This document shows, piece by piece, positions 1 through 64,000 of a stretch of 64,000 nt of DNA. How positions within the stretch are numbered: the stretch's first letter is position 1; each line of letters starts with the position of its first letter. A program made the translations under genes and the position numbers. The notes below the pieces were generated by a model. It saw only the letters and a list, made by a program, of their open reading frames with translations. It did not search any database and had not been told where the DNA came from. This stretch comes from Anaerolineales bacterium. Lineage in GTDB: Bacteria; Chloroflexota; Anaerolineae; Anaerolineales; Villigracilaceae. The stretch is taken from positions 1-64,000 of the forward strand of contig JABFSL010000030.1 of assembly GCA_013140605.1 (NCBI GenBank). Reading direction: 5' to 3'.

Positions 1-16
1 TGCGGAGCAACTGAAC

Positions 17-952
17 ATGATAAACTCTATCCAGAATTATACGCTAATGCAATCCATTAATTCTCTTTCCTTTGCTCCTGCTGTAAATGATTGGCTGGCA
101 AATTCCCGCCATCCGCGCATTTTGCATGTCTTTGACCATGCCTGCAACTTGATCAACGAGCGCAGAGAAGTTTTGTCCATCGTCACTCCACAAATTGGCA
201 ATGGACCTTTCAACCTAGTTATTGAAAGCGATGTTTTGTTTTCCGAATACATCAATGTTGAAACTTCAATTTCTATTTCCGACAACCAATTGACTCTGGG
301 GGATTTGACGCTGCTTACAACAGATGCAAAACTTTGGAATCCATGCCCCGATTGGGAAGTGTTACACGCAAAGAGAGATGATATTCTCAATCAATTGATA
401 TCATTACCAATTAGTAATTACCTCAAACGTGGTTTCGATACGCCCTTCGACGATCACTCAGGGCTGCTCAACCACCAACATTTTCTAATTGCCCAGTCTC
501 AAATCCCTAATCTCCGATTCTCCAATTCTCTCATCTCCGCCCTCACAATCGCAGACCTTCCATCCGCCTTAACCGCTGCTCAAAAACTCGCCGGGCTCGG
601 ACAAGGTCTCACCCCCGCAGGCGATGACTTCATTCTTGGTGCAATCCTTGCAACTTGGATCATTCATCCCATTGAAGTTGCCAGAGTCCTTGCCAAAGAA
701 ATCACAAACACCGCCGCGCCGTTGACCACTTCCCTTTCGGCGGCGTATCTAAAATCTGCGGGGAGGGGCGAGGCGGGGATTTTATGGCATAATTTTTTCA
801 ACGCGTTGAGCGCTGGAGACTCATCTGCCATTCAATTACAAATTTCCAAATTGCTTTCAATTGGTGAAACCTCTGGCGCGGATGCGCTGGCAGGTTTTAT
901 TGGCACTTTTATTTCTTATGCAGAGTCTGAGGATAAATTATGTCATTCCTAA
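17..952 (+). CDS. DUF2877 / AllH-like protein
   Basis: A 311-aa soluble protein. The glycine-rich stretch GLGQGLTPAGDDFILGAI near residues 193-210 is the signature of DUF2877, a family that includes AllH, a subunit of oxamate carbamoyltransferase in purine/allantoin catabolism. The usual partners (FdrA-like and DUF1116 proteins) are not visible but could lie before the window, so the substrate is open. The ATG at 17 is preceded by GGAG at a suitable distance, so the gene is probably complete. It overlaps the next gene by 13 bp. Residues about 130-175 are unusual: they are encoded by a composite repeat (heptamer array, 48-bp core, second heptamer array) that recurs in the next gene. Confidence 0.75.
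   Translation: MINSIQNYTLMQSINSLSFAPAVNDWLANSRHPRILHVFDHACNLINERREVLSIVTPQIGNGPFNLVIESDVLFSEYINVETSISISDNQLTLGDLTLLTTDAKLWNPCPDWEVLHAKRDDILNQLISLPISNYLKRGFDTPFDDHSGLLNHQHFLIAQSQIPNLRFSNSLISALTIADLPSALTAAQKLAGLGQGLTPAGDDFILGAILATWIIHPIEVARVLAKEITNTAAPLTTSLSAAYLKSAGRGEAGILWHNFFNALSAGDSSAIQLQISKLLSIGETSGADALAGFIGTFISYAESEDKLCHS
403..538 (+). repeat. Composite in-frame repeat, copy 1
   Basis: Three heptamers of the type ATTACCA (403-423) are followed by a 48-bp core beginning GGTTTCGATACGCCC and ending CTCAACCACCAA (431-478). A second heptamer array of the type AATCTCC (495-538) follows. The core ends are loosely complementary, so a hairpin is possible. The whole block is read through in frame by the DUF2877 gene. 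A diverged copy lies at 1357-1457. Confidence 0.8.
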
Positions 953-2499
953 ATACTTTTAACGAAAACGTTCGCAAGTATCCAGATAAAGTCGCTCTGG
1001 AGTTTATTGATCCGCCGCTTCAACGTGTTACATATGCTGAGTTGGATGAGTTGGTCAATCATACGGAGGGATATTTACAAGGTTTGGGACTTCAACCCGC
1101 TGACCGCGTTGCGTTGCAACTTTCCAAATGCCTCGAATTTATTCTGCTGCATCTTGCAGCCATTCGATTGGGATGCATCATTCTGCCGCTCAATCTTGCG
1201 TATCCACCCGATGAGTTGAAATATTTTCTCGAAGACTCAGGCGCAAAATTATTCTTCGCGCTCGAGTCGTCCAAGGAAAAAATCCAATCCATTCTTCCTA
1301 AATTACCTGATCTACAAAAGTGTGTTTTCATCAATCCAGCCGAACCAGATGAGTTTCAATTACTAATTACCGATTACCAATTACATAGCGGTTTCGACAC
1401 GTCCCTCAAAGAACACTCGGGACTACTCAACCACCAATCTCCAATCTCCAATCCCTCAGACACCGCCATCATCATTTACACCAGCGGCACAACGGGGCGA
1501 CCCAAAGGCGCCGAGATCACGCATGGGAATCTCAAGTCAAATCTTGATGCGCTTCATACTGCCTGGGGTTGGCGGCCTGATGATATTCTTCTGCACGTCC
1601 TGCCCATCTTTCACGTGCATGGATTATTTGTTGCGTTGCATGGCGCGCTGAATGCTGGCGCAACAACTCTCCTAATGCGCGAGTTCGATGCGCGCAAGAC
1701 TCTGCAAACTCTTGTTGATCGGCGCTGTACGGTCTTCATGGCTGTGCCCACCATTCACAATCGTTTGCTGGATGTGCCTGACGCAAAAAATTTCGATCTC
1801 TCGCATCTGCGCCTCATCACCTCTGGCTCAGACCGTTTGCCTGACGAAGTCTTCACTGGCTTTCAACAAACTTTTGGTCACACTCTGCTTGAACGGTATG
1901 GCATGACCGAAACAGGAATGAACTGCTCCAATCCCCTGCATGGAGAACGGCGCATCGGCTCGGTTGGGATGCCTTTACCCGGGGTCGAGGTGCGCATTGT
2001 CAATTCAGAAACCGAAGAGATTCTTCTTGATGGAGAAATCGGGGATGTACAGCTTCGCGGACCGAATGTCTTCAAAGGCTATTGGCGTCAGCCAGATAAA
2101 ACATCCGCTTCTTTCTCAGCCGACGGTTGGTTCAAGACTGGTGATTTGGGATTCCGCGAAAAGGATGGCTACATCACATTATGCGGCCGTTCCAAGGATT
2201 TGATCATCAGCGGCGGACTCAACATCTATCCGCCCGAAGTGGAACGCGTGTTGATGGAACATCCAGCCGTCAATGCCTGCGCAGTGATCGGCTGTCTCGA
2301 TAAGGAGTGGGGAGAAAAAGTCACAGCTGTGGTAGTGCTCAATCAGGACGAATCAGTTAGCGGCGAGGAATTGATCCGCTTTTGTCGCGAACGACTCGCG
2401 GCTTATAAATCTCCCAAATCCATTGTCTTTAGAAATGACCTGCCGAGGAATGCAATGGGAAAAATCCAAAAGGCTGAACTTAGGAAAGAGGTGTGTTGA
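940..2499 (+). CDS. AMP-forming acyl-CoA synthetase, malonyl-CoA synthetase-like
   Basis: A 519-aa ANL-superfamily adenylating enzyme that would activate a carboxylate to acyl-AMP and then acyl-CoA. Visible motifs are the P-loop-like IIYTSGTTGRPKG, the A5 motif ERYGMTETGMNCSNP, the ATP-binding KTGDLGFREKDGY, and the C-terminal catalytic lysine region PRNAMGKIQKAEL. The text after RYGMTET resembles malonyl-CoA synthetase (MatB) more than long-chain ligases, so a short dicarboxylate is the likely substrate (inference). It overlaps the DUF2877 gene by 13 bp and is presumably co-transcribed. The composite repeat is inserted in frame just before the TSGTTG motif, in a region that is a surface loop in related enzymes. 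Confidence 0.85.
   Translation: MSFLNTFNENVRKYPDKVALEFIDPPLQRVTYAELDELVNHTEGYLQGLGLQPADRVALQLSKCLEFILLHLAAIRLGCIILPLNLAYPPDELKYFLEDSGAKLFFALESSKEKIQSILPKLPDLQKCVFINPAEPDEFQLLITDYQLHSGFDTSLKEHSGLLNHQSPISNPSDTAIIIYTSGTTGRPKGAEITHGNLKSNLDALHTAWGWRPDDILLHVLPIFHVHGLFVALHGALNAGATTLLMREFDARKTLQTLVDRRCTVFMAVPTIHNRLLDVPDAKNFDLSHLRLITSGSDRLPDEVFTGFQQTFGHTLLERYGMTETGMNCSNPLHGERRIGSVGMPLPGVEVRIVNSETEEILLDGEIGDVQLRGPNVFKGYWRQPDKTSASFSADGWFKTGDLGFREKDGYITLCGRSKDLIISGGLNIYPPEVERVLMEHPAVNACAVIGCLDKEWGEKVTAVVVLNQDESVSGEELIRFCRERLAAYKSPKSIVFRNDLPRNAMGKIQKAELRKEVC
1357..1457 (+). repeat. Composite in-frame repeat, copy 2
   Basis: Four heptamers (CAATTAC, TAATTAC, CGATTAC, CAATTAC; 1357-1384) precede a 48-bp core (1390-1437) matching the core at 431-478 at most positions. 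CCAATCT heptamers follow (1434-1457). The peptide contains GFDT and HSGLLNHQ, as does copy 1. The same order of parts in two unrelated genes shows the block moved or spread as a unit. Confidence 0.8.
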
Positions 2500-2681
2500 C
2501 ATCCATCTGATAATTCACGACGAATGACATAAATCTATAAAACCAAAAGTTCAAAAATAAGCATGGGGTTAAATAATTTAAAAACCTTAATTCATTGCTA
2601 ATGAAAAACTTTATAAACTTATATGGTGTATTTCGTCTTTTGAAACTAAAGTAGAAACATTCATTTTCAAAAGCGGCCATC

Positions 2682-4004
2682 ATGCATATTCAATGTCTCG
2701 GACTTAACCACACCACCACCCCCATCAAACTTCGCGAGCAATTGTCGCTTAATGAAGATGCGATCCGTTCTGCGCTGGCCCGTCTTGCCTGCGGACATCT
2801 TTCCACAGCCATTGCTGAACTGATCATTATTTCCACCTGTAATCGCATTGAACTCTACACCGCCTCCAGTCAATCGAATTTTTCGGAACTGGAGGCTTTT
2901 TTATCGGATGTGTGCGGCGTACCCGCAAATCAGTTTCGACCTCATTCCTATCAATATAAAAATCTGGATGCGGCTCGTCATCTCTTTGAAGTTGCGGCAG
3001 GATTGGATTCCCTCGTTATCGGCGAACCGCAAATTTTGGGGCAGATCGTCCGCGCCCTCGAACTCTCACGCGGACAAAATATCGCGGGTCCCGTGCTCAA
3101 CCGTCTTTTTCAATCTGCCATCCATGCGGGCAAACGCGCCCGCACCGATACAGCCATTAGCCGTAACCCTGCCTCGGTTTCGTCGCTTGCCGCGTCATTG
3201 GCGGAACATGTAGTTCATCCCATCGTCGAGGCGCAGGTTGTCATTCTTGGCGCGGGCGAAATGGCGGAACTGGCTGTAGAGGCTCTGCGGAAGCGCGGCG
3301 CGAATCGCATTCTGGTGGTCAACCGCACTCTGGAACGCGCTCATATCATCGCAGACCGCTGGGATGCGCAAATTACCACATTTGAAAATCTCGATGATGC
3401 GTTGATTTCCGCCGACATTTTGATCTCATCCACGGGCGCGCCGCATACCATCCTTTCCGCTGAAATGGTCAGACGGGCAATGCAGTCACGCGCACAGCGT
3501 CCATTATTTTTAATTGACATCGCCGTGCCGCGCGACATTGATCCCGACGCAGCGAATATCCCGCATGTCAAACTTTATGACATTGATAACCTGAACGCAA
3601 AACTCGAAGGCGCTCTTGCCGAACGCATGGCGGAAGTGCCGCAGGTCAAATCCATTCTCGAAGAGGAAATTTCAGAGTTTGCGGAGTATATGAAATCATT
3701 GGAGATGATTCCGATCATCTCCAATATTCGCCAGCAAGCTGAAACCATCCGCCTGGAGACGCTCGAAAAAACCATGCGCCGCCTGCCCGACCTGACCGAA
3801 GCCGAACGCGCCCACATCGAAGCCATGACTCAGGCGCTGGTCAAAAAAATATTGCACGCACCAACTCACCGACTGCGCGCCGAAGCGTCCTGTCCGCATG
3901 CCCCCGAATATGCCGCCGTTGCCCGCACGTTGTTTGGTCTGCCAAGTGAAGGCTTGTGCAATTTCTCGGGGCAAGCCTGCCCCATCTCCATCGCCGCTGA
4001 TTAG
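2682..4004 (+). CDS. hemA: Glutamyl-tRNA reductase
   Basis: A 440-aa enzyme of the C5 pathway that reduces glutamyl-tRNA(Glu) to glutamate-1-semialdehyde with NADPH. The N-terminal catalytic domain has the active-site cysteine in STCNRIELY (about C53). The NADPH-binding segment VVILGAGEMAELAVEAL lies near residue 180, and a C-terminal helical dimerisation region follows. Length is typical. The last ~25 residues (GLPSEGLCNFSGQACPIS) look atypical for the family. It heads the haem cluster; hemC follows after 6 bp. The 182-bp region upstream is AT-rich and probably holds the promoter, although no convincing -35/-10 pair was identified. Confidence 0.95.
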   Translation: MHIQCLGLNHTTTPIKLREQLSLNEDAIRSALARLACGHLSTAIAELIIISTCNRIELYTASSQSNFSELEAFLSDVCGVPANQFRPHSYQYKNLDAARHLFEVAAGLDSLVIGEPQILGQIVRALELSRGQNIAGPVLNRLFQSAIHAGKRARTDTAISRNPASVSSLAASLAEHVVHPIVEAQVVILGAGEMAELAVEALRKRGANRILVVNRTLERAHIIADRWDAQITTFENLDDALISADILISSTGAPHTILSAEMVRRAMQSRAQRPLFLIDIAVPRDIDPDAANIPHVKLYDIDNLNAKLEGALAERMAEVPQVKSILEEEISEFAEYMKSLEMIPIISNIRQQAETIRLETLEKTMRRLPDLTEAERAHIEAMTQALVKKILHAPTHRLRAEASCPHAPEYAAVARTLFGLPSEGLCNFSGQACPISIAAD

Positions 4005-4010
4005 GTAAAA

Positions 4011-4931
4011 ATGAAACTAACTTTCGCCACCCGCCCCTCCGCCCTCGCCCGCTGGCAAACCCAATGGGTCATCAACGCATTACAAAAAATCCACCCAAAC
4101 CTTGAATGTGAAGAAAAGGTCATCACCACGCAGGGTGACAAAATTTTAGATAAGCCATTGCCCGAAATCGGCGGCAAGGGACTCTTCACGCAGGAACTCG
4201 AATCTGAATTGTTGAGTGGGTCAGTCCATTGCGCGGTTCACTCGCTCAAGGATTTGCCAGTTGAAAATCCCGCGGGATTAACTGTCGGATGTATCCCTGC
4301 GCGAGCCGAAGTACGAGACGCTTTGATCTCTGCCAATGGATATACCATCGCCACACTCCCTGAAGGCGCTTCAGTTGGGACCTCAAGCCTGCGCCGCGCT
4401 TCCCAGATCCTTTCCCTCCGCCCAGACATTAAAACCGAATCCTTGCGCGGCAATGTGGATACGCGTTTGCGAAAAGCGTTGGACGGTCAATACGACGCGA
4501 TCATCCTCGCGGGCGCGGGATTGACTCGTTTGGGATTGGATCAACATGTGACAGAATGGCTGTCATTGGATGTAATGCTGCCCGCTCCCGGACAAGGCGC
4601 GCTTGCCATCCAATGCCGCGCAGACGATCAGACTACCCTCAGCCTGCTCGCCAAACTGGAAGATGAATCCACGCGAAAATGTGTCACTGCCGAACGAGCC
4701 TTCCTGAGCGGTCTCGGCGGCGGGTGCGCGGTTCCAGTAGCGGCTTACGCAGTTATCAGTGATCAGTCATCAGTGATCAGTCTTACAGGCTTGGTGATTT
4801 CAGAAGATGGAAAGAGAGCCGTCAAAGTTATAGGTCAAGGCACAGATGCGCTTGCACTTGGGAAACATCTTGCCGATAAAGCCATCGCTCAAGGTGCAAG
4901 CGAAATCCTAAAACTGATCACTGTTCACTGA
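4011..4931 (+). CDS. hemC: Porphobilinogen deaminase (hydroxymethylbilane synthase)
   Basis: A 306-aa enzyme that polymerises four porphobilinogens into hydroxymethylbilane on a dipyrromethane cofactor. The cofactor-attaching cysteine is in LGGGCAVPVAAY (about C239). Conserved arginine-rich motifs such as SLRRASQ and LRGNVDTRL are present. The segment after the cofactor loop, AVISDQSSVISL, is encoded by five perfect-phase heptamers (CAGTNAT type) that replace or lengthen a normally variable stretch. The C-terminus and stop codon fall in a second heptamer array that continues to the hemD start codon. Confidence 0.95.
   Translation: MKLTFATRPSALARWQTQWVINALQKIHPNLECEEKVITTQGDKILDKPLPEIGGKGLFTQELESELLSGSVHCAVHSLKDLPVENPAGLTVGCIPARAEVRDALISANGYTIATLPEGASVGTSSLRRASQILSLRPDIKTESLRGNVDTRLRKALDGQYDAIILAGAGLTRLGLDQHVTEWLSLDVMLPAPGQGALAIQCRADDQTTLSLLAKLEDESTRKCVTAERAFLSGLGGGCAVPVAAYAVISDQSSVISLTGLVISEDGKRAVKVIGQGTDALALGKHLADKAIAQGASEILKLITVH
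4750..4784 (+). repeat. Heptamer array inside hemC
   Basis: Five consecutive 7-mers, CAGTTAT, CAGTGAT, CAGTCAT, CAGTGAT and CAGTCTT, are read in frame within hemC. Because 21 bp is both three heptamers and seven codons, the array stays open without a stop. Confidence 0.9.
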
Positions 4932-4950
4932 TAACTGGATACTGGTCACT
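4913..4950 (+). repeat. Heptamer array at the hemC-hemD junction
   Basis: ACTGATC, ACTGTTC, ACTGATA, ACTGGAT, ACTGGTC and a partial ACT cover the last codons and stop of hemC and the whole spacer up to the hemD ATG at 4951. No canonical Shine-Dalgarno is left in front of hemD, so its initiation may depend on coupling to hemC. Confidence 0.9.
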
Positions 4951-5688
4951 ATGAAAATCATCATCACCCGCCCCCGCGCTCAAGCCGAATCCTTTGGCGA
5001 AGCCTTGCAGTCCGCTGGCTATGAGCCGATTTATTTTCCTGTGATCGAAATACGGCCAACAGAATGTAATGCTGAACTTGATCTTGCATTGAAAAATTTA
5101 GCGAAATACGACTGGGTTGTATTTACATCGGTCAATGCGGTGGATGTGTTTTTTGAAAAAGGGCGACCACAAGAGTCGCCCCTACCTTGCATTGCCGCCA
5201 TCGGACCAAAAACAGCAGACGCTTTACGCAAGCACAATATCGAACCTGATTTTATCCCCGCAGAATATGTTGCCGAAGCAATCCTGCCTGGGCTGGGTGG
5301 TTTGAATAACAAATGGGTCTTGCTTCCGCGTGCAGAGATCGCGCGCAAAGTATTGCCCGAGGCAATTGTCAAAGCGGGCGGAATTGCGCATGAGATCGTG
5401 GTCTATCAGACTCTCCCCGCAGAAGTTGACATGGATGGACTCAACGCCTTGAAATCTGGCGTGGATGTAATTACCTTCACCAGCGCCTCGACAGTTCAAA
5501 ACTTTGTTGCACTTGTCCGTCAAAATAAACTTGACCCATTGAGCCTGCCGAACAATCCATTGCTTGCTTGCATTGGCCCCATTACAGAGCAAGCCGCGCG
5601 GAAAGAAGGATTGTCAAATATTGTCGTTGCAAAAGAATATACGACTGAAGGTTTGATTCAAACTATAAATAATTTGGAGAAACTATGA
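4951..5688 (+). CDS. hemD: Uroporphyrinogen-III synthase
   Basis: A 245-aa two-domain protein that cyclises hydroxymethylbilane with inversion of ring D. It opens with the typical [13 protein letters not shown] and carries [18 protein letters not shown] and [12 protein letters not shown], the conserved segments of this otherwise divergent family. Position between hemC and hemB supports the call. A linker, [10 protein letters not shown], is encoded by a perfect palindrome that appears to be an inserted repeat. The stop codon overlaps the hemB start (ATGA). Confidence 0.9.
5161..5185 (+). repeat. Palindromic element inserted in frame in hemD
   Basis: GGGCGAC (5161-5167) and GTCGCCC (5175-5181) form a perfect 7-bp stem around a 7-nt loop, followed by CTAC. 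It encodes GRPQESPLP in a variable linker of HemD. I recall similar G-R-P-Q-x-S-P-L peptides in other environmental bacterial proteins, which suggests a dispersed palindromic repeat; this needs a genome count. Confidence 0.7.
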
Positions 5689-6743
5689 CACTGCTCGAAC
5701 TTGAAAATCGGCAATCATTAATCGTAAATACCCTACGGGCACGACGTCACAAATCAGTTCGTCCGCGCAGACTCCGCACAACCGCCGCCCTCCGCGCGAT
5801 GGTACGTGAGACAGAACTCAACGCGCGCGATTTTATTTATCCGCTGTTCGTGCGGCATGGGACTGGGCGCAGCGAGATCCGCTCGATGCCGGGCGTGTAT
5901 CAACTGTCAGTGGCGGAAAGTGTTCAAGAAGCAGAATCAGCCGCAAGGTCGGGTGTGAACGCCGTCATCCTATTTGGAATCCCCAAAGAGAAGGATCCGA
6001 TCGGGCTTGAAAACTTTTCAGAAGATGGAATTGTCCAACAGGCAATCCGCGCAATCAAAAAGGAAATCCCTGAGATGGTGGTGGTGACGGATGTGTGTTT
6101 GTGCGAATATACCGATCATGGGCATTGCGGGATTTTGAACACGAGCGAACATTATCATACGGGCTTGCCCGAAGGATATGTGTTGAACGACCCAACGCTG
6201 GATGTGTTGGCGAAGGTGGCGATCTCGCACGCCGAGTGCGGCGCGGACATTGTCGCGCCAAGCGGCATGATGGATGGAATGGTTTCTGCGATCCGCGATG
6301 GGTTGGATTTTGCGGGATATGAGAATCTTCCGATTTTAAGTTACGCGGTGAAATATGCATCATCGTTTTACGGACCGTTCCGTGATGCGGCGGAAGGCGC
6401 GCCAAAATTTGGCGACAGAAAATCTCATCAGATGGACCCTGCCAATGTGCGCGAAGCATTGCGTGAAGCCGCGCTGGATGTGGAGGAAGGCGCGGATATG
6501 TTGATGGTGAAGCCCGCGCTGGCGTATCTGGATGTGATCCGCGTGGTGAAGGATGCTTTCCCAGAAATGCCGATGGCAGCGTACAACGTCAGCGGCGAGT
6601 ATTCGATGATCAAAGCCGCCGCCGCGAATGGCTGGGTGGATGAAGAAAAAGTTACTTTGGAAACATTGACCGCCATCAAACGCGCAGGCGCTGATTTGAT
6701 TATCACCTATCATGCCGTGGATGCGGCGAAGTGGTTGAAATAA
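5685..6743 (+). CDS. hemB: Delta-aminolevulinic acid dehydratase (porphobilinogen synthase)
   Basis: A 352-aa TIM-barrel enzyme that condenses two 5-aminolevulinates to porphobilinogen. It has the metal-binding cysteine cluster [14 protein letters not shown], so it is the zinc-type enzyme. The two active-site lysine regions are [17 protein letters not shown] and [13 protein letters not shown]. The start overlaps the hemD stop by 4 bp. The first ~28 residues precede the usual family start near RPRRLR and are partly encoded by AATCNNN heptamers (about 5706-5733). An alternative internal start is possible but lacks an obvious ATG before residue 39. Confidence 0.95.
5706..5733 (+). repeat. Weak heptamer array in the hemB 5' end
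   Basis: AATCGGC, AATCATT, AATCGTA and AATACCC follow with 7-bp period in the extra N-terminal segment of hemB. It is more degenerate than the other arrays, so the call is tentative. Confidence 0.5.
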
Positions 6744-6757
6744 TCCGCTAATCTACG

Positions 6758-6799
6758 CTAATCCGCGCGAAAAAAATAGTGAAAATTCGCGCGGATTAG
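6758..6799. repeat. Inverted repeat between hemB and the radical SAM gene
   Basis: CTAATCCGCGCGAA (6758-6771) and TTCGCGCGGATTAG (6786-6799) are perfect 14-bp arms around a 14-nt loop. It is preceded by shorter copies of TAATCCGC/TAATCTACGC. There is no T-tract, so it is more likely a dispersed repeat or attenuating hairpin than a full terminator. Related GCGGATT-rich sequence recurs near 12.97 and 41.31 kb. Confidence 0.75.
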
Positions 6800-6819
6800 T
6801 GGACAAAAGGAAAACAAAC

Positions 6820-7962
6820 ATGACATTAGAAAACCTCGCCCCCCGCGCCGCAGCGGAACGAAGCGCAAATAATGCACGCATGATTCATGCGGACTTTGAC
6901 ATGGCACCTTTTACGATTGCATGGGAAGTGACACGCGCCTGTGCATATGCCTGTGTCCATTGCCGCGCGGATGCATTGCACCAGCGCGATCCACGTGAAC
7001 TTTCAACAGACGAAGCCAAAGCGTTGATTGAAAGACTTGCGGCGTTTGACAATCACCCCATTTTGATCTTCACAGGCGGCGACCCGATGATGCGCCCCGA
7101 TCTTTTCGAGTTGATCCAATACGCCGCCGAGCGCGGATTGCGCTGTTCGCTCACACCAACAGCGACGGCTTTGCCGACAAAAGAGAGACTCGAAAAAGCG
7201 CGTGAGGCGGGAATTCTGCGTGTGGCATTATCGCTGGATGCGCCGCGCCCTGAAATCCACGATGATTTTCGTCAGGTCAAAGGTTCATGGCAGCGGACAA
7301 TGGACACGCTCCATCGCGCGCATGATGTTGGGTTAAGCGTACAAGTCAACACGACCGTTGCAAAACATAACGTGGACATTCTGCACGAGATGGTTCCGTT
7401 CATTCAGGAAGTTGGCGCGGTGCAATGGTCTGTGTTTTTCCTTGTGCCCACGGGGCGGGCGATGGCAGAGCAAATGATCTCTGCTCAACAACACGAGAAA
7501 GTTTTTAATTGGTTGTACGATCTATCGCAGAGTGCGCCGTTCGATATCAAGAGCACAGCCGCACCGATGTATCGCCGTGTGGCAATTGAACGCAAGCGCG
7601 CGCAAAATGATGGCAAACCTGTTACCTTCCAAAGTGCAGGATTTCAATATACCGATGGATTAAACCGCCCGACCAAAGGCGTGAATGATGGCAATGGATT
7701 TTTATTCATCTCACATATCGGCGAAATTCAGCCGAGCGGATTTTTGCCCGTCACTGCTGGCATGGTACGCGAGAATGACATCGTAGATGTTTATCGCAAT
7801 TCGCAAATTTTCAAAAACCTGCGCAATCCCGATAAATACAAAGGCGTGTGCGGCACCTGTGAATACCGCGACGTGTGCGGCGGTCAACGCGGACGTGCGT
7901 ATGGACTCACTGGCGATTATTTGGAAAGCGATCCTGCGTGTGTGCTAGTGAGTAGAGAATAG
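6820..7962 (+). CDS. Radical SAM/SPASM protein, AhbD/NirJ-like
   Basis: About 380 aa from the ATG at 6820, which has AAAAGG upstream; the ORF track starts earlier at a GTG inside the inverted repeat. The radical SAM cluster is CAYACVHC (C41, C45, C48 from this start), followed by GGDPMMRPD. The C-terminal SPASM-like region has CGTCEYRDVCGGQRGRA and a final GDYLESDPAC. This resembles the AhbC/AhbD/NirJ group of haem-modifying enzymes and the TIGR04053 family. Position between hemB and hemE supports a porphyrin role. A plausible task is decarboxylation of Fe-coproporphyrin (AhbD reaction), but this is inference. The last codons lie in a heptamer array that continues into hemE. Confidence 0.8.
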   Translation: MTLENLAPRAAAERSANNARMIHADFDMAPFTIAWEVTRACAYACVHCRADALHQRDPRELSTDEAKALIERLAAFDNHPILIFTGGDPMMRPDLFELIQYAAERGLRCSLTPTATALPTKERLEKAREAGILRVALSLDAPRPEIHDDFRQVKGSWQRTMDTLHRAHDVGLSVQVNTTVAKHNVDILHEMVPFIQEVGAVQWSVFFLVPTGRAMAEQMISAQQHEKVFNWLYDLSQSAPFDIKSTAAPMYRRVAIERKRAQNDGKPVTFQSAGFQYTDGLNRPTKGVNDGNGFLFISHIGEIQPSGFLPVTAGMVRENDIVDVYRNSQIFKNLRNPDKYKGVCGTCEYRDVCGGQRGRAYGLTGDYLESDPACVLVSRE

Positions 7963-8012
7963 AGAATGGAGAATAGTAAAGTGCCTAATCATCCAGTCTC
8001 TACTCTCCAGTC
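7947..8012 (+). repeat. Heptamer arrays across the radical SAM-hemE junction
   Basis: AGTGAGT, AGAGAAT, AGAGAAT, GGAGAAT and AGTAAAG (7947-7981) cover the stop of the radical SAM gene and the hemE start. A second array, TCCAGTC, TCTACTC, TCCAGTC (7992-8012), lies in the first codons of hemE. The GGAGA-type units may themselves serve as the ribosome-binding site. Confidence 0.85.
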
Positions 8013-9030
8013 ATCTTTTTTACAAGCCTGCCACCGTCTCCCCACTGACTCCACTCCTGTTTGGTTCATGCGTCAGGCGGGACGGTATATGCCAGAGTAC
8101 CGCGCCATCCGCGAGAAATATTCGCTGATCGAAATTTGTCATCATCCAGAGATCGCCGCCGAAGTGACACTTCAACCCGTGCGCGCACTTGGCGTGGATG
8201 CGGCGATTCTTTTCGCAGATATTCTTCTGCCAGCCATTCCACTCGGTGTGGGATTGGAATTTGCGAAAGGCGAAGGCCCCGTTTTGCAGAACCCCGTCCG
8301 CACGATGGAGGATGTGATGAATCTGCGACCTGTAAATCCCGAATCCGATTTGGGATATGTGATGGACGCGATCCGAATCCTGCGCGGTGAATTGACAGAT
8401 GTCCCGCTGATCGGCTTTTGCGGCGCGCCGTTCACTGTCGCTTCCTACATTATCGAAGGCGGATCATCACGCGAGTTTCTCAAAACCAAAGCCATGATGT
8501 ATTCCGCACCTGAAGTCTGGCATGCGCTGATGGAAAAGCTCTCCGTTGTGCTGAGTGATTATCTTGTGGCGCAGATCCGCGCGGGAGCGCAAACTGTGCA
8601 AGTCTTCGATTCGTGGGTCGGCGCGCTCAACCCGCAGGACTATGAAGAATTCGTTTTGCCGTATTCACAGAAGATTTTGCAGGACGCCAAAAAAGAGAAT
8701 GTGCCTGTCATTCATTTCGGCACAAATACCACAACCCTGCTCCCGTTGATGAAACGCGCAGGCGGCGATGTGATCGGACTCGATTGGCGCATCCCGCTTG
8801 ATGACGGCTGGAAACTGCTTGGCGACGATGTCGCTGTACAAGGAAATCTCGACCCGACAATTCTCTTCGCGCCTTTGCCTGAGATCAAGAAACGCGTTCA
8901 CGATATTTTGGATCGCGCCAACGGCAAGCCTGGTCATATCTTTAATCTCGGACACGGCATTTTGCAAAACACACCCGTTGACAACGTGAAAGCAGTTGTG
9001 GATATAGTTCACGAATACGGAATCAAATAG
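7966..9030 (+). CDS. hemE: Uroporphyrinogen decarboxylase
   Basis: A 354-aa enzyme that removes four acetate carboxyls from uroporphyrinogen III to give coproporphyrinogen III. The signature TPVWFMRQAGRYMPEYR starts near residue 26. GFCGAPFTVASYIIEGG, FDSWVGAL, IHFGTNT and the C-terminal FNLGHGI are all present. Typical family members begin shortly before the MRQAGRY region, so the first ~20 residues, encoded by heptamer repeats, are an extension. The ATG at 7966 is inside the repeat and only 3 bp after the preceding stop. Confidence 0.95.
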   Translation: MENSKVPNHPVSTLQSSFLQACHRLPTDSTPVWFMRQAGRYMPEYRAIREKYSLIEICHHPEIAAEVTLQPVRALGVDAAILFADILLPAIPLGVGLEFAKGEGPVLQNPVRTMEDVMNLRPVNPESDLGYVMDAIRILRGELTDVPLIGFCGAPFTVASYIIEGGSSREFLKTKAMMYSAPEVWHALMEKLSVVLSDYLVAQIRAGAQTVQVFDSWVGALNPQDYEEFVLPYSQKILQDAKKENVPVIHFGTNTTTLLPLMKRAGGDVIGLDWRIPLDDGWKLLGDDVAVQGNLDPTILFAPLPEIKKRVHDILDRANGKPGHIFNLGHGILQNTPVDNVKAVVDIVHEYGIK

Positions 9031-9033
9031 GTT

Positions 9034-10464
9034 ATGAAATTAATCATCATCGGCGGCGGCATCGCGGGATTATCAGCCGCATACCATGCCGCAAAAAATA
9101 TTCCTGACGCGCAGATCACTTTGATCGAATCATCGAATCAATGGGGCGGAAAAATTTCAACAGACCGTGTCACCTTTGACGAAGTCCCGCCGACCTCGCG
9201 GGGCGATGGACAATTCATCATCGAAGGCGGTCCCGATACTTTTCTCGCAAGCAAACCTTGGGGAGTTGCGCTTTGCAAGGAACTCGGACTTGGCGAAAGA
9301 TTACATGGCACAAATCCGAATCGTAAAAGCACTTATGTCTTAAATCGCAATCGCCTTCTTCCATTGCCTGAAGGGCTTGCGATGATGATCCCTTCCGACA
9401 TCCCATCCATTCTGCGCTCGCATCTTATCTCATGGGCTGGCAAGGCGCGCATGGGATTTGATTTTCTCCAGCCCGCAAAAAATCTCAATGGCGACGAATC
9501 TCTCGGCGCATTTGTCAGCCGTCGGCTGGGACGTGAAGCGTACGAGAATCTCATCGAGCCGCTTATGTCGGGCATCTATGCGGGCGATGGCGATCAACTT
9601 TCGCTTGCGTCCACGTTCCCGTATTTGCGCGACCTTGAAATTAAATATGGCAGCCTTGCGCGCGGCGCTCTCACATTGAGAAAGCAAACCAATGGCAAAG
9701 CGCTTCAAGGCTCGCGCTCCGCGTTTCTCACGCCCACAACAGGTCTCGCCGAAATTGTAGAAAAACTGGTCGAAAGTCTAAAGTCAAAAGTTGATCTGCG
9801 TCTCAACACAACTGTTTCCCAAATATCAAATATCAATTCCCGTTATCTTGTGGAATTGGAAAATGGTTCACGCCTCGAGTCTGATTCTGTCATCCTGGCT
9901 ACACCTGCGTTTATCAGCGGGGCACTGCTCGCCTCTTTCGACCCCGCGCTTGCTTCTGTTTTAAAAAGCATTCCCTACGCTTCGACAGCCACCGTCTCCC
10001 TCGCGTATCGCCAACCCGACATGCCTCGTCCGCTCGATGGATATGGCTACGTCATCCCGCGCCGTGAGGGACGTAAAGCCCTAGCCTGCACATGGACATC
10101 CACCAAATTCCCGCACCGCGCACCCGATGGGTATGCGTTGATCCGTGTGTTCGTGGGCAGGGCGGGTCAGGATATTCCGTGGAATGAAAATGATCTGCTT
10201 GAACTCGCCAAAGAGGAATTGAATCTAACTTTGGGAATCACTGCTGAACCAATTCTTTCACGCGTCTTCATGTGGGACAAAGCCATGCCACAATACAACC
10301 TCGGTCATCCCGAAAAATTAAAGCAAATAGACGCCGCGCTCGAAAAACATCCAGGGCTTGCACTGGCTGGCAACGGCTATCGCGGAATCGGAATCCCCGA
10401 TTGTATTCATTCAGGGGAAGTAGCGATAGAAAAATTAGAGCGGGAATTATCCCGCTCTGCTTAA
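9034..10464 (+). CDS. hemY: Protoporphyrinogen/coproporphyrinogen III oxidase (HemY/CgoX)
   Basis: A 476-aa FAD enzyme of the oxygen-dependent HemY/CgoX type. The dinucleotide fold is at the N-terminus (IIGGGIAGLSAAYHA), followed by EGGPDTFLASKPW, LMSGIYAGDGDQLS and the C-terminal ALAGNGYRGIGIPDCI. Whether it uses coproporphyrinogen or protoporphyrinogen cannot be decided from sequence alone. No hemF, hemN, hemQ or ferrochelatase is in the window. It starts 3 bp after hemE. Two short heptamer arrays fall in a variable stretch near residues 247-270. The 3' end overlaps the convergent MNT gene by 18 bp. Confidence 0.9.
   Translation: MKLIIIGGGIAGLSAAYHAAKNIPDAQITLIESSNQWGGKISTDRVTFDEVPPTSRGDGQFIIEGGPDTFLASKPWGVALCKELGLGERLHGTNPNRKSTYVLNRNRLLPLPEGLAMMIPSDIPSILRSHLISWAGKARMGFDFLQPAKNLNGDESLGAFVSRRLGREAYENLIEPLMSGIYAGDGDQLSLASTFPYLRDLEIKYGSLARGALTLRKQTNGKALQGSRSAFLTPTTGLAEIVEKLVESLKSKVDLRLNTTVSQISNINSRYLVELENGSRLESDSVILATPAFISGALLASFDPALASVLKSIPYASTATVSLAYRQPDMPRPLDGYGYVIPRREGRKALACTWTSTKFPHRAPDGYALIRVFVGRAGQDIPWNENDLLELAKEELNLTLGITAEPILSRVFMWDKAMPQYNLGHPEKLKQIDAALEKHPGLALAGNGYRGIGIPDCIHSGEVAIEKLERELSRSA
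9773..9841 (+). repeat. Two short heptamer arrays inside hemY
   Basis: AAAGTCT, AAAGTCA, AAAGTTG (9773-9793) and AAATATC, AAATATC, AATTCCC (9821-9841) lie in frame. They encode SLKSKV and QISNINS in a variable part of the protein. Each array is only three units, so chance cannot be excluded for one alone. Confidence 0.6.
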
Positions 10465-10842
10465 GGAGTTTATCCTTTTTTTGTACATTCTGATGGGAAC
10501 TGCATCCCTGGTGATGTTTTGATATAACCCCGCTTTGATATCAGCATAATACTGCCAGCGTTCCGCGCTGATGACACGCACGTCAAGCAAAACATCATAG
10601 TTTAGTTCGATCTCTGAAAGCAGGTGAATCATCTCGCGACGAATCTGGTGGTCGTCACCAGCCACGACCAACACAATATCAATATCCGAATCTTGCGTCC
10701 AGTCACCGCGCGCCTTTGAGCCAAACAAAGAAGCAGACTGAATTACCCCGCCATAGGCAAGGTTCATCGCCGCTAAAAACTCGCGTACCGCCTTCTTTTC
10801 GTTCGGCAAAAGTTTTACAACAAATTTCGTTTTTGCAGCCAT
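10447..10842 (-). CDS. MNT-type nucleotidyltransferase (antitoxin of a HEPN-MNT pair)
   Basis: A 131-aa minimal nucleotidyltransferase. The fold signature ASLFGSKARGDWTQDSDIDIVLVV carries GS and DxD, the metal-binding aspartates. In HEPN-MNT toxin-antitoxin modules such proteins neutralise the HEPN partner, in some cases by AMPylating it. The gene overlaps the HEPN gene by 28 bp, typical for the pair. It runs against the haem operon and ends 18 bp inside the hemY coding end. Start chosen as the ATG giving MAAKTKF, which keeps the overlap. Confidence 0.85.
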   Translation of the reverse strand: MAAKTKFVVKLLPNEKKAVREFLAAMNLAYGGVIQSASLFGSKARGDWTQDSDIDIVLVVAGDDHQIRREMIHLLSEIELNYDVLLDVRVISAERWQYYADIKAGLYQNITRDAVPIRMYKKRINSLSRAG

Positions 10843-11213
10843 TGTCTTACTTCCTGAACAAATGCTTTAGCCTGTTCAACTGCATTGAGCGCGTCTTCTT
10901 TTTCCAATTCGTCGCTCAACTCATAATCAGCAACTTGGCGATTATCCATAACCATTTTATACACATCGCTCCACTTTGCGTCAAACTCACCTGTCTTGAT
11001 AAAGTATTGACGAAACGACGCAATCACCGCGCTATGCTTACCATAAGACTTGCCTTTGGAATACAGCAGAGCGCTGGCGGCGTAAAAAATACCATAATAG
11101 GCGCGATTGCAAGCCGAACGGTAGAAACCTTTGTCGAAATTTACTTGCGCGACATCAAGCATTTCTTCTGCGTTTTCAATATAAAGACGATAATTTTCTT
11201 TTTCTTCGGACAT
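10815..11213 (-). CDS. HEPN-domain protein (putative RNase toxin)
   Basis: About 132 aa from the ATG giving MSEEKENYR; the track extends to a less likely upstream start. The helical HEPN pattern is visible: ACNRAYYGIFYAASALLYSKG followed by SYGKHSAVIASFRQYF. The YYGxFYAA core and downstream KH(S)AV are typical of the PF05168 HEPN family, where the polar R/K-to-H region is linked to RNase activity. Together with the MNT gene it forms a two-gene module inserted between hemY and hemL on the opposite strand. Only about 29 bp separate its start from hemL. Confidence 0.85.
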   Translation of the reverse strand: MSEEKENYRLYIENAEEMLDVAQVNFDKGFYRSACNRAYYGIFYAASALLYSKGKSYGKHSAVIASFRQYFIKTGEFDAKWSDVYKMVMDNRQVADYELSDELEKEDALNAVEQAKAFVQEVRQWLQKRNLL

Positions 11214-11242
11214 AACGAAAGTATAACCCAAACGGAGCATCT

Positions 11243-12526
11243 ATGAACATCAACAAATCCATTGCTTTCTTTCAAGAAGCACAAAAACTATTTCCCGGTG
11301 GTGTCAACTCACCTGTGCGCGCCTTCCGTGCTGTGGGCGGACAACCGCTCTTCATCGAACGCGGTGAGGGAGCATATCTTTTCGATGTGGATGGCAATCG
11401 TTTTATAGATTATGTTTTGTCGTGGGGATCGCTCATTACAGGACATGCCCATCCGACAGTTATTGAAGCTATTCAACAGGCGGCGACGAAAGGCACATCC
11501 TATGGCGCGCCAAGTCCGCTGGAGATCGATCTTGCCAAAAGCATCATGGACTTTTTACCCAACATCGAAATGATTCGCTTTGTCAACTCAGGGACAGAGG
11601 CGACCATGTCCGCTTTGCGGCTGGCTCGCGCATACACCAAGCGAGACAAGATCATCAAATTCGACGGCTGTTATCACGGCCACGCGGACATGCTGCTCGT
11701 GCAAGCAGGCTCAGGCGTGGCGACATTGGGCCTGCCTGATTCACCTGGTGTGCCTGCTACGGTCGCCGCGGATACATTGGTTGCGAATTTCAATGATCTT
11801 GATTCAGTGGAGGCGTTGTTCAAAAAATATCCAGGCCAGATTGCGGGCATCATCGTGGAACCTGTGGCGGGAAATATGGGAGTCGTTCCGCCCCAGACTG
11901 GATTCCTTGAAGGTTTGCGCAAGTTGACAACCGAGTACGGCGCAGTGTTGATCTTCGATGAAGTAATGACAGGTTTCCGAGTCCATCGCGGCGGGGCGCA
12001 AACACTATACAATATCAAACCAGACCTAACAACGCTGGGCAAAGTCATCGGCGGTGGACTTCCTGTCGGCGCGTATGGCGGCAAGAAGGAAATTATGCAA
12101 ATGGTTGCGCCTCTTGGCCCGATGTATCAGGCTGGGACCTTGTCGGGGAATCCGCTGGCGATGAGCGCGGGTATCGCGGCGCTGAGTCTGATTCGGGAAG
12201 AGGAATGCTGGAGAAAACTGGAGCAGGCTGCGGCTAAGTTGGAAGCGGGAGTTTTATCCGCAGCGCAACACGCTGGGGTTCCCATCCAGCAAACGCGGGT
12301 CGGCACGATGTTCACAACCTTCTTTAGCGAAACCAAACCCACAGATTGGAACACGGTCAAAGTGGCGAATAAAATTCGCTTTGGGAAATTTTTCCAAAAG
12401 ATGCTGGAGAACGGCGTGTATCTCGCGCCGTCGCAATTTGAAGCGGGATTCATTTCAACGATGCACACGGATGATGTGATCGAAAAAACGATTGGGGCAG
12501 GTACGGAGGTTTTTCGAACATGGTAA
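11243..12526 (+). CDS. hemL: Glutamate-1-semialdehyde 2,1-aminomutase
   Basis: A 427-aa PLP enzyme that converts glutamate-1-semialdehyde to 5-aminolevulinate, completing the C5 route started by Hem[30 protein letters not shown] and the PLP-lysine segment [18 protein letters not shown] are all present. Length is normal. It would follow hemY directly but for the HEPN-MNT pair, so it probably needs its own promoter in the HEPN 5' region. It overlaps the next small membrane protein gene by 7 bp. Confidence 0.96.
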
Positions 12527-12945
12527 CTGAAGAAAAAATTACGGATATGGTTTTGGCGCGTTATCGTTTGGGAACCGTGTTGGTCTGGCTGGGTGTGTTG
12601 ACCTGGCTGCCATTTATTGTGTTGCGAATTGCGGGAGGAAAGCCTTCGTTGTTTTTGTTTTTGCCTGTTCATCTTATGGGTGTTGTCGGCGGGTCGCGCC
12701 TGCGTTCATGGGCGCGCAAAGAGATGAGTGTACCGATTGTAAAAAAGAGTCTTTTGCAAACCCTTGGGCATGGATCGATTTTTATCGGGGTTCTGGTGTG
12801 GGTGCCGTATTTTTATTTGAAGGCTTTCGTACATCAACCAGTGGATGTGATGAATTACCTGCCATACCACTTGACGGGTGTATTGGGCGGTATTGCGTTG
12901 TTGACAATAAATTATTTTATTTCCCGAAATAATGATGTGACTTGA
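12520..12945 (+). CDS. Small membrane protein with an internal two-fold repeat
   Basis: A 141-aa hydrophobic protein with about four membrane segments; no family recognised. The two halves resemble each other: [16 protein letters not shown] with [11 protein letters not shown] in the first, [14 protein letters not shown] with [11 protein letters not shown] in the second. This suggests an internal duplication of a two-helix unit, with a conserved histidine in each half that could bind haem or a metal (inference). It overlaps hemL by 7 bp and so may serve porphyrin handling or transport. Confidence 0.75.
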
Positions 12946-13053
12946 GTTTAGTGTTCACGAAAGGATTTACAAAAAGATCTGTGAAAATCCGCGTGAATTC
13001 GTGGCAAAAAAAGACAGCTGCAAAGTGGTTCAAAAATCAACTCTAAACTCAAG
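12941..13053. repeat. Inverted-repeat-bounded element after the haem cluster
   Basis: CTTGAGTTTAG (12941-12951) and CTAAACTCAAG (13043-13053) are perfect 11-bp inverted ends 113 bp apart. The left end contains the stop codon of the preceding gene. Inside is GCGTGAATTCGTGG-like sequence related to the GCGGATT family near 6.76 and 41.31 kb. It has no coding capacity. It could act as a bidirectional terminator or be a small non-autonomous mobile element. Confidence 0.6.
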
Positions 13054-13084
13054 ATGTGAAAGTTTGAAAGGTTTAGGATGATTT

Positions 13085-14098
13085 TTACGGAAGGCGGCGC
13101 TTTCCAGATTTACTCCAAACCACACCACCGATCAACCCAAAAAGAGCGGCCAGCCCAGCAAACCCAAATGGATTTACCCGGCCGGGCGTAACGGTTACCG
13201 CAGGTTCTGAATTCGTTGGAACTTCGACACCGGCAATGGGAATATTTTGCGATCCGGGAATGGATATTGGCGTACCGGCGCTGTGCATCTGATCAGCGTG
13301 GCAGTCATTACATGCCTCCAACTTTGGTTTGAAGTCATGGTCTGGAACTTTATGGAAATCATCTGTTCCTTTTGAAGAACCGATGTGACACTTGACACAG
13401 GTTGCGCCAGCTTTGGCATGGTTTGAATGAACTGCATTCTGCGCGATCTCTTTATGGCAATTCTCGCACAAGGAGGAGATATCCGCATCAGATTGGCTGG
13501 CCAGCTTGATGGAAGTCGAGTGCGGGTTATGACAATTCGAACAAGTCATATTGTTTTGATAGTGAACGCTCGTCTTCCAGGTTTCCCATCCAAAGCGATC
13601 ATTGGTGTGACAGGTGCTGCATAGATCTGTGCTTTTATCAACCGGCATACTCTTATTCGGGTGGTCTGATGGAATGGGATTATGGCAGGCCTCACAGGTA
13701 ATTCCTTCAGCTTTCCAGGTTTCATCAGCAGGGTTATAACCGGTGACATGGCACTGTAAACAATTATTTGGTTTGCCCTGCTCCGTCCAGAAGTCATTGA
13801 ATTCCGAGTTGGACTCGACTGGCTTCGGCAACATGACGCTGCCATCAGGGATTTCCTTATGACATGCCAAACAATTTCCCTGCTGCTCCAGAGCGTCCCT
13901 GGCGCGAATATCTCCGTGCCCGCTTTGGTGCCATATCTCATATACATCAGAATGGCAGGTGTTGCAATTATTAGCCGTGGTTGTGGCTAATGGAGGATTT
14001 GGAATATCCGTTTGCGCCTTCGCCACAATCAATGCAGCGCCCGCGATCAGCAGTGTTAATATCAATGAAATGAAAAAACGCATAGTACGGGAAATCAT
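13085..14098 (-). CDS. Nonahaem cytochrome c with C-terminal anchor
   Basis: About 337 aa from the ATG giving MISRTMRFF; the longer ORF start lies in an apparent mobile element. A signal peptide (FFISLILTLLIAGAALIVAKA) is followed by nine CXXCH motifs (CNTCH, CLACH, CLQCH, CEACH, CSTCH, CSNCH, CENCH, CVKCH, CNDCH). It ends in a hydrophobic segment (AGLAALFGLIGGVVW) with a basic tail, an outward-facing membrane anchor. Spacing and additional histidines resemble cytochrome c3/NrfB-like electron carriers. It stands alone on the minus strand, downstream of the large multihaem operon and separated from it by a terminator-like hairpin. Confidence 0.9.
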   Translation of the reverse strand: MISRTMRFFISLILTLLIAGAALIVAKAQTDIPNPPLATTTANNCNTCHSDVYEIWHQSGHGDIRARDALEQQGNCLACHKEIPDGSVMLPKPVESNSEFNDFWTEQGKPNNCLQCHVTGYNPADETWKAEGITCEACHNPIPSDHPNKSMPVDKSTDLCSTCHTNDRFGWETWKTSVHYQNNMTCSNCHNPHSTSIKLASQSDADISSLCENCHKEIAQNAVHSNHAKAGATCVKCHIGSSKGTDDFHKVPDHDFKPKLEACNDCHADQMHSAGTPISIPGSQNIPIAGVEVPTNSEPAVTVTPGRVNPFGFAGLAALFGLIGGVVWSKSGKRRLP

Positions 14099-14133
14099 TT
14101 TATATACTCCGTAAAAAGAAATATAAATGCAAT

Positions 14134-14311
14134 TGACCTCTTGCAAAAGTCTTTTGCCACACACTTGCCCTTCGCGTCGCGTCGCGAAGCGAAGCCGATG
14201 TGGCGGGCAGTGCCAGGGGAGGTCACTGAGAAAAAAACAGAGTTTTAAAGGTTTTCTCAAAAGACTCTGCGTGCTCTGTGGCTACATTACACCTACTTAT
14301 GCAAGAGGTCT
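14134..14311. mobile_element. MITE-like element with terminal inverted repeats
   Basis: GACCTCTTGCA (14135-14145) and TGCAAGAGGTC (14300-14310) are perfect inverted ends about 176 bp apart; a further four bases (AAGT/ACTT) pair after one mismatch. No transposase ORF lies inside. The rest of the 455-bp gap (14099-14554) holds a TTTACTTCC/GGAAGTAAA inverted pair and the terminator at 14487. A non-autonomous IS derivative is the likeliest reading. Confidence 0.6.
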
Positions 14312-14486
14312 AATGTAACTTTTACTTCCATGGCTTTGTTCGTAGTTTATATGTTTCCCAAAAGGAAGTAAATTCGGCAGTCACCCAATCTTTTTATTTA
14401 TTTTCCATCGCCGCCCCATTCACGTTCCCGATTTTCATTATTTTGCGTGGGGGATTTACCCCATTTCTTCCTTTGCTCGGAATATA

Positions 14487-14525
14487 AAATATTCCCCCAC
14501 TTTATCTTTAAGCGGGGGAATATTT
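14487..14525 (-). terminator. Terminator after the nuclease gene
   Basis: AAATATTCCCCC (14487-14498) and GGGGGAATATTT (14514-14525) pair perfectly over 12 bp. Read on the minus strand the stem is followed by TTTTATATT. It sits 30 bp past the nuclease stop and probably ends the transcript coming from the giant cytochrome gene. Confidence 0.75.
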
Positions 14526-14554
14526 GGGATGGATTTTAATTTGAGAATTTCAAG

Positions 14555-15355
14555 TCATGGCGCAGCAGGCGGAGTCACACTACCCGCAGACTGCCCAGCC
14601 TGTCTGAATGTTTGGGTGCAGGCTGAATCAGGCGGAACATCCAGCGCAGTTCCGAGTCCCTGGGTGATCAATTCAAGATTGACGAAAGTGTCGCCAACCA
14701 GGACATAACGCAATAGTCGGCCGCTATTATCCTTATCGGAAACATCCGCTATTAAATTTACATCCTTCCCATAAACGAACACCGAATTGATCTGTCTGGC
14801 CGTTTCACCCTTAAATTTGTCTTCGGGAGCCGCCACGCCAATATAACGGACAACATAAACAAGACCATCCATGAGGACTCTTATGGTGCTGCCATCAATC
14901 ACCTCCACCACCCTGCCAGTTTGTGGAGGATGATTAGGAATGCAATCCTTATTGATCGAGACTATGGATGTTATCCCTAATGTGGGAGAGGCTGTGAACA
15001 ACCCTTCTGTGGGAGTTAATGCGATCAAACCCAACGTGGGGGTTGCTGTTTCCAAAACAGGGACAGGTATCAGGGTTGGCAGATTATTCGTAGGGCTGGC
15101 AGGCATGGCTGTCGGCGGAATATTGAAGGCCAAAGGAGTCGCCGTCCATTCGGGAGTATTAGCAGGCGGTAATTCAGTTTCAGAAGCTGATAATTTTGGC
15201 AGTATCTCAGAGACCGCATCACGTAATGATTTGCCATCAGGCATATTCGTCAGCATGAAAAAAAAAGCAAAAACGCCGCCGACCAATAACAGGCTGACGA
15301 TCACAATGAATTTATTGATAATGTCCTGTTTCCAAAAATCAATAAAGCGCTTCAT
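14555..15355 (-). CDS. Membrane-anchored staphylococcal-nuclease-like protein
   Basis: A 266-aa protein with an N-terminal membrane helix (FIVIVSLLLVGGVFAFFFML), a Thr/Pro-rich linker of about 90 residues, and a C-terminal SNase (thermonuclease) domain. The three catalytic positions of the family are visible: R in VVRYIGVAAPE, E in KGETARQ, and R in DNSGRLLRYVL. The hydrolytic domain is probably outside the membrane. It follows the 93-aa membrane protein by 33 bp in the same direction and may be co-transcribed with the giant cytochrome. A role in degrading extracellular DNA is possible but unproven. Confidence 0.85.
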   Translation of the reverse strand: MKRFIDFWKQDIINKFIVIVSLLLVGGVFAFFFMLTNMPDGKSLRDAVSEILPKLSASETELPPANTPEWTATPLAFNIPPTAMPASPTNNLPTLIPVPVLETATPTLGLIALTPTEGLFTASPTLGITSIVSINKDCIPNHPPQTGRVVEVIDGSTIRVLMDGLVYVVRYIGVAAPEDKFKGETARQINSVFVYGKDVNLIADVSDKDNSGRLLRYVLVGDTFVNLELITQGLGTALDVPPDSACTQTFRQAGQSAGSVTPPAAP

Positions 15356-15388
15356 AATTTCCCTTTTCTGGAGTTGAAACCAAAATCC

Positions 15389-15670
15389 TTATCCTTCGTT
15401 TTGAGTCCGCTTCAAGGGGACCAGGCCCTTGAATACACGGATAATTGTCTGCAAAAAGTTTAATCCGCCGATCAAAATTGGCACAAGGGATATCACCAGG
15501 ACTGCGGTATGCCTGCTTCCAAACAAACCTGTCAGGGCGTAGCTTAGATCGAACGGCCCCAATGGGCGGATTTCGAAGTGGTAATAAAACAGCAGCCCCA
15601 TGCCAACGAGAGCAGAATCAATCAACAGGTCAAGCAGGAGCGAGAATGGTTTAAGACGGTGCTTTCTCAT
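15389..15670 (-). CDS. Small two-helix membrane protein
   Basis: A 93-aa protein, family unrecognised. Two hydrophobic segments are visible (LIDSALVGMGLLFYYHF and TAVLVISLVPILIGGLNFL) with a basic N-terminus (MRKHRLK). It begins 17 bp after the giant multihaem gene and precedes the nuclease, so it is likely co-transcribed with both. No catalytic or haem motif is present. Confidence 0.6.
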   Translation of the reverse strand: MRKHRLKPFSLLLDLLIDSALVGMGLLFYYHFEIRPLGPFDLSYALTGLFGSRHTAVLVISLVPILIGGLNFLQTIIRVFKGLVPLKRTQNEG

Positions 15671-15687
15671 CGCGTCAATTCCTACAA

Positions 15688-18600
15688 TTAGGGATATGTC
15701 TCATTATGATCCGTTCCGTGACAGGCAAGGGCACAAGTTCCACCAGCAGCAGATGGGGTAAAAGCCGTCTGGCTGTTTAGACCGCCGGTAAATGTGACAA
15801 CGCTGGCGTCAAAATTTATCAAGTGGGCCTGCTCGCTGCCATGCGAATTATGACAGGTATAGCAGGTTGTTGTTGTGAATCCGCCTGACATATGTTCGCT
15901 ATGCAGGTTGTTTCCATCCTGGAAGCGCGTATTGGCTGTGGAATTACTGGTCACATAAGTGGCGTAATCATGACATTTGAAACAGATCTCAGTATTTGGA
16001 ACCGTTGGATCATTGCCGCCCGCGTTGACCGTTGAATAGTTCGCATCGCCAACTGCGGAACCGTCAAGAATGTGTAAAAGCGGCGAACCATGCGGGCCAT
16101 CCGCGCCTATGGCGGGCGTGGCGTTGGTATGGCAATCTGTACAATAAACGCGGCTGTTAACATCCCAACCAGCCACAAAGCCTCCAGCGGGCATGGTGGT
16201 ATTTTTGCCCGTTGTCATAAGCGGATGGAAACTTGCATTGGCAGGGTTGAAGGCGGCCGCAAGATCACGCGGGTCTTTAATTTGATCTGGATTTATGCTG
16301 GTAAGTTTCCGCAAGCCATCGGCCACGAAGGTTCTTGTACAGCCGTCCGTTACACAGCCCCAGCCTTCAGGCAGGTAGGATGGCAAAGTGGTGTAACTGG
16401 AATGGCATTTTAGGCAAACCTGATATTCATTTTCAGGCTGGCTTATGAAATTAAATCTGGTGGGCGCGCCGATGCCGTTGAATACAGGCTCCACGCCGAG
16501 TGCACCGGTATTCTGAAGTTTGGTGGCGGGGGCTGTATTGATGCCAGCGGAATCTTCATGCGGGCCGTGACAATCTCCGCATTCAGTATGGCGATTCGCG
16601 CCGCCAAACTGTGAGCCAAACACTTCATCGGCAACATGCGGACCGTTGGTCTGGTCAACGTTATGCCCGAAGAAACGGGTGCCCGTGTTGGTGTAGCTGC
16701 TGAAAGCTGTTTGAACGTTCGTGCCTGCGCCGCCAGTTGTGTGGCAATAATAGCAGAATCTTTCCTCCTGCCGCATCGGGTCAATGGGATTGGCGTCATT
16801 GACAAAATTCCATGGCGAGAGCAGTTTTACTTTATTCGATCCATGACCGCTGTCATGACAGTCCAAACAGGAGCCGCGGAAAGTGCTAACTACTGAATTA
16901 TGCATGGCAGACGACCATAATGTTTCATCGAGAGATGGTACAAGTTTTTCATCACTGAACGGAGTCTGGTTTCCCGCGCGGCCGTCACCATCATGACAGG
17001 AAACACAGAAGTTCTCATAATCTGACGGGTCATCAACTGCGTTTGCAACATAATCAAGAGTGTAGACGGTGGACGGAGTATCCACATTGAACAGGCGTAC
17101 CTTGCCTGCCGTATGCTGGGTCATCTCATGGCAGGTCTGGCAATCGCCGTCGGTAACGGAATCATTGCCGCTGACATGATGAGAAGCGCGCATGAAATCT
17201 CCAGCCGCACCAACGATCTGGCGACGGGGTGTGCCCTGCCCAAGATCCTGAGGTGTCGAATGGCAGGCACGGCAGCTTGCCATGAAACCGTCACTTGTAG
17301 CGGCGGATGAATCGGCGCTGTGTTGATGACAACTTACGCAATCCAATCCGCTGTAATCCATGCCACCATTATGATTGGCGCCGCCCGCATGATTCAACAT
17401 GGGTCCGCCGGGGTTGGCAGGATCGACATGGCAGGAGACACATAAGCGATTGGCTGTTGCGCTGACGCCATCATCGTAGGAATTCAAACCCGTTGTGGCC
17501 GTGAAATTAATTGGACCGGTTGTAACAATTGGATCCGTATTGGTTGTAACACGCACATCCGAACGAATGGAGAATAAATTATTACTTCCATGCGGGTCAT
17601 GACATTGTGTGCATAATAACTCAAAGGAGGCCTCAACACGCAGTCCTGCCCAGTCTTTATTTGAATGCGTGGATACAGTCACATTGCCATTCTCGTGGCA
17701 ACTTAAACAATACGCGTTTCCAGTCAATGAGGATAGCCCCAAATTGGGTCCCCGCGCCGCACTGTGATCGCGATGACAGGCAGAGCATTTATCGGTAATT
17801 GCATTAAACCCACCGTGCGGATCCGCATTTGCAGCAGTGACCGTGATCGTGATCGTATCCACACCGGTACGGCTGGATGCATCGGTTGCGCTGGCGGTGA
17901 TGGTGTGTGTTCCAACGGTTAGATTTCTTCTGCCAAAGCTGGAGCCGCTTTCGATGAGTCCGTCGCGGCTGGAATTCCATTGAATGGTGTCGCTAATATC
18001 GCCATTTACAGGGATAAGAGCCTGACCGGTAAAGAGGATATTTGCTCCCTGCGCAAAAGTGGTGCCGTTGATCGGGGAAATAATGGTAACAATGGGCGGT
18101 GTGTTACCTGCGGCATCTGTAACCGTAACGCGGATGGTAAATGAGCTATCCAACCCGCCAGAGTCAATGACGCTAGCTGTGATTCGATGAGTACCCAGGC
18201 TGAGCGTGCTGGTCGAAATACCAGCGCCAGAACCGAGGGCGCCATCTACATTGGAACTCCACTGAATATTGGCGCTGATATCTCCATCCAGGGTGTCAGT
18301 AGCTGTGCCGCCAAAACTGACGAGCGTTCCCTGTACATAGGTTGAATTATTGGCAGGGGTATCTATTGTAATAAGCGCCGGCGTATTTCCACTGGCATCT
18401 GTTATTGTGACTGTTATTGTGATTGAGGCAGTTCCATTAAAGGAATCCCTGGCTGTGGCAGTAACGGTATGAACGCCCAGGCTCAGATCACTCTTCGAAA
18501 AAGTTGCGCCGCTCCCAATGATGCCGTCAATACTGGAAGTCCATTGCAGGCCGGCGGTAATATCACCATCTTCCGTATCTGTGCCTGTGCCGGCAAATGT

Positions 18601-21600
18601 GATGGCCGTTCCCTGCACAAAAGATAAATTAGTTGCAGGTGTACTGATGGCAGCGGATGGAAGTGTATTCGGCTGGGTAATTTGCGATCCGCTTGCCGCC
18701 GCGCTGACGACATTCTCCGCAGTTGCATCAGCCACAGCCTGTACACGCCAATAATAAGTTGTATTGGGCATTAATCCAGTGGCGGGATATGAAGCGGCAT
18801 GAGCAATGGTCTTTGTGACCGAGGAGAAGTTTATATTATCTGTTGAACGGAAAATGTAAAAGCCTGTATCGTTGGCTGAATTGTCAGTCCAGTTCAAGGT
18901 CATGGAAGTTACCGCAACACTGGTGAAATTCAAGGCAGTTGGCGCATCCACCGAAGCGGATGTACTGGCATTGCCTTCGGCCGCCGCGTATACCTTCCAA
19001 TAATTGTTGGCGCTATTTGCCAGACCTGTTGCATTAAAGATCGTGGTGTTCGCCGCTGTCTGTCCAAAATAAGTGTAATTGATTCCATCAGTGGATGTAT
19101 AAATGCTGAAGCCATCTTCACCTGTGGAATTGTCAGTCCAATTCAAGGTAACAGATGAATTGGTCACATTTGTCAAATTCAAATTGCCGGGCGGATTAAG
19201 CGTGATGAGACCGGGAGTAAAAGTATAGACAGTGTCGAACGGCGGTTTTACATTCAAACTCGTTGTCTCGGTCACCGTACTCCATGTTGGGCAGGCACTG
19301 ATATTTTCCGCGGATATAAAACTATTGTTTGCGGTTCCCGTGATGCCGATGGATGCGGTCGCGCCCGCATTCGCATTGTTGGGGTAATACATAAAATCAA
19401 CAATACCTGTCCCCTCGTGCAGGACAACCCGCATACTGATACGGCTTCCAGCGCCATCGTTCCACTGATAATTCCACCACTCAAAAGTAAAAGTGCGGTT
19501 TGGAGCAGTGCCATTCGTTGTATAAGAAGCGGCGCTTCCCGCCCCTGCCCCTCCCAGGTTATCCCACAATGGCGCAAGGATCGGACGGGCAGCAACGTTG
19601 GAGGCATTATTGGCGCTATTATCAAGATCATTTAGAGTCAGAGAGTCTGCACCTGAATCATTGAAAGACAACCATCCATTTGAACTGACATAAACTTGAG
19701 TATAGCGGGTGCCCATATACCAAAATTCAAATCCCAAGGGAACGGGAGCAGACACCGCATTATTAACCAGAAGAGATGGAACACTGGTACCGCCAAGCGC
19801 CGCATTATACGTTGCTGTGCCGCAACTCCGTCCATAAGAATTGATCGTGGAACCGGCCATGTCGGTCAACATGCCAACATCGCCGCCGGGGATGGGAGCT
19901 GGATCATCGCCCGGCACAGGAGTCGGCAAGATCGGCCCGCCATAATTGAGCGCATCGAAAGCCTGAACAACGCCATAACCAAAATACGGATCGCGTCCCG
20001 CCGCGCCAAGGTCAAGCGCCTTGTTGAACAAGGCGGAAGTCAGGAAATTCCCATCGCTAAATTGAGATTGCCCGGCCAACAAAACAGCAACACCTGAAAC
20101 ATGCGCGGAAGACATGGATGTACCGGAAGCCAGTGAATAAGTTCCGCCGGGGAATGTGGATTTGATATCAACACCGGGCGCAGAAATACTGATGTGATCG
20201 CCGTAGGATGAGAAGGGCGCCGGCACAAAACTATTATCCACCGCGCTGACTGCGATTACGCCTGAATATCCAGCCGGGTAATAAATTGTATTATCGCCCT
20301 TATTGCCGCCTGCCGCCACAACGATCACGTTATGGGCAAGGGCATAATCTATGGCGTTCTGCAAAATATCGCTGGAACCAGTTCCGCCAAAGCCAAGGTT
20401 GATAACGCGCGCGCCCATATCAACGGCGTATACGATTCCTTCCGCCACCATTGCATGTGTGCCATAACCGTTATTATCCAAAACTTTGATCGGCAGGATG
20501 CGCGCGTTGGGGGCAATGCCCGCAATGCCAATGCCGTTATTCGCCTGTGCGCCAATGATGCCCGCCAAATGCGTGCCATGTCCCTGGTCATCACCGATAT
20601 TATTATTGCCGGCCACCATATTCCAGCCCTGCCAGTCATCCACGTAACCATTGTTGTCATCATCAATATTGTTGGTGTGTTTATCCGCGCCGTTTGCATC
20701 CAATCCGCTTTCGGCAGGATTCTGCCAAATGGAGTTGGATAGATCAGGATGGGTTACTTCCACGCCGCTATCGATCACAGCTACCAAAACCTGTGACATC
20801 ATCGGCAGGGCATCCCATGCTTGAGGTACTTGAATGGAGGTCAAATTGGATTGAGTGGAAAATTCCGGGTCATCCGGTGCGCCAGCCAACGCAACCAAAT
20901 AATTGGGGTCGGCAAATTCAAGGCTGCTGTTATTTTGCAACGCCGTCAGAACCGTATTAAGTTTTGACGCTTCAACATTTACAACCAGGCTGTCAAGCGA
21001 TTCGATGGAAGTGCTGTCAGTCGTTAAATTAATGCCAAGGTCCTTGATGACTTGAACAGCCTCGGCACGATTTTGCGGATCGATCTTAAGCACAAGCTGA
21101 TTCTGAACATGAGCAGATTCCAACTGTTGGGAGACGCTCAGGTCGGATGTGCCCGGGGTGGCGGTCGCCGTCGAAGCCGGATCAGACGTCGGGGTGGTTG
21201 ATGCGGTTCCAATCGCAGTGGCGGCCGCTGTGGGAGTCAGAGCAGGCAGTCCGTAGATCACGCGGCGCGCTGATTCGATCTCGCTTGCGGATGGAAGATC
21301 AGGGTTGTCTTCAGTGGTGATGATATGTTCGACATAATCAACAGCGCTTTCACAGCCTGCCTGGAAATTCTTTGAGATATATTTCCAACGCAGCGGCTTT
21401 TTATCCTTCAGAGTGGCGCGCATGGCGCTGCTGGTACAACCGGGCCCGGCGTGATAGTTGGCCGTTGAAAGTTTCCAAACTTCCTGCCACTCCATCTGGC
21501 TGACTGCGGCTTTGCCGGTCAGGTTTTTTGCGATCTGGTCGATCTGATGGAAATTTGCCTTGAGCGCCGCCGCAAAAACAGGGATGCTTTTTTCAGTACT

Positions 21601-22488
21601 ATCAAGATCGATCCTGTTGGAACAATTGGCGCAGTCGGCGCGCACTTGGATCAAAGTGGAACCGCGTAAAAACGCCCGTTCAGATGCAGAGATGCTGAGA
21701 TAATCTTTTTTACAATTTTCGACATCCAAAACATCCTTGCACATTTTTTTGAAGAAGGGGGTATTCCACATCAGGAGTGTGTCTGTTCCGTTTTCGGTCA
21801 ACTGGCCGATGCCATATTCAGGCGGAACATGTCTGGATGCCTGCGGCCACATCTGGCTTTCCTGAATCAGGAGATTCTTAAACATGTACGCGGGAATATT
21901 TTCCGTTACCGCGGCATTTAAGATGATTTCATCAAAACGGTTCTGCCAGATGAATACAAAAGGCCGCGCCGCAGTCATACCACAGGGATTGGCATAACCA
22001 TTGGGAAGCAGGGCGCTTCCATTACAGGCGCTTACATCCACATAACCAGCGGCGATCAATTTGCCGGCCAGATATGTCAGTTGACGATTCATCTGCAAGC
22101 CCGAAGCGGTATCTGGAGTTTCCAGCCAGGAATGGGTTATAGCTGTGGGCGTTGCCGTTGGAATTATTTTGGAAAGATTGTATTCACCGTTCTGCCAGCC
22201 TGTAAACAAATCATCCCCACAGGTTTGTTTGATCTCATCAGAAGTCGGTTCGCCTTCATGTGTGATATTGATGATACATGCGATCTGTCCACTATCCTTG
22301 CGGATTAAATTCCATGCGAAACCAGTCTCACCACTAGCTGCGTTTACCACCTGACTGCTGAACAGCAAACTAAAGCCAAGCACGATCAACAGGAATGCTT
22401 GTGGAATGGCTTTGATTTTTGCCAGCAAGGCAGGCAGGAACTTTCTGTGGTGAGTATTTTTGTTGGACATGGAGCGGACATTTTTCAT
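15688..22488 (-). CDS. Giant fusion: lysozyme-like, subtilase, FN3/Ig-like, ~16-haem cytochrome
   Basis: A 2266-aa exported protein. After a signal segment (FLLIVLGFSLLFSSQVVNA) comes a lytic-transglycosylase-like region (IQESQMWPQAS near 208, YGIGQLTENG). An I9-like propeptide and a complete S8 subtilase follow: Asp in VAVIDSG (~571), His in GHGTHLAG (~636), Ser in SGTSMSSAHVSG (~790). Next is a beta-sandwich region (YVSSNGWLSF), two fibronectin type III domains (~1100-1270) and three Ig/cadherin-like repeats (~1275-1550). The last ~710 residues hold 15 CXXCH motifs and a final CALACH (CX3CH). The first haem module resembles that of the 6-haem gene upstream. No C-terminal anchor is seen, so secretion or surface assembly is likely. 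Confidence 0.9.
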   Translation of the reverse strand: MKNVRSMSNKNTHHRKFLPALLAKIKAIPQAFLLIVLGFSLLFSSQVVNAASGETGFAWNLIRKDSGQIACIINITHEGEPTSDEIKQTCGDDLFTGWQNGEYNLSKIIPTATPTAITHSWLETPDTASGLQMNRQLTYLAGKLIAAGYVDVSACNGSALLPNGYANPCGMTAARPFVFIWQNRFDEIILNAAVTENIPAYMFKNLLIQESQMWPQASRHVPPEYGIGQLTENGTDTLLMWNTPFFKKMCKDVLDVENCKKDYLSISASERAFLRGSTLIQVRADCANCSNRIDLDSTEKSIPVFAAALKANFHQIDQIAKNLTGKAAVSQMEWQEVWKLSTANYHAGPGCTSSAMRATLKDKKPLRWKYISKNFQAGCESAVDYVEHIITTEDNPDLPSASEIESARRVIYGLPALTPTAAATAIGTASTTPTSDPASTATATPGTSDLSVSQQLESAHVQNQLVLKIDPQNRAEAVQVIKDLGINLTTDSTSIESLDSLVVNVEASKLNTVLTALQNNSSLEFADPNYLVALAGAPDDPEFSTQSNLTSIQVPQAWDALPMMSQVLVAVIDSGVEVTHPDLSNSIWQNPAESGLDANGADKHTNNIDDDNNGYVDDWQGWNMVAGNNNIGDDQGHGTHLAGIIGAQANNGIGIAGIAPNARILPIKVLDNNGYGTHAMVAEGIVYAVDMGARVINLGFGGTGSSDILQNAIDYALAHNVIVVAAGGNKGDNTIYYPAGYSGVIAVSAVDNSFVPAPFSSYGDHISISAPGVDIKSTFPGGTYSLASGTSMSSAHVSGVAVLLAGQSQFSDGNFLTSALFNKALDLGAAGRDPYFGYGVVQAFDALNYGGPILPTPVPGDDPAPIPGGDVGMLTDMAGSTINSYGRSCGTATYNAALGGTSVPSLLVNNAVSAPVPLGFEFWYMGTRYTQVYVSSNGWLSFNDSGADSLTLNDLDNSANNASNVAARPILAPLWDNLGGAGAGSAASYTTNGTAPNRTFTFEWWNYQWNDGAGSRISMRVVLHEGTGIVDFMYYPNNANAGATASIGITGTANNSFISAENISACPTWSTVTETTSLNVKPPFDTVYTFTPGLITLNPPGNLNLTNVTNSSVTLNWTDNSTGEDGFSIYTSTDGINYTYFGQTAANTTIFNATGLANSANNYWKVYAAAEGNASTSASVDAPTALNFTSVAVTSMTLNWTDNSANDTGFYIFRSTDNINFSSVTKTIAHAASYPATGLMPNTTYYWRVQAVADATAENVVSAAASGSQITQPNTLPSAAISTPATNLSFVQGTAITFAGTGTDTEDGDITAGLQWTSSIDGIIGSGATFSKSDLSLGVHTVTATARDSFNGTASITITVTITDASGNTPALITIDTPANNSTYVQGTLVSFGGTATDTLDGDISANIQWSSNVDGALGSGAGISTSTLSLGTHRITASVIDSGGLDSSFTIRVTVTDAAGNTPPIVTIISPINGTTFAQGANILFTGQALIPVNGDISDTIQWNSSRDGLIESGSSFGRRNLTVGTHTITASATDASSRTGVDTITITVTAANADPHGGFNAITDKCSACHRDHSAARGPNLGLSSLTGNAYCLSCHENGNVTVSTHSNKDWAGLRVEASFELLCTQCHDPHGSNNLFSIRSDVRVTTNTDPIVTTGPINFTATTGLNSYDDGVSATANRLCVSCHVDPANPGGPMLNHAGGANHNGGMDYSGLDCVSCHQHSADSSAATSDGFMASCRACHSTPQDLGQGTPRRQIVGAAGDFMRASHHVSGNDSVTDGDCQTCHEMTQHTAGKVRLFNVDTPSTVYTLDYVANAVDDPSDYENFCVSCHDGDGRAGNQTPFSDEKLVPSLDETLWSSAMHNSVVSTFRGSCLDCHDSGHGSNKVKLLSPWNFVNDANPIDPMRQEERFCYYCHTTGGAGTNVQTAFSSYTNTGTRFFGHNVDQTNGPHVADEVFGSQFGGANRHTECGDCHGPHEDSAGINTAPATKLQNTGALGVEPVFNGIGAPTRFNFISQPENEYQVCLKCHSSYTTLPSYLPEGWGCVTDGCTRTFVADGLRKLTSINPDQIKDPRDLAAAFNPANASFHPLMTTGKNTTMPAGGFVAGWDVNSRVYCTDCHTNATPAIGADGPHGSPLLHILDGSAVGDANYSTVNAGGNDPTVPNTEICFKCHDYATYVTSNSTANTRFQDGNNLHSEHMSGGFTTTTCYTCHNSHGSEQAHLINFDASVVTFTGGLNSQTAFTPSAAGGTCALACHGTDHNETYP

Positions 22489-22587
22489 GGTTTATTTCAC
22501 TCAAAAAGATATGCCAATGGCGGTATTATAAAAATAAGGATATAAAATAATTGCTTTGAAAAAATCCTAAATACGTTCAAGTTTTCA

Positions 22588-22649
22588 AACAAGAATATGG
22601 AGGAGGTTGCTGTGAAGTGGACAATGGTGACTCGCTCCATATTCTTGTT
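22588..22649. repeat. 15-bp inverted repeat upstream of the giant gene
   Basis: AACAAGAATATGGAG (22588-22602) and CTCCATATTCTTGTT (22635-22649) pair perfectly around a 32-nt loop. It lies in the 318-bp gap 22489-22806, about 100 bp before the giant gene's start. It could be an operator, an RNA leader structure or a repeat. The gap also has the hairpin at 22763; the 73-aa ORF there has no support. Confidence 0.6.
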
Positions 22650-22762
22650 GTCTTGTTGGACCGTAAAGCTTCGCATCATTCTGTTTAGGACCCATGAACA
22701 GGAGATCTGCGAGTTCATTCAAAATTGAAAATGAGAGTCTTCACGGCCTGTTTAGCTTTTGA

Positions 22763-22783
22763 GGAGGGCTGGGCAAGCCCTCC
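22763..22783 (-). terminator. Hairpin after the 6-haem cytochrome gene
   Basis: GGAGGGCT and AGCCCTCC form an 8-bp GC-rich stem with a 5-nt loop, 24 bp past the stop of the 6-haem gene. No strong T-run follows on the minus strand, so it may only weaken transcription into the giant gene. Confidence 0.55.
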
Positions 22784-22806
22784 CCATCAGAAAATTCATT
22801 TCAAAC

Positions 22807-24243
22807 TTACGGGGTAACCGTAAAGTTTACCGTGCTGGCATGACAGCGCAGACAGAGTGAGCGGTTGTCCATGCGGAGGAGGGTACTACCACCCGCCAAG
22901 GAAGCACCATCGGGCGGAGTTACAGCCGGGGTATCAGCGGTACCAGCAAGTGCGGTCATTGCGGCAGTCGTGCCGTGGGAGACGTGGCAAGCCACACAAG
23001 AACGGCTGACTGAAGTACCGCCGCCAGCGGTACTCGTGCCATCCATGGAGAGGCGGATATCACCGGAGGCGTGGCGGAACATATAGGTGGTGTCGCCGCT
23101 GGAGCGAACATCAGCCCATAGCCAGCGTGGGGTCGGAGCAGTTGTGCCGGTATAGTAATACGGCAAACAACCCGTCGCATCCACGGCGCTTACGGAATTA
23201 ATGTCGACAGGAGGCACGTAACCAACATCGCCAATGCGAGTGCAATAGGCGCTTTCATCTGTGTTGTTGCGCAGACGGCTATTGTTGAAATAGCGGTCAT
23301 GGCACTGAGCACAGAAGTATGCCGTATTGACAGCCGCCGGGATGTAGGTCTGCGTAGCAGGGGCAGCGTTCAACGGCTGATAGGTGTTGTTGGCATTACC
23401 GTTGTTATAGTCACCAGCGGCAAAGGGACCGCAGGCATAGGTATTGGGGGCAGTGCCACAAGTTAACGTTTGAGCCCCAATCGTGTACCATTCACTGCCA
23501 TTGGCAGCGTAGTTATCAGGAACCGTCCAACCTGCGGTCAAGCCGCTCACAGGGAAGTTACCGCCGCTCCAATTAACCGAAGTGGCAGGTGCCGTGAAGC
23601 CGCCAGAACCCTGGGGCTGCCAGCGTAGTAAACGGTAGGAGGAAACCTTAACCGTACAGGACTCTGTAAGCGGTGTGGAAGCGGCAAGAGTCACATTACA
23701 ACCTGTGGTCTGCGTGGTGGCATTGGTAAAGCCGGCTTTACCGTGCGGGTCGTGACAGGTGGTGCACTCAAGAACCATCCCCGCATTAGTGCTGTTATTA
23801 GCGCCAGAACCCCAAACTGTACCAGCAGCACCCACTCCATGTGTAGAAGTAGTGGCCTTTGAGGTAGCATCAGAACCAGCCTTAAATGTATGTGAGCCAT
23901 TCCAGGCTGTAGCCATGAGCGCATTGGTGAAACCACCTCCAAACAAGGATGCACCGTCAGTTCCTTCAACGCTGCCGTAGGGAGAACCAGCCGCCATGTA
24001 TACACCGTCCACAACATTCGTGGCAGCGCCACTGCCGTTGTGGCAGGTAAGGCAAAGAGCTTCGGGATCCATGATCAGCAGTGAATTACTACCGACCTTG
24101 GCAGAGTGGGCACGGTGACAGCCGGCACACGCATCTGTGGTGGCCGTAAAGCCTCCATGAGGGCCGTTATCGGCCATGGCAACTGTAGCAAGGGCTAAAA
24201 CCAGCAATAAGCCCAAAGCTAAAGCAAACAAAAATTTCTTCAT
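22807..24243 (-). CDS. Hexahaem cytochrome c, doubled-CXXCH type
   Basis: A 478-aa exported protein: signal peptide MKKFLFALALGLLLVLALA ending in AMA, then GPHGGFTATTDACAGCHRAH. Six CXXCH motifs are visible (CAGCH, CLTCH, CTTCH, CAQCH, CVACH, CLRCH), widely spaced by Gly/Ala/Thr-rich sequence. The N-terminal haem module is closely similar to the one opening the cytochrome part of the giant protein (GGFNAITDKCSACHRDH), so the two are related. An AGGAG site precedes the ATG. Extracellular electron carrier is the most likely role; no anchor is seen. Confidence 0.88.
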   Translation of the reverse strand: MKKFLFALALGLLLVLALATVAMADNGPHGGFTATTDACAGCHRAHSAKVGSNSLLIMDPEALCLTCHNGSGAATNVVDGVYMAAGSPYGSVEGTDGASLFGGGFTNALMATAWNGSHTFKAGSDATSKATTSTHGVGAAGTVWGSGANNSTNAGMVLECTTCHDPHGKAGFTNATTQTTGCNVTLAASTPLTESCTVKVSSYRLLRWQPQGSGGFTAPATSVNWSGGNFPVSGLTAGWTVPDNYAANGSEWYTIGAQTLTCGTAPNTYACGPFAAGDYNNGNANNTYQPLNAAPATQTYIPAAVNTAYFCAQCHDRYFNNSRLRNNTDESAYCTRIGDVGYVPPVDINSVSAVDATGCLPYYYTGTTAPTPRWLWADVRSSGDTTYMFRHASGDIRLSMDGTSTAGGGTSVSRSCVACHVSHGTTAAMTALAGTADTPAVTPPDGASLAGGSTLLRMDNRSLCLRCHASTVNFTVTP

Positions 24244-24394
24244 ACGATCATTCTCCTAGAAAAAATGTATAACGAATCTTGAACAGGGTCCTTTGTGTCT
24301 CCATTCTTGTTTTGCGCGGCTCACCTCCATAAGTTGAGATCGGGATATTGAGATCCCATCTTGCACAGCGCCATGTGGTTTTGCTCCACTGGCG

Positions 24395-25609
24395 TTAGTA
24401 AGACCAGATTTGAATACGATTGTTGTCCCTGTCGGCAATATACAATCGTCCGCCCGCATCAATGCAGATATCGATCGGGAAATTGAATTCGCCTTCCAAA
24501 GTTCCAAATTCACCGAAATTAAAGAGGAACTTTGGTTCGCTTCCAGAAACATCATAAACACGAATATATTGTCCAACCGAATCGGCTACATGCAGGCGGT
24601 CCTTATCACTCATCCAAATACCGCGCGGCAAATTAAGTGAATCTTCGTTGGAACCAAATGCAAAGAAGGTTTTATATTGCATATCAATTGTCCAGACCGA
24701 AACACGGCCGTTATTGCCATCTGAAACATAGAAATTTCCGAGGCTGTCAACAACGACACTATTGGGGAAGGACAACTGTCCATTTTCCTTTCCTTCAACA
24801 CCAAATTCTTTGATCTGCGGGTTGAAACCAAGTAAACTCCCGTTGATGTCTGCCGCCGAATAGATCAACACCCCATGTTTTCCACTGATGATATTCGTAA
24901 CCAGCAGGTTACCGTCCGGGTCAAAGCGCAAACCAAGCGGTGACCATTCTGTTTGCTGTGGACCAGGCACACTCTTTGCTTCCTGATCGGGCAGTTTGTA
25001 ATCAACGGTCTTGGTTATATTGTTAAAGTAGTACAGTGTGCCCTGGGGCAAAGCGCTGCCAACTTGAGCGGTGACAAATTCACTCAAGGTCAGATCCTTG
25101 TCGATCATGCCGTCCAGGAAATTGCCGTCCGCGTCGAAGATCGCGACAACGTTGTTGTAAGTATCGTTGACAAAAACGCGCCCAGCCGCATCAACAGCAA
25201 TATAGGCTGGCTTGCGATTTGAATTCGATGTACCGGGAGGCGCAAAACTCTTAATGAAATTACCGTTGCGGTCAAACATCTTGATCAAACGTTCGCCTGT
25301 CGACTCGACCGCATATATTCGCTGGCCATCCGGTGAAACGGCAACACCCACAGGCCCATCCAGCCCAATGATGGAGGATACATAGGCAGGCGGGTAGCTA
25401 ATGGCCCCGGTAAGGGGAACCAACATTTCAGGCAAAGGCTCGGGCTTGAGTAAATAACGCACGAAAAAATAACCGACACAGCACAAAAGTGATAAAAGCA
25501 AAATCAGCAGGAGTAAAAGCTTGCGGCGTTTACGCTCATCCTGTTTATCCTCGGGAGAAATATTCTGCGGGAAATCTTTCGATTCAAGTTCAATATCAGG
25601 GGTTGTCAT
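24395..25609 (-). CDS. Membrane-anchored NHL-repeat beta-propeller protein
   Basis: A 404-aa protein with a cytoplasmic N-terminus, one membrane helix (KLLLLLILLLSLLCCVGYFF) and an outside domain of about six NHL repeats. Repeat signatures include GPVGVAVSPDGQRIYAVES, VVDSLGNFYVSDGNNGRV and ICIDAGGRLYIADRDNNRI. NHL propellers bind proteins or polymers and are common beside multihaem cytochromes in metal-reducing bacteria, where a scaffold role is suspected. It lies 12 bp after the TPR gene in the cytochrome operon. Confidence 0.85.
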   Translation of the reverse strand: MTTPDIELESKDFPQNISPEDKQDERKRRKLLLLLILLLSLLCCVGYFFVRYLLKPEPLPEMLVPLTGAISYPPAYVSSIIGLDGPVGVAVSPDGQRIYAVESTGERLIKMFDRNGNFIKSFAPPGTSNSNRKPAYIAVDAAGRVFVNDTYNNVVAIFDADGNFLDGMIDKDLTLSEFVTAQVGSALPQGTLYYFNNITKTVDYKLPDQEAKSVPGPQQTEWSPLGLRFDPDGNLLVTNIISGKHGVLIYSAADINGSLLGFNPQIKEFGVEGKENGQLSFPNSVVVDSLGNFYVSDGNNGRVSVWTIDMQYKTFFAFGSNEDSLNLPRGIWMSDKDRLHVADSVGQYIRVYDVSGSEPKFLFNFGEFGTLEGEFNFPIDICIDAGGRLYIADRDNNRIQIWSY

Positions 25610-25621
25610 ATCTCAATTACC

Positions 25622-26575
25622 TTATTTTTTTAATCCAGCTTCCACGCGTTGAATACCAATGGAAGCGGTAAAGTTATTTACATCGATCTTCAGCGCGGCC
25701 TCATATGCCAATTTTGCATTCGGCAGATCGTTCATGGCCTCATAGGTTCTTCCTAAACCGGCAAATGTTGGGGCGAAATCGGGTTTGGCTTCAGCAGATT
25801 TTTGCAACAGGTTAAGGGATTTTTGATAATCCTTGTCTGAGTACGCCATCATGCCGCGCGCATAATCAACAAGTTCGGGCATCGCGAGGGCGTCATAGCT
25901 TTCAGACATGGCTTTATAGGCTTCAAGATAATCCGGCACAAAAGTTGTAGCCGCATGGAACATATTGACAGCTTTGGCATAATCCTTGTTTCCAGCATAA
26001 GCAAGTCCCAGCTTGTACATCGAGTCCGCATCCGTCTCACTCCAATTGACCGCATTTTCCAAAGGTAGAATTGCCTGATCGGGCTGGTCAAGTTGAAGAT
26101 AACTATCACCCAAATAATAGGAAGCAGCCTGCAGTTGTTTATCCAGACCGGGCATTTCTTCATCCTTGCGGCTGTCAATAAATTTCTGTAATGGCACGAG
26201 CGCAAGCTCTGGGTTTCCATTATTTGCGTAGGAAATCCCCAATACAAAATCCACTCTTGCGTTGTCTGGGTATTCCTTTTGTACCTGCAATGCCTGTTCA
26301 ATGGCATCATCAAAACGGCCGTAGAGCAGGTACGTTTCAGTCAACGCCAGGCGGACATCTGGATTTCCTGGGTCATCACGTACTGCCTGCTCGGCCCCGG
26401 CAATTGACTGTTCCACAATGGGTGCCTGGGTTTTAGCATAGCGGTCAAAGTAGTAATAGGTTCCAAAACTCACCAGTCCAGCTACTAGTACGATCGTCAG
26501 TAAAATGACTATTCGCTGTATCTGATAAGTGCTCGAAAACAAGCGCTCATTAAGAAGTGTGAGGTTTTTTTTCAT
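25622..26575 (-). CDS. Membrane-anchored TPR protein
   Basis: A 317-aa protein with one N-terminal membrane helix (IVILLTIVLVAGLVSFGTYYYF) and about six tetratricopeptide repeats, for example DVRLALTETYLLYGRFDDAI and DSMYKLGLAYAGNKDYAKAV. TPR proteins next to cytochrome genes often act as assembly or maturation factors (compare NrfG/CcmH C-terminal domains), which is inferred here. GGAAAAGAA precedes the ATG. It sits between the NapC-like gene (81 bp) and the NHL gene (12 bp). Confidence 0.85.
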   Translation of the reverse strand: MKKNLTLLNERLFSSTYQIQRIVILLTIVLVAGLVSFGTYYYFDRYAKTQAPIVEQSIAGAEQAVRDDPGNPDVRLALTETYLLYGRFDDAIEQALQVQKEYPDNARVDFVLGISYANNGNPELALVPLQKFIDSRKDEEMPGLDKQLQAASYYLGDSYLQLDQPDQAILPLENAVNWSETDADSMYKLGLAYAGNKDYAKAVNMFHAATTFVPDYLEAYKAMSESYDALAMPELVDYARGMMAYSDKDYQKSLNLLQKSAEAKPDFAPTFAGLGRTYEAMNDLPNAKLAYEAALKIDVNNFTASIGIQRVEAGLKK

Positions 26576-26656
26576 ATTTCTTTTCCTTGATCATTATTAG
26601 GTACCGTGTGCAGAGTTGTTTTTGCACGCGGACATTCCTGCCAATATCCATTACCT

Positions 26657-28168
26657 TTATGGATTCTTAAGTACTCCAGCGGGGTGACAACGCGTGCAGG
26701 ATATATTCTGATGACAGGTATAGCAAACCTGATCTCCACGCGCGCGATATTCCTCGGCGTGTGTGTAAAGCATATCTTCGGGATGGGAAAGGTTATGGCA
26801 GGCGCCATTGTTACAGAAGGATTGTCCGTGGCAGTTGTAGCATTCCTGCTTCTGTTCTTCTGTTACAGAGCGATGATCAACCGTCCAGCGGAAATCTGTA
26901 TGAGATGATGGCAATCCCCCAACGATCACAGGCGCTTCGATCAGCAGGTCACTGCCTCTGCCGACAATTGGTACTGTGTGACAAAGGTTACACTCGCCGC
27001 TGATAGTGATGGTTTCCCCGTTTCCCTGACCATCAATTACAACATGCTTGTCATCATGGCAGCGGAAACAGCCTAAAGAAGGGGTGTGGCGTTCATTGTT
27101 TGGATTCGTATCCCAGGTCAAATTCATATAGGGAAAATTGGTGTCTGAATATATATCTTTAAGTTCCGCAATCGCATCAGCGGCTAATTTTTCCTTTTGG
27201 CTTTTTGATATTGACGCAATTGTTTGGGAGGCATAATATTCAACCAAACCATCCATGGCAGCGAAAGCCTCGGTCTCTGAAGCATAAGATCCCTGCAACA
27301 ACTCAACAGCCTTCGCGCGAATAAAAGGCAGATCGCGCGAGATCAACTCATCAGAAATGGCCTTATCCACAGATTGTTCAGGGTAGGGAATGTAATGAGC
27401 CGCGCGGTTATGACAGTCAATACAATCCAGCTTGCGGATGTTCCCTTCGGCGCGGGCTTTCTCAACAAAAGCAGTTTGTCCCATACCGACCAGATCGCGC
27501 GCAAAATATTCCTTAAGCGACCCGTCAGGCTGACGGACACCCACCCACGCGATTACCTGTCTCTGTTCATCCAATGCAATGTAATAAACTTCGCTGCTGA
27601 CATGCCAGTGAATGCCATCGCCGATCATGCCTGTACTGGTCTGCTTGCCGCCCATCTTTAAGATTAGAGTCGTTTGAACCAAGGTATTGGCTTCATCATT
27701 ATCGTAATGACGAATGGTCTTAACGATATTATCCTTGAATGTGGTCGGGGAATGACAGCCTTCACAAGTTTCACGGGCCGGGCGTAAATTCTTTACCGGG
27801 CTCTTAATAGGTCGGGAATAATCGCCTGTGATCTCGCCCACTAATTGTCGCGTGCCATCGATCTTTGATTGGATGAACGAAGCCGCTCCGGGTCCCACGT
27901 GACATTGAGCACATTCAACCTTCGCATGGGGAGATGCCTGATAGCGCACCCACTGCGGATCCATGGAATGGCAAACTGTTCCGCAAAACTCGGAGCTTTC
28001 ACTATAAACGAATGCCTGAACCCCTCCGACCAGCATTCCCAAAGCGACGACGAGTACTGCCAAAATACCAAATGCCAGCTTCATTCTATGAGAACGCTGG
28101 CGCAGATCAATCGTAATGGTTGGCCAGCCTTTTTTAATTCTTTCGCGCACAGATTTTATGATGCCCAT
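26657..28168 (-). CDS. NapC/NirT-like multihaem cytochrome c (about 10 haems)
   Basis: About 503 aa from the ATG giving MGIIKSVRER, one nucleotide after the upstream stop, with GGAAG in range. An N-terminal anchor helix (AFGILAVLVVALGMLVGGV) is followed by CGTVCHSM, a CX3CH site with the Met that NapC/NrfH proteins use on haem 1. Further sites are CAQCH, CEGCH, CIDCH, CFRCH, CNLCH, CYNCH, CNNGACH (CX4CH), CYTCH and CTRCH. The first part fits quinol-oxidising NapC/NirT; the rest is an added multihaem domain. It would pass electrons from quinol to outer carriers. It is tightly coupled to the cytochrome b-type gene. Confidence 0.9.
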   Translation of the reverse strand: MGIIKSVRERIKKGWPTITIDLRQRSHRMKLAFGILAVLVVALGMLVGGVQAFVYSESSEFCGTVCHSMDPQWVRYQASPHAKVECAQCHVGPGAASFIQSKIDGTRQLVGEITGDYSRPIKSPVKNLRPARETCEGCHSPTTFKDNIVKTIRHYDNDEANTLVQTTLILKMGGKQTSTGMIGDGIHWHVSSEVYYIALDEQRQVIAWVGVRQPDGSLKEYFARDLVGMGQTAFVEKARAEGNIRKLDCIDCHNRAAHYIPYPEQSVDKAISDELISRDLPFIRAKAVELLQGSYASETEAFAAMDGLVEYYASQTIASISKSQKEKLAADAIAELKDIYSDTNFPYMNLTWDTNPNNERHTPSLGCFRCHDDKHVVIDGQGNGETITISGECNLCHTVPIVGRGSDLLIEAPVIVGGLPSSHTDFRWTVDHRSVTEEQKQECYNCHGQSFCNNGACHNLSHPEDMLYTHAEEYRARGDQVCYTCHQNISCTRCHPAGVLKNP

Positions 28169-28169
28169 T

Positions 28170-29087
28170 TTATTGCATGCTTCCTTCGGCGTTTTTTTCC
28201 AACACAAGTTCCGTAACTTCCTCTACAACTTCTTCAATCTGAACAGGCTCTTCCAAATCTTCAGCATCCTCAAGCGGGATCTCGATCTCCACTGGCCAAA
28301 GCCTGTTTTGTATCGCGGCAGAAGCCTGCTCGAGGTAGGCCAGTTCGAGAGGGTGTTCCTCCTCCATCTCTTCAATGGTCATGTTCCCATTGAAAATACT
28401 TAAGTTCAATTTTTTGATCACTGAGTGATAGAAGTGCCAGGTCAGAATGGCAAGTACCGCCAGTATGGCTTCCCAGCGATGGAGCACGCGACTGACAGGG
28501 ATGACCCAGCCGGCAGGCAGGATCATTGTCAACTGGGCGGGGAACCATTGGATAATTCCTGTGACCACCATGACGACAGTCCCCCATACCAATGCCCAAT
28601 ATTCAGCTTTTTCTTCAAAGTTATAACGATCAAAACGAGGTCGGCGAACGGCAAGACCAAGATTGAATTTGATCATTTGAATCGCGTCAGTCAAATCGCT
28701 CCAGACGGGGAGCATCTTTCCGAGGCGGTGATGAACAAAAGCCTCATCAACAAACTTGATAACGTGATAAAGCGACTGAATGCCAAAAACAAAGGCCGCG
28801 ACATGATGTACCTGCCGCGACGCTTCAATACCTCCAAATATGGAGAGGATGAAGCTGCCCAAGAGAGTGTTGTAGTAAGTTTGGGCCAGACCCGTAAGTG
28901 CCAATGTGGTAAAAGAAAAGATCAGGACAAAGTGCTCAACACGCTGTCCAAGAGAGAATCGAATCACATAACGGCTTCCATCTGAAGCAATGCGCAAACG
29001 CTTAACTGCCTCCAACGCATCACGATAATAGATGTAACGCTTCATTGTGGCTGGAATCTTGGGTAATTTAACTTTTGACTCTTCCAT
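28170..29087 (-). CDS. Cytochrome b-type membrane protein
   Basis: About 305 aa from the ATG giving MEESKVKLP, one nucleotide after the upstream stop. At least four membrane segments are visible, with histidines placed for b-haem ligation: VEHFVLIFSFTTLALTG, QVHHVAAFVFGIQSLYHVI, VLHRWEAILAVLAILTWHFYHSV. The pattern matches di-haem cytochrome b subunits of the formate dehydrogenase gamma/thiosulfate reductase type. An acidic C-terminal tail (~50 residues, Glu-rich) is unusual. It likely links the quinone pool to the flanking multihaem proteins. Confidence 0.85.
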   Translation of the reverse strand: MEESKVKLPKIPATMKRYIYYRDALEAVKRLRIASDGSRYVIRFSLGQRVEHFVLIFSFTTLALTGLAQTYYNTLLGSFILSIFGGIEASRQVHHVAAFVFGIQSLYHVIKFVDEAFVHHRLGKMLPVWSDLTDAIQMIKFNLGLAVRRPRFDRYNFEEKAEYWALVWGTVVMVVTGIIQWFPAQLTMILPAGWVIPVSRVLHRWEAILAVLAILTWHFYHSVIKKLNLSIFNGNMTIEEMEEEHPLELAYLEQASAAIQNRLWPVEIEIPLEDAEDLEEPVQIEEVVEEVTELVLEKNAEGSMQ

Positions 29088-29088
29088 C

Positions 29089-30333
29089 TTACTTTCCTGT
29101 TTTTTGTGCTTCGGATGTTTCCACAGATGCACTGGATTTTTTCCTGAGCTTATCTGCCACACGACGGCGGGCATCAATTGCAATGTACACAACAAACCCA
29201 CCTATGAGAGTAGGGATGAAAAATTTATAAAAGGCTGTGATCGCAAACAATAGGGGAGTATCTTCCCAGGTGGGCGAATAATGACTTAACCATGCCTGCG
29301 GAAAAGTAATACCCGCATCCGGGTGACACTGCTGACAGGTCTCTTGCAGGTTGGCCGGATACACGGAAGACATCTCATTTTCAGGGGCTTGAATGTTATG
29401 AACACCGTGACAGTCATAACAAGTGGCCTTTGTAATTTTCACATCACCTGCTTTACGTGAGAAATCAACTGTACGCCCATGAAAATCATCAAGATAAGTT
29501 TGGAAGACATTGGTTGAAATGTCATACTTGCTCATCAGTTCATTATCCGCATGACAATTTCCGCACAATGTGATCGAGTCTGCCCTAAAATTTACATTAT
29601 CCGGGCCATCCACTTTATGGCTGCCATGACAGTTATTACAGGTCGGCACATCAGGATTGGAATCCGCTTCAAGCGCCGCTCCGTGAACGCTGCTTTCATA
29701 AGTCGTATAAACTGAGGTGTGACATTTACTGCATATTTGAGCGATCTTTGTACGCGGCTCACTTGGGGATGTAATATTGTGACTGCCATGGCAATCCACG
29801 CATATCGGCGCATAACGATTCCCCCGCTCCAATACGCGAGTATGTTCGCTGTCTGTTATTTCCTGAAATTTTTCTTCATGACATTTTTGGCAGGAGGAAT
29901 TAATTTCCATGCTGACAGCGCGCGCATCCTGATAGGGTGTAACCTCAAAAACAGGCGCACCCTGGCTGTCTCCGCCTAAAATCTGTGAATGACATACATT
30001 ACAAGATTGTTTCTGTGAATTTTTGTGGGGATATTCCTGTTGAGCATCGTGACATGACCGGCAACCTTCAATATGATTGGAGCCTTCATGTTCCCTGGGA
30101 TCGTAATATAAAGACATTGTTTTGCCGTCAGCAAAGCGCCCGAGCATATCTGGATTGGAATGACAGCCAAGGCAATCTCCTGTTTGATGCGGGCTTGGCA
30201 CTTTCAAGGCTGCGGTAGGGGTTGGGCTGGCTTCCTGAGCCAAAACAGAAGGGGAATCTGTGCTGTCAAAAAGCGCCCAACCCAGGGTGAAAAAAATAAC
30301 GGACAACAACACAAAAAATCTATATCGCATCAT
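29089..30333 (-). CDS. Decahaem cytochrome c with C-terminal anchor
   Basis: A 414-aa exported protein: signal region FVLLSVIFFTLGWALF, then ten CXXCH motifs (CLGCH, CRSCH, CNVCH, CQKCH, CVDCH, CSKCH, CNNCH, CGNCH, CYDCH, CQQCH). A membrane helix (FFIPTLIGGFVVYIAIDA) and a basic cytoplasmic tail follow. CHGSHNI, CHGSHKV and CHGVHNI supply second histidines typical of bis-His haems. Its start overlaps the stop of the receiver-like gene by 4 bp, and its stop is 1 nt from the next start. It forms a quinol-linked unit with the b-type and NapC-like genes. Confidence 0.9.
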   Translation of the reverse strand: MMRYRFFVLLSVIFFTLGWALFDSTDSPSVLAQEASPTPTAALKVPSPHQTGDCLGCHSNPDMLGRFADGKTMSLYYDPREHEGSNHIEGCRSCHDAQQEYPHKNSQKQSCNVCHSQILGGDSQGAPVFEVTPYQDARAVSMEINSSCQKCHEEKFQEITDSEHTRVLERGNRYAPICVDCHGSHNITSPSEPRTKIAQICSKCHTSVYTTYESSVHGAALEADSNPDVPTCNNCHGSHKVDGPDNVNFRADSITLCGNCHADNELMSKYDISTNVFQTYLDDFHGRTVDFSRKAGDVKITKATCYDCHGVHNIQAPENEMSSVYPANLQETCQQCHPDAGITFPQAWLSHYSPTWEDTPLLFAITAFYKFFIPTLIGGFVVYIAIDARRRVADKLRKKSSASVETSEAQKTGK

Positions 30334-30707
30334 ATATTCAACTCTGTATTTGAAAGTGATTGGATCAAACCCACCAGATCCACCGCATGAGTGACCTGTA
30401 ATTCAATACTTGAGAATATCCGTATTCTGTCACTGGAAAGATCAAGCCGAATGATCTTCGCATTCGGTGCCCATTCCAGTAATTGTGTAACGGGTGTCTT
30501 TTGAAAAATATCAGAATCACCGGCATCAAGAATAATAATGGCCGGTGATTCTGTTTGGATGGTTTCGGGGGAATTTATAGTTTCGCTATCGATCAAACGT
30601 ACGTTGAACACATTCTGGTATTCTCTTAGGGTGCTTGCAATTCCGCCTGATAAAAGTGAATGATGTGCCAATATAAGTACGGTGGGAAGTGGTTGGATGA
30701 AATCCAT
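30330..30707 (-). CDS. Receiver-like protein without output domain
   Basis: About 125 aa from the ATG giving MDFIQPLPT; the track's 136-aa version begins at a TTG. The alternation TVLILAHHSLL ... AIIILDAGD ... AKIIRLDLSS fits a CheY-like receiver fold, with a possible phospho-Asp in ILDAGD, but the N-terminal acidic pair is missing (AHH instead of DDH). There is no DNA-binding domain. It is the first gene of the cytochrome operon (ATGA overlap) and lies beside the NarL-type system, so it may be a degenerate response regulator that modulates it. Confidence 0.6.
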   Translation of the reverse strand: MDFIQPLPTVLILAHHSLLSGGIASTLREYQNVFNVRLIDSETINSPETIQTESPAIIILDAGDSDIFQKTPVTQLLEWAPNAKIIRLDLSSDRIRIFSSIELQVTHAVDLVGLIQSLSNTELNI

Positions 30708-30807
30708 TTTGATCAAGTCACTTTGTGAATATTGGCTCAAATAACTCGTGAATATTAATACAAGATAAGTAAAACCATCACACCCATTTAGTTAATCATG
30801 CATATAA

Positions 30808-30844
30808 AAACGGGTAGTTTTTCTTGACGAAAAACTACCCGTTT
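30808..30844 (-). terminator. Rho-independent terminator after the response regulator gene
   Basis: AAACGGGTAGTTTTTC (30808-30823) and GAAAAACTACCCGTTT (30829-30844) pair perfectly over 16 bp with a 5-nt loop. On the minus strand the stem runs into TTTTTATATG. It separates the two-component operon from the cytochrome operon. Confidence 0.9.
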
Positions 30845-30873
30845 GAGCAGTGACAAAATTTAAAGAAATTGTC

Positions 30874-31518
30874 TTACAACTTGGGTTTTAAATTATGCCG
30901 AACTGCATAAGCTGCGGCCTCAGATCTGTTATTGAAATTCAATTTTTGCAATATATTTTTGATGTGATATTTAACTGTATTCTCACTGACGCCCAATTGC
31001 TCCGCAATGGCTTTATTGGGAAGCCCCTGCCCAAGAAAACCAAGCAATTCAACTTCGCGCGCAGTCAGGTTCCCGTCAGGCGCGCCACTATAACTGCCTT
31101 GTTGGGCAATATAATTTATCAGCCTCGCTGTAATGGAACTGGGCATGGGCGGCTCGCCTTTTTCCAAACCATGCAGTAACTTTATAAATTCATCCGAGTT
31201 CAGGCTTTTTAGCAAATATCCCCTGGCACCTGCGCGCAATGCTTCAATAAGTTTTTCATCTTCCTGGGAAATGGTGAGCATGATAACTCGTATCTCAGGG
31301 AGGGCATCTGTAATTTGACGTGTGGCATCTATCCCGTTCATGACCGGCATATCGATATCCATAAGCACCACATCCGGCCTTAATCTTCTGGCTTCGTTGA
31401 CAGCCTCCTGTCCATTGCCCGCTTCACCCGCCACCTGCATCCCGGCGGCTTTCAGCAAACTAACCATTCCATCACGAAATAATGCGTGATCATCTACTAC
31501 CAGGAAACGCAATGACAT
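30874..31518 (-). CDS. NarL/FixJ-family response regulator
   Basis: A 214-aa two-domain regulator. The receiver has the acidic pair in VVDDHALFRDGM, the phospho-acceptor Asp in VVLMDIDMPVMNG and the switch Thr/Ser-Lys in MLTISQ...GYLLKS. The C-terminal LuxR-type HTH is LTAREVELLGFLGQGLPNKAIAEQL with SENTVKYHIKNIL. The start overlaps the sensor kinase stop. Together they form a two-component system likely to control the multihaem operon downstream (inference from position). Confidence 0.93.
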   Translation of the reverse strand: MSLRFLVVDDHALFRDGMVSLLKAAGMQVAGEAGNGQEAVNEARRLRPDVVLMDIDMPVMNGIDATRQITDALPEIRVIMLTISQEDEKLIEALRAGARGYLLKSLNSDEFIKLLHGLEKGEPPMPSSITARLINYIAQQGSYSGAPDGNLTAREVELLGFLGQGLPNKAIAEQLGVSENTVKYHIKNILQKLNFNNRSEAAAYAVRHNLKPKL

Positions 31519-32969
31519 CAGGATTCTCCTTGAAACGCCAGAGGCAATCTAACAATCACTTTCGTCCCCTGCCCTTTTTCCGAAATGATCTCGAATGACG
31601 CTCCGATTGCACTGGCGCGTTCGCTCATTGTTTCCAGACCAAAATGAGGCTTGCGGTCTGACAAATTTTCAGCGGGATCAAACCCGACCCCGTTATCGCG
31701 AATCGTTACTGTAAGGGTCTTCTGTTGATTCACTTGAAGCATCACAGTGGCACGCGTCGCTCCGGCATGTTTGCGGACATTAGCCAGCGCCTCCTGAACG
31801 ATGCGCAGAAGCTGCAGATCACTGCCGTCAGGAACTTGAATTCGATCAATACTTTCATTTATTACTTCCGTTGGAATATCACTGTAGCGTTCAAAATTAA
31901 TGACATACTCGGTCAGGATCAAACCAATATCCTGCCCTTCCCCAATATCTGTTTTTAAGTCGAGAATGGCCTGACGAAGGTCGGCAAAAACTTTTCCAGC
32001 GGCCTCATCCAATTGACGAAGTTCAGTGATCGCATCAGGTAATTTCGTCTGCTCAATGAGCATACGCACTGCCGTGGCTTTATTTCTGACATACCCCAAT
32101 ATCTGGGCAGTGCTGTCATGCAATTCACGGGCCAGGCGATGGCGCTCCTCCATGACAGCCCTATAACGGGCATCATTCATCAATTCCTTTAATCTTAATT
32201 CCTCCTCCAAACTTTCAGCTGTTTTATTAAAGGCATTGATCAGATCATCAATCTCGTCATTTCTGGCTTCCAGGGGAATACGAGCAGACAAATCGCCAAG
32301 CGCGTATCGTTCCAATGGAAGCCGCAAAATTTCCACCCGTTTCACGATCAAAAAATGAGCGATACCATAAAAAATAATCGTAAATACCATGGTAAGGATA
32401 AAAGAGAAAACAAGGTCGGTCCACAGAGCGCCATATACTTGATCGGTCAACTCCACCAGTGAATAGTCTGTAATGATCACTCCCAATTCCTTTTGTAAAG
32501 GATCATGGCATTGGTAACAAGCCGGTTCATTGGGAACAAGGATACTGCTGCGAAGCATGGGTTCTTTGAAATCAGACGTATTAAGGATGATGCTGTGTCG
32601 CTGCACGATCCCTGTTGGTTGATGACATTCCACACACCCGGGCGAACTCAATGTTGGGGCGGGATTAAAATCAGCAGGCTGATCTGTCATCTTCAACTGA
32701 GCGCTCGCGTCAAATATGGCAACGTGTAAAATATTTTGTTGATTTCCAATATCCACCAATGCACTTTGGAGCATATCCCGGTCATTATTTAACATGCCAT
32801 GCCGCAGCCCGCCGCGCGCCAATTCCCCCAACTGGACAGCCGATAGTTCAATATTTTTCAGCAAGATCGCTTTTTCACGGTAATAATGCAGAATCGAATA
32901 ACCCCAAAAGGATATCAAAATAGGCAAGGCCAATCCCAATGCTACTTTCCAGCGAATACTTCGAAACAT
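31518..32969 (-). CDS. Sensor histidine kinase with two c-haem motifs in the sensor domain
   Basis: A 483-aa membrane kinase. Two helices (about 9-29 and 185-209) frame an extracytoplasmic domain of about 155 residues that contains CVECH (112-116) and CYQCH (151-155). HAMP, a HisKA_3 dimerisation helix with the phospho-His in RHRLARELHDSTAQ, and the HATPase_c domain (DNGVGFDP, FGLETMSERA) follow. This is the NarX/DesK class. The haem motifs suggest sensing of redox state or a haem ligand such as NO, CO or O2 (inference). It is coupled to the response regulator and transcribed towards the cytochrome operon. Confidence 0.9.
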   Translation of the reverse strand: MFRSIRWKVALGLALPILISFWGYSILHYYREKAILLKNIELSAVQLGELARGGLRHGMLNNDRDMLQSALVDIGNQQNILHVAIFDASAQLKMTDQPADFNPAPTLSSPGCVECHQPTGIVQRHSIILNTSDFKEPMLRSSILVPNEPACYQCHDPLQKELGVIITDYSLVELTDQVYGALWTDLVFSFILTMVFTIIFYGIAHFLIVKRVEILRLPLERYALGDLSARIPLEARNDEIDDLINAFNKTAESLEEELRLKELMNDARYRAVMEERHRLARELHDSTAQILGYVRNKATAVRMLIEQTKLPDAITELRQLDEAAGKVFADLRQAILDLKTDIGEGQDIGLILTEYVINFERYSDIPTEVINESIDRIQVPDGSDLQLLRIVQEALANVRKHAGATRATVMLQVNQQKTLTVTIRDNGVGFDPAENLSDRKPHFGLETMSERASAIGASFEIISEKGQGTKVIVRLPLAFQGES

Positions 32970-33181
32970 GTTACCTCGAGAAGAACCATGAAATTGCGAT
33001 GCCTGAACTTGAACGGTAGACAGGCATTATAAATGATGTAGATAATATCCTGCCATATGGCGATGTAATTGGGGATTTTATTTCTTGAATATATTCCAAT
33101 GACAAGAATCTATTATGCTAAAATAAGAGCAGTCTTATCGGTTTTTCGTAACTTTATGTTTTGGCTTGAGGTTGTGACCGA

Positions 33182-36100
33182 ATGAAATGCCCTAATTGCC
33201 AGACGAGCAATCCAGACGAAGCAAAGTTTTGTATGAATTGCGGGGCGTCTCTCGTGCTGGCTATTCATACAACAGATGTGGGGATTCATGATGCTCAGAT
33301 AAAAAACCAATCATTGGATAAATTTATTCCGCGCGAGTTGATGACCAAGTTTGAAGCGGCCCGCGCACAGGATGCGATGGCGGGAGAACGGCGCGTCATC
33401 ACCATGTTGTTCTGCGATGTCAAAGGTTCAACAGCCGCCGCTGAAAAAGTGGACCCTGAAACCTGGACGGATATCATGAACGGCATTTTTGAATTCATGA
33501 TCCGTCCCGTTTATAAATATGAAGGGACTGTGCCGCGACTGATGGGCGATGCAATCCTGGCTTTCTTCGGCGCACCGATTGCGCATGAGGATGATCCGCA
33601 GCGCGCGGTGTTGGCGGGTTTGGAAATTCTGGAGGGGATCAAAGAGTACGTGGAAGAAATCCGCCTCAAACATGGACTTGAATTTGGTCTGCGGGTCGGA
33701 ATCAATACTGGCCTCGTCGTTGTCGGCGCAATCGGCTCGGATTTACGTATGGAATATACAGCCATCGGGGATGCGATCAATCTCGCGGCACGCATGGAAC
33801 AGACCGCTGTTCCTGGGACAGTTCAAATCTCGGATGAGACTTATAAATTGGTCGCACCATTCTTCGACTTCGAAGCGTTGGGAGAAGTTGAAGTCAAAGG
33901 CAAAGCCGCGCCGATCAAGACGTATCGTCCGCTTGGAGTGAAGAAGAGTCCAGGTCATTTGCGCGGACTGCAAGGATTATCATCTCCATTGGTTGGGCGC
34001 GAGGCGCAGTTGGGTTTGCTCAACCAGCAGTTGCAGCAATTGAAAATCGGAGCAGGATCAATTGTCAGTGTGATTGGCGAAGCGGGGCTTGGGAAGTCCA
34101 CTTTGATCGCCAAGCTAATAAAATCAAATAATGGATATACCTGGCTGAGAGGCGATGCTGTCTCCTACGCGCGGTCGGTCAGTTATTTTCCGTGGCGTCA
34201 GATCATCCGCCAATCCATTGGCGCACATGACGATGATTCTGCCAGCGAAGTGCGCGGCAAACTTCGACATGTGCCATCACAGGATATTCCATTTTTGGAA
34301 GCGATGCTTGCAGTGGAAAGCGAAGAAAGTTTGCAGTTCGTAATGGGCTATCAGGGGGAGGCGTTTGTTCAAAAAATGGTGGACGCTGTGCGTGGGTATT
34401 TATCCGCGCTGGCAAGGGAAAATCCGCTCGTAATTGTGTTCGATGACCTGCATTGGGCGGACGAAGCCTCATTAAATTTATTGCTCAATCTTGTAGTGTT
34501 GAGCAATGCGCAACCACTGTTGTTCATTTGCATGTTACGGCCCGATAAAACCGCCGCCAGTTGGGATGCGATCAACAAGATCCAGCAAAAAGTAAAGGCG
34601 CGATATCATACCATTCTGCTTGAACCTTTGCATGTCGAACAAACAGAAATGCTGCTCATTAATTTATTGGGCGTGAAAGACCTGCCAAAAAATGTGCGCG
34701 ACATGATCGTTGAAAGAGCGGACGGCAATCCATTTTTCATCGAGGAATTAATCCGCTCGCTAATCGAAACAAAACAGATCATTCGTGAGAACAGCCATTG
34801 GCGGGCGATGAATGAAGATGCAAAAGTTTCTCTCCCCGACACATTGCGCGGTGTGCTCGGCGCCCGCATTGACCGTTTGCCTGAAATGACAAAACACGTT
34901 TTGCAAAACGCATCAGTGATCGGCCGTTCGTTTGATCTGCGTGTTTTAAAACAACTGACCAGTTTGAATGGCAGTTTTGATTCCCAAATTCAGTATTTAA
35001 AAGAAGCGAGTCTGGTTGAGCCGTTCCGCGAGGAATATGCGTTCAGGCATGTATTGATCCAGGAAGCGGCGTATGACTCGATTCTGATCAAGAAACGCGT
35101 GGAACTCCATAGGCGCATCGGAGAAACATTGGAAGAACTTCACGCGAATCGCGTTGAAGAATTTACGCCGCTGATCGCGCATCATTTTTTTAATGGGCAG
35201 GATCCGCGTTCGTTGAAATATGACATCCTCGCAGGCGAGAAAGCCGCGCGGCTGTATGCCAATGTTGAAGCCGCGACTCATTTCAGCCGCGCGCTTGAAG
35301 TGGCGAAACGTACGAAGGCGGGGTCTGAACAAATCATCAATCTCTACACTCAATTAGGTTCGGTGTTTGAATTGAGCGGACGTTTTGAAGAAGCCCTGGC
35401 CGCCTATGAAGAAATGCTCGCTTTTGCTCATGAGCATGGAGACCGTCCCACTGAGATGAAAGCGCTCATGGCGAAAGCCACCATCTATTCCATTTTTTCA
35501 CAGTTACATAATTCAGCGTTGAGTGAACAGATGTTGGTCGCGGCGCTTGAGATCTCCCGTGAGATTGGGGATCGTATCACCCAGGCAAAACTTAATTGGA
35601 ACCTGATGATTACCTATCTGTTCTCAAAACGGCTGGAACAGTCGCTTCAACACGGTCAGGCCGCCCTCGCTTTGGCGCGTGATTCAAGTGACCGCGAGCA
35701 ACTGGCTTTTGTCTTGAACGACCTATGCCGCCTCTATACATGCAGAGGCGAGTTTGAAAAGGCTCATGCTTCCATTCGAGAAGCGCGCGAACTTTGGAAA
35801 TCACTGGATCATCAGGTGATGCTGGCTGACAGTTTTGGCTCCGAGGCTGAGACTTACTTCAACGCGGGGGAATACGAACCATCTCTGGAATGCAGTCAGC
35901 AGGCATTGGAAATTTGTGAAAAGATAAATAACCAGTGGGGACAATCCTATGATCGCATGCTCATGGCTTTTTGCTGTTTTGAAAACGGTCAACTCGGACG
36001 TGGAATTCAACTGGCCGAACGAAGCTGCCAGCTTGCAGATGAAGCGGGGTTGATCGCCAGCAGTATCAGCCTGCGCTCGGAACTGGCCTGGGTATATGCC

Positions 36101-36715
36101 TATTGCGACGCGATTGAAAAAGGTTATCCGTTAATTGAGCAGGCTTCACAGATCGCGGATGCCAAACAACCTGCCTGGAGATCGTTTCCGCAAGCGGCAA
36201 AAGCGCGAATGCATCTGCTCGCGGATGATGTCCAATCGGCTGAACAAATTGTTGGAAACACATTGCTTCAACCCACTTCAATTCCGTATGCGCGTTACAC
36301 TATTTTTGTCTGCCTCGCAAATATCGAACTCGCAATGGCAAAGAATGACTTTGACAAGGCGCTATCGCTCGCAGATGAATTATTGGATGAAGTTACGCCT
36401 CTGACGCGCGTGGATGTCCCCGAAGTGTTGCACTGGAAGGGAAATGCTTTACTTGGATTGGGACGATTTGGAGAAGCGCTTCAAGCCTTAACCCAGGCTT
36501 GCTCGCTGGCAAAGCAAACTGATTCGAACCTTCATCTTTGGGTGATCCTAACGGATTTGGCACAAGTCCAATTGGAACTGGGGAATCAAAAAGAAGCTGA
36601 AGACAGTCTTGCAGAGGGTCGCAAAATTGCGCGGCAGGTGGCAGAATCCCTGCTTGAGGTTGGACTCACTGAATCGTTTTTGAACCAGCCTCGGGTTAAG
36701 AAGTTGATGCGATAA
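33182..36715 (+). CDS. Class III nucleotide cyclase with AAA ATPase and TPR domains
   Basis: A 1177-aa protein. An N-terminal zinc ribbon (CPNCQTSNPDEAKFCMNCG) is followed by a class III cyclase domain (about 65-240) with metal Asp residues in MLFCDVKGST and RLMGDAILAFFG and the Asn-Arg pair in GDAINLAARME. The usual Lys before GD is Arg (RLMGD). Next is a P-loop ATPase (GEAGLGKSTL near 305, IVFDDLHWADE) and about 450 residues of TPR-like repeats. Such proteins are predicted multi-input cAMP synthases. Its neighbours carry cNMP-binding domains. The only upstream site is a distant GAGG. Confidence 0.92.
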   Translation: MKCPNCQTSNPDEAKFCMNCGASLVLAIHTTDVGIHDAQIKNQSLDKFIPRELMTKFEAARAQDAMAGERRVITMLFCDVKGSTAAAEKVDPETWTDIMNGIFEFMIRPVYKYEGTVPRLMGDAILAFFGAPIAHEDDPQRAVLAGLEILEGIKEYVEEIRLKHGLEFGLRVGINTGLVVVGAIGSDLRMEYTAIGDAINLAARMEQTAVPGTVQISDETYKLVAPFFDFEALGEVEVKGKAAPIKTYRPLGVKKSPGHLRGLQGLSSPLVGREAQLGLLNQQLQQLKIGAGSIVSVIGEAGLGKSTLIAKLIKSNNGYTWLRGDAVSYARSVSYFPWRQIIRQSIGAHDDDSASEVRGKLRHVPSQDIPFLEAMLAVESEESLQFVMGYQGEAFVQKMVDAVRGYLSALARENPLVIVFDDLHWADEASLNLLLNLVVLSNAQPLLFICMLRPDKTAASWDAINKIQQKVKARYHTILLEPLHVEQTEMLLINLLGVKDLPKNVRDMIVERADGNPFFIEELIRSLIETKQIIRENSHWRAMNEDAKVSLPDTLRGVLGARIDRLPEMTKHVLQNASVIGRSFDLRVLKQLTSLNGSFDSQIQYLKEASLVEPFREEYAFRHVLIQEAAYDSILIKKRVELHRRIGETLEELHANRVEEFTPLIAHHFFNGQDPRSLKYDILAGEKAARLYANVEAATHFSRALEVAKRTKAGSEQIINLYTQLGSVFELSGRFEEALAAYEEMLAFAHEHGDRPTEMKALMAKATIYSIFSQLHNSALSEQMLVAALEISREIGDRITQAKLNWNLMITYLFSKRLEQSLQHGQAALALARDSSDREQLAFVLNDLCRLYTCRGEFEKAHASIREARELWKSLDHQVMLADSFGSEAETYFNAGEYEPSLECSQQALEICEKINNQWGQSYDRMLMAFCCFENGQLGRGIQLAERSCQLADEAGLIASSISLRSELAWVYAYCDAIEKGYPLIEQASQIADAKQPAWRSFPQAAKARMHLLADDVQSAEQIVGNTLLQPTSIPYARYTIFVCLANIELAMAKNDFDKALSLADELLDEVTPLTRVDVPEVLHWKGNALLGLGRFGEALQALTQACSLAKQTDSNLHLWVILTDLAQVQLELGNQKEAEDSLAEGRKIARQVAESLLEVGLTESFLNQPRVKKLMR

Positions 36716-36727
36716 ATGTGCTTGTTC

Positions 36728-36753
36728 GGAAAGCGGACTGAAGTCCGCTTTCC
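36728..36753. terminator. Perfect hairpin between the cyclase and transporter genes
   Basis: GGAAAGCGGAC and GTCCGCTTTCC pair over 11 bp with a TGAA loop. Only ATTTCTT follows, so termination may be partial; it may instead be a dispersed palindromic repeat. It ends 11 nt before the next start and takes the place of a Shine-Dalgarno. Confidence 0.65.
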
Positions 36754-36764
36754 ATTTCTTAATC

Positions 36765-39700
36765 ATGTTGAATCGTCTTACCTCTCTGTTAAAAATCCGC
36801 GCGGATGAAAGCCGACTAGTTATTCTGGTAGGCCTGTTATTCGCATGCATTCAGGCGGGACAAGGCATGGGCGACAATGCGGCATCGGCGTTGTTTCTCC
36901 TGCGCTATGGCGTGGACTTTCTTCCATATATGTATTTATTTTTGGGGGCGTTGACATTCATCACTACGCTCGCCTATTCCGCCGCGCTTGGGCGATTGGA
37001 CAAAGGCAAATTCTTTTCAACGCTGATCGCTATTTTTATTGGCTTGCTTGTTCTCGAACGTGCCGCGATTCTTTTTCCATTTCCACTTCTGTACCCCATG
37101 TTATGGTTGACCGTCAACGGCATCAGCATGATCCTCGGCACCTTCGTTTGGAATCTCGCGGGGGAAGTCTGCGATGCGCGGCAGGCGAAACGTTTATTCC
37201 CTTTGTTTACCAGCGCGGGGATTCTTGGCAGCGTCATTGGCAATGCGGTTACTGGTGTGACCGCCCGCCTGTTTGGCACAGATAATCTGCTTCTTTTATA
37301 TGCGGTCCTGCTTGGCGTTGCTCTTTATCTTACGCGCGTCATAGCAGGTGCATACTTCCGCAAGGAAAAAGTTTTCAAAAATAAATCGAACCTTTGGGAT
37401 GACCTGCGCGCAGGCTTCGACTTTGTGCGAGTCTCGCCGTTGATGCGTTTGATCGCCTATTCTTCAATTTTATTTTCGGTGCTGTTCTTCTCAATCGCAT
37501 TTCCCTTCAATAAAGTTGTCACCGCCTCGTTCACAGATGAAGCGGGCGTGGCGGGTTTCTTTGGTCTCTTCAACAGCATCACCACCGCCTCCACATTTCT
37601 CGTTTCCCTTTTTCTCGCCAGCCGCATTTACACGCGACTCGGCATCATCAACGGCGTGTTCCTCATGCCGCTTACCTATATTTTTTCCTTTGCAGTTTTC
37701 GCAGGCTTTTATAATTTAAACGGCGCGGCGATTGCACGCTTTGCGCAATTGGTCATTCTTTCAGGTATCGCAGGCACAGCATGGAACGCGTTGTTCAATG
37801 TTGTGCCTGCGCGAAAACGCGGACAGGTGCTGGCATTCAACAATGGCGTTCCTTCGCAAATTGGTGTCGTACTTTCGGGCGTTTTGCTCATCGTTGCGGA
37901 GCGTGCATTTACCGTCCAGCAGATTTTTTTGATGGGCACAATTCTTGCATTCGTGTGCGGTGTCTTGATCTGGCGAATGCGTAAGGCATATGCTCAAGCC
38001 TTGGTTGATGCTTTGCAAGCGGGTCGCCTCGAAGTCTTCAGCGCAAACGAAGCCTCGTTCAGTGGATTCCAAGGCGATGCTGCCGTATTGGATGTCGCCA
38101 TACGAGCCTTACAGGATGCAAAGCCAACCACGCGTCGACTCGCGGCTGATATGCTGGGACGAATGGAATCGGACTCAGCCATCTCGCATCTCACCCGCCT
38201 CCTCTCCGACCCCGAGCCTGCTGTGCGTGCCTCGGCAGTTTCCTCGCTGGGAATTTTATGCGCTGACTCCGCCATTAACGAGATCATTCTTTCGCTTGAT
38301 GACTCAGATAACCAGGTACGCGAAGAAGCATTGACAGTTCTCCCGAAACTGAAAGCGATCCCTTCCCCTGAACTCATCACAAAAATCTCTGGCATGATGA
38401 AAAACGATTCGTCTCTGTCAGTTCAAACCAAGGCGATCATCGCATTGACCAAACTTGGGGATGTTGATGAATCAATTTCGAATCTGACTTTGCGTCTCAA
38501 TTCAAATGATCCCCGCCTCCGCCTTTCTGCTTTGGAGACTGTTACCGAAGTTCCGCCATCCTTGAATCATTCTTTCGACATCAAATCAATTTTGGATTCT
38601 CTCGAAAATTCATCAGCAACTATTCGTGCGGCCGCTGTATTTGCGCTTGGAAGTTTTAAAAATGACTCCGTTTGCAAAGTGCTGATCAAATATTTAACTG
38701 ACGTTGATGAAAGTGTTCGTAAAGCTGCCGCAGAAACACTGCGTCAACGAAGTGACGAAAGCCGCGAACTCGTGCTTGAACTCTTTGCTTCAAATAACTC
38801 CGCTGTAGATTCTGCCCTCGATGCGCTCGCTCCAGGGAATCCCGAATCGCTTGCTCCGCTTCGGGAATATGCCAAACGTGAGACTGTCCGCGCGCGGACA
38901 TTGCGGAACCAGTCTGCCAGCCTTCCCTCCACGCACCACGCAACACGCTTTTTGCACGACTGCCTCCGCAGGCAAGCCTCCCTCTGCGAAGGACGCTTGA
39001 TCAAAACGGTCGGCTTGTTTGGCGATACGCACACAATGGAACTTATCCGCAAAAGCATGAGCGGCACCAACATTGAAAACCGCGCCGCCGCGCTCGAAGC
39101 GCTGGATACCATCGGAGATAAACAGCTTGCGAAAAGTGTAGTCTCCCTTCTTGAAGAAGAGCCGCAGTTATCAGACCCATCCGATGTTATTGCTGTATTG
39201 TTGAAAAGCACAGATCCCTGGGTGCGGATTCTGGCGATCCACTCTACATCTGAACTCGGCTTGCGCGAATTTATTCCTCTGTTGCATCAATTGAAATCAG
39301 GCTCAGACTCGCTTATGCGCGAAGCCGCGCTCGGAGCATTGACCCAGTTTGGCGAGGAGAAACTTATGGACACCTTAAAAACCGTTTCCATCCTGGAGCG
39401 TATTCTGTTATTGCGGGAAATCCCCATCTTTGCCGATCTCTCCCCCGAAGATTTGAAACTCGTGGCAGAGACTGCACGCGAAGAGTGGTATCCACAAAAC
39501 GCAGTGATCTTTCATCAGGGCGAAGAAGGCAATATGATGTTCGTGATCGTCGAAGGCCAATTGCAAGTTCTGCGGTCAGCGGATGGGACCGAGCAAGTGT
39601 TGGCGCAGCGCGGCTCAGGTGATTTTGTCGGCGAGATGGCGATCATCGAATCTACGCAGCGCTCGGCGACACTTCGTACCCGAACGGAGGTCCGCGTGCT

Positions 39701-39806
39701 GGCAATTGATGGCGAAACCTTCAAAGGTATTCTGCGCGAACGCCCCGATGTCTCTTTCGCCGTATTGCGCAGCATCTCACGCAGACTGCGGGAAATGGGA
39801 GTGTAA
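36765..39806 (+). CDS. ATP/ADP-translocase-like membrane protein fused to HEAT repeats and a cNMP-binding domain
   Basis: A 1013-aa protein. Residues 1-420 form about 12 membrane helices with the nucleotide-translocase-like segment WNLAGEVCDARQAKRLFPLF. Residues about 430-850 are HEAT-type repeats (AISHLTRLLSDPEPAVRASAVSSLG). The C-terminus (about 870-1010) is a CRP-like cNMP-binding domain (IPIFADLSPEDLKLV, GDFVGEMAIIESTQRSAT) that keeps the phosphate-binding Glu and Arg. Transport could thus be gated by cAMP. It lies directly after a cyclase gene and has a paralogue at 41394. A short in-frame heptamer insertion lies near residue 725. Confidence 0.88.
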   Translation: MLNRLTSLLKIRADESRLVILVGLLFACIQAGQGMGDNAASALFLLRYGVDFLPYMYLFLGALTFITTLAYSAALGRLDKGKFFSTLIAIFIGLLVLERAAILFPFPLLYPMLWLTVNGISMILGTFVWNLAGEVCDARQAKRLFPLFTSAGILGSVIGNAVTGVTARLFGTDNLLLLYAVLLGVALYLTRVIAGAYFRKEKVFKNKSNLWDDLRAGFDFVRVSPLMRLIAYSSILFSVLFFSIAFPFNKVVTASFTDEAGVAGFFGLFNSITTASTFLVSLFLASRIYTRLGIINGVFLMPLTYIFSFAVFAGFYNLNGAAIARFAQLVILSGIAGTAWNALFNVVPARKRGQVLAFNNGVPSQIGVVLSGVLLIVAERAFTVQQIFLMGTILAFVCGVLIWRMRKAYAQALVDALQAGRLEVFSANEASFSGFQGDAAVLDVAIRALQDAKPTTRRLAADMLGRMESDSAISHLTRLLSDPEPAVRASAVSSLGILCADSAINEIILSLDDSDNQVREEALTVLPKLKAIPSPELITKISGMMKNDSSLSVQTKAIIALTKLGDVDESISNLTLRLNSNDPRLRLSALETVTEVPPSLNHSFDIKSILDSLENSSATIRAAAVFALGSFKNDSVCKVLIKYLTDVDESVRKAAAETLRQRSDESRELVLELFASNNSAVDSALDALAPGNPESLAPLREYAKRETVRARTLRNQSASLPSTHHATRFLHDCLRRQASLCEGRLIKTVGLFGDTHTMELIRKSMSGTNIENRAAALEALDTIGDKQLAKSVVSLLEEEPQLSDPSDVIAVLLKSTDPWVRILAIHSTSELGLREFIPLLHQLKSGSDSLMREAALGALTQFGEEKLMDTLKTVSILERILLLREIPIFADLSPEDLKLVAETAREEWYPQNAVIFHQGEEGNMMFVIVEGQLQVLRSADGTEQVLAQRGSGDFVGEMAIIESTQRSATLRTRTEVRVLAIDGETFKGILRERPDVSFAVLRSISRRLREMGV
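38931..38951 (+). repeat. Heptamer array inside the translocase-HEAT gene
   Basis: ACGCACC, ACGCAAC and ACGCTTT follow in 7-bp phase, then a GCCTCCGCAGGC palindrome. They encode THHATRF within a HEAT-repeat linker; the paralogue lacks a comparable sequence. Confidence 0.6.
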
Positions 39807-40032
39807 TCTCAGGATAATTTGGCAGAGACATTATCTGCAATGCAGACATGTGAATCGGGGAAGATCAGGCCATTTTGTCAGTGACAGGCCAAAGGTCAGA
39901 ACTTGATGCGCTTGACTTTGAGTCAACTAAATTTATTGGCGCGTACCAATAATAAACATCCTCTCCAGGATGGACAATTCAAATATGCCTCAGCCGTTCT
40001 TCTTTTTGAAGGGCGGTTTTTTATTCCCAAAA

Positions 40033-40167
40033 ATGTTCGCAAAACGGACAGTTTATGTCATAATACCTTATGCTCCAATTGGAACAGTCACTTTCCTTTT
40101 CAGCGACATCGAAGGCTCGACCAAACTTAAGGAAGCGCCGCGTTTGCAGACTGGCTTGTCTTATTGA
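40033..40167 (+). pseudogene. Remnant of a class III cyclase gene (N-terminal end only)
   Basis: The peptide PIGTVTFLFSDIEGSTKL is the conserved start of stand-alone class III cyclases, including the first metal Asp. After it the frame runs into unrelated codons and stops 12 residues later. No further cyclase sequence follows before the next gene at 40219. The 412-bp gap 39807-40218 holds this remnant and otherwise nothing recognised. A deletion has probably removed the rest. Confidence 0.7.
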
Positions 40168-40218
40168 CCCTGAAAAGATGCGTATGACAATTTTTTATCT
40201 ATTCCATCACGAGGAAAA

Positions 40219-41298
40219 ATGACATCTGAAACCGAGCACGGCTATCTTGTCCTCGCCGACATTAGCGGATACACATCCTACCTCGCGCAGGTGGAACTCG
40301 AACATGCGCAGGAAATCCTGACCGATCTGCTGGCAGCCATCGTTGACCAATTCAAACAGGCGCTGACCATTTCCAAGTTGGAGGGTGACGCGGTCTTCGC
40401 CAACATAAACGAAACCAGCCTGCCCAACGGCGAGCGGCTTTTGGAATTGGTCGAGAGCACCTATTTCGCTTTTCGCCGCCGCCGTGATATGTGCGAACGG
40501 CAAACCACCTGCACCTGCCGCGCCTGTGCATCCATCCCATCACTCGATCTCAAATTCTTCGTTCATCACGGCGATTACATTATCCAGAATATTTCAGGGA
40601 TCCGTGAACTGGTTGGCTCGGATATCAACCTGATCCACCGCTTGACTAAAAATCATATTGTCGAAAAGACAGGCTGGCGCGCATACACATTGTTCACAGA
40701 AAAAGCGCTCGAACATATCAACATTCATCCCGAAGGACTGCATAAGCAAATTGAATCCTACGAACATCTTGGCGATGTCTCGACCCTGAGCATGGACATT
40801 CACCCGCGTTACGATGAAATGGTCGCGGCAAATCGTGTGGTGATTCCGCCCGAAGAAGCGGATTTCAAACTCGAATTTGATTTCAACGCGCCACCCCACA
40901 TCACATGGGATTGGCTCATGGATATCAACCGCCGCACGCAGGCAATGGGTGAAAGTGGCCATTGGTCTGCCATTGCGCGTCCAAGCGGACGAAGCGGAGT
41001 GGGGGCAAAGAATCATTGCGCGCATGGCAAGGGAATCACGGAGGAAACGATTCAGGACTGGCGTCCATTTGAATATGGGACCAGCATGAACATCGACGGA
41101 AATGTGAAATATCAAAATATGTATCTCTTCACCCCGCTTGATGATGGCGAACGCACCCGAGTCGAAATACGCTTGAAACTCTACAAGCCCTCACCTCTCT
41201 GGCTTAGCCGCATCATGGTCAAAATGGAATTTGCCAGAGACAAGCCTTATCAGCATTGGTTCGAGAGTATTAAGCAATTGATGGAAGCAGGCACTTAA
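40219..41298 (+). CDS. DUF2652 cyclase-like protein with SRPBCC-like C-terminus
   Basis: A 359-aa protein. The N-terminal half (GYLVLADISGYTSYL, SKLEGDAVFANI, GSDINLIHRLTKN) matches DUF2652, a family related to class III cyclases. The two metal aspartates, the Lys before EGD and the Asn-Arg pair of a cyclase centre can all be aligned by eye. A cysteine motif (CERQTTCTCRACAS) sits in between. The C-terminal half (FDFNAPPHITWDWLMD, TRVEIRLKLYKP) looks like an SRPBCC ligand-binding fold. It lies between two cNMP-binding transporters. Catalytic activity is unproven. Confidence 0.8.
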   Translation: MTSETEHGYLVLADISGYTSYLAQVELEHAQEILTDLLAAIVDQFKQALTISKLEGDAVFANINETSLPNGERLLELVESTYFAFRRRRDMCERQTTCTCRACASIPSLDLKFFVHHGDYIIQNISGIRELVGSDINLIHRLTKNHIVEKTGWRAYTLFTEKALEHINIHPEGLHKQIESYEHLGDVSTLSMDIHPRYDEMVAANRVVIPPEEADFKLEFDFNAPPHITWDWLMDINRRTQAMGESGHWSAIARPSGRSGVGAKNHCAHGKGITEETIQDWRPFEYGTSMNIDGNVKYQNMYLFTPLDDGERTRVEIRLKLYKPSPLWLSRIMVKMEFARDKPYQHWFESIKQLMEAGT

Positions 41299-41300
41299 CT

Positions 41301-41375
41301 CTTTGCCGCGGATTTCGCTAATTGACGCGGATTTTTTAATCAATTCGCGAAAATCCGTGAAATCAGAGGCAAGGT
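41301..41375. repeat. GCGGATT-family repeat between genes
   Basis: Imperfect inverted repeat: TTTGCCGCGGATTTCGC...ATTGA on the left and TCAATTCGCGAAAATCC...GGCAA on the right. It shares GCGGATT/AATCCG words with the repeats near 6.76 and 12.97 kb, so a dispersed intergenic family is likely. Confidence 0.6.
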
Positions 41376-41393
41376 TTTTTTACCTTTATTTAT

Positions 41394-44300
41394 ATGCTCC
41401 TCTTTACATCCCGCGTTCGCAGCCTGCTCAATATCCACGCCGAAGAAAGCCGCATGGCTTTGCTCGTCATCGGTGTGATGCTGCTGACCTCGGCTGGATT
41501 CACACTGGGAAGCACCAGCATCGGGACATTATTCCTCACGCGCTACGGCGTGGAATATCTGCCCTACATGTATCTGCCGTTGGGAATCATTTCCCTCGTC
41601 ACATCATTGGGGATCACCGCCCTGCTTGGACGGGTCCGCCGCGAGACACTTTACATCTTCATTCCCATCGGTATTGCAATTCTCACCATCTTCGCGTGGC
41701 TGGCACTTTTCAGCGCATGGAGAATCATCTATCCGATATTGTGGCTTGGCAAGGAAGTTATCAACTCACTCGTCAGTTTGGTGGTGTGGGGTATCGCAGG
41801 CACAGTCTGCGATACGCGCCAGTCGAAGCGGCTCTTTCCGCTGTTCAACGCGGGGCGCATTCTCGGCGCGGTCATCGGCGGATTTGGCACGGGCTTTTTG
41901 GTCAACCAAATTGGCACGCAAAATCTTCTGCTGGTTTGGGCTGGAATGCTGTTTCTCGCCTTCGCATTGACTCGCGCCTTATTAAAAAATCGTGTCATTG
42001 TTGAGCAGCCTAGCAAAGCGCATCGCAAACAAAAACAACTGACGCTGATTCAGGAAATGCAGCAAGGCTATCAATTCGTGCGCGGTTCCCCATTAATGAA
42101 ATGGATTTCCATTGCCGCGATTCTATTTTCCATTTTATACCGCTGTATTGACCTGCCTTTTGCGCAAGCCGCCACATCGCAATATCTGGGAGATGAAAAA
42201 GCATTGGCGGGTTTCCTCGGTCTCTTCGAAGGCATCTGCACCGCCGCCGCGTTTCTCGCATCCACATTCATTGCCAATCGCCTGTATGTGCGCTTCGGCA
42301 TCATGAACGCCATCCTCGCCCTGCCCATTATTTACCTGATCGGCTTTGGCGGTCTCGCCATCTCCAACGCCTTCGCTGTCATCATTACATTTCGTTTCAT
42401 ACAAATGCTGTGGCTTACGAGTATCGCCGACTCAGCCTATCAAGCTATGTTCAACGCGGTCCCGTCCGCGCGGCGTGATCAAGTCCGCGCTTTCATTGGC
42501 GGCGTCCCCGAACAGGCAGGGACATTCCTCGCGGGACTCGTCACCATTGTTTTTGCATCACATCAACTCGCCCTCGTTGGGCTTGCCTCCGCCGTCATCA
42601 CAACTTTCATCATTTGGTCTGCGAGCCGCGCTTATAACTTCGCCCTCGTTGATTCTCTCCGCAAGGGACGCCCCACACTTTTCAATGCAAACAATCATCC
42701 CGACGCAACCGCGCTCCATGCCGCGCTTGACGGCATGAAAAATCCCGACCCCATCGTCCGCCGCGTCTCGACGGAAATCATTGCATCACATTCTTCCGCA
42801 ACTGACACACTCGTTCATGCTCTTTTTGACGAAGACACCGACGTCCGCATTTCCGCATTAAAAGGACTTTCGCGCCTGCAAGCATCTTCCGCCCTGCTGG
42901 ATATTGCCGCGCTTCTTTCCGCGCCTCAGCCTGCCCTCCGCGCCCAGGCAGTGGATTCCCTGCGGGATTTGACTCCCTATCCGCGCGGATTGAGCGCCCT
43001 GCTCACAAAAATGCTTGATGACGAAGACTCGCGTGTGCAAGTGCGCGCCATCGTCGCCCTGCTTTCGGTGGACTCGACTCATCCATCCCGAAGCCGACTC
43101 CGTCAATTATCCATGCTCGCAAATGTGGACGAACGCATCATGGCCTTGAACGCGCTCGCAGAAGTTGGCGACCCTGACGCGCTCGTGCTTTTCTCCACTG
43201 AACTTAGTGATGAACATGCACCCATCGCGGTACGATGCGCCGCCACGTCTGCGTTAGCCTCCTGCGGAACTTCCGCCATCCCAGAATTGATAACCGCATT
43301 AGCCGCAGAACATACCTCGCTCAAAGCGGGCGCGGCTTCCGCGTTGGGAAAGATCGGAGATGCGAGTCTGCCTGCGGTGCTGGGTTCTTTGGCAGAATTT
43401 GATTCAGAAGAGGGAGCGCTCCTTGCGCTGGATCAATTGTCGGCGTGGAAAGAAGCGGGACAAATCCGCAAGCATGTCAAACTCCGCGTTGAGTCGTCGC
43501 TTCGGTTCGAAGATTTGCGGCTTGCCATTCATCAAAATAAAAATGAAAGAATCCAATTGCTGACTGATTCATTACAAAGCCGTGCCCGCCGCGATGGGAC
43601 TCTCGCATTGAAAGCATTGAGCCTGCTCAATGACCACGAAACGATTTCAGTGGCAATCGAGAATTTGAATCATCAAGTTTCGAACGCGCTCGAAACCCTC
43701 GAGTCGATTCGCGAAGCCGCGCTGATTCGTCCGCTGTTTCGTGTTTGGGAATCTGGCGAAGCGGTCTCAAAGATGAGCGCTGATGAAGCGTTCGCGGAAT
43801 TGACAAACGAAAAAGATGACTGGCTGCGCGCCTGCGCGAATTTTGCAAAGGAAGAACCCATGGAAACTTTAACCACCCTTTCAACAATGGAACGCGTGCT
43901 GTTGCTGCGGCGCGTGCCCCTGCTTGCCGACCTTTCCCCCGCAGACCTGCAGCGTGTGGCCGCGATTGCCACCGAGCACGATTTTGTGAATGATGAAATC
44001 ATTTGCGAACAAGGCGAGACGGGAGATGAAATGTATGTGATCGTCTCCGGCCAAGTGCGGATCGTGGTGAACAATGAGAGCCAGCCTGAAAAGGAAATTG
44101 CCCGCCGCGTAACAGGCGATGTGGTCGGCGAGATGTCGCTCATCAGCGGCGATACGCGCATCGCTTCTGTGATCGCTTTCGGCGATGTGCGCGTGCTGTG
44201 CATCGACCGATTGAGTTTCGAAAGCCTGCTGCGCGAACGCCCGGAGGTGAGTCTGGCTGTGATGCGCGAGCTTTGCAAACGATTAAAAGAAAGAGGGTAG
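41394..44300 (+). CDS. Second translocase-like/HEAT/cNMP-binding fusion
   Basis: A 968-aa paralogue of the 1013-aa protein, same domain order: about 12 membrane helices with VWGIAGTVCDTRQSKRLFPLF, HEAT repeats (ALFDEDTDVRISALKGLS), and a C-terminal cNMP-binding domain (VPLLADLSPADLQRV, GDVVGEMSLISGDTRIAS). The phosphate-binding Glu and Arg are kept. The long upstream spacer (95 bp) carries a repeat. The two copies flank the DUF2652 gene, which suggests duplication of the transporter within a signalling island. Confidence 0.88.
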   Translation: MLLFTSRVRSLLNIHAEESRMALLVIGVMLLTSAGFTLGSTSIGTLFLTRYGVEYLPYMYLPLGIISLVTSLGITALLGRVRRETLYIFIPIGIAILTIFAWLALFSAWRIIYPILWLGKEVINSLVSLVVWGIAGTVCDTRQSKRLFPLFNAGRILGAVIGGFGTGFLVNQIGTQNLLLVWAGMLFLAFALTRALLKNRVIVEQPSKAHRKQKQLTLIQEMQQGYQFVRGSPLMKWISIAAILFSILYRCIDLPFAQAATSQYLGDEKALAGFLGLFEGICTAAAFLASTFIANRLYVRFGIMNAILALPIIYLIGFGGLAISNAFAVIITFRFIQMLWLTSIADSAYQAMFNAVPSARRDQVRAFIGGVPEQAGTFLAGLVTIVFASHQLALVGLASAVITTFIIWSASRAYNFALVDSLRKGRPTLFNANNHPDATALHAALDGMKNPDPIVRRVSTEIIASHSSATDTLVHALFDEDTDVRISALKGLSRLQASSALLDIAALLSAPQPALRAQAVDSLRDLTPYPRGLSALLTKMLDDEDSRVQVRAIVALLSVDSTHPSRSRLRQLSMLANVDERIMALNALAEVGDPDALVLFSTELSDEHAPIAVRCAATSALASCGTSAIPELITALAAEHTSLKAGAASALGKIGDASLPAVLGSLAEFDSEEGALLALDQLSAWKEAGQIRKHVKLRVESSLRFEDLRLAIHQNKNERIQLLTDSLQSRARRDGTLALKALSLLNDHETISVAIENLNHQVSNALETLESIREAALIRPLFRVWESGEAVSKMSADEAFAELTNEKDDWLRACANFAKEEPMETLTTLSTMERVLLLRRVPLLADLSPADLQRVAAIATEHDFVNDEIICEQGETGDEMYVIVSGQVRIVVNNESQPEKEIARRVTGDVVGEMSLISGDTRIASVIAFGDVRVLCIDRLSFESLLRERPEVSLAVMRELCKRLKERG

Positions 44301-44321
44301 CGCCAAACTCGTATTTAAAAA

Positions 44322-44354
44322 ACTCACCCGCAAAAGATTAATTTCGGGGTGAGT
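44322..44354. terminator. Hairpin between convergent genes
   Basis: ACTCACCC and GGGTGAGT form an 8-bp stem around a 17-nt loop, 22 bp after the transporter stop and before the convergent cytochrome gene. It has a poor T-tract, so a bidirectional terminator is only a fair guess. Confidence 0.45.
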
Positions 44355-44439
44355 CATGTTTACTCGGGGTCAAAAAAATTGGATTACTTTCAGCGCGTCA
44401 GCCTAACATAAGCTTTGAAACAGAGATCAGATGAATGGT

Positions 44440-45345
44440 TTACTTTGCCACCTGTTCCATCTTTGGCAGCGACTGCAAGTACATAAATATCGCCTTCAAC
44501 TCATCGTCGCTGGCCAGGCCGATTTCCTTCCAGGGCATGTATTCGGTACCCATCTGTTCTCCATCAGGTTCGATACCTGTCCGCATGAAGGAAAGGAAAT
44601 CCTCTTCGGTCCATTCAACCAATTCTCCACCCGGAGTCAAGTTTGGGGCAAGGATGGTCACTGAAGGGTCAGGATGCGGCCCGCCCGCCAGTTCGTTTCC
44701 ATGACAGGAACTGCAATCTCCAACATTGACTAAATATTGACCGTATTCCACGGTTGCACCTGCGGCCGGAGCGGGCGGGTTGGGGTTGTGGCTGACTGCT
44801 TCAACCGGCAGTTTACCCAACTGACCGGCACCGACTAGGATCTTTGCCAGTGTGGTGAAATTGCGCTCTTCGGTTTCGTGATCCACTGGCGGGGCTGTTT
44901 TCAGGTATGCAATAATTGCGCCAAGGTCTTCATTACTGAGGTGAGAGTATCCCACCACGGCGGGCATAAAAATGGGTTTGCCTTCAGGGTCAACCCCGTG
45001 ACGAAGAACGCGCACCCAATCCTCGTCGGATTCGAATTCCGCCCCTTCGCCGCCCTGCCCTGAGGTTAGGTTGGGAGCATCCACCCTTCCCAGCGCTTCA
45101 TCAGTGAACCAGTTTTCCGTACCGCCCAAATCTTCACCATGACAACCTGTGCAAAACATGGCTGTCAAATGCTCACCACGGGCAATACTGTCCGCGTCAT
45201 TGGGGACAACGACATGATCCGATGGAAAGGTATAAGTCTTGTTCAAACGCGAACTACCAAGAATGTAAAACGCGGCAATAAGAACAAGAATCAACCCCAC
45301 CAGCGAACCCAACACAATACCGATCCATTTGAATACTTTTTTCAT
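44440..45345 (-). CDS. Membrane-anchored dihaem cytochrome c
   Basis: A 301-aa protein with an N-terminal anchor (GIVLGSLVGLILVLIAAFYIL) and two mono-haem cytochrome c domains: CTGCHGEDLGG and CSSCHGNELAGG. Sixth-ligand methionines are probably in PIFMPAVVGYSHLS and EYMPWKEIGLASD. The layout resembles cytochrome subunits of alcohol/aldehyde dehydrogenases, but no dehydrogenase gene is adjacent. GGAG precedes the start. It is the last gene of the minus-strand group 47751-44440. Confidence 0.9.
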   Translation of the reverse strand: MKKVFKWIGIVLGSLVGLILVLIAAFYILGSSRLNKTYTFPSDHVVVPNDADSIARGEHLTAMFCTGCHGEDLGGTENWFTDEALGRVDAPNLTSGQGGEGAEFESDEDWVRVLRHGVDPEGKPIFMPAVVGYSHLSNEDLGAIIAYLKTAPPVDHETEERNFTTLAKILVGAGQLGKLPVEAVSHNPNPPAPAAGATVEYGQYLVNVGDCSSCHGNELAGGPHPDPSVTILAPNLTPGGELVEWTEEDFLSFMRTGIEPDGEQMGTEYMPWKEIGLASDDELKAIFMYLQSLPKMEQVAK

Positions 45346-45472
45346 TTCATTTCTCCTTTGGTTTTTAATTGTTTCTCTATTTAGGCAAATCCCAAACCGA
45401 TCTGCCAGATACGAAGTTGAAAGGGGACTTGCGGTTGATTCATTGGCCTATTCCCTTTTTAGGAATACACGA

Positions 45473-45979
45473 TCACCCGATTGCCATCGTCACAGCTGTA
45501 ACCACCAGCAAGATCGTGCCCCACAGCCCGGCTTGACCAAGTCGTTTTTGCAACTCCTGTAATTTCGCGAGTTGTTCAGGCTTGGGCGTACCACTCATTG
45601 ATTGCATTTCTTTCGACAATGCTTCCATACGCGCGGCGGTTGGCGCGGTTACCATGCCTCCAAGAATCGCTGCGGCGATGCCGGTAATCGCGCCAATCGA
45701 AAAGATTGAGCCAGACAAGGTGAAAATCCAGGCAGACCGCAAGCCGCCCGAGACAATCCAATAGAACACGATTCCGGAGAGTGTTGTCAAAATAGCAGAA
45801 AGCGAAATGTAATTTGACATGCGCAGTTTGCCGAGAACAAACTGGATAAACTTGCCGCCTTCAGGCCCGATTGCGCGCGCGGCGGGCATCAGGAAGGCTG
45901 TTGTCACAACTGCCGCGCCAACCCAGAAGGTTCCGGCGAGGATGTGGATTAACCGTAGCGCGATAAAGATAATGCTCAT
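45473..45979 (-). CDS. Four-helix membrane protein, DUF2269/CopD-like
   Basis: A 168-aa hydrophobic protein with about four membrane segments. The N-terminal helix has RLIHILAGTFWVGAAV, a pattern shared with CopD/DUF2269 integral membrane proteins where the His may bind haem or copper. A cytoplasmic helix (AARMEALSKEMQSM...LAKLQELQKRL) precedes the last segment. The start overlaps the methyltransferase stop (TAATG) and has AGGAG upstream. Function unknown. Confidence 0.75.
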   Translation of the reverse strand: MSIIFIALRLIHILAGTFWVGAAVVTTAFLMPAARAIGPEGGKFIQFVLGKLRMSNYISLSAILTTLSGIVFYWIVSGGLRSAWIFTLSGSIFSIGAITGIAAAILGGMVTAPTAARMEALSKEMQSMSGTPKPEQLAKLQELQKRLGQAGLWGTILLVVTAVTMAIG

Positions 45980-46596
45980 TATGTCTCTCCTTTTCTTGTC
46001 ATGAGATACACCGCCTCACCACGGACGAAACCGGAGGAGAAGGCGCGCTCGGTAATTTTCTCGATGGTAAAATACGGACTGAAGTCGGCTTCCACTTCGC
46101 CGGGCTGCATCGGTTGCATTCCGCCAATCAGCCGATGAAGCGATTTCTCCCACCAACGCAGAGACCATTGATGAACGTAGATCAGGAAGCGGCTGTGGGC
46201 GTGAGTCAACAGCAGGACGTTGCGAAGATATGCCTGTCGGTCAGGCTGGGTCAAATCGTCGTACACGCCCCAATCCACAAGGAAGTCGAATGATCCGTGG
46301 ACGCGCTTCAAATCGGTCAGGTCATCCTCGATCCAGTTGACCGTGACGCCCGCCGCCGCGCCGCGCTGTTGGCAGAGAGCGATGGAGGCAGGTGAGTAGT
46401 CCGTTCCCGTTACATCGAAGCCGTGTTGGGCGAGGAAGATCGCGTTGCTGGCTGTGCCGCAACCCAAGTCAATCGCTTTGCAGGGTTGGATACGTCCGCT
46501 TTCCACGGCTTCCACCAATTCCTTGCGCGGACCGAGATCCCAGGGTGCGCGGGAGTAGCGGTACATCCAATCGTAGAATAGTTTCATCGTCGCCAT
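45979..46596 (-). CDS. Class I SAM-dependent methyltransferase
   Basis: About 205 aa from the ATG giving MATMKLFYDW, which has AAGGA upstream; the track's start is 84 bp earlier without support. The SAM-binding motif I is AIDLGCGTASNAIFLA, followed by motif II (VTGTDYSPASI) and WIEDDLTDL. Length and start (FYDWMYRYSRAPWDLG) fit small thiopurine/tellurite-resistance-like methyltransferases. Substrate unknown. It is coupled to the four-helix membrane protein. Confidence 0.88.
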   Translation of the reverse strand: MATMKLFYDWMYRYSRAPWDLGPRKELVEAVESGRIQPCKAIDLGCGTASNAIFLAQHGFDVTGTDYSPASIALCQQRGAAAGVTVNWIEDDLTDLKRVHGSFDFLVDWGVYDDLTQPDRQAYLRNVLLLTHAHSRFLIYVHQWSLRWWEKSLHRLIGGMQPMQPGEVEADFSPYFTIEKITERAFSSGFVRGEAVYLMTRKGET

Positions 46597-46680
46597 TTGT
46601 TTTTTCCTTTGGACAAACGTCTCGCAGGTAAAATGGGTAACTTTTTGCATGGAAGAAACCCTGCGGGACGTTTTCAACAA

Positions 46681-47091
46681 TTACTCAGCCTTCGCCTGCC
46701 GCAGGAATACGATGCCTGTCAGGATGATCACCAGATGGATTGCGATAAAAACGTAATAACTGGCGGAATAGCCCCGCGCGATCCAGATCGCATCGGCAAC
46801 CGCGCCGCGAAACAATTCTGCCCAAATGATGACCCATGCCATAATTCGGTTTTTGGCGGGGTCGCGTGACGCAACCAGGGTCATGGCGCCAAGCACGCCA
46901 AATTCAAAGACGAATACAAGCCACGAATCGGCAAATGCCTGCCCCGCAAGCGGATCTGCGTTCATGGGCGCGGGCAAGGCGTCGGTAAATATTTGATTCC
47001 CACCGGCTAAAAATAAGAAGTACACGTTCATCAAGGTCAAGAGCAGGTAAAACACTCCAACGATCCGAAACCACCATTTTAGTTTGCTCAT
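46681..47091 (-). CDS. Small membrane protein, first of a tandem pair
   Basis: A 136-aa protein with about four membrane segments, starting KLKWWFRIVGVFYLLLT and ending IVFLRQAKAE. It is clearly related to the 133-aa neighbour (same first ~13 and last ~10 residues). The start resembles BphX-like proteins of aromatic-degradation loci, recalled from memory and not checked. Function unknown. It lies 31 bp after its paralogue. Confidence 0.75.
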   Translation of the reverse strand: MSKLKWWFRIVGVFYLLLTLMNVYFLFLAGGNQIFTDALPAPMNADPLAGQAFADSWLVFVFEFGVLGAMTLVASRDPAKNRIMAWVIIWAELFRGAVADAIWIARGYSASYYVFIAIHLVIILTGIVFLRQAKAE

Positions 47092-47122
47092 TTTGTCATC
47101 TCCTTTTTGTTTGAAAATTTGT

Positions 47123-47524
47123 TTATTCCGCCTTCGTCTGCCGCAGGAACACGAATCCCGTGATGCCGAAGAGCAGGTGCAGGGTCAGAATGGGAAGTGT
47201 GTTCTCCCATCCGCGAAACATCCAAATCACGTTGACAACGGCGTAAGCGAAAAACTCCAGGCAGACCATCGCCCAGATGAAGAATCGGGCGCGGGCTGGG
47301 TCGCGCGTGGCAACAAACATCATTATGCTGAGAACGATGAAGACCAGCATGACAACGAAATTCATGTCCATGGATGCCGCCACAGCCAGCGCATCGCCCC
47401 TTTGCGCTGGCGGGAGTCCTCCCGCGTACATTTCAGGGTTAAAGACTGGAAGCAAAAAACCAGCCAGTCCAATCAGCATATACCACCCACCCACGATGCG
47501 TAACCACCATTTCAGTTTATTCAT
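47123..47524 (-). CDS. Small membrane protein, second of a tandem pair
   Basis: A 133-aa protein with about four membrane segments, KLKWWLRIVGGWYMLIG at the start and FVFLRQTKAE at the end. The RDPAR/RDPAK motif in the cytoplasmic loop is shared with its paralogue. Its start overlaps the stop of the 76-aa gene by 4 bp, so the two are translationally coupled. Function unknown. Confidence 0.75.
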   Translation of the reverse strand: MNKLKWWLRIVGGWYMLIGLAGFLLPVFNPEMYAGGLPPAQRGDALAVAASMDMNFVVMLVFIVLSIMMFVATRDPARARFFIWAMVCLEFFAYAVVNVIWMFRGWENTLPILTLHLLFGITGFVFLRQTKAE

Positions 47525-47751
47525 TTTGTCATCTCCTTTTTGTTTGAGTCATCTTCGGATGAAGTTTCCATCCAGCGTTCGAGAAAAACCGTCAGGTCAT
47601 TTAGATTCTTGAAACCGATACGTTCCTCCTTGTGCGAGTTCTGCAAACTGAACCGCCAGGTCACGTGCTGTCCCTCCGCATTACGCTCCTCCCAAACGAG
47701 CAAAACAAAGTGGTGATAACGGGGCGGGCGTACATCTGGCAAAACTGGCAT
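47521..47751 (-). CDS. Small soluble protein of unknown function
   Basis: A 76-aa protein: HHFVLLVWEERN...WRFSLQNSHKEERIGFKNLNDLTVFLERWM. The pattern is that of short conserved proteins found beside BTAD/SARP regulators in environmental bacteria, but I cannot name a family. It opens the minus-strand group and is divergent from the BTAD regulator, 77 bp away. The coupling to the membrane-protein gene supports it being real. Confidence 0.65.
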   Translation of the reverse strand: MPVLPDVRPPRYHHFVLLVWEERNAEGQHVTWRFSLQNSHKEERIGFKNLNDLTVFLERWMETSSEDDSNKKEMTK

Positions 47752-47828
47752 GGCACTCCATTTCCGAATGTGATATTCTTGCGCTCATTGTATAAAGTCA
47801 TCGTTTAGAAATCATTTACTGGAGAGCG

Positions 47829-50783
47829 GTGGCAGGACTCAAAATTCATCTCCTCGGCGGGTTGCAAATCACACGCGCCGACATCCCCATCACTGATTTC
47901 ATCTCCAACAAGGTTCCCGCCTTGCTGGTTTATCTTGTTGTCACACACCGCGCCCATACCCGCGATAAATTGGCGTCTCTGCTTTGGGGCGAGATGACCG
48001 ATGCAGACGCAAAAAATAATCTGCGGCAGGCGCTCACCAACCTTCGCAAAGTTGCCGATGACTGCCTGACCATCACACGTGACTCGATTGAATGTACGGG
48101 GGATTGTTTTCTTGACTCAACAAAATTTGAATCGGAACTAAAAACCGCATCTTCTCTTAACCTCGAGCCTGCTTCTGTTATTCTGACAGATTCCCTCAGC
48201 CTGTACAGCGGCGACTTCCTCGAAGGCTACTTCGTCCGCGATGCACCAGATTTCGAAGATTGGATGCTGACCGAACGCGCCCGCCTGCGTGAACTCGCGC
48301 TCCAGACCCTGCACACTCTGACTCAATTCCACACTTCACGCGGGAACTTTGTTGAAGCAAAGACTTACGCCTCACGCCTGTTGACCTTTGACCCGTGGCG
48401 CGAAGAAGCGCACCGTCAATTGATGCTGCTGCAAGCGCGCACAGGTCAATTCAGTGCGGCACTCTCTCAATACGAAACCTGCAAAAAAATATTGGATAAG
48501 GAACTCGGTGTCCAGCCTTCGCTTGAAACGGCCGCCTTGTACGAACGCATTCGTTCCGCGCGCCAATCGGCGCGGCATAATATGCCCGCTTCTTCAACTG
48601 AATTCATTGGGCGAGAAAAGGAGGTTGAAAATCTGCGCCGCATTTTGGCTGACCCAAAATGCAGGTTGATTACGTTGGCGGGTTTGGGTGGCGTTGGCAA
48701 GACTCGTCTCGCGCAGGAAACCGCGCGCGCCTGCGCGGACATGTTCATCAACGGCGCGTGGGTTGTTCCGCTGGCGGCGGTTGACACGGATGAAATTGTC
48801 CCCGCGGTGGGAAACGTGTTCAACTTCCCATTTCAAACAGGCGACCACAAAAAGCAGTTGCTCAACTTCCTGCGCCAAAAGGAACTTTTGCTTGTGCTCG
48901 ATAACTTCGAGCATTTGCTTGATTCATCGGCATTCTTATCCGAGATATTAAAGATTGCCCCCGAGGTAAAAATTCTCGTCACCTCACGCGAACGGCTGGA
49001 TATTGACGGCGAGTGGGTTGTGGAACTGCACGGACTGGCTGTCCACTCAATGGAAGCGAACCAGCTTTTCGTTATGAGCGCGAAGCGTGCGCGGGCGGAG
49101 ATTCAACTCAACGAGCAGGAAAATTTCACAGTCACAGAAATCTGCTCTTTGGTTGGAGGTCTCCCACTGGGCATTGAAATGGCCGCGGCGTGGGTACGCT
49201 CGATGGATTGTGAATCCATCAGGAATGAAATTCAAAAGAATTTGGATTTCCTCGCTTCAACCAGAAGAGATGTGCCCGAACGCCAACGCAGTTTGCGCGC
49301 GGCGTTTGAATCGTCATGGAATAAATTATCGGAAGTGGAACAAAAGACATTTGCGGCGCTCTCTGTTTTTCGCGGAGGCTTTACGCGCGAGGCGGCGGAA
49401 CGCGTGGCGGGAGAGATCGGGTCACTGGTGGATAAGTCGCTCTTGCAGCGTAATGGCGAACGGTTTGAGCTGCACGAGGTGCTGCGACAATTCGCGCAGG
49501 AAAAATTAAGCGCGAAGAAAAAGGCGCGCGATGCGCACGCCGTGTATTTTGCGGAGTGGTCTAAAAAATTTAAAACGGTGGACGAGCGCGAGTCGTTTCC
49601 CGCGATGAACAGGGAATTGGAAAATGTGCGCGCGGCGTGGATGTGGTCGGTCGAACAAAAGCAGATCGGAGCACTTGCGGATATTGCGCCGTTCGCAAAA
49701 CGCTATATGGATTTGCAGGGACGCTATCGCGAAGGCATCGCGTTATATCAACATGCGCTGGATGGTCTTGAATCTTCCGCCAGCGCAGATGACTTGCCGC
49801 TCGATACGCGTGGACATTTGATTGCGCGCCTGTTGATGTACAAAGCCATTTTCGTCGCTGACGCAGGCGAGCCCGATGCTTCAGCGAAAATCCTTGATTC
49901 GTGCCTAACGTACTTCCGCCGAGCTGATGACCAGGAACAAGTTGCCGTCTGCCTGAACGGGCTTGGGAGCGCGCATCGTTATATTGGGCAGGAAAAGGAA
50001 GCGGCTGTTTGTTATTCGGAGGAATTGAAGATTGCCCGTTCGATCAACAACAAAAAGGAGGAAGCCACGGCGTTGAACAACCTCGCTCTTTCCCTTACTT
50101 CCATGGGGAAATTCGAGGAGGCCGAACGCCTGCACAGGGAATGCCTTGCCCTGCGCCGCGAAATGAATGAATACCCAGGTATTGCTTCCAGCCTGATCAA
50201 TTTGGGCGTTGTTTTATACAACCAGAACAGGTACGACGAAGCAAAACCCCTTTATTATGAAGCCATTGAAATTTCGCGCCAGTTGAATCAAACCCGCCAG
50301 CAGGCTGCCTCGCTTGGCAACCTGGGAGGGGTTTTGTTGGAGGAAGGGCAATACGAAGAGGCGCTCAAGTTGTTCCTGCAAGGCTTGGAAATCCACCGCA
50401 ACTCAGGCTATCGCTTTGGCACAGCCATTGCGCTCGATAACGTCGGCACAGCGCATTACCATCTCGGCAACGAACAGGATGCGCTGTATTACCTGAAACA
50501 AGCCATTCGCGAAGCGCGCGATATCCACTCGGACCTCATCGCGCTGGACGCGCTCGAGTTCATCGCGGCATTACGCGCCAGGAACGGGGACAAAGAGGGC
50601 GCGCTGGAATTATTCGGTCTCATCCGCAATCACCCCAAGGTGGATACTGAAACGGTAGAGAACATCGAAAAACTGTATCCGCAGGTCGTGGATGGATTAA
50701 GACCGGATGATATCCGTTCGGCGGAGGAAAGGGGCAGAAACCTTGACCTGGCAAATGTGATGATCGAAATCATCGGTAATTGA
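47829..50783 (+). CDS. BTAD/SARP-type regulator with NB-ARC-like ATPase and TPR domains
   Basis: A 984-aa regulator starting at a GTG with GGAGAG upstream. The N-terminal winged helix (LKIHLLGGLQITRADIPI, FISNKVPALLVYLVV) and BTAD domain (to about 245) match SARP-like activators. An NTPase follows with P-loop LAGLGGVGKTRLAQ (~285), Walker B LLLVLDNFEHLL and TSRERLD. The C-terminal third is TPR (GSAHRYIGQEKEAAVCYSEE, ASLGNLGGVLLEEGQYEEAL). It probably controls the divergent operon 47751-44440. The inducing signal is unknown. Confidence 0.9.
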   Translation: MAGLKIHLLGGLQITRADIPITDFISNKVPALLVYLVVTHRAHTRDKLASLLWGEMTDADAKNNLRQALTNLRKVADDCLTITRDSIECTGDCFLDSTKFESELKTASSLNLEPASVILTDSLSLYSGDFLEGYFVRDAPDFEDWMLTERARLRELALQTLHTLTQFHTSRGNFVEAKTYASRLLTFDPWREEAHRQLMLLQARTGQFSAALSQYETCKKILDKELGVQPSLETAALYERIRSARQSARHNMPASSTEFIGREKEVENLRRILADPKCRLITLAGLGGVGKTRLAQETARACADMFINGAWVVPLAAVDTDEIVPAVGNVFNFPFQTGDHKKQLLNFLRQKELLLVLDNFEHLLDSSAFLSEILKIAPEVKILVTSRERLDIDGEWVVELHGLAVHSMEANQLFVMSAKRARAEIQLNEQENFTVTEICSLVGGLPLGIEMAAAWVRSMDCESIRNEIQKNLDFLASTRRDVPERQRSLRAAFESSWNKLSEVEQKTFAALSVFRGGFTREAAERVAGEIGSLVDKSLLQRNGERFELHEVLRQFAQEKLSAKKKARDAHAVYFAEWSKKFKTVDERESFPAMNRELENVRAAWMWSVEQKQIGALADIAPFAKRYMDLQGRYREGIALYQHALDGLESSASADDLPLDTRGHLIARLLMYKAIFVADAGEPDASAKILDSCLTYFRRADDQEQVAVCLNGLGSAHRYIGQEKEAAVCYSEELKIARSINNKKEEATALNNLALSLTSMGKFEEAERLHRECLALRREMNEYPGIASSLINLGVVLYNQNRYDEAKPLYYEAIEISRQLNQTRQQAASLGNLGGVLLEEGQYEEALKLFLQGLEIHRNSGYRFGTAIALDNVGTAHYHLGNEQDALYYLKQAIREARDIHSDLIALDALEFIAALRARNGDKEGALELFGLIRNHPKVDTETVENIEKLYPQVVDGLRPDDIRSAEERGRNLDLANVMIEIIGN

Positions 50784-50890
50784 GTTCCCATTCGAATTTG
50801 ATGATATGACGATTTCCAAGGGATGAGTGTGTTATGATTTCGAAAAATTTCATTATTCTTTCCGCATCATAAGGTTGAATTTATTCATAG

Positions 50891-51460
50891 ATGGTTAATT
50901 CCACAGTGCAAGAATCAGATCAGGGTTTGATCCACGCCTGCCGCAATGGCGATGCCGCTGCGTGGGAACAGGTGTTGAATAAATATGAACGTCTGGTATT
51001 TTCAATCCCTTTGCGCTATGGACTCGACCGTGATGCCGCCGCCGATATCGCCCAGATCACATTCACCATCTTGATGCAAAGTCTGGATGAGTTGAGGGAA
51101 GACAGTCACCTGGGGGGGTGGCTTGCAACAGTGGCCCGGCGTCATACCTGGCGTTATCTTAAACGATCCAACCGCGAAGCTCCCCTTGAAAATAATGACC
51201 TGCCCGAAATCGAACCGTTATTTGGCGATTCCGGCGGCAACCCAATCGATCAATTTGAGCTGACAGAATGGGTGGATCAGGGGTTATCCAAAATCGATGA
51301 ACGCTGCCGCGACCTCCTTCGCGCGCTTTATTTCGACACCCAACAAACTTCCTATGCGGAATTGGCAGAACGTTTACACCTGCCGCTCGGAAGTATTGGT
51401 CCCACCCGCGCCCGTTGTCTTGAACGGCTTAAACAGATTTTGCAGGAAAACCAAAGCTGA
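50891..51460 (+). CDS. ECF-type sigma factor
   Basis: A 189-aa sigma-70-family factor with region 2 (GLIHACRNGDAAAWEQVL, AADIAQITFTILMQSL) and region 4 (CRDLLRALYFDTQQTSYAELAERL, IGPTRARCLERL). Region 3 is lacking, as in ECF sigmas. It heads an operon with a soluble anti-sigma-like protein, a TPR-CHAT protease and a secreted subtilase. Such factors are normally held inactive by the adjacent gene product and redirect RNA polymerase on release. Confidence 0.93.
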   Translation: MVNSTVQESDQGLIHACRNGDAAAWEQVLNKYERLVFSIPLRYGLDRDAAADIAQITFTILMQSLDELREDSHLGGWLATVARRHTWRYLKRSNREAPLENNDLPEIEPLFGDSGGNPIDQFELTEWVDQGLSKIDERCRDLLRALYFDTQQTSYAELAERLHLPLGSIGPTRARCLERLKQILQENQS

Positions 51461-51545
51461 AAAATATCATTTTTATTTGTATGTATTTTCTGGCCGGAGA
51501 AAAGGCATTTATAAGTAGATAACCACATACTCTGCTGGAGACAAT

Positions 51546-52172
51546 ATGGAAAAAAACCCCCTTAATTTCGAACGCCTGGCTGATTGGATGGATGGCCGTC
51601 TTTCTGAAGAAGAATCCGCCGCGATAACAAAACAACTGGAATCTGCTGATGAGGCCACCCGCAAGAACGCCGAATGGCTGAGCGTTTTCGCCAAAGCGAG
51701 AAAGGCCGCTGTTCAAACATCCCCGCCTGCCGAATTACACACAGAATTAATGCGCCGCTTTAAGGCGTACTCCCGCGACCATCAGCAACCGGGCTTTTTT
51801 AAGCGTTTGGCTGCCACATTGACCTTTGACAGCGGCATGCAATTAGCCACCTCTGGCTTGCGTTCAGCCGGGTCGTCATCCTCACAACGCCAGATCGTTT
51901 ATTCATCCGATGTGGCAGACATAATCCTAAACTTCCAACCCCGCCTCCACGATAAAAATGTTGACATCGTGGGTCAATTCCTTCCCACTGATGTTTCCCT
52001 CACTGGACCGTTCAGTATTCAACTGCTTCAAGGCAATACTGAGTTGAAATTGATCACGGTTGATGATATTGGTGAATTTAGCATTGAGTCTGTCCCGCCG
52101 GGTGTGTATACAATGATTCTGAATGCTGAACAAGTCGAGGTTTTGATTTTTACAGAGGAGATACACTTATAG
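51546..52172 (+). CDS. Soluble anti-sigma-like protein
   Basis: A 208-aa protein with no membrane helix. The N-terminus (ERLADWMDGRLSEEESAAI, ATRKNAEWLSVF) looks like an anti-sigma/zf-HC2-type helical domain without the zinc ligands. The C-terminus (IVGQFLPTD ... VDDIGEFSIESVPPGVYTM) is a carboxypeptidase-regulatory-like beta-sandwich. The ~30-residue Ser/Gln linker (LRSAGSSSSQRQI) between them is exposed-looking and would suit proteolysis. It ends 2 bp before the TPR-CHAT start. Cleavage by the CHAT protease to free the sigma factor is the working idea. Confidence 0.7.
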   Translation: MEKNPLNFERLADWMDGRLSEEESAAITKQLESADEATRKNAEWLSVFAKARKAAVQTSPPAELHTELMRRFKAYSRDHQQPGFFKRLAATLTFDSGMQLATSGLRSAGSSSSQRQIVYSSDVADIILNFQPRLHDKNVDIVGQFLPTDVSLTGPFSIQLLQGNTELKLITVDDIGEFSIESVPPGVYTMILNAEQVEVLIFTEEIHL

Positions 52173-52174
52173 TA

Positions 52175-55060
52175 ATGGCAGATATTGATGATTCAGAAAT
52201 AAGCCAGGAACTCCTTGATACCTTGTTAAATTTGCCGACCCATGACGAGAAGTCGGTTTTTTTGCATTCTAAAAACCTTCTTAATGAAGAAGGTTTGCTG
52301 CTATTATTGGATGAGGCATCCTATTTGGTGGGGAATGACCCCGGCATGGCAAGACGGCTGGCCATCCTTTGCGAGGATTTTTCCGGGAGCGTGTCTGCTC
52401 CAATCATTGTCCCACGCTCCATTTATATCCGCGCCCAGACTCATGCGATCAATGCCGAATATGAGACAGCCCTCTCCCTGATTGCCTCAGCCCGCGAAGG
52501 ATATGAGGCTTTAGGATGTGATCTTGATGCTTTACGCACCAATCTGGGACTCATTCATGTGCTTCAAGAATTAGGCCGCTATCAGGAAGCTTTGGATGCC
52601 GGCAGGGTGATCCTGGATGCTCTTGAAGATGCCATACAGCCAGAGATCGCTCAAGTCTCGCCCGAACGCAGTCAGATCGCTGCCACTGCCTACCAGAATA
52701 CAGGCAGATGCTACGAGCAAATGGGACGCTATGATGAAGCGCTCAGCGCCTACGCTTCTGCTGAGTCGCTCTTCCTTGCGCTGGATATGACCGATCGCAT
52801 CGGTGACATTAGTAATAATCGAGGCATTGTCCTCTTGGGACTGGGCCGCGGGCGGGATGCGCTAACAGCTTTTGAAAAGGCGGAATCCATTTTTGCCGAG
52901 GCTGGCGAGACGTTATATCAGGCCCAGGCTCAGATAAATATCGGCGATGCGAGTCTTATGCTTGGGAGCTACACGCATGGACTCGATTCTTTCGAGCACG
53001 CCCGCCGCCTGCTCACCCCCCTTGAGGCACTGGCCGATAAACACGTTCTCCTCCTTGATATGGCGGATGCATATTTAACCCTTAATTTAAATGCTGAAGC
53101 CTTGGATGCCTATCGGGAAGCCGATGATCTATTACGGACAGCCGGAATGACCCATGACCGGGCACGGGCATTGTGGGGAATGGGGTCAGCGCTTATCGCT
53201 CAATTGTATTTTGAAGAAGCAGGGCAAATTTTGGCTGAGGCCGAAGCGTTGTTTTCCCTCGCCAATAACATACCCCTGCTCTCGAATGTTATTCTGGAGC
53301 GGGCGTTTTTGCTCGCGGCCCGCGGTGACCGTGATACTGCCCTGTCTTTGGCTGGTAAAGCGCTTGCCCTGGTATCAAACGATGATTGGCCCATCCAGCA
53401 GGCGTATGCCCACCTGCGCATTGCCGATCTTTCGCTGCCCAATACAAAGGAAGCAGAAACACACCTGCTTAGCGCCCAGAATTTATCGGATCGACTGGCT
53501 CTGCCAAATTTACGCTCCCGACTTAACCAACGGCTTGGTCATCTGAATTTGCTGATGGGCAAACCTGAAAAAGCGCAAAAGATTCTACAGGATGCCGTTG
53601 ATGAAATAGAACAGTTGCGGGATGTGCTCAAACATGAAATGGCGCGAACCTCATTTCTTCGAGACAAGACTGCCGTTTATGAAGATCTGGTCCAATTGCA
53701 CCTTGAGCGCGAAGATAAAGAGGGGATGGAACGAGCGTATGCGGTGGTCGAGCGGGCCAAATCCCGCACACTGGTGGACCTCATTACTGGCATCGTAAAT
53801 GCCCGGGCGGCGATCCCTGCTGATCTGGAACTGGCGACCAGATTACAGTCGAGTCAGACCGAGTTGAATTCCATCTACAACGAATTATTGAGCAGCGATC
53901 AGAAAACCAATATCCAGGAAATTTATTCCCGCGCTGTCAAACTGGAGCGGGAAATCAATCGCCTGCGCCTGCAAGCCACGGAGACAGCCTCAACAGCATC
54001 CGATCAATTTGGCATTCCATTATCGCCTGACTCATTGAACGATCAACTTTCTCCCGATGCCATTTTACTGACTTACTATATCTGCGGCGATGAGGTGCTG
54101 GCTTTTGTCCAGGCTCATGGCAAATTGCAGGTTGCCCGCCGTATTTGCAGCGCCAGTTCAGTGCAGGGACATTTGCAAAAACTTGCCATGCAGTGGGATC
54201 GCTTCCGGGCGGGCGGCGATTTTGTTGCCAAACACATGCAGCAGCTTGAACAGTCAACGCGGCGCATATTGGCGGCGCTTTATGACGAGCTTGTCAAACC
54301 AATCGAGACATTGTGGAGCGGCGATCTTGATACGAACAAGGCTGCGAGACTTGTCATTGTGCCGCATGGCGCGCTCCACCAGGTTCCGTTCCATGCCCTG
54401 TTCGATGGCACTCACTATCTGATCGACCGATTTGAAATTTCATACGCGCCAAGCCAGACTGTTTGGGCGCTGTGTCAAAACCGGGCCGCGTCGGCCTCAA
54501 ACAGAGCGCTGCTGATCGGCGTGGCAGATGACTTGATCCCTGCGGCGGAAACCGAAGTATGGGCGATTGCTAGGCAAATTGATAACTCCATTGTTCATAC
54601 TGACAAGTCACAGGCCACATTGGCGACATTCCAAACTGAGGCGCCTGGCTGCAGCATTCTCCATCTGGCTTGTCATGGATTGTTCCGCGCAGATAACCCC
54701 ATGTTTTCATCGCTTAAATTACATGACGGCTGGTTAAGAGCGGCCGATATAATGCAGCTTGATCTTAGCGGGGCTTTGGTCACATTGAGCGCCTGTGAAT
54801 CAGGCCGCAGTCAGGTTATTCCCGGAGATGAGATCATCGGGTTGACACGGGCCTTTTTGGGAGCGGGCGCATCCACGTTGGTGGTCAGCCTTTGGCTGGT
54901 GCAGGATGAAACAACGGTCTCCTTGATGGAGAACTGGTACACGCAACTGAAAGATGGGACGGGGCGGGCCGGAGCTTTGCGCGCTGCGCAGCTTGCGGTA
55001 AAAGCGGCCCATCCCCACCCATATTACTGGGCGCCTTTTGTTTTAGTTGGCCAGGGCTGA
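52175..55060 (+). CDS. TPR-CHAT caspase-like protease
   Basis: A 961-aa protein. Residues 1 to about 500 are TPR repeats (NTGRCYEQMGRYDEALSAY, NNRGIVLLGLGRGRDALTAF). A coiled linker (SSQTELNSIYNELLSSD) leads to the C-terminal CHAT domain (about 630-961). The catalytic dyad is visible: His in ILHLACHGLFRADN and Cys in VTLSACESGRSQVIPGDEI. The end, HPHPYYWAPFVLVGQG, is typical of the family. CHAT proteases such as Csx29 cleave specific partners after a signal reaches the TPR part. The gene is 2 bp from the anti-sigma-like gene. Confidence 0.93.
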   Translation: MADIDDSEISQELLDTLLNLPTHDEKSVFLHSKNLLNEEGLLLLLDEASYLVGNDPGMARRLAILCEDFSGSVSAPIIVPRSIYIRAQTHAINAEYETALSLIASAREGYEALGCDLDALRTNLGLIHVLQELGRYQEALDAGRVILDALEDAIQPEIAQVSPERSQIAATAYQNTGRCYEQMGRYDEALSAYASAESLFLALDMTDRIGDISNNRGIVLLGLGRGRDALTAFEKAESIFAEAGETLYQAQAQINIGDASLMLGSYTHGLDSFEHARRLLTPLEALADKHVLLLDMADAYLTLNLNAEALDAYREADDLLRTAGMTHDRARALWGMGSALIAQLYFEEAGQILAEAEALFSLANNIPLLSNVILERAFLLAARGDRDTALSLAGKALALVSNDDWPIQQAYAHLRIADLSLPNTKEAETHLLSAQNLSDRLALPNLRSRLNQRLGHLNLLMGKPEKAQKILQDAVDEIEQLRDVLKHEMARTSFLRDKTAVYEDLVQLHLEREDKEGMERAYAVVERAKSRTLVDLITGIVNARAAIPADLELATRLQSSQTELNSIYNELLSSDQKTNIQEIYSRAVKLEREINRLRLQATETASTASDQFGIPLSPDSLNDQLSPDAILLTYYICGDEVLAFVQAHGKLQVARRICSASSVQGHLQKLAMQWDRFRAGGDFVAKHMQQLEQSTRRILAALYDELVKPIETLWSGDLDTNKAARLVIVPHGALHQVPFHALFDGTHYLIDRFEISYAPSQTVWALCQNRAASASNRALLIGVADDLIPAAETEVWAIARQIDNSIVHTDKSQATLATFQTEAPGCSILHLACHGLFRADNPMFSSLKLHDGWLRAADIMQLDLSGALVTLSACESGRSQVIPGDEIIGLTRAFLGAGASTLVVSLWLVQDETTVSLMENWYTQLKDGTGRAGALRAAQLAVKAAHPHPYYWAPFVLVGQG

Positions 55061-55207
55061 CCAACAATTGTATTTTTCAGCGTTCCAACAGGCATTTACT
55101 GGATATAGTCACTATTAAAGATCCATGGAAAGGCCGTAACTTTTTGCCTCCTAATACGACAAATAAGAGAGTATACGACCAGTCTATCCTGCCTAAAGGT
55201 TACCGTT

Positions 55208-56521
55208 ATGCACACTAAATTCATTTTGCGTCACTCCATAAATGTTGCGTTGCGATTAACGGTCTTCGCAACCTTTTTATTAAGTTTTGTCTGGGTCTCT
55301 CCGACCCGTCATGTGCTTGCGGATGGGGGAAGTTTCAAGCCTGGTGAAGTAATTGTCAAACTGGACCCGCTGACTGGCGCCGAAATCGAAGATATTAATG
55401 CGACTTATGGTACAACAACGCTAAAATCACTTGACATGCTTCCTGATATTTATCTTCTGGAATTACCCTCTGGCCGCGATGCCCACATTGCATCAGAAGA
55501 CATGGGACTTGACACGAGATTGGAATTTGCCGAACCTAATTTTATTAGCCAGGCTCCCGAGGCCAATCCGCGCGGAACATCCCGCTGGAGTGGGCTGGAT
55601 CCCGCGCCCTACGTCAGCCAGTACGCTGACAGTTTGATCCATTTAAACCAGGTATCAGCTATCAGCCGTGGAGCAGGGTCCGTAGTTGCGGTTTTGGACA
55701 CTGGCGTTCAACTCGATCATCCCGCCTTATCATCCAATTTTACGCTCATACAATATGACTTCATTGATGGTGACGCTGTGCCGGAAGATATCTTTAGCTT
55801 TGTGGATAGCAATGGCAATGGCCTCGTTGATGAGGCCACTGGTCATGGTACGCATGTAGCTGGTGTTATTCATCTGGTGGCGCCTGAAGCGCAGATCATG
55901 CCGCTGCGCGTGCTCGATTCAAATGGCGATGGTGATATTTTCACACTCGCCGAAGCGATGGTATTTGCCATCAAGAATGGGGCAAACGTAATTAACCTAA
56001 GCCTGGGAACCCAGGATAAATCCGATATACTGAAAAATGTGGTTCGTGAAGCGACACATAATGGTGTTGTAGTGGTAGCGGCGGCAGGAAATTTAAACAG
56101 CAAGGAAGCCCAGTACCCCGCAGCCGACAATTGCGCCTTATCGGTAACGTCTGTCGGTCCGTTGGGAGTCAAATCTGATTTTGCGAATTTTGACGCGAAG
56201 GTTGATTTTGCCGCGCCCGGCGAATCGATCTATAGCGCCTTTCCAAAGGATGGTTACGCCTCCTGGAGCGGAACATCCATGGCAACACCTTTTGTGGCTG
56301 GGCAGGCCGCTCTGATCCACAGCCTATCCCCTGCTTTGAATCCTCAGGAGATTGCCAATATTATGGGTGAAACTTCGCACTCCCTGGATCCACTTAATCT
56401 GTTATATAAAGGAAAACTTGGCAAAGGGTTAATTGATATTGATGGTAGTCTTGAGCTTGCTCTCAACGCAACTTTCCCCATAGTCAATCACGGATTAATT
56501 GGAGCAAGCTGCATTAAATAA
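55208..56521 (+). CDS. Secreted S8 subtilase
   Basis: A 437-aa exported serine protease. A signal peptide (LRLTVFATFLLSFVWV) and I9-like propeptide (GEVIVKLDPLTGAEIEDINA) are followed by the catalytic domain with Asp in VVAVLDTGVQLDHPAL, His in GHGTHVAGVIH, the oxyanion Asn in VVAAAGNLNS and Ser in SGTSMATPFVAGQAA. AAAGG precedes the start. It lies 147 bp after the CHAT gene and ends at a clear terminator, so it may be the last gene of that operon or a target of the sigma factor. Confidence 0.92.
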   Translation: MHTKFILRHSINVALRLTVFATFLLSFVWVSPTRHVLADGGSFKPGEVIVKLDPLTGAEIEDINATYGTTTLKSLDMLPDIYLLELPSGRDAHIASEDMGLDTRLEFAEPNFISQAPEANPRGTSRWSGLDPAPYVSQYADSLIHLNQVSAISRGAGSVVAVLDTGVQLDHPALSSNFTLIQYDFIDGDAVPEDIFSFVDSNGNGLVDEATGHGTHVAGVIHLVAPEAQIMPLRVLDSNGDGDIFTLAEAMVFAIKNGANVINLSLGTQDKSDILKNVVREATHNGVVVVAAAGNLNSKEAQYPAADNCALSVTSVGPLGVKSDFANFDAKVDFAAPGESIYSAFPKDGYASWSGTSMATPFVAGQAALIHSLSPALNPQEIANIMGETSHSLDPLNLLYKGKLGKGLIDIDGSLELALNATFPIVNHGLIGASCIK

Positions 56522-56586
56522 TTCACCCTGTCATGTCGTTGGTTTTTCGTAGGGCGAGTTAAATGATCTTTCCATTTGTTTGCAAA

Positions 56587-56617
56587 GGAGACACGCAAAA
56601 TGCGCGTCTCCTTTTTT
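56587..56617 (+). terminator. Rho-independent terminator after the subtilase
   Basis: GGAGACACGC and GCGCGTCTCC pair with one mismatch over 10 bp around AAAAT, followed by six T. It lies 66 bp past the subtilase stop and ends the sigma/CHAT/subtilase region. Confidence 0.9.
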
Positions 56618-56775
56618 AATACATTTTGTTATCAAAAAACTTTCCGATACCAATATTCGAATCAATTCTACCAATTTGTATTTTTTGACATTCATCAGTG
56701 CATTTGTCTTTAAAGAAACGTTAACAAAGTAAATGATTGTTAATATTCAAACTTATTTTCTCCCGGAGCAACCTG

Positions 56776-57597
56776 ATGATTGACACATTATCCATTGGCA
56801 TGTTAGTTGAAGATCGGTACAAAGCCCAATCTCAACCTGCTGGCATGATTAGCGCCTTGCAAGCCTGCGGACACCGGGTGACCTTGCTCGATCCTCAATC
56901 ATCCTCATACGAAGCGGGAAATAATTCCTGGCTCAGCAAGTTTGACCTGATCATCGCCAGAGGCCGCAGCCTTGGATTGCTTTATCTACTCGCCTGGGCT
57001 GAAGCGCAAGGGGTACCGACCATCAACCGGCGCGCCGCCATTGCATCAGTCCACAACAAGGCCGAAATGGCGGTTGCGCTTGCTGGCAGAAATTTCCCCA
57101 CACCGCGCACATTCCTTGGCCCGGTTAACACGCTTACCTGTCAGGTTCCTGATTCATGCTACCCGGTGATCTTCAAGCCGATCTTCGGTGATAACAGCAA
57201 TGGATTGCGCGTTGTCCAAAACTCTGCTGAAATTGAAGGTTTGCATTGGCCTGAGGCAACAGCGCTTGTTCAACAATATTTACCAAGTGATGGCTGCGAT
57301 CTGAAGTTATATGGAATAGGTGATCGGATATGGGTTGTCCGCAAGCCGGCTTCATTTTCCCCGGACTTAATTTCCAATTCAAAACTTCAAATCGAATGTC
57401 TCCCCACCACTCAGGCATTGGGCGAGCTGGGATATGAATGCGGAAAACTTTTTGGTTTGGATTTCTATGGAGTGGATTGCATCCACACACCGGATGGCCT
57501 GGTTGTCATCGAAGTGAATGACTTTCCAAATTACACTGGTTTGACTGGCATCGGCAGGGAATTAGCCAACTACGCTGTTCATCGAGCCATACATTAA
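56776..57597 (+). CDS. ATP-grasp ligase 1 (RimK-like)
   Basis: About 273 aa from the ATG giving MIDTLSIGML, which has GGAG in range; the track's TTG start is 39 bp earlier. The ATP-grasp pattern is visible: NKAEMAVALAGRNFPTPRTF, the Lys-binding YPVIFKPIFGDNSNGLRV, DLKLYGIGDRIWVVRK and the metal-binding VVIEVNDFPNYTG. RimK-like enzymes join a carboxylate to an amine through an acyl phosphate. It opens a group with two more ATP-grasp genes. Substrate unknown. Confidence 0.85.
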   Translation: MIDTLSIGMLVEDRYKAQSQPAGMISALQACGHRVTLLDPQSSSYEAGNNSWLSKFDLIIARGRSLGLLYLLAWAEAQGVPTINRRAAIASVHNKAEMAVALAGRNFPTPRTFLGPVNTLTCQVPDSCYPVIFKPIFGDNSNGLRVVQNSAEIEGLHWPEATALVQQYLPSDGCDLKLYGIGDRIWVVRKPASFSPDLISNSKLQIECLPTTQALGELGYECGKLFGLDFYGVDCIHTPDGLVVIEVNDFPNYTGLTGIGRELANYAVHRAIH

Positions 57598-57627
57598 TAC
57601 GGAACTATAAATCGAGGAGTAAATAAA

Positions 57628-58473
57628 ATGAAAATAGCCTTCATAATAACCCACCATCCGCCGACCCGGCCAAGCCCCATCATACCGGAAGCGATCCGTC
57701 TGCTGTCTGAATGGGGTGTGAATGTTGATGTGATCTGTCCCGAAGAACAAATGACAGACTTGTCGAAAGTGCGGGTGGAACACGATTTGTATGTTCTTAA
57801 ATCTGGAACGGAACTTGCCTTAAGCATGGCGGGCATTCTGCATGTTGGCGGGGCAACCATCCTTAATCCCTACCCCGTTGCAGAAATGCTGCGCGACAAG
57901 ATCATGACCAGTCACATTCTGCAGGCGGCAGGTGTACCCACACCGGACGCATTTGTAACCGCAGATCCCAAACAACTTATACCGCTTCTTGATGATGGTC
58001 CGATCGTGGTCAAGCCTTATCGCGGTTCACAGGGGCGGGGCGTTCGCGTTATCCGCACTGCCAACGAATTGAACGAGACAACATCTGAAGATGGTTTTCT
58101 CTTCGCGCAGCGCTATTACGAACCCCAAGGTCTGGACAAAAAGATCTATGTGATCGGCGATCAGGTCTACGGTGTCAAGCGAGTCTGGCCGCCACGCACC
58201 TATGAAGAAAAATTGGGCGAACCATTCACCATCAGCCCAGATCTCCATGAGATCGCGATCAAATGCGGCCGGGCATTCGGTATTGGTTTATATGGATTCG
58301 ATGTAATCGAAAATAACGGCCGTTCATATGTAGTGGATATGTCCAGCTTCCCGGGCTTCAAAGGCGTGCCCAACGCCGCCTTACGCCTGGCCGATTACAT
58401 TTATTCCGCCGGCGAGCGCGTCTTAAGCGGCACCCCGCTTTTCCCAACGCTAAGAAAGGATGCTTTGGTATGA
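57628..58473 (+). CDS. ATP-grasp ligase 2 (RimK-like)
   Basis: A 281-aa enzyme with MLRDKIMTSHILQAAGVPTP, the nucleotide-binding PIVVKPYRGSQGRGVRVI, KKIYVIGDQVYGVKR and the metal-binding YVVDMSSFPGFKGVPNA. It is closer to ATP-grasp 3 (same VEHDLY/VAHDLY and FPGxKGVP patterns) than to ATP-grasp 1. Asp replaces the more usual Glu-Val-Asn metal triad (VVDMSS), which may alter metal binding. AGGAG precedes the ATG. The stop overlaps the next start by 4 bp. Confidence 0.87.
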   Translation: MKIAFIITHHPPTRPSPIIPEAIRLLSEWGVNVDVICPEEQMTDLSKVRVEHDLYVLKSGTELALSMAGILHVGGATILNPYPVAEMLRDKIMTSHILQAAGVPTPDAFVTADPKQLIPLLDDGPIVVKPYRGSQGRGVRVIRTANELNETTSEDGFLFAQRYYEPQGLDKKIYVIGDQVYGVKRVWPPRTYEEKLGEPFTISPDLHEIAIKCGRAFGIGLYGFDVIENNGRSYVVDMSSFPGFKGVPNAALRLADYIYSAGERVLSGTPLFPTLRKDALV

Positions 58474-59666
58474 AAACCTTAATCATTGGCACAGGAAAGA
58501 TCGGTTGCGGATTTGCAGGTCAGTTAATGCGCGCGTCTGGGCATGAAGTTGTCTTCGCCAGTCGAAACCCAGCCATGGTGGATTATTTCAACCGCATTGG
58601 CAGTTATCGCGTGCGCCTGGCTGCGGGGCAAAACGCCGAGGAGCACCTTATCGATCAAACACGGGCAGTCTCCACCTCCAACAAAAAAGAAATGGCCGAT
58701 GAATTGACAAGCGCCGATCTGATCATCACCGCTGTCGGAGCGGGACAGTTGGCCAAAATCGCCCCCATGCTGGCTGATGGATTACGCGGTCGCACCACGC
58801 CGGTAAATGTTCTGGCCTTCGAGAATATGACCAACGCTGGAAGTTATCTCCGACAATTGATCGCCGATAACCTGCCGCGCGATCATTCGCTCGCAGAACA
58901 TGGTTTTTCCAGCGTGCTTGTCAGCCGCGCGGTATCACAACAATTGGGAGATCCAACCAGCGACGATCTGATCACCTTCATTGGCGATCCCATAGATACA
59001 TGGGTTGTGGATAATGCGGCCCTTTGTCAGTCGCTGCCCGCGACACAGGGAATGATCGTTACAGAAAATTTCGAGGCCTGGATTCAACGCAAATTGTACA
59101 CATACAGCGCCGGCCACGCGATCACTGCGTATCTGGGTTATCTAAAAGGGTATCACTACATCCACACCGCCATTCGCGATCATGAAATCAGAAACGCGGT
59201 ACTCTCCGCCATGAAGGAAGGTCAACGCGGTTTGGATGCGCGCTATGGTCATGAAATTGCAGGCAGTACCCGTGACTTGCTGGATATCATTTCCCGCTTT
59301 GATAATGCGTCACTCAATGACCCAATTACACGGGTGGGACGCGATCCAAAACGCAAGCTGGGATGTGATGACCGTCTTGTAGGTGCCGCGCGTCTGGCTG
59401 AAAAGGCTGGAGTTAATCCAGAGATGCTGGCTTTTGGAGTTGCCGCCGCCCTCTTCTTTGATAACCCAGACGACCCTTCAGCCGCCGATCTGCAACACGC
59501 GATCAGAATTATTGGGGCAGGCTCCGCGCTTCGTCAGGTGAGCGGTTTGGATCCAAGCCGCGGGGTGGGAAGATTGATCGCAGATTTTTGGAAACAACTG
59601 TCGGCTGGCTGGCGAAGCGGTAATCAGCTTTTGAGTCTCAACTCGATGGTATGGGCCTGGAGTTAA
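58470..59666 (+). CDS. Mannitol-1-phosphate-dehydrogenase-like enzyme
   Basis: A 398-aa polyol dehydrogenase of the long-chain mannitol dehydrogenase family. The N-terminal NAD(P) fold is LIIGTGKIGCGFAGQLM. VLAFENMTNAGSYLRQL and the substrate region with KLYTYSAGHAITAYLGYLKG, containing the expected Lys-x5-His type residues, follow. The best-known reaction is mannitol-1-phosphate to fructose-6-phosphate. In this setting it may reduce or oxidise a sugar-acid part of a product assembled by the ATP-grasp enzymes (inference). Start overlaps ATP-grasp 2. Confidence 0.85.
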   Translation: MKTLIIGTGKIGCGFAGQLMRASGHEVVFASRNPAMVDYFNRIGSYRVRLAAGQNAEEHLIDQTRAVSTSNKKEMADELTSADLIITAVGAGQLAKIAPMLADGLRGRTTPVNVLAFENMTNAGSYLRQLIADNLPRDHSLAEHGFSSVLVSRAVSQQLGDPTSDDLITFIGDPIDTWVVDNAALCQSLPATQGMIVTENFEAWIQRKLYTYSAGHAITAYLGYLKGYHYIHTAIRDHEIRNAVLSAMKEGQRGLDARYGHEIAGSTRDLLDIISRFDNASLNDPITRVGRDPKRKLGCDDRLVGAARLAEKAGVNPEMLAFGVAAALFFDNPDDPSAADLQHAIRIIGAGSALRQVSGLDPSRGVGRLIADFWKQLSAGWRSGNQLLSLNSMVWAWS

Positions 59667-59705
59667 ATATCCGCACCGTTCATAAATTTGGAAAGGATGA
59701 TTGCC

Positions 59706-59942
59706 ATGATTATTCAAAATAATTTTGCCGTCAAAGATGAAACTGACAGCCTGGAAAATTTGATCGAAGAAATTTCTGTAAGCCTGGGCGGGGTACTATC
59801 CCACGAGCGGATCGCACAAGTTGTGACTGAAATTGCCTCTGATTACCAGAATGCCACAGTGACTTCATTTGTACCAATATTCATTCAGCGATATGCCCAT
59901 GAAAGATTAGGTAAAGAAATACAACACAACAAAGCGAGGTAA
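59706..59942 (+). CDS. Small three-helix protein
   Basis: About 78 aa from the ATG giving MIIQNNFAVK, with AAAGGA about 8 nt upstream; earlier starts are too close to that site. The helical pattern SHERIAQVVTEIASDYQNATVTSFVPIFIQRYAHERL resembles the 'three-helix bundle dimerization' proteins of actinobacteria. It sits between the dehydrogenase and ATP-grasp 3, 3 bp before the latter. It could be a carrier, an assembly factor or, less likely, a substrate peptide for the ATP-grasp enzymes. Confidence 0.7.
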   Translation: MIIQNNFAVKDETDSLENLIEEISVSLGGVLSHERIAQVVTEIASDYQNATVTSFVPIFIQRYAHERLGKEIQHNKAR

Positions 59943-59945
59943 ACC

Positions 59946-60827
59946 ATGAGACTTTATTTCCTTCTTACACAGCGCGTTCCTGCGGTGCCAAGCCCGGTTC
60001 TGCTTGAAGTTTTTGATATTCTGAAACGTATCGGTTTTCATGTTGAATCTGGCATTGCGGAAGAAATCCTTTTGCAGCCAGATCATTTGGCAGTGGCGCA
60101 CGATCTTTACCTGCTTAAATCGCACACCGAATTATCCCTTAGCCTAGCGGGTGTTCTCCATGGACAAGGGGCACGAATGTTAAACCCCTATTTGTCCTGC
60201 ATCACTACTCAGGACAAAATCATAACCTCCCAAAGACTGCGCGCCGCTGATGTTTCGGTTCCGCAATCATGGGTAACCGGCGAGCTGGATCTGCTGCGCC
60301 CCATTATTGAGAGACAACCTTTAATTATTAAACCCTACCGCGGACATAGAGGCGCCGGAATACATATTGTCCGCACTGTTTCTGAATTGGAAGCGATTCC
60401 CGAACCTGAAACGCCCGTGATCATACAGGAATATATACCCGGCACTGGCGAGGATCTGAAGGTGTATGTCGTTGGCGAAAATGTTTTCGCTGTTCGCAAA
60501 ACGTTTTCATCCTCCAGCTTCACAGAGTTTGGCCGTCCCTGTCCGGTAAGCCCTGAAGTGCGCGAAATGGCTCAACGGGTTGGAAGGGCGCTCGGTCTGG
60601 GGCTTTATGGATTGGATGTGATCGAAAGCCCCAAAGGGCCGGTGGTTGTTGATGTGAACTATTTCCCCGGTTATAAAGGCGTGCCTGATATTGCCCCGGT
60701 AATTGCAAAATATATTGAAGAATATGCCAATGGAAATGTTGGGCTTAATTGGCCCTCCCCTGCCAGCGCTATAAACGCGGATAACCTGTCTTCATTTGTA
60801 ATGTTTAACATGGACCCACCACAATAA
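59946..60827 (+). CDS. ATP-grasp ligase 3 (RimK-like)
   Basis: A 293-aa enzyme with TQDKIITSQRLRAADVSVPQ, PLIIKPYRGHRGAGIHIV, EDLKVYVVGENVFAVRK and the metal-binding VVVDVNYFPGYKGVPDI. It shares the N-terminal layout of ATP-grasp 2 (LFLLTQRVPAVPSP versus FIITHHPPTRPSP type), so the two are paralogues. GAGG precedes the ATG. With three such ligases the product could contain several amide or phosphate-activated bonds. Confidence 0.87.
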   Translation: MRLYFLLTQRVPAVPSPVLLEVFDILKRIGFHVESGIAEEILLQPDHLAVAHDLYLLKSHTELSLSLAGVLHGQGARMLNPYLSCITTQDKIITSQRLRAADVSVPQSWVTGELDLLRPIIERQPLIIKPYRGHRGAGIHIVRTVSELEAIPEPETPVIIQEYIPGTGEDLKVYVVGENVFAVRKTFSSSSFTEFGRPCPVSPEVREMAQRVGRALGLGLYGLDVIESPKGPVVVDVNYFPGYKGVPDIAPVIAKYIEEYANGNVGLNWPSPASAINADNLSSFVMFNMDPPQ

Positions 60828-60870
60828 TAATTTCTGATATGTCGTATTATTTATAAACAGGAGACCTCCA

Positions 60871-62178
60871 TTGATCCACATCAAACCCAAACTTAATGCA
60901 TCACTTATAGCCATCATCGCTGAAGGCTTTTCATCCCGATTAAGTTTTGGTTTGATAAGTTTTATTCTGCCTTTATACGCGCACCACCTTGGATTGAGCT
61001 TGACCGAAATCGGTTTGCTTGCATCGCTGAATACCATCATTGCCATTGCGTTGAAACCCCTCACAGGCTGGCTGTCTGATCGCTTTGGACTCAAGCGCAT
61101 TTTTATTATATCGGTCTGCCTGCGCAGTTTGGTCGCGCTTTTGAATGCATATGCCGTGGTGCCATGGCAGTTGTATTCCGTCCGAATGGCTCACGGGCTT
61201 GCGACCTCGCTCCGCGACCCCTCCAGCAATGCCTTGATCGCTGACAATGGCGGAGAAAAAGCAGTGGCTTCCGCATTCGCCTGGTATCAAACCGCAAAGA
61301 GTGTGGCGGGTTCATTGGGAAAAGCGCTTGCGGGCGTTTTACTGGCTTTGACAGCCGCAAATTATTCCTTTGTTTTTTTTGTTGCTTTTTTATTATCCGT
61401 GCTGCCGCTGGTGGTTGTGGCCCTTTTTGTAAAAGAGACGCATCCGGAAAAGCAATCTATTTCAACCCCTAAAGTTTCTACTCAACCTGTGCAAAAACAA
61501 GCTGTAAAGGGAATCCGCAATTCGTGGCAGTCAATCGCTCCTTATATTGGTTTCGGCTTTTTGATCAGTTGCACTGCTGAAATGATGACAGGCCTGTTCC
61601 CAATTTTGGCCATAGAATATGCGGGGTTGAGCGAAGTTCAGGTGGGTATTATTTTCTCAATTTCAACCTTCGCTGTCCTGATCCTGGGTCCATTATTCGG
61701 CTGGCTGTCTGATAATGTAAGCCGAAAATTGGTGCTCATGATCCGAGGGCTTGCGAATATGCTTTCCTCGCTCATCTTCATTTTCTTCCCCGGCTTTTTG
61801 GGAATTGCCATTGGCAAACTTGCTGATGATGCCGGAAAATCCGCTTTTCGCCCGGCGTGGGGATCCTTAATGGCACACGTATCAAGTTTTGATAAACAAC
61901 GACGGGCGCAGACAATGAGCTGGATGAGCATGGGAGAGGATGCGGGTGATATTGTGGGTCCCATCCTTTCAGGCTTCCTATGGAGCACATGGGGTATTAC
62001 TTTTGCCCTGGGAACGCGCGTTGCGCTTGCAATTGTTACTGAGATATATTCATTAACTCTGGCTAACTCCATGGAAAAAAGAATATCTTATAATGGAGAC
62101 ACAAAAGAATTCAAAGATACTGCCTACCTTCCCAAGGTACATATCTTGAATGACGATATCCGACAGGCGGAAAAATAA
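60871..62178 (+). CDS. MFS transporter
   Basis: A 435-aa transporter of the major facilitator superfamily, about 12 helices in two halves. The loop 2-3 motif is GWLSDRFGLKRIF and its second-half copy GWLSDNVSRKLV. The TTG start has GGAG seven bases upstream. It ends the ATP-grasp group and is followed by a terminator, so export of the product or uptake of a precursor is likely. DHA1-type drug exporters are the nearest general class. Confidence 0.88.
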   Translation: MIHIKPKLNASLIAIIAEGFSSRLSFGLISFILPLYAHHLGLSLTEIGLLASLNTIIAIALKPLTGWLSDRFGLKRIFIISVCLRSLVALLNAYAVVPWQLYSVRMAHGLATSLRDPSSNALIADNGGEKAVASAFAWYQTAKSVAGSLGKALAGVLLALTAANYSFVFFVAFLLSVLPLVVVALFVKETHPEKQSISTPKVSTQPVQKQAVKGIRNSWQSIAPYIGFGFLISCTAEMMTGLFPILAIEYAGLSEVQVGIIFSISTFAVLILGPLFGWLSDNVSRKLVLMIRGLANMLSSLIFIFFPGFLGIAIGKLADDAGKSAFRPAWGSLMAHVSSFDKQRRAQTMSWMSMGEDAGDIVGPILSGFLWSTWGITFALGTRVALAIVTEIYSLTLANSMEKRISYNGDTKEFKDTAYLPKVHILNDDIRQAEK

Positions 62179-62277
62179 GAAAAGTTCAAATTGTCAATCA
62201 GGCCTGCCCGTATCATTGAGGGGTGGTAAACGTAACAAAATCTTTGATCGGCTTATAAAATTTCAGAAAATTGTCTG

Positions 62278-62306
62278 GCGGTGGAGGGTAAGCTCTGCCG
62301 CTTTTT
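62278..62306 (+). terminator. Terminator after the ATP-grasp/MFS group
   Basis: GCGGTGGAG and CTCTGCCGC pair over 9 bp with two G-T wobbles, loop GGTAAG, then TTTTTGATAT. The rest of the 469-bp gap (62179-62647) shows no gene; it holds the operator at 62612. Confidence 0.75.
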
Positions 62307-62611
62307 GATATACATTTAATCGTCACTCATTCTGCTTGCCGAAGAAAGTTTGCAGTGGTGCATGACCAATTATCAGCGGAGGAAAATTATCCGGGTTGTT
62401 GAAACAGCTTCACAGGTCAAAGCCGGTACCGATTCCTGACCATCCACAGATTACAACGGGGGTACGTCACAATTGATATTCAGATACCGCATCCAGATAA
62501 CAAGTTACGATATCACCCATTTTTGACCCGCTCATTTTCAATAAAAGGCATGGAACCAATTTAGGAATGGCACTAACTTAGATTGGCGTTTTACGACTCA
62601 ATATGTTAAAC

Positions 62612-62625
62612 TGAAAGTGCTTTCA
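62612..62625. promoter_or_regulatory. LacI-type operator upstream of the regulator gene
   Basis: TGAAAGTGCTTTCA, with 6-bp inverted arms around TG, fits the LacI/GalR-family operator form TGAAANNNNTTTCA. It lies 22 bp before the regulator's ATG, so autoregulation is likely. The identical 14-mer occurs at 63748. Confidence 0.85.
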
Positions 62626-62647
62626 TAAAATATCTCCGAGGCTCAAG

Positions 62648-63655
62648 ATGCCGAAAAAGAAGAAACCTACAATTTATGATGTTGCCAAATTATCCGGCGT
62701 CAGCATTTCAACGATTTCGCGCGTGTTGAATGCGCCTGACAAAGTAAACTCAAAAACACACAAGCGGGTAATGGATGCCATTGATCGACTTGGATTTATT
62801 CCAAGGGCAGAGGCTCGCGCCCGCGCGCTGCAAAACACTGCCCGTATCGGTGTATTGACGCCATTCTTCACGGCTCCATCCTTTGTGCAAAGACTTAGAG
62901 GGGTCGCATCTGCTTTATCAAAGGCGAATTATGAATTGGTGATCTACCCGGTTGATTCGATCGATCATCTGCAAGGATATATTTCCTCCATTCCGTTGAT
63001 GCAAAATATTGATGGGTTGATCATCATGTCCCTATCGCTTGAGGATCATGATGCGCAGCGGTTATCCAACAATGGAATGGAAACTGTCTTGATCGAGTAT
63101 TCGCACCCGGAGTTGAACAGCATTCTGATCAATGATCTGCATGGCGGCCGGCTGGTTGCCGAGCATCTAGTCAGCAAGGGACATAAAATTTTTGCATTCC
63201 TGGGTGACATTGAACCACCTGAAAAATTTGCGATCCACCCGGTCAAATCACGCCTGGCGGGATTTAAACAGGTACTGCAGGAGGCAGGTTTTTCTTTGCC
63301 TAAAGCATATATTCGTTCATGCCCGTATACTCAGAAAGAATCAAGACAGGCGGCGCTCGAATTACTAAACCTGCCAAAGCCGCCCACTGCCATATTTGCA
63401 GCATCAGATATTCAGGCGTTGAGTGTAATGAAAGTGGCGCGCCAATTAAACATCAAGATACCGGATGATCTGGCTATTGTTGGCTTCGATGATATTGATG
63501 TCGCAGAACACGTGGACCTGACAACCATCCGCCAGCACCTGGATGAATCAGGCAGACTGGCAGCAGAGATATTACTTGCACGGATCAGCGAACATGGCCG
63601 GCCATTGCAGCATATCAACCTTCCGCTCAATTTGATCGAGCGTTTAACAGCCTGA
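62648..63655 (+). CDS. LacI-family transcriptional regulator
   Basis: A 335-aa repressor. The HTH and hinge are at the N-terminus (TIYDVAKLSGVSISTISRVLNAPDKVNSKTHKRV split across residues 7-42), followed by the periplasmic-binding-protein-like effector domain (RIGVLTPFFTAPSFVQ, AIVGFDDIDVAEHVDLTTIRQ). GAGG precedes the ATG. The operator copies before its own gene and before the next lipoprotein gene point to control of a sugar-uptake operon that continues past the window. Confidence 0.95.
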   Translation: MPKKKKPTIYDVAKLSGVSISTISRVLNAPDKVNSKTHKRVMDAIDRLGFIPRAEARARALQNTARIGVLTPFFTAPSFVQRLRGVASALSKANYELVIYPVDSIDHLQGYISSIPLMQNIDGLIIMSLSLEDHDAQRLSNNGMETVLIEYSHPELNSILINDLHGGRLVAEHLVSKGHKIFAFLGDIEPPEKFAIHPVKSRLAGFKQVLQEAGFSLPKAYIRSCPYTQKESRQAALELLNLPKPPTAIFAASDIQALSVMKVARQLNIKIPDDLAIVGFDDIDVAEHVDLTTIRQHLDESGRLAAEILLARISEHGRPLQHINLPLNLIERLTA

Positions 63656-63714
63656 TTTGCAATATTACGTTTGTGCATCTTTTCCCATACTCAAAAAATA
63701 TTTTAAGAATCTTA

Positions 63715-63742
63715 TTGACTCCTAGGAAAGTTATGCTATACT
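63715..63742 (+). promoter_or_regulatory. Sigma-70 promoter of the lipoprotein gene
   Basis: TTGACT (63715-63720) and TATACT (63737-63742) are separated by 16 bp. The LacI-type operator begins 6 bp after the -10 box, where bound repressor would block initiation. Confidence 0.85.
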
Positions 63743-63747
63743 GTTTA

Positions 63748-63761
63748 TGAAAGTGCTTTCA
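63748..63761. promoter_or_regulatory. LacI-type operator before the lipoprotein gene
   Basis: TGAAAGTGCTTTCA is identical to the copy at 62612. A nearby CACTTTC (63768-63774) forms an inverted pair with GAAAGTG of this site, a possible second half-site. Confidence 0.87.
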
Positions 63762-63900
63762 CAAAAACACTTTCAAACACATCTAGTCAATCAGTGCAAA
63801 CTTCTTTTCACAGGAGGCGCCTTCCAAAAATTGACAATCCCCCCTATACACGTACAAAGCAAAGTCTATTTAATTTTAATATATTCTCAAGGAGAGAAGA

Positions 63901-64000
63901 ATGAAAAAAGCTATTTGGCAAACCATTGCCTTGTTGGTAGTTACTGCAATGTTACTCACAGCGTGCGGCTCCCCTGCCCCAGTTGCAACCGAAGCTCCCA
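63901..64000 (+). CDS. Lipoprotein, probably ABC-transporter substrate-binding (partial)
   Basis: Only the first 33 codons are in the window. They encode a lipoprotein signal peptide (MKKAIWQTIALLVVTAMLL) with lipobox LLTACGS and a Pro/Ala-rich spacer. AGGAG precedes the ATG. Placement behind a LacI-type operator next to the regulator suggests the solute-binding protein of a sugar ABC transporter, but the catalytic part is not visible. Confidence 0.75.
   Translation, partial: MKKAIWQTIALLVVTAMLLTACGSPAPVATEAP

Follow-up and report, generated by a model that had tools for sequence, protein, structure and literature searches.

In the filaments of the cytochromes OmcS and OmcE, a histidine of one subunit ligates a haem of the next subunit (PMC9473688, PMC12954529). 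What such cytochrome filaments do physiologically is a matter of dispute even in Geobacter (PMC11077965), a genus in which another multihaem surface cytochrome, OmcZ, is tied to a subtilisin, OzpA, that matures it as a separate protein (PMC9473688). An OmcS homologue has been noted earlier in Coriobacteriales (PMC7399161), and the genome of an Anaerolineaceae bacterium from a digester encodes a polyhaem protein with 22% similarity to OmcS (PMC5481317). Ardenticatena maritima, a monoderm member of the Chloroflexi as the organism studied here probably is, displays surface haem and measured current. However, the protein identified in it has seven haem motifs and is most similar to a Desulfosporosinus protein, and no locus of the kind described below is reported in the accessible part of that publication (PMC5808234). 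The monoderm Fe(III) reducer Dethiobacter alkaliphilus likewise carries NHL and TPR genes among its multihaem cytochrome genes, but the available portion of the source does not describe OmcS-type hexahaem cytochromes in a fixed TPR-NHL-hexahaem order (PMC10376724).

Here we analyse a locus within the first 64,000 nucleotides (the window) of contig C4 of an Anaerolineales genome (3.93 Mb, 132 contigs). A preliminary description had proposed a path from quinol to the cell exterior, in a lineage where such systems are poorly described. The latter point holds only in part, given the electrode activity of A. maritima (PMC5808234) and the Dethiobacter NHL/TPR clusters (PMC10376724) presented in the accessible parts of those sources. 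As for the path, we consider it likely that the best explanation of these genes is a monoderm extracellular-electron-transfer locus with a hexahaem filament.

Gene content of the locus

All genes named in the preliminary description are present at the coordinates that it gave, all on the minus strand, and their order is also as described there: a trio of cytochrome genes, then TPR, NHL, six-haem and giant genes in the same direction, then a nine-haem gene. The cytochromes carry 6 to 15 CXXCH motifs per protein, where fewer than 0.06 would be expected for a protein of the same composition. Upstream of them lie genes for a sensor histidine kinase (31518..32969, minus strand; HisKA_3, HAMP and HATPase Pfam matches) and a response regulator that appears from its sequence to be of the NarL/LuxR type (30874..31518, minus strand). 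The kinase has two CXXCH motifs between its two transmembrane helices and is possibly a c-haem redox sensor; NCBIfam ranks it as NarQ/NarX-like with a score below the cut-off. Response-regulator homologues adjoin the locus in most relatives, the kinase-regulator pair occurs at many homologous loci, and the kinases of two of these (L043 and L073) likewise have two CXXCH motifs. A hairpin-like site lies between the response-regulator gene and the next small ORF, noted in a promoter and terminator scan of the locus that as a whole performed no better than background. Since this site is located 3' of the response-regulator gene, the regulator pair possibly forms a transcription unit of its own.

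The small ORF (30330..30740, minus strand) has no Pfam match, and its homologues lie 5' of the decahaem gene in several loci. The decahaem c-type cytochrome (29089..30333, minus strand) has ten CXXCH motifs, a signal peptide and a C-terminal membrane anchor, a hydrophobic stretch at residues 368-386. Its homologues in relatives sit immediately upstream of the gene for a cytochrome b561-type membrane protein (28170..29087, minus strand; PF01292, E 3.6e-12), which resembles the gamma subunit of formate dehydrogenase (TIGR01583, below cut-off). The 1-nt gaps that had been reported inside the trio are present: the decahaem stop codon ends at 29089 and the cytochrome b ATG begins at 29087, while the cytochrome b stop codon ends at 28170 and the ATG of the NapC-like gene begins at 28168. 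However, the 4-bp overlap that had been assigned to the trio is that of the small ORF with the decahaem start.

The third member of the trio is a 10-haem cytochrome of the NapC/NrfH type, here NapC10 (26657..28168, minus strand), a candidate menaquinol dehydrogenase whose haem motifs comprise eight CXXCH, one CX3CH and one CX4CH. Its match to PF03264 (E 3.9e-13, 49.9 bits against a gathering cut-off of 24.1) places it in the NapC/NirT/NrfH family. Like CymA, NrfH and NapC, it has an N-terminal NapC/NirT domain and one membrane anchor, but it differs from them in its ten haems, its 503 residues, its long C-terminal extension and its cytochrome b and decahaem partners. Downstream follow a TPR protein (25622..26575, minus strand), whose position is conserved in relatives, and an NHL beta-propeller protein (24395..25609, minus strand; PF01436, E 8e-25), whose gene adjoins the hexahaem gene in relatives; both have a single N-terminal membrane anchor. 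The hexahaem cytochrome (22807..24243, minus strand) has a signal peptide and no anchor, and thus appears to be secreted. The giant gene (15688..22488, minus strand) encodes a 2266-residue fusion with 15 CXXCH motifs and one CX3CH motif, and the 318 nt that separate its start from the hexahaem gene suggest that it may be transcribed separately. It is followed by genes for a membrane-anchored staphylococcal-nuclease-like protein (14555..15355, minus strand; PF00565, E 1.2e-6) and for a nine-haem cytochrome with a C-terminal membrane anchor (13085..14098, minus strand), of which a homologue (41%) is encoded beside an NrfD/Fe-S pair on contig C86 of the same genome. A nuclease-like gene also adjoins the giant gene or its haem domain in two other loci (L118, L100).

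A conserved core of four genes

We searched for NapC10 in 396 genomes of the class Anaerolineae and compared all ORFs of the 23 orthologous loci with the proteins of this locus. Orthologues of 50-67% identity are encoded in 22 other genomes, while a further 94 have only a paralogue of about 40% identity. NapC10, TPR, NHL and the six-haem gene occur together in 21 of the 23 loci, and in the remaining two the contigs end inside the TPR gene. Three loci (L046, L048, L060) have NapC10 in last place, in the order TPR-NHL-hexahaem-NapC10. By contrast, the cytochrome b/decahaem part is found directly upstream in only 10 of the 23. Thus, the conserved core consists of NapC10, TPR, NHL and hexahaem, and the trio of the preliminary description is partly accessory.

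A profile of the hexahaem family matches 33 of the 396 genomes, among them 22 of the 23 with NapC10 (hypergeometric P ~6e-27). Within the genus of the source organism, only two of 11 genomes encode the hexahaem, and these two have different subfamilies, a distribution that suggests horizontal exchange or loss. Contig C86 harbours a paralogous trio that sits with NrfD, ferredoxin and 6-, 8- and 10-haem proteins but lacks TPR, NHL and a hexahaem of this type beside it. This second trio may serve another acceptor, and because of it the trio alone is no sign of export to the exterior.

A hexahaem cytochrome related to OmcS

Searches of the PDB with the single hexahaem sequence gave no matches, and OmcS was reached by profiles only. 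A profile restricted to Anaerolineae finds OmcS at E 3.8e-6 and nitrite reductases at a similar E-value, and we therefore relied on profile-profile comparison with controls, on histidine columns and on structure. When an alignment of 25 Anaerolineae hexahaem proteins (A2) was compared by hhalign to one of eight proteins mostly from diderm lineages (A4), which itself finds OmcS (PDB 6ef8) at E 7.7e-77, the match extended over 246 columns (probability 99.8, E 3.5e-29). The decahaem and NapC10 families, used as controls against either alignment, gave no better than 1e-4 to 1e-5, over 15-80 columns. Another profile (A3) matches OmcS at 1.2e-38, but it includes diderm OmcS-like rows and hence is not independent.

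Twelve histidine columns are conserved in 64 sequences (63 homologues and OmcS), and all are present in the hexahaem of this locus. They comprise the histidines of the six CXXCH motifs, which are in register with those of OmcS, and the equivalents of OmcS H2, H16, H110, H147, H257 and H335, the H257 column being conserved in one of two alignments, the more careful one. Each of the six haems thus has a candidate distal histidine in common with OmcS, including H16, the inter-subunit ligand of OmcS, whose equivalent here is H23 of the mature protein. The hexahaem itself, with its long insert, was modelled poorly (pLDDT 37). A relative of 284 residues (L044:12119-12970) gave a template-free AlphaFold2 model with a pLDDT of 78 and a pTM of 0.80, from an alignment that included ten diderm OmcS-like rows. 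In a second look over two chains with VIA-align, this model matched chain A of 6EF8 with Z 11.0 and an rmsd of 4.0 A over 216 aligned residues; a Foldseek search listed no match for it.

Taken together, homology, haem ligands and the predicted fold of the relative argue that the hexahaem belongs to the OmcS superfamily. In a tree it groups with sequences of Chloroflexota and Actinomycetota, away from the OmcS clade, and the diderm OmcS group forms one side of a branch (support 99/98) that excludes it. For this reason OmcS proper was ruled out as its identity, and the protein is better regarded as OmcS-like than as an OmcS orthologue. Also, diderm OmcS-like loci often contain genes for ~26- and ~16-haem proteins, whereas the hexahaem gene here is linked to NapC10 and TPR. 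While OmcS of Geobacter sulfurreducens is a known filament (PDB 6EF8/6NEF), the protein described here, known from its sequence and the relative's model, is a candidate filament subunit that shares with OmcS a signal peptide without an anchor.

The giant fusion protein

The giant protein had been described as a cytochrome, which applies to its C-terminal 16-haem region; most of it is not cytochrome. Its domains are, in order, a signal peptide, a transglycosylase-like domain, a fervidolysin-like propeptide, a subtilase, FN3 and Ig-like domains and the haem region. The subtilase (residues 566-839, E 6.2e-54) has an intact Asp/His/Ser triad and can be assigned to peptidase family S8. Residues ~100-420 form a domain that is conserved in seven homologues and has ES and GxG[QH] motifs of the kind that characterises lysozyme-like transglycosylases. 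Its score for SLT PF01464 is below the cut-off (14.1 bits against a gathering value of 21.3), and by this measure the domain is only transglycosylase-like. Matches of this domain to TAL effectors were short and repeat-biased, and we judged them to be due to chance.

The same protease-haem fusion is found at the locus of one relative (L043, G382), while L059 (G009), L074, L083, L085 and L118 have a fusion with fewer haems or one cut by a contig end; many other orthologous loci encode the haem part without the protease. In profile comparisons, the giant's haem regions match the first half of the OmcS family. An OmcZ identity was considered for the last eight haems and rejected, with no OmcZ match up to E 5 and no CX14CH motif. 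As in OmcZ/OzpA, a subtilisin is tied to a multihaem surface cytochrome, but here the protease is fused to the cytochrome and a transglycosylase-like domain, whereas OzpA is a separate protein (PMC9473688). Since the giant's haem part is not OmcZ, this parallel is an analogy only.

The module in other monoderm bacteria

A scan of species genomes with the A2 profile revealed relatives in Coriobacteriia/Anaerosomatales, Dehalococcoidia, Thermincola, other Bacillota and Neobacillus. The TPR-NHL-hexahaem arrangement recurs in Actinomycetota, in Thermincola (L108) and in Neobacillus; the order in Neobacillus niacini NBRC 15566 is a NapC-type 10-haem gene, a NapC-type 12-haem gene, TPR, NHL, three hexahaem genes and a 7-haem gene. 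In 38 of 44 monoderm loci, TPR and NHL precede the hexahaem by no more than four genes, and the diderm OmcS-like loci have NHL in five of ten, TPR in none and the two together in none, in a sample that is biased, since this same family served to find the loci. A literature search that reached few subscription papers, and did not extend to the Baquero 2023 nanowire survey, returned no earlier description of the TPR-NHL-hexahaem module.

A proposed pathway and its alternatives

Omp85 was found in 7 of 14 control genomes and not in the genome studied here, in a search directed at Omp85 and not at the porin families themselves. This absence is in line with a single-membrane cell, which the organism probably has, and would make a porin-cytochrome conduit unlikely. 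Together with the OmcS homology and the lack of a linked NrfA, it favours the proposed path from quinol to the exterior, although not the trio by itself as the exporter, in view of its paralogue on C86. In such a path, menaquinol would be oxidised by NapC10, whose partners on the quinol side would be the cytochrome b and the anchored decahaem, and electrons would pass to the secreted hexahaem with its predicted OmcS fold and haem ligands. The hexahaem probably forms a polymeric haem filament reaching through the wall to the outside of the cell, and the membrane-anchored TPR and NHL proteins could serve as its assembly or docking platform. Perhaps the transglycosylase-like part of the giant opens or remodels the wall and its subtilase processes proteins, while its haems would form a long surface chain.

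It is possible that the locus instead encodes an envelope respiratory chain to a soluble acceptor, such as nitrite or other nitrogen or sulfur compounds, with the multihaem proteins as carriers or reductases and no electrons leaving the cell. The NapC/NrfH-type match, a weak DmsE-like match and the association of the paralogous trio with NrfD and ferredoxin genes would fit this scenario, as would the NrfA that is encoded elsewhere in the genome, which also holds a haem-copper oxidase and several molybdopterin enzymes. However, this NrfA is encoded on contig C111 and not on C4, and full-length NrfA is present in only 4 of the 23 NapC10 carriers and never at the locus, which speaks against an NrfHA nitrite reductase system. 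Thus, the constant pairing of the trio with a nitrite reductase or other soluble reductase, which the preliminary description had named as the observation that would count against it, is not seen. Moreover, the hexahaem has a signal peptide without an anchor, and since each of its haems appears to have a distal histidine, in an OmcS-like ligand set and fold, it would offer no open catalytic haem. A chain to a soluble acceptor therefore appears unlikely.

If the conduit exists, it could also run inward, with Fe(II), minerals or a partner cell as the source of electrons for the quinone pool and an oxidase. The direction cannot be read from the gene content, the genome does encode a haem-copper oxidase, and A. 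maritima produces both anodic and cathodic current, as stated in the accessible part of that report (PMC5808234). However, we identified no gene of a known Fe(II)-oxidase family among those of the locus. NapC-type enzymes, moreover, usually oxidise quinol, and we regard electron uptake as quite unlikely here. It is also conceivable that no conduit is involved, and that the hexahaem and the giant are surface haem proteins used mainly for electron storage, adhesion or the degradation of protein or wall, as the intact subtilase and the transglycosylase-like and FN3/Ig-like domains might suggest. Yet the haem domain occurs without the protease in many orthologous loci, and the NapC/TPR/NHL/hexahaem core is independent of the protease, which renders this scenario very improbable. 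Outward transfer through a hexahaem filament to an acceptor beyond the wall would best accommodate these observations.

Implications

How electrons pass through the thick wall of cells without an outer membrane is poorly known. It is appealing, if speculative and at present rather doubtful, to propose that a dedicated nanowire system is common to monoderms of three phyla and differs from that of diderms, with a NapC-type quinol oxidase, TPR/NHL assembly proteins and a wire of OmcS fold, to which the giant fusions of Chloroflexota would add wall-opening, self-processing anchors. The module places a cytochrome of predicted OmcS fold beside what is probably its quinol oxidase and beside two proteins that may assist its assembly, and so offers defined targets for gene deletion and for the imaging of filaments. 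Since the same module is present in culturable Neobacillus, such tests are possible outside the uncultured Chloroflexota.

The giant gene of the locus (15688-22488) encodes a single polypeptide that combines a transglycosylase-like domain, a subtilase whose triad is intact, FN3/Ig-like domains and 16 c-haems, and such transglycosylase-like/subtilase/haem fusions are found repeatedly at homologous loci in several Anaerolineae families. It is adjoined by a gene for a membrane-anchored, staphylococcal-nuclease-like protein (14555-15355), which recurs in comparison locus L118 and, in L100, lies close to the counterpart of the giant's haem domain. A perfect 13-bp inverted repeat (22590-22647; arms CAAGAATATGGAG and CTCCATATTCTTG), possibly a regulatory element or terminator, is located in the 318 nt that separate the giant gene from that for the OmcS-like hexahaem cytochrome. 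The extracytoplasmic portion of the sensor histidine kinase encoded at 31518-32969 contains two CXXCH motifs, as it does in the kinases of comparison loci L043 and L073, and the protein may act as a c-haem redox sensor governing the cytochrome locus. Positions 33182-44300 encode a guanylate-cyclase-AAA-TPR protein and then two large HEAT-repeat proteins, both with a cyclic-nucleotide-binding domain at the C-terminal end and one with MFS-like helices.

A second, paralogous trio of decahaem protein, cytochrome b and NapC10 (the 10-haem NapC/NrfH-type protein) is encoded on another contig of the same genome (G000:C86; L065:17336-20000 and L066:1-8822), where NrfD, a Tat ferredoxin and cytochromes with 6, 8 and 10 haems are encoded as well. 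Searching the class genomes with NapC10 revealed that this C86-type paralogue is common across the class.

At OmcS-like loci from diderm members of several candidate phyla (L133, L139, L142, L146 and others), cytochromes with about 26 and about 16 haems are frequent, and in some an NHL gene adjoins that of the hexahaem. A cytochrome cluster (L119-L122, L127, L128, L132, L135 and L137) also occurs in Neobacillus niacini, N. drentensis, N. mesonae, N. novalis, N. jeddahensis and two genomes of Bacillus sp. It encodes NapC-type and 12-haem cytochromes, TPR and NHL proteins and between one and three OmcS-like hexahaems, in most cases together with a 7-haem protein, and probably represents an electron-export locus in culturable Bacilli.
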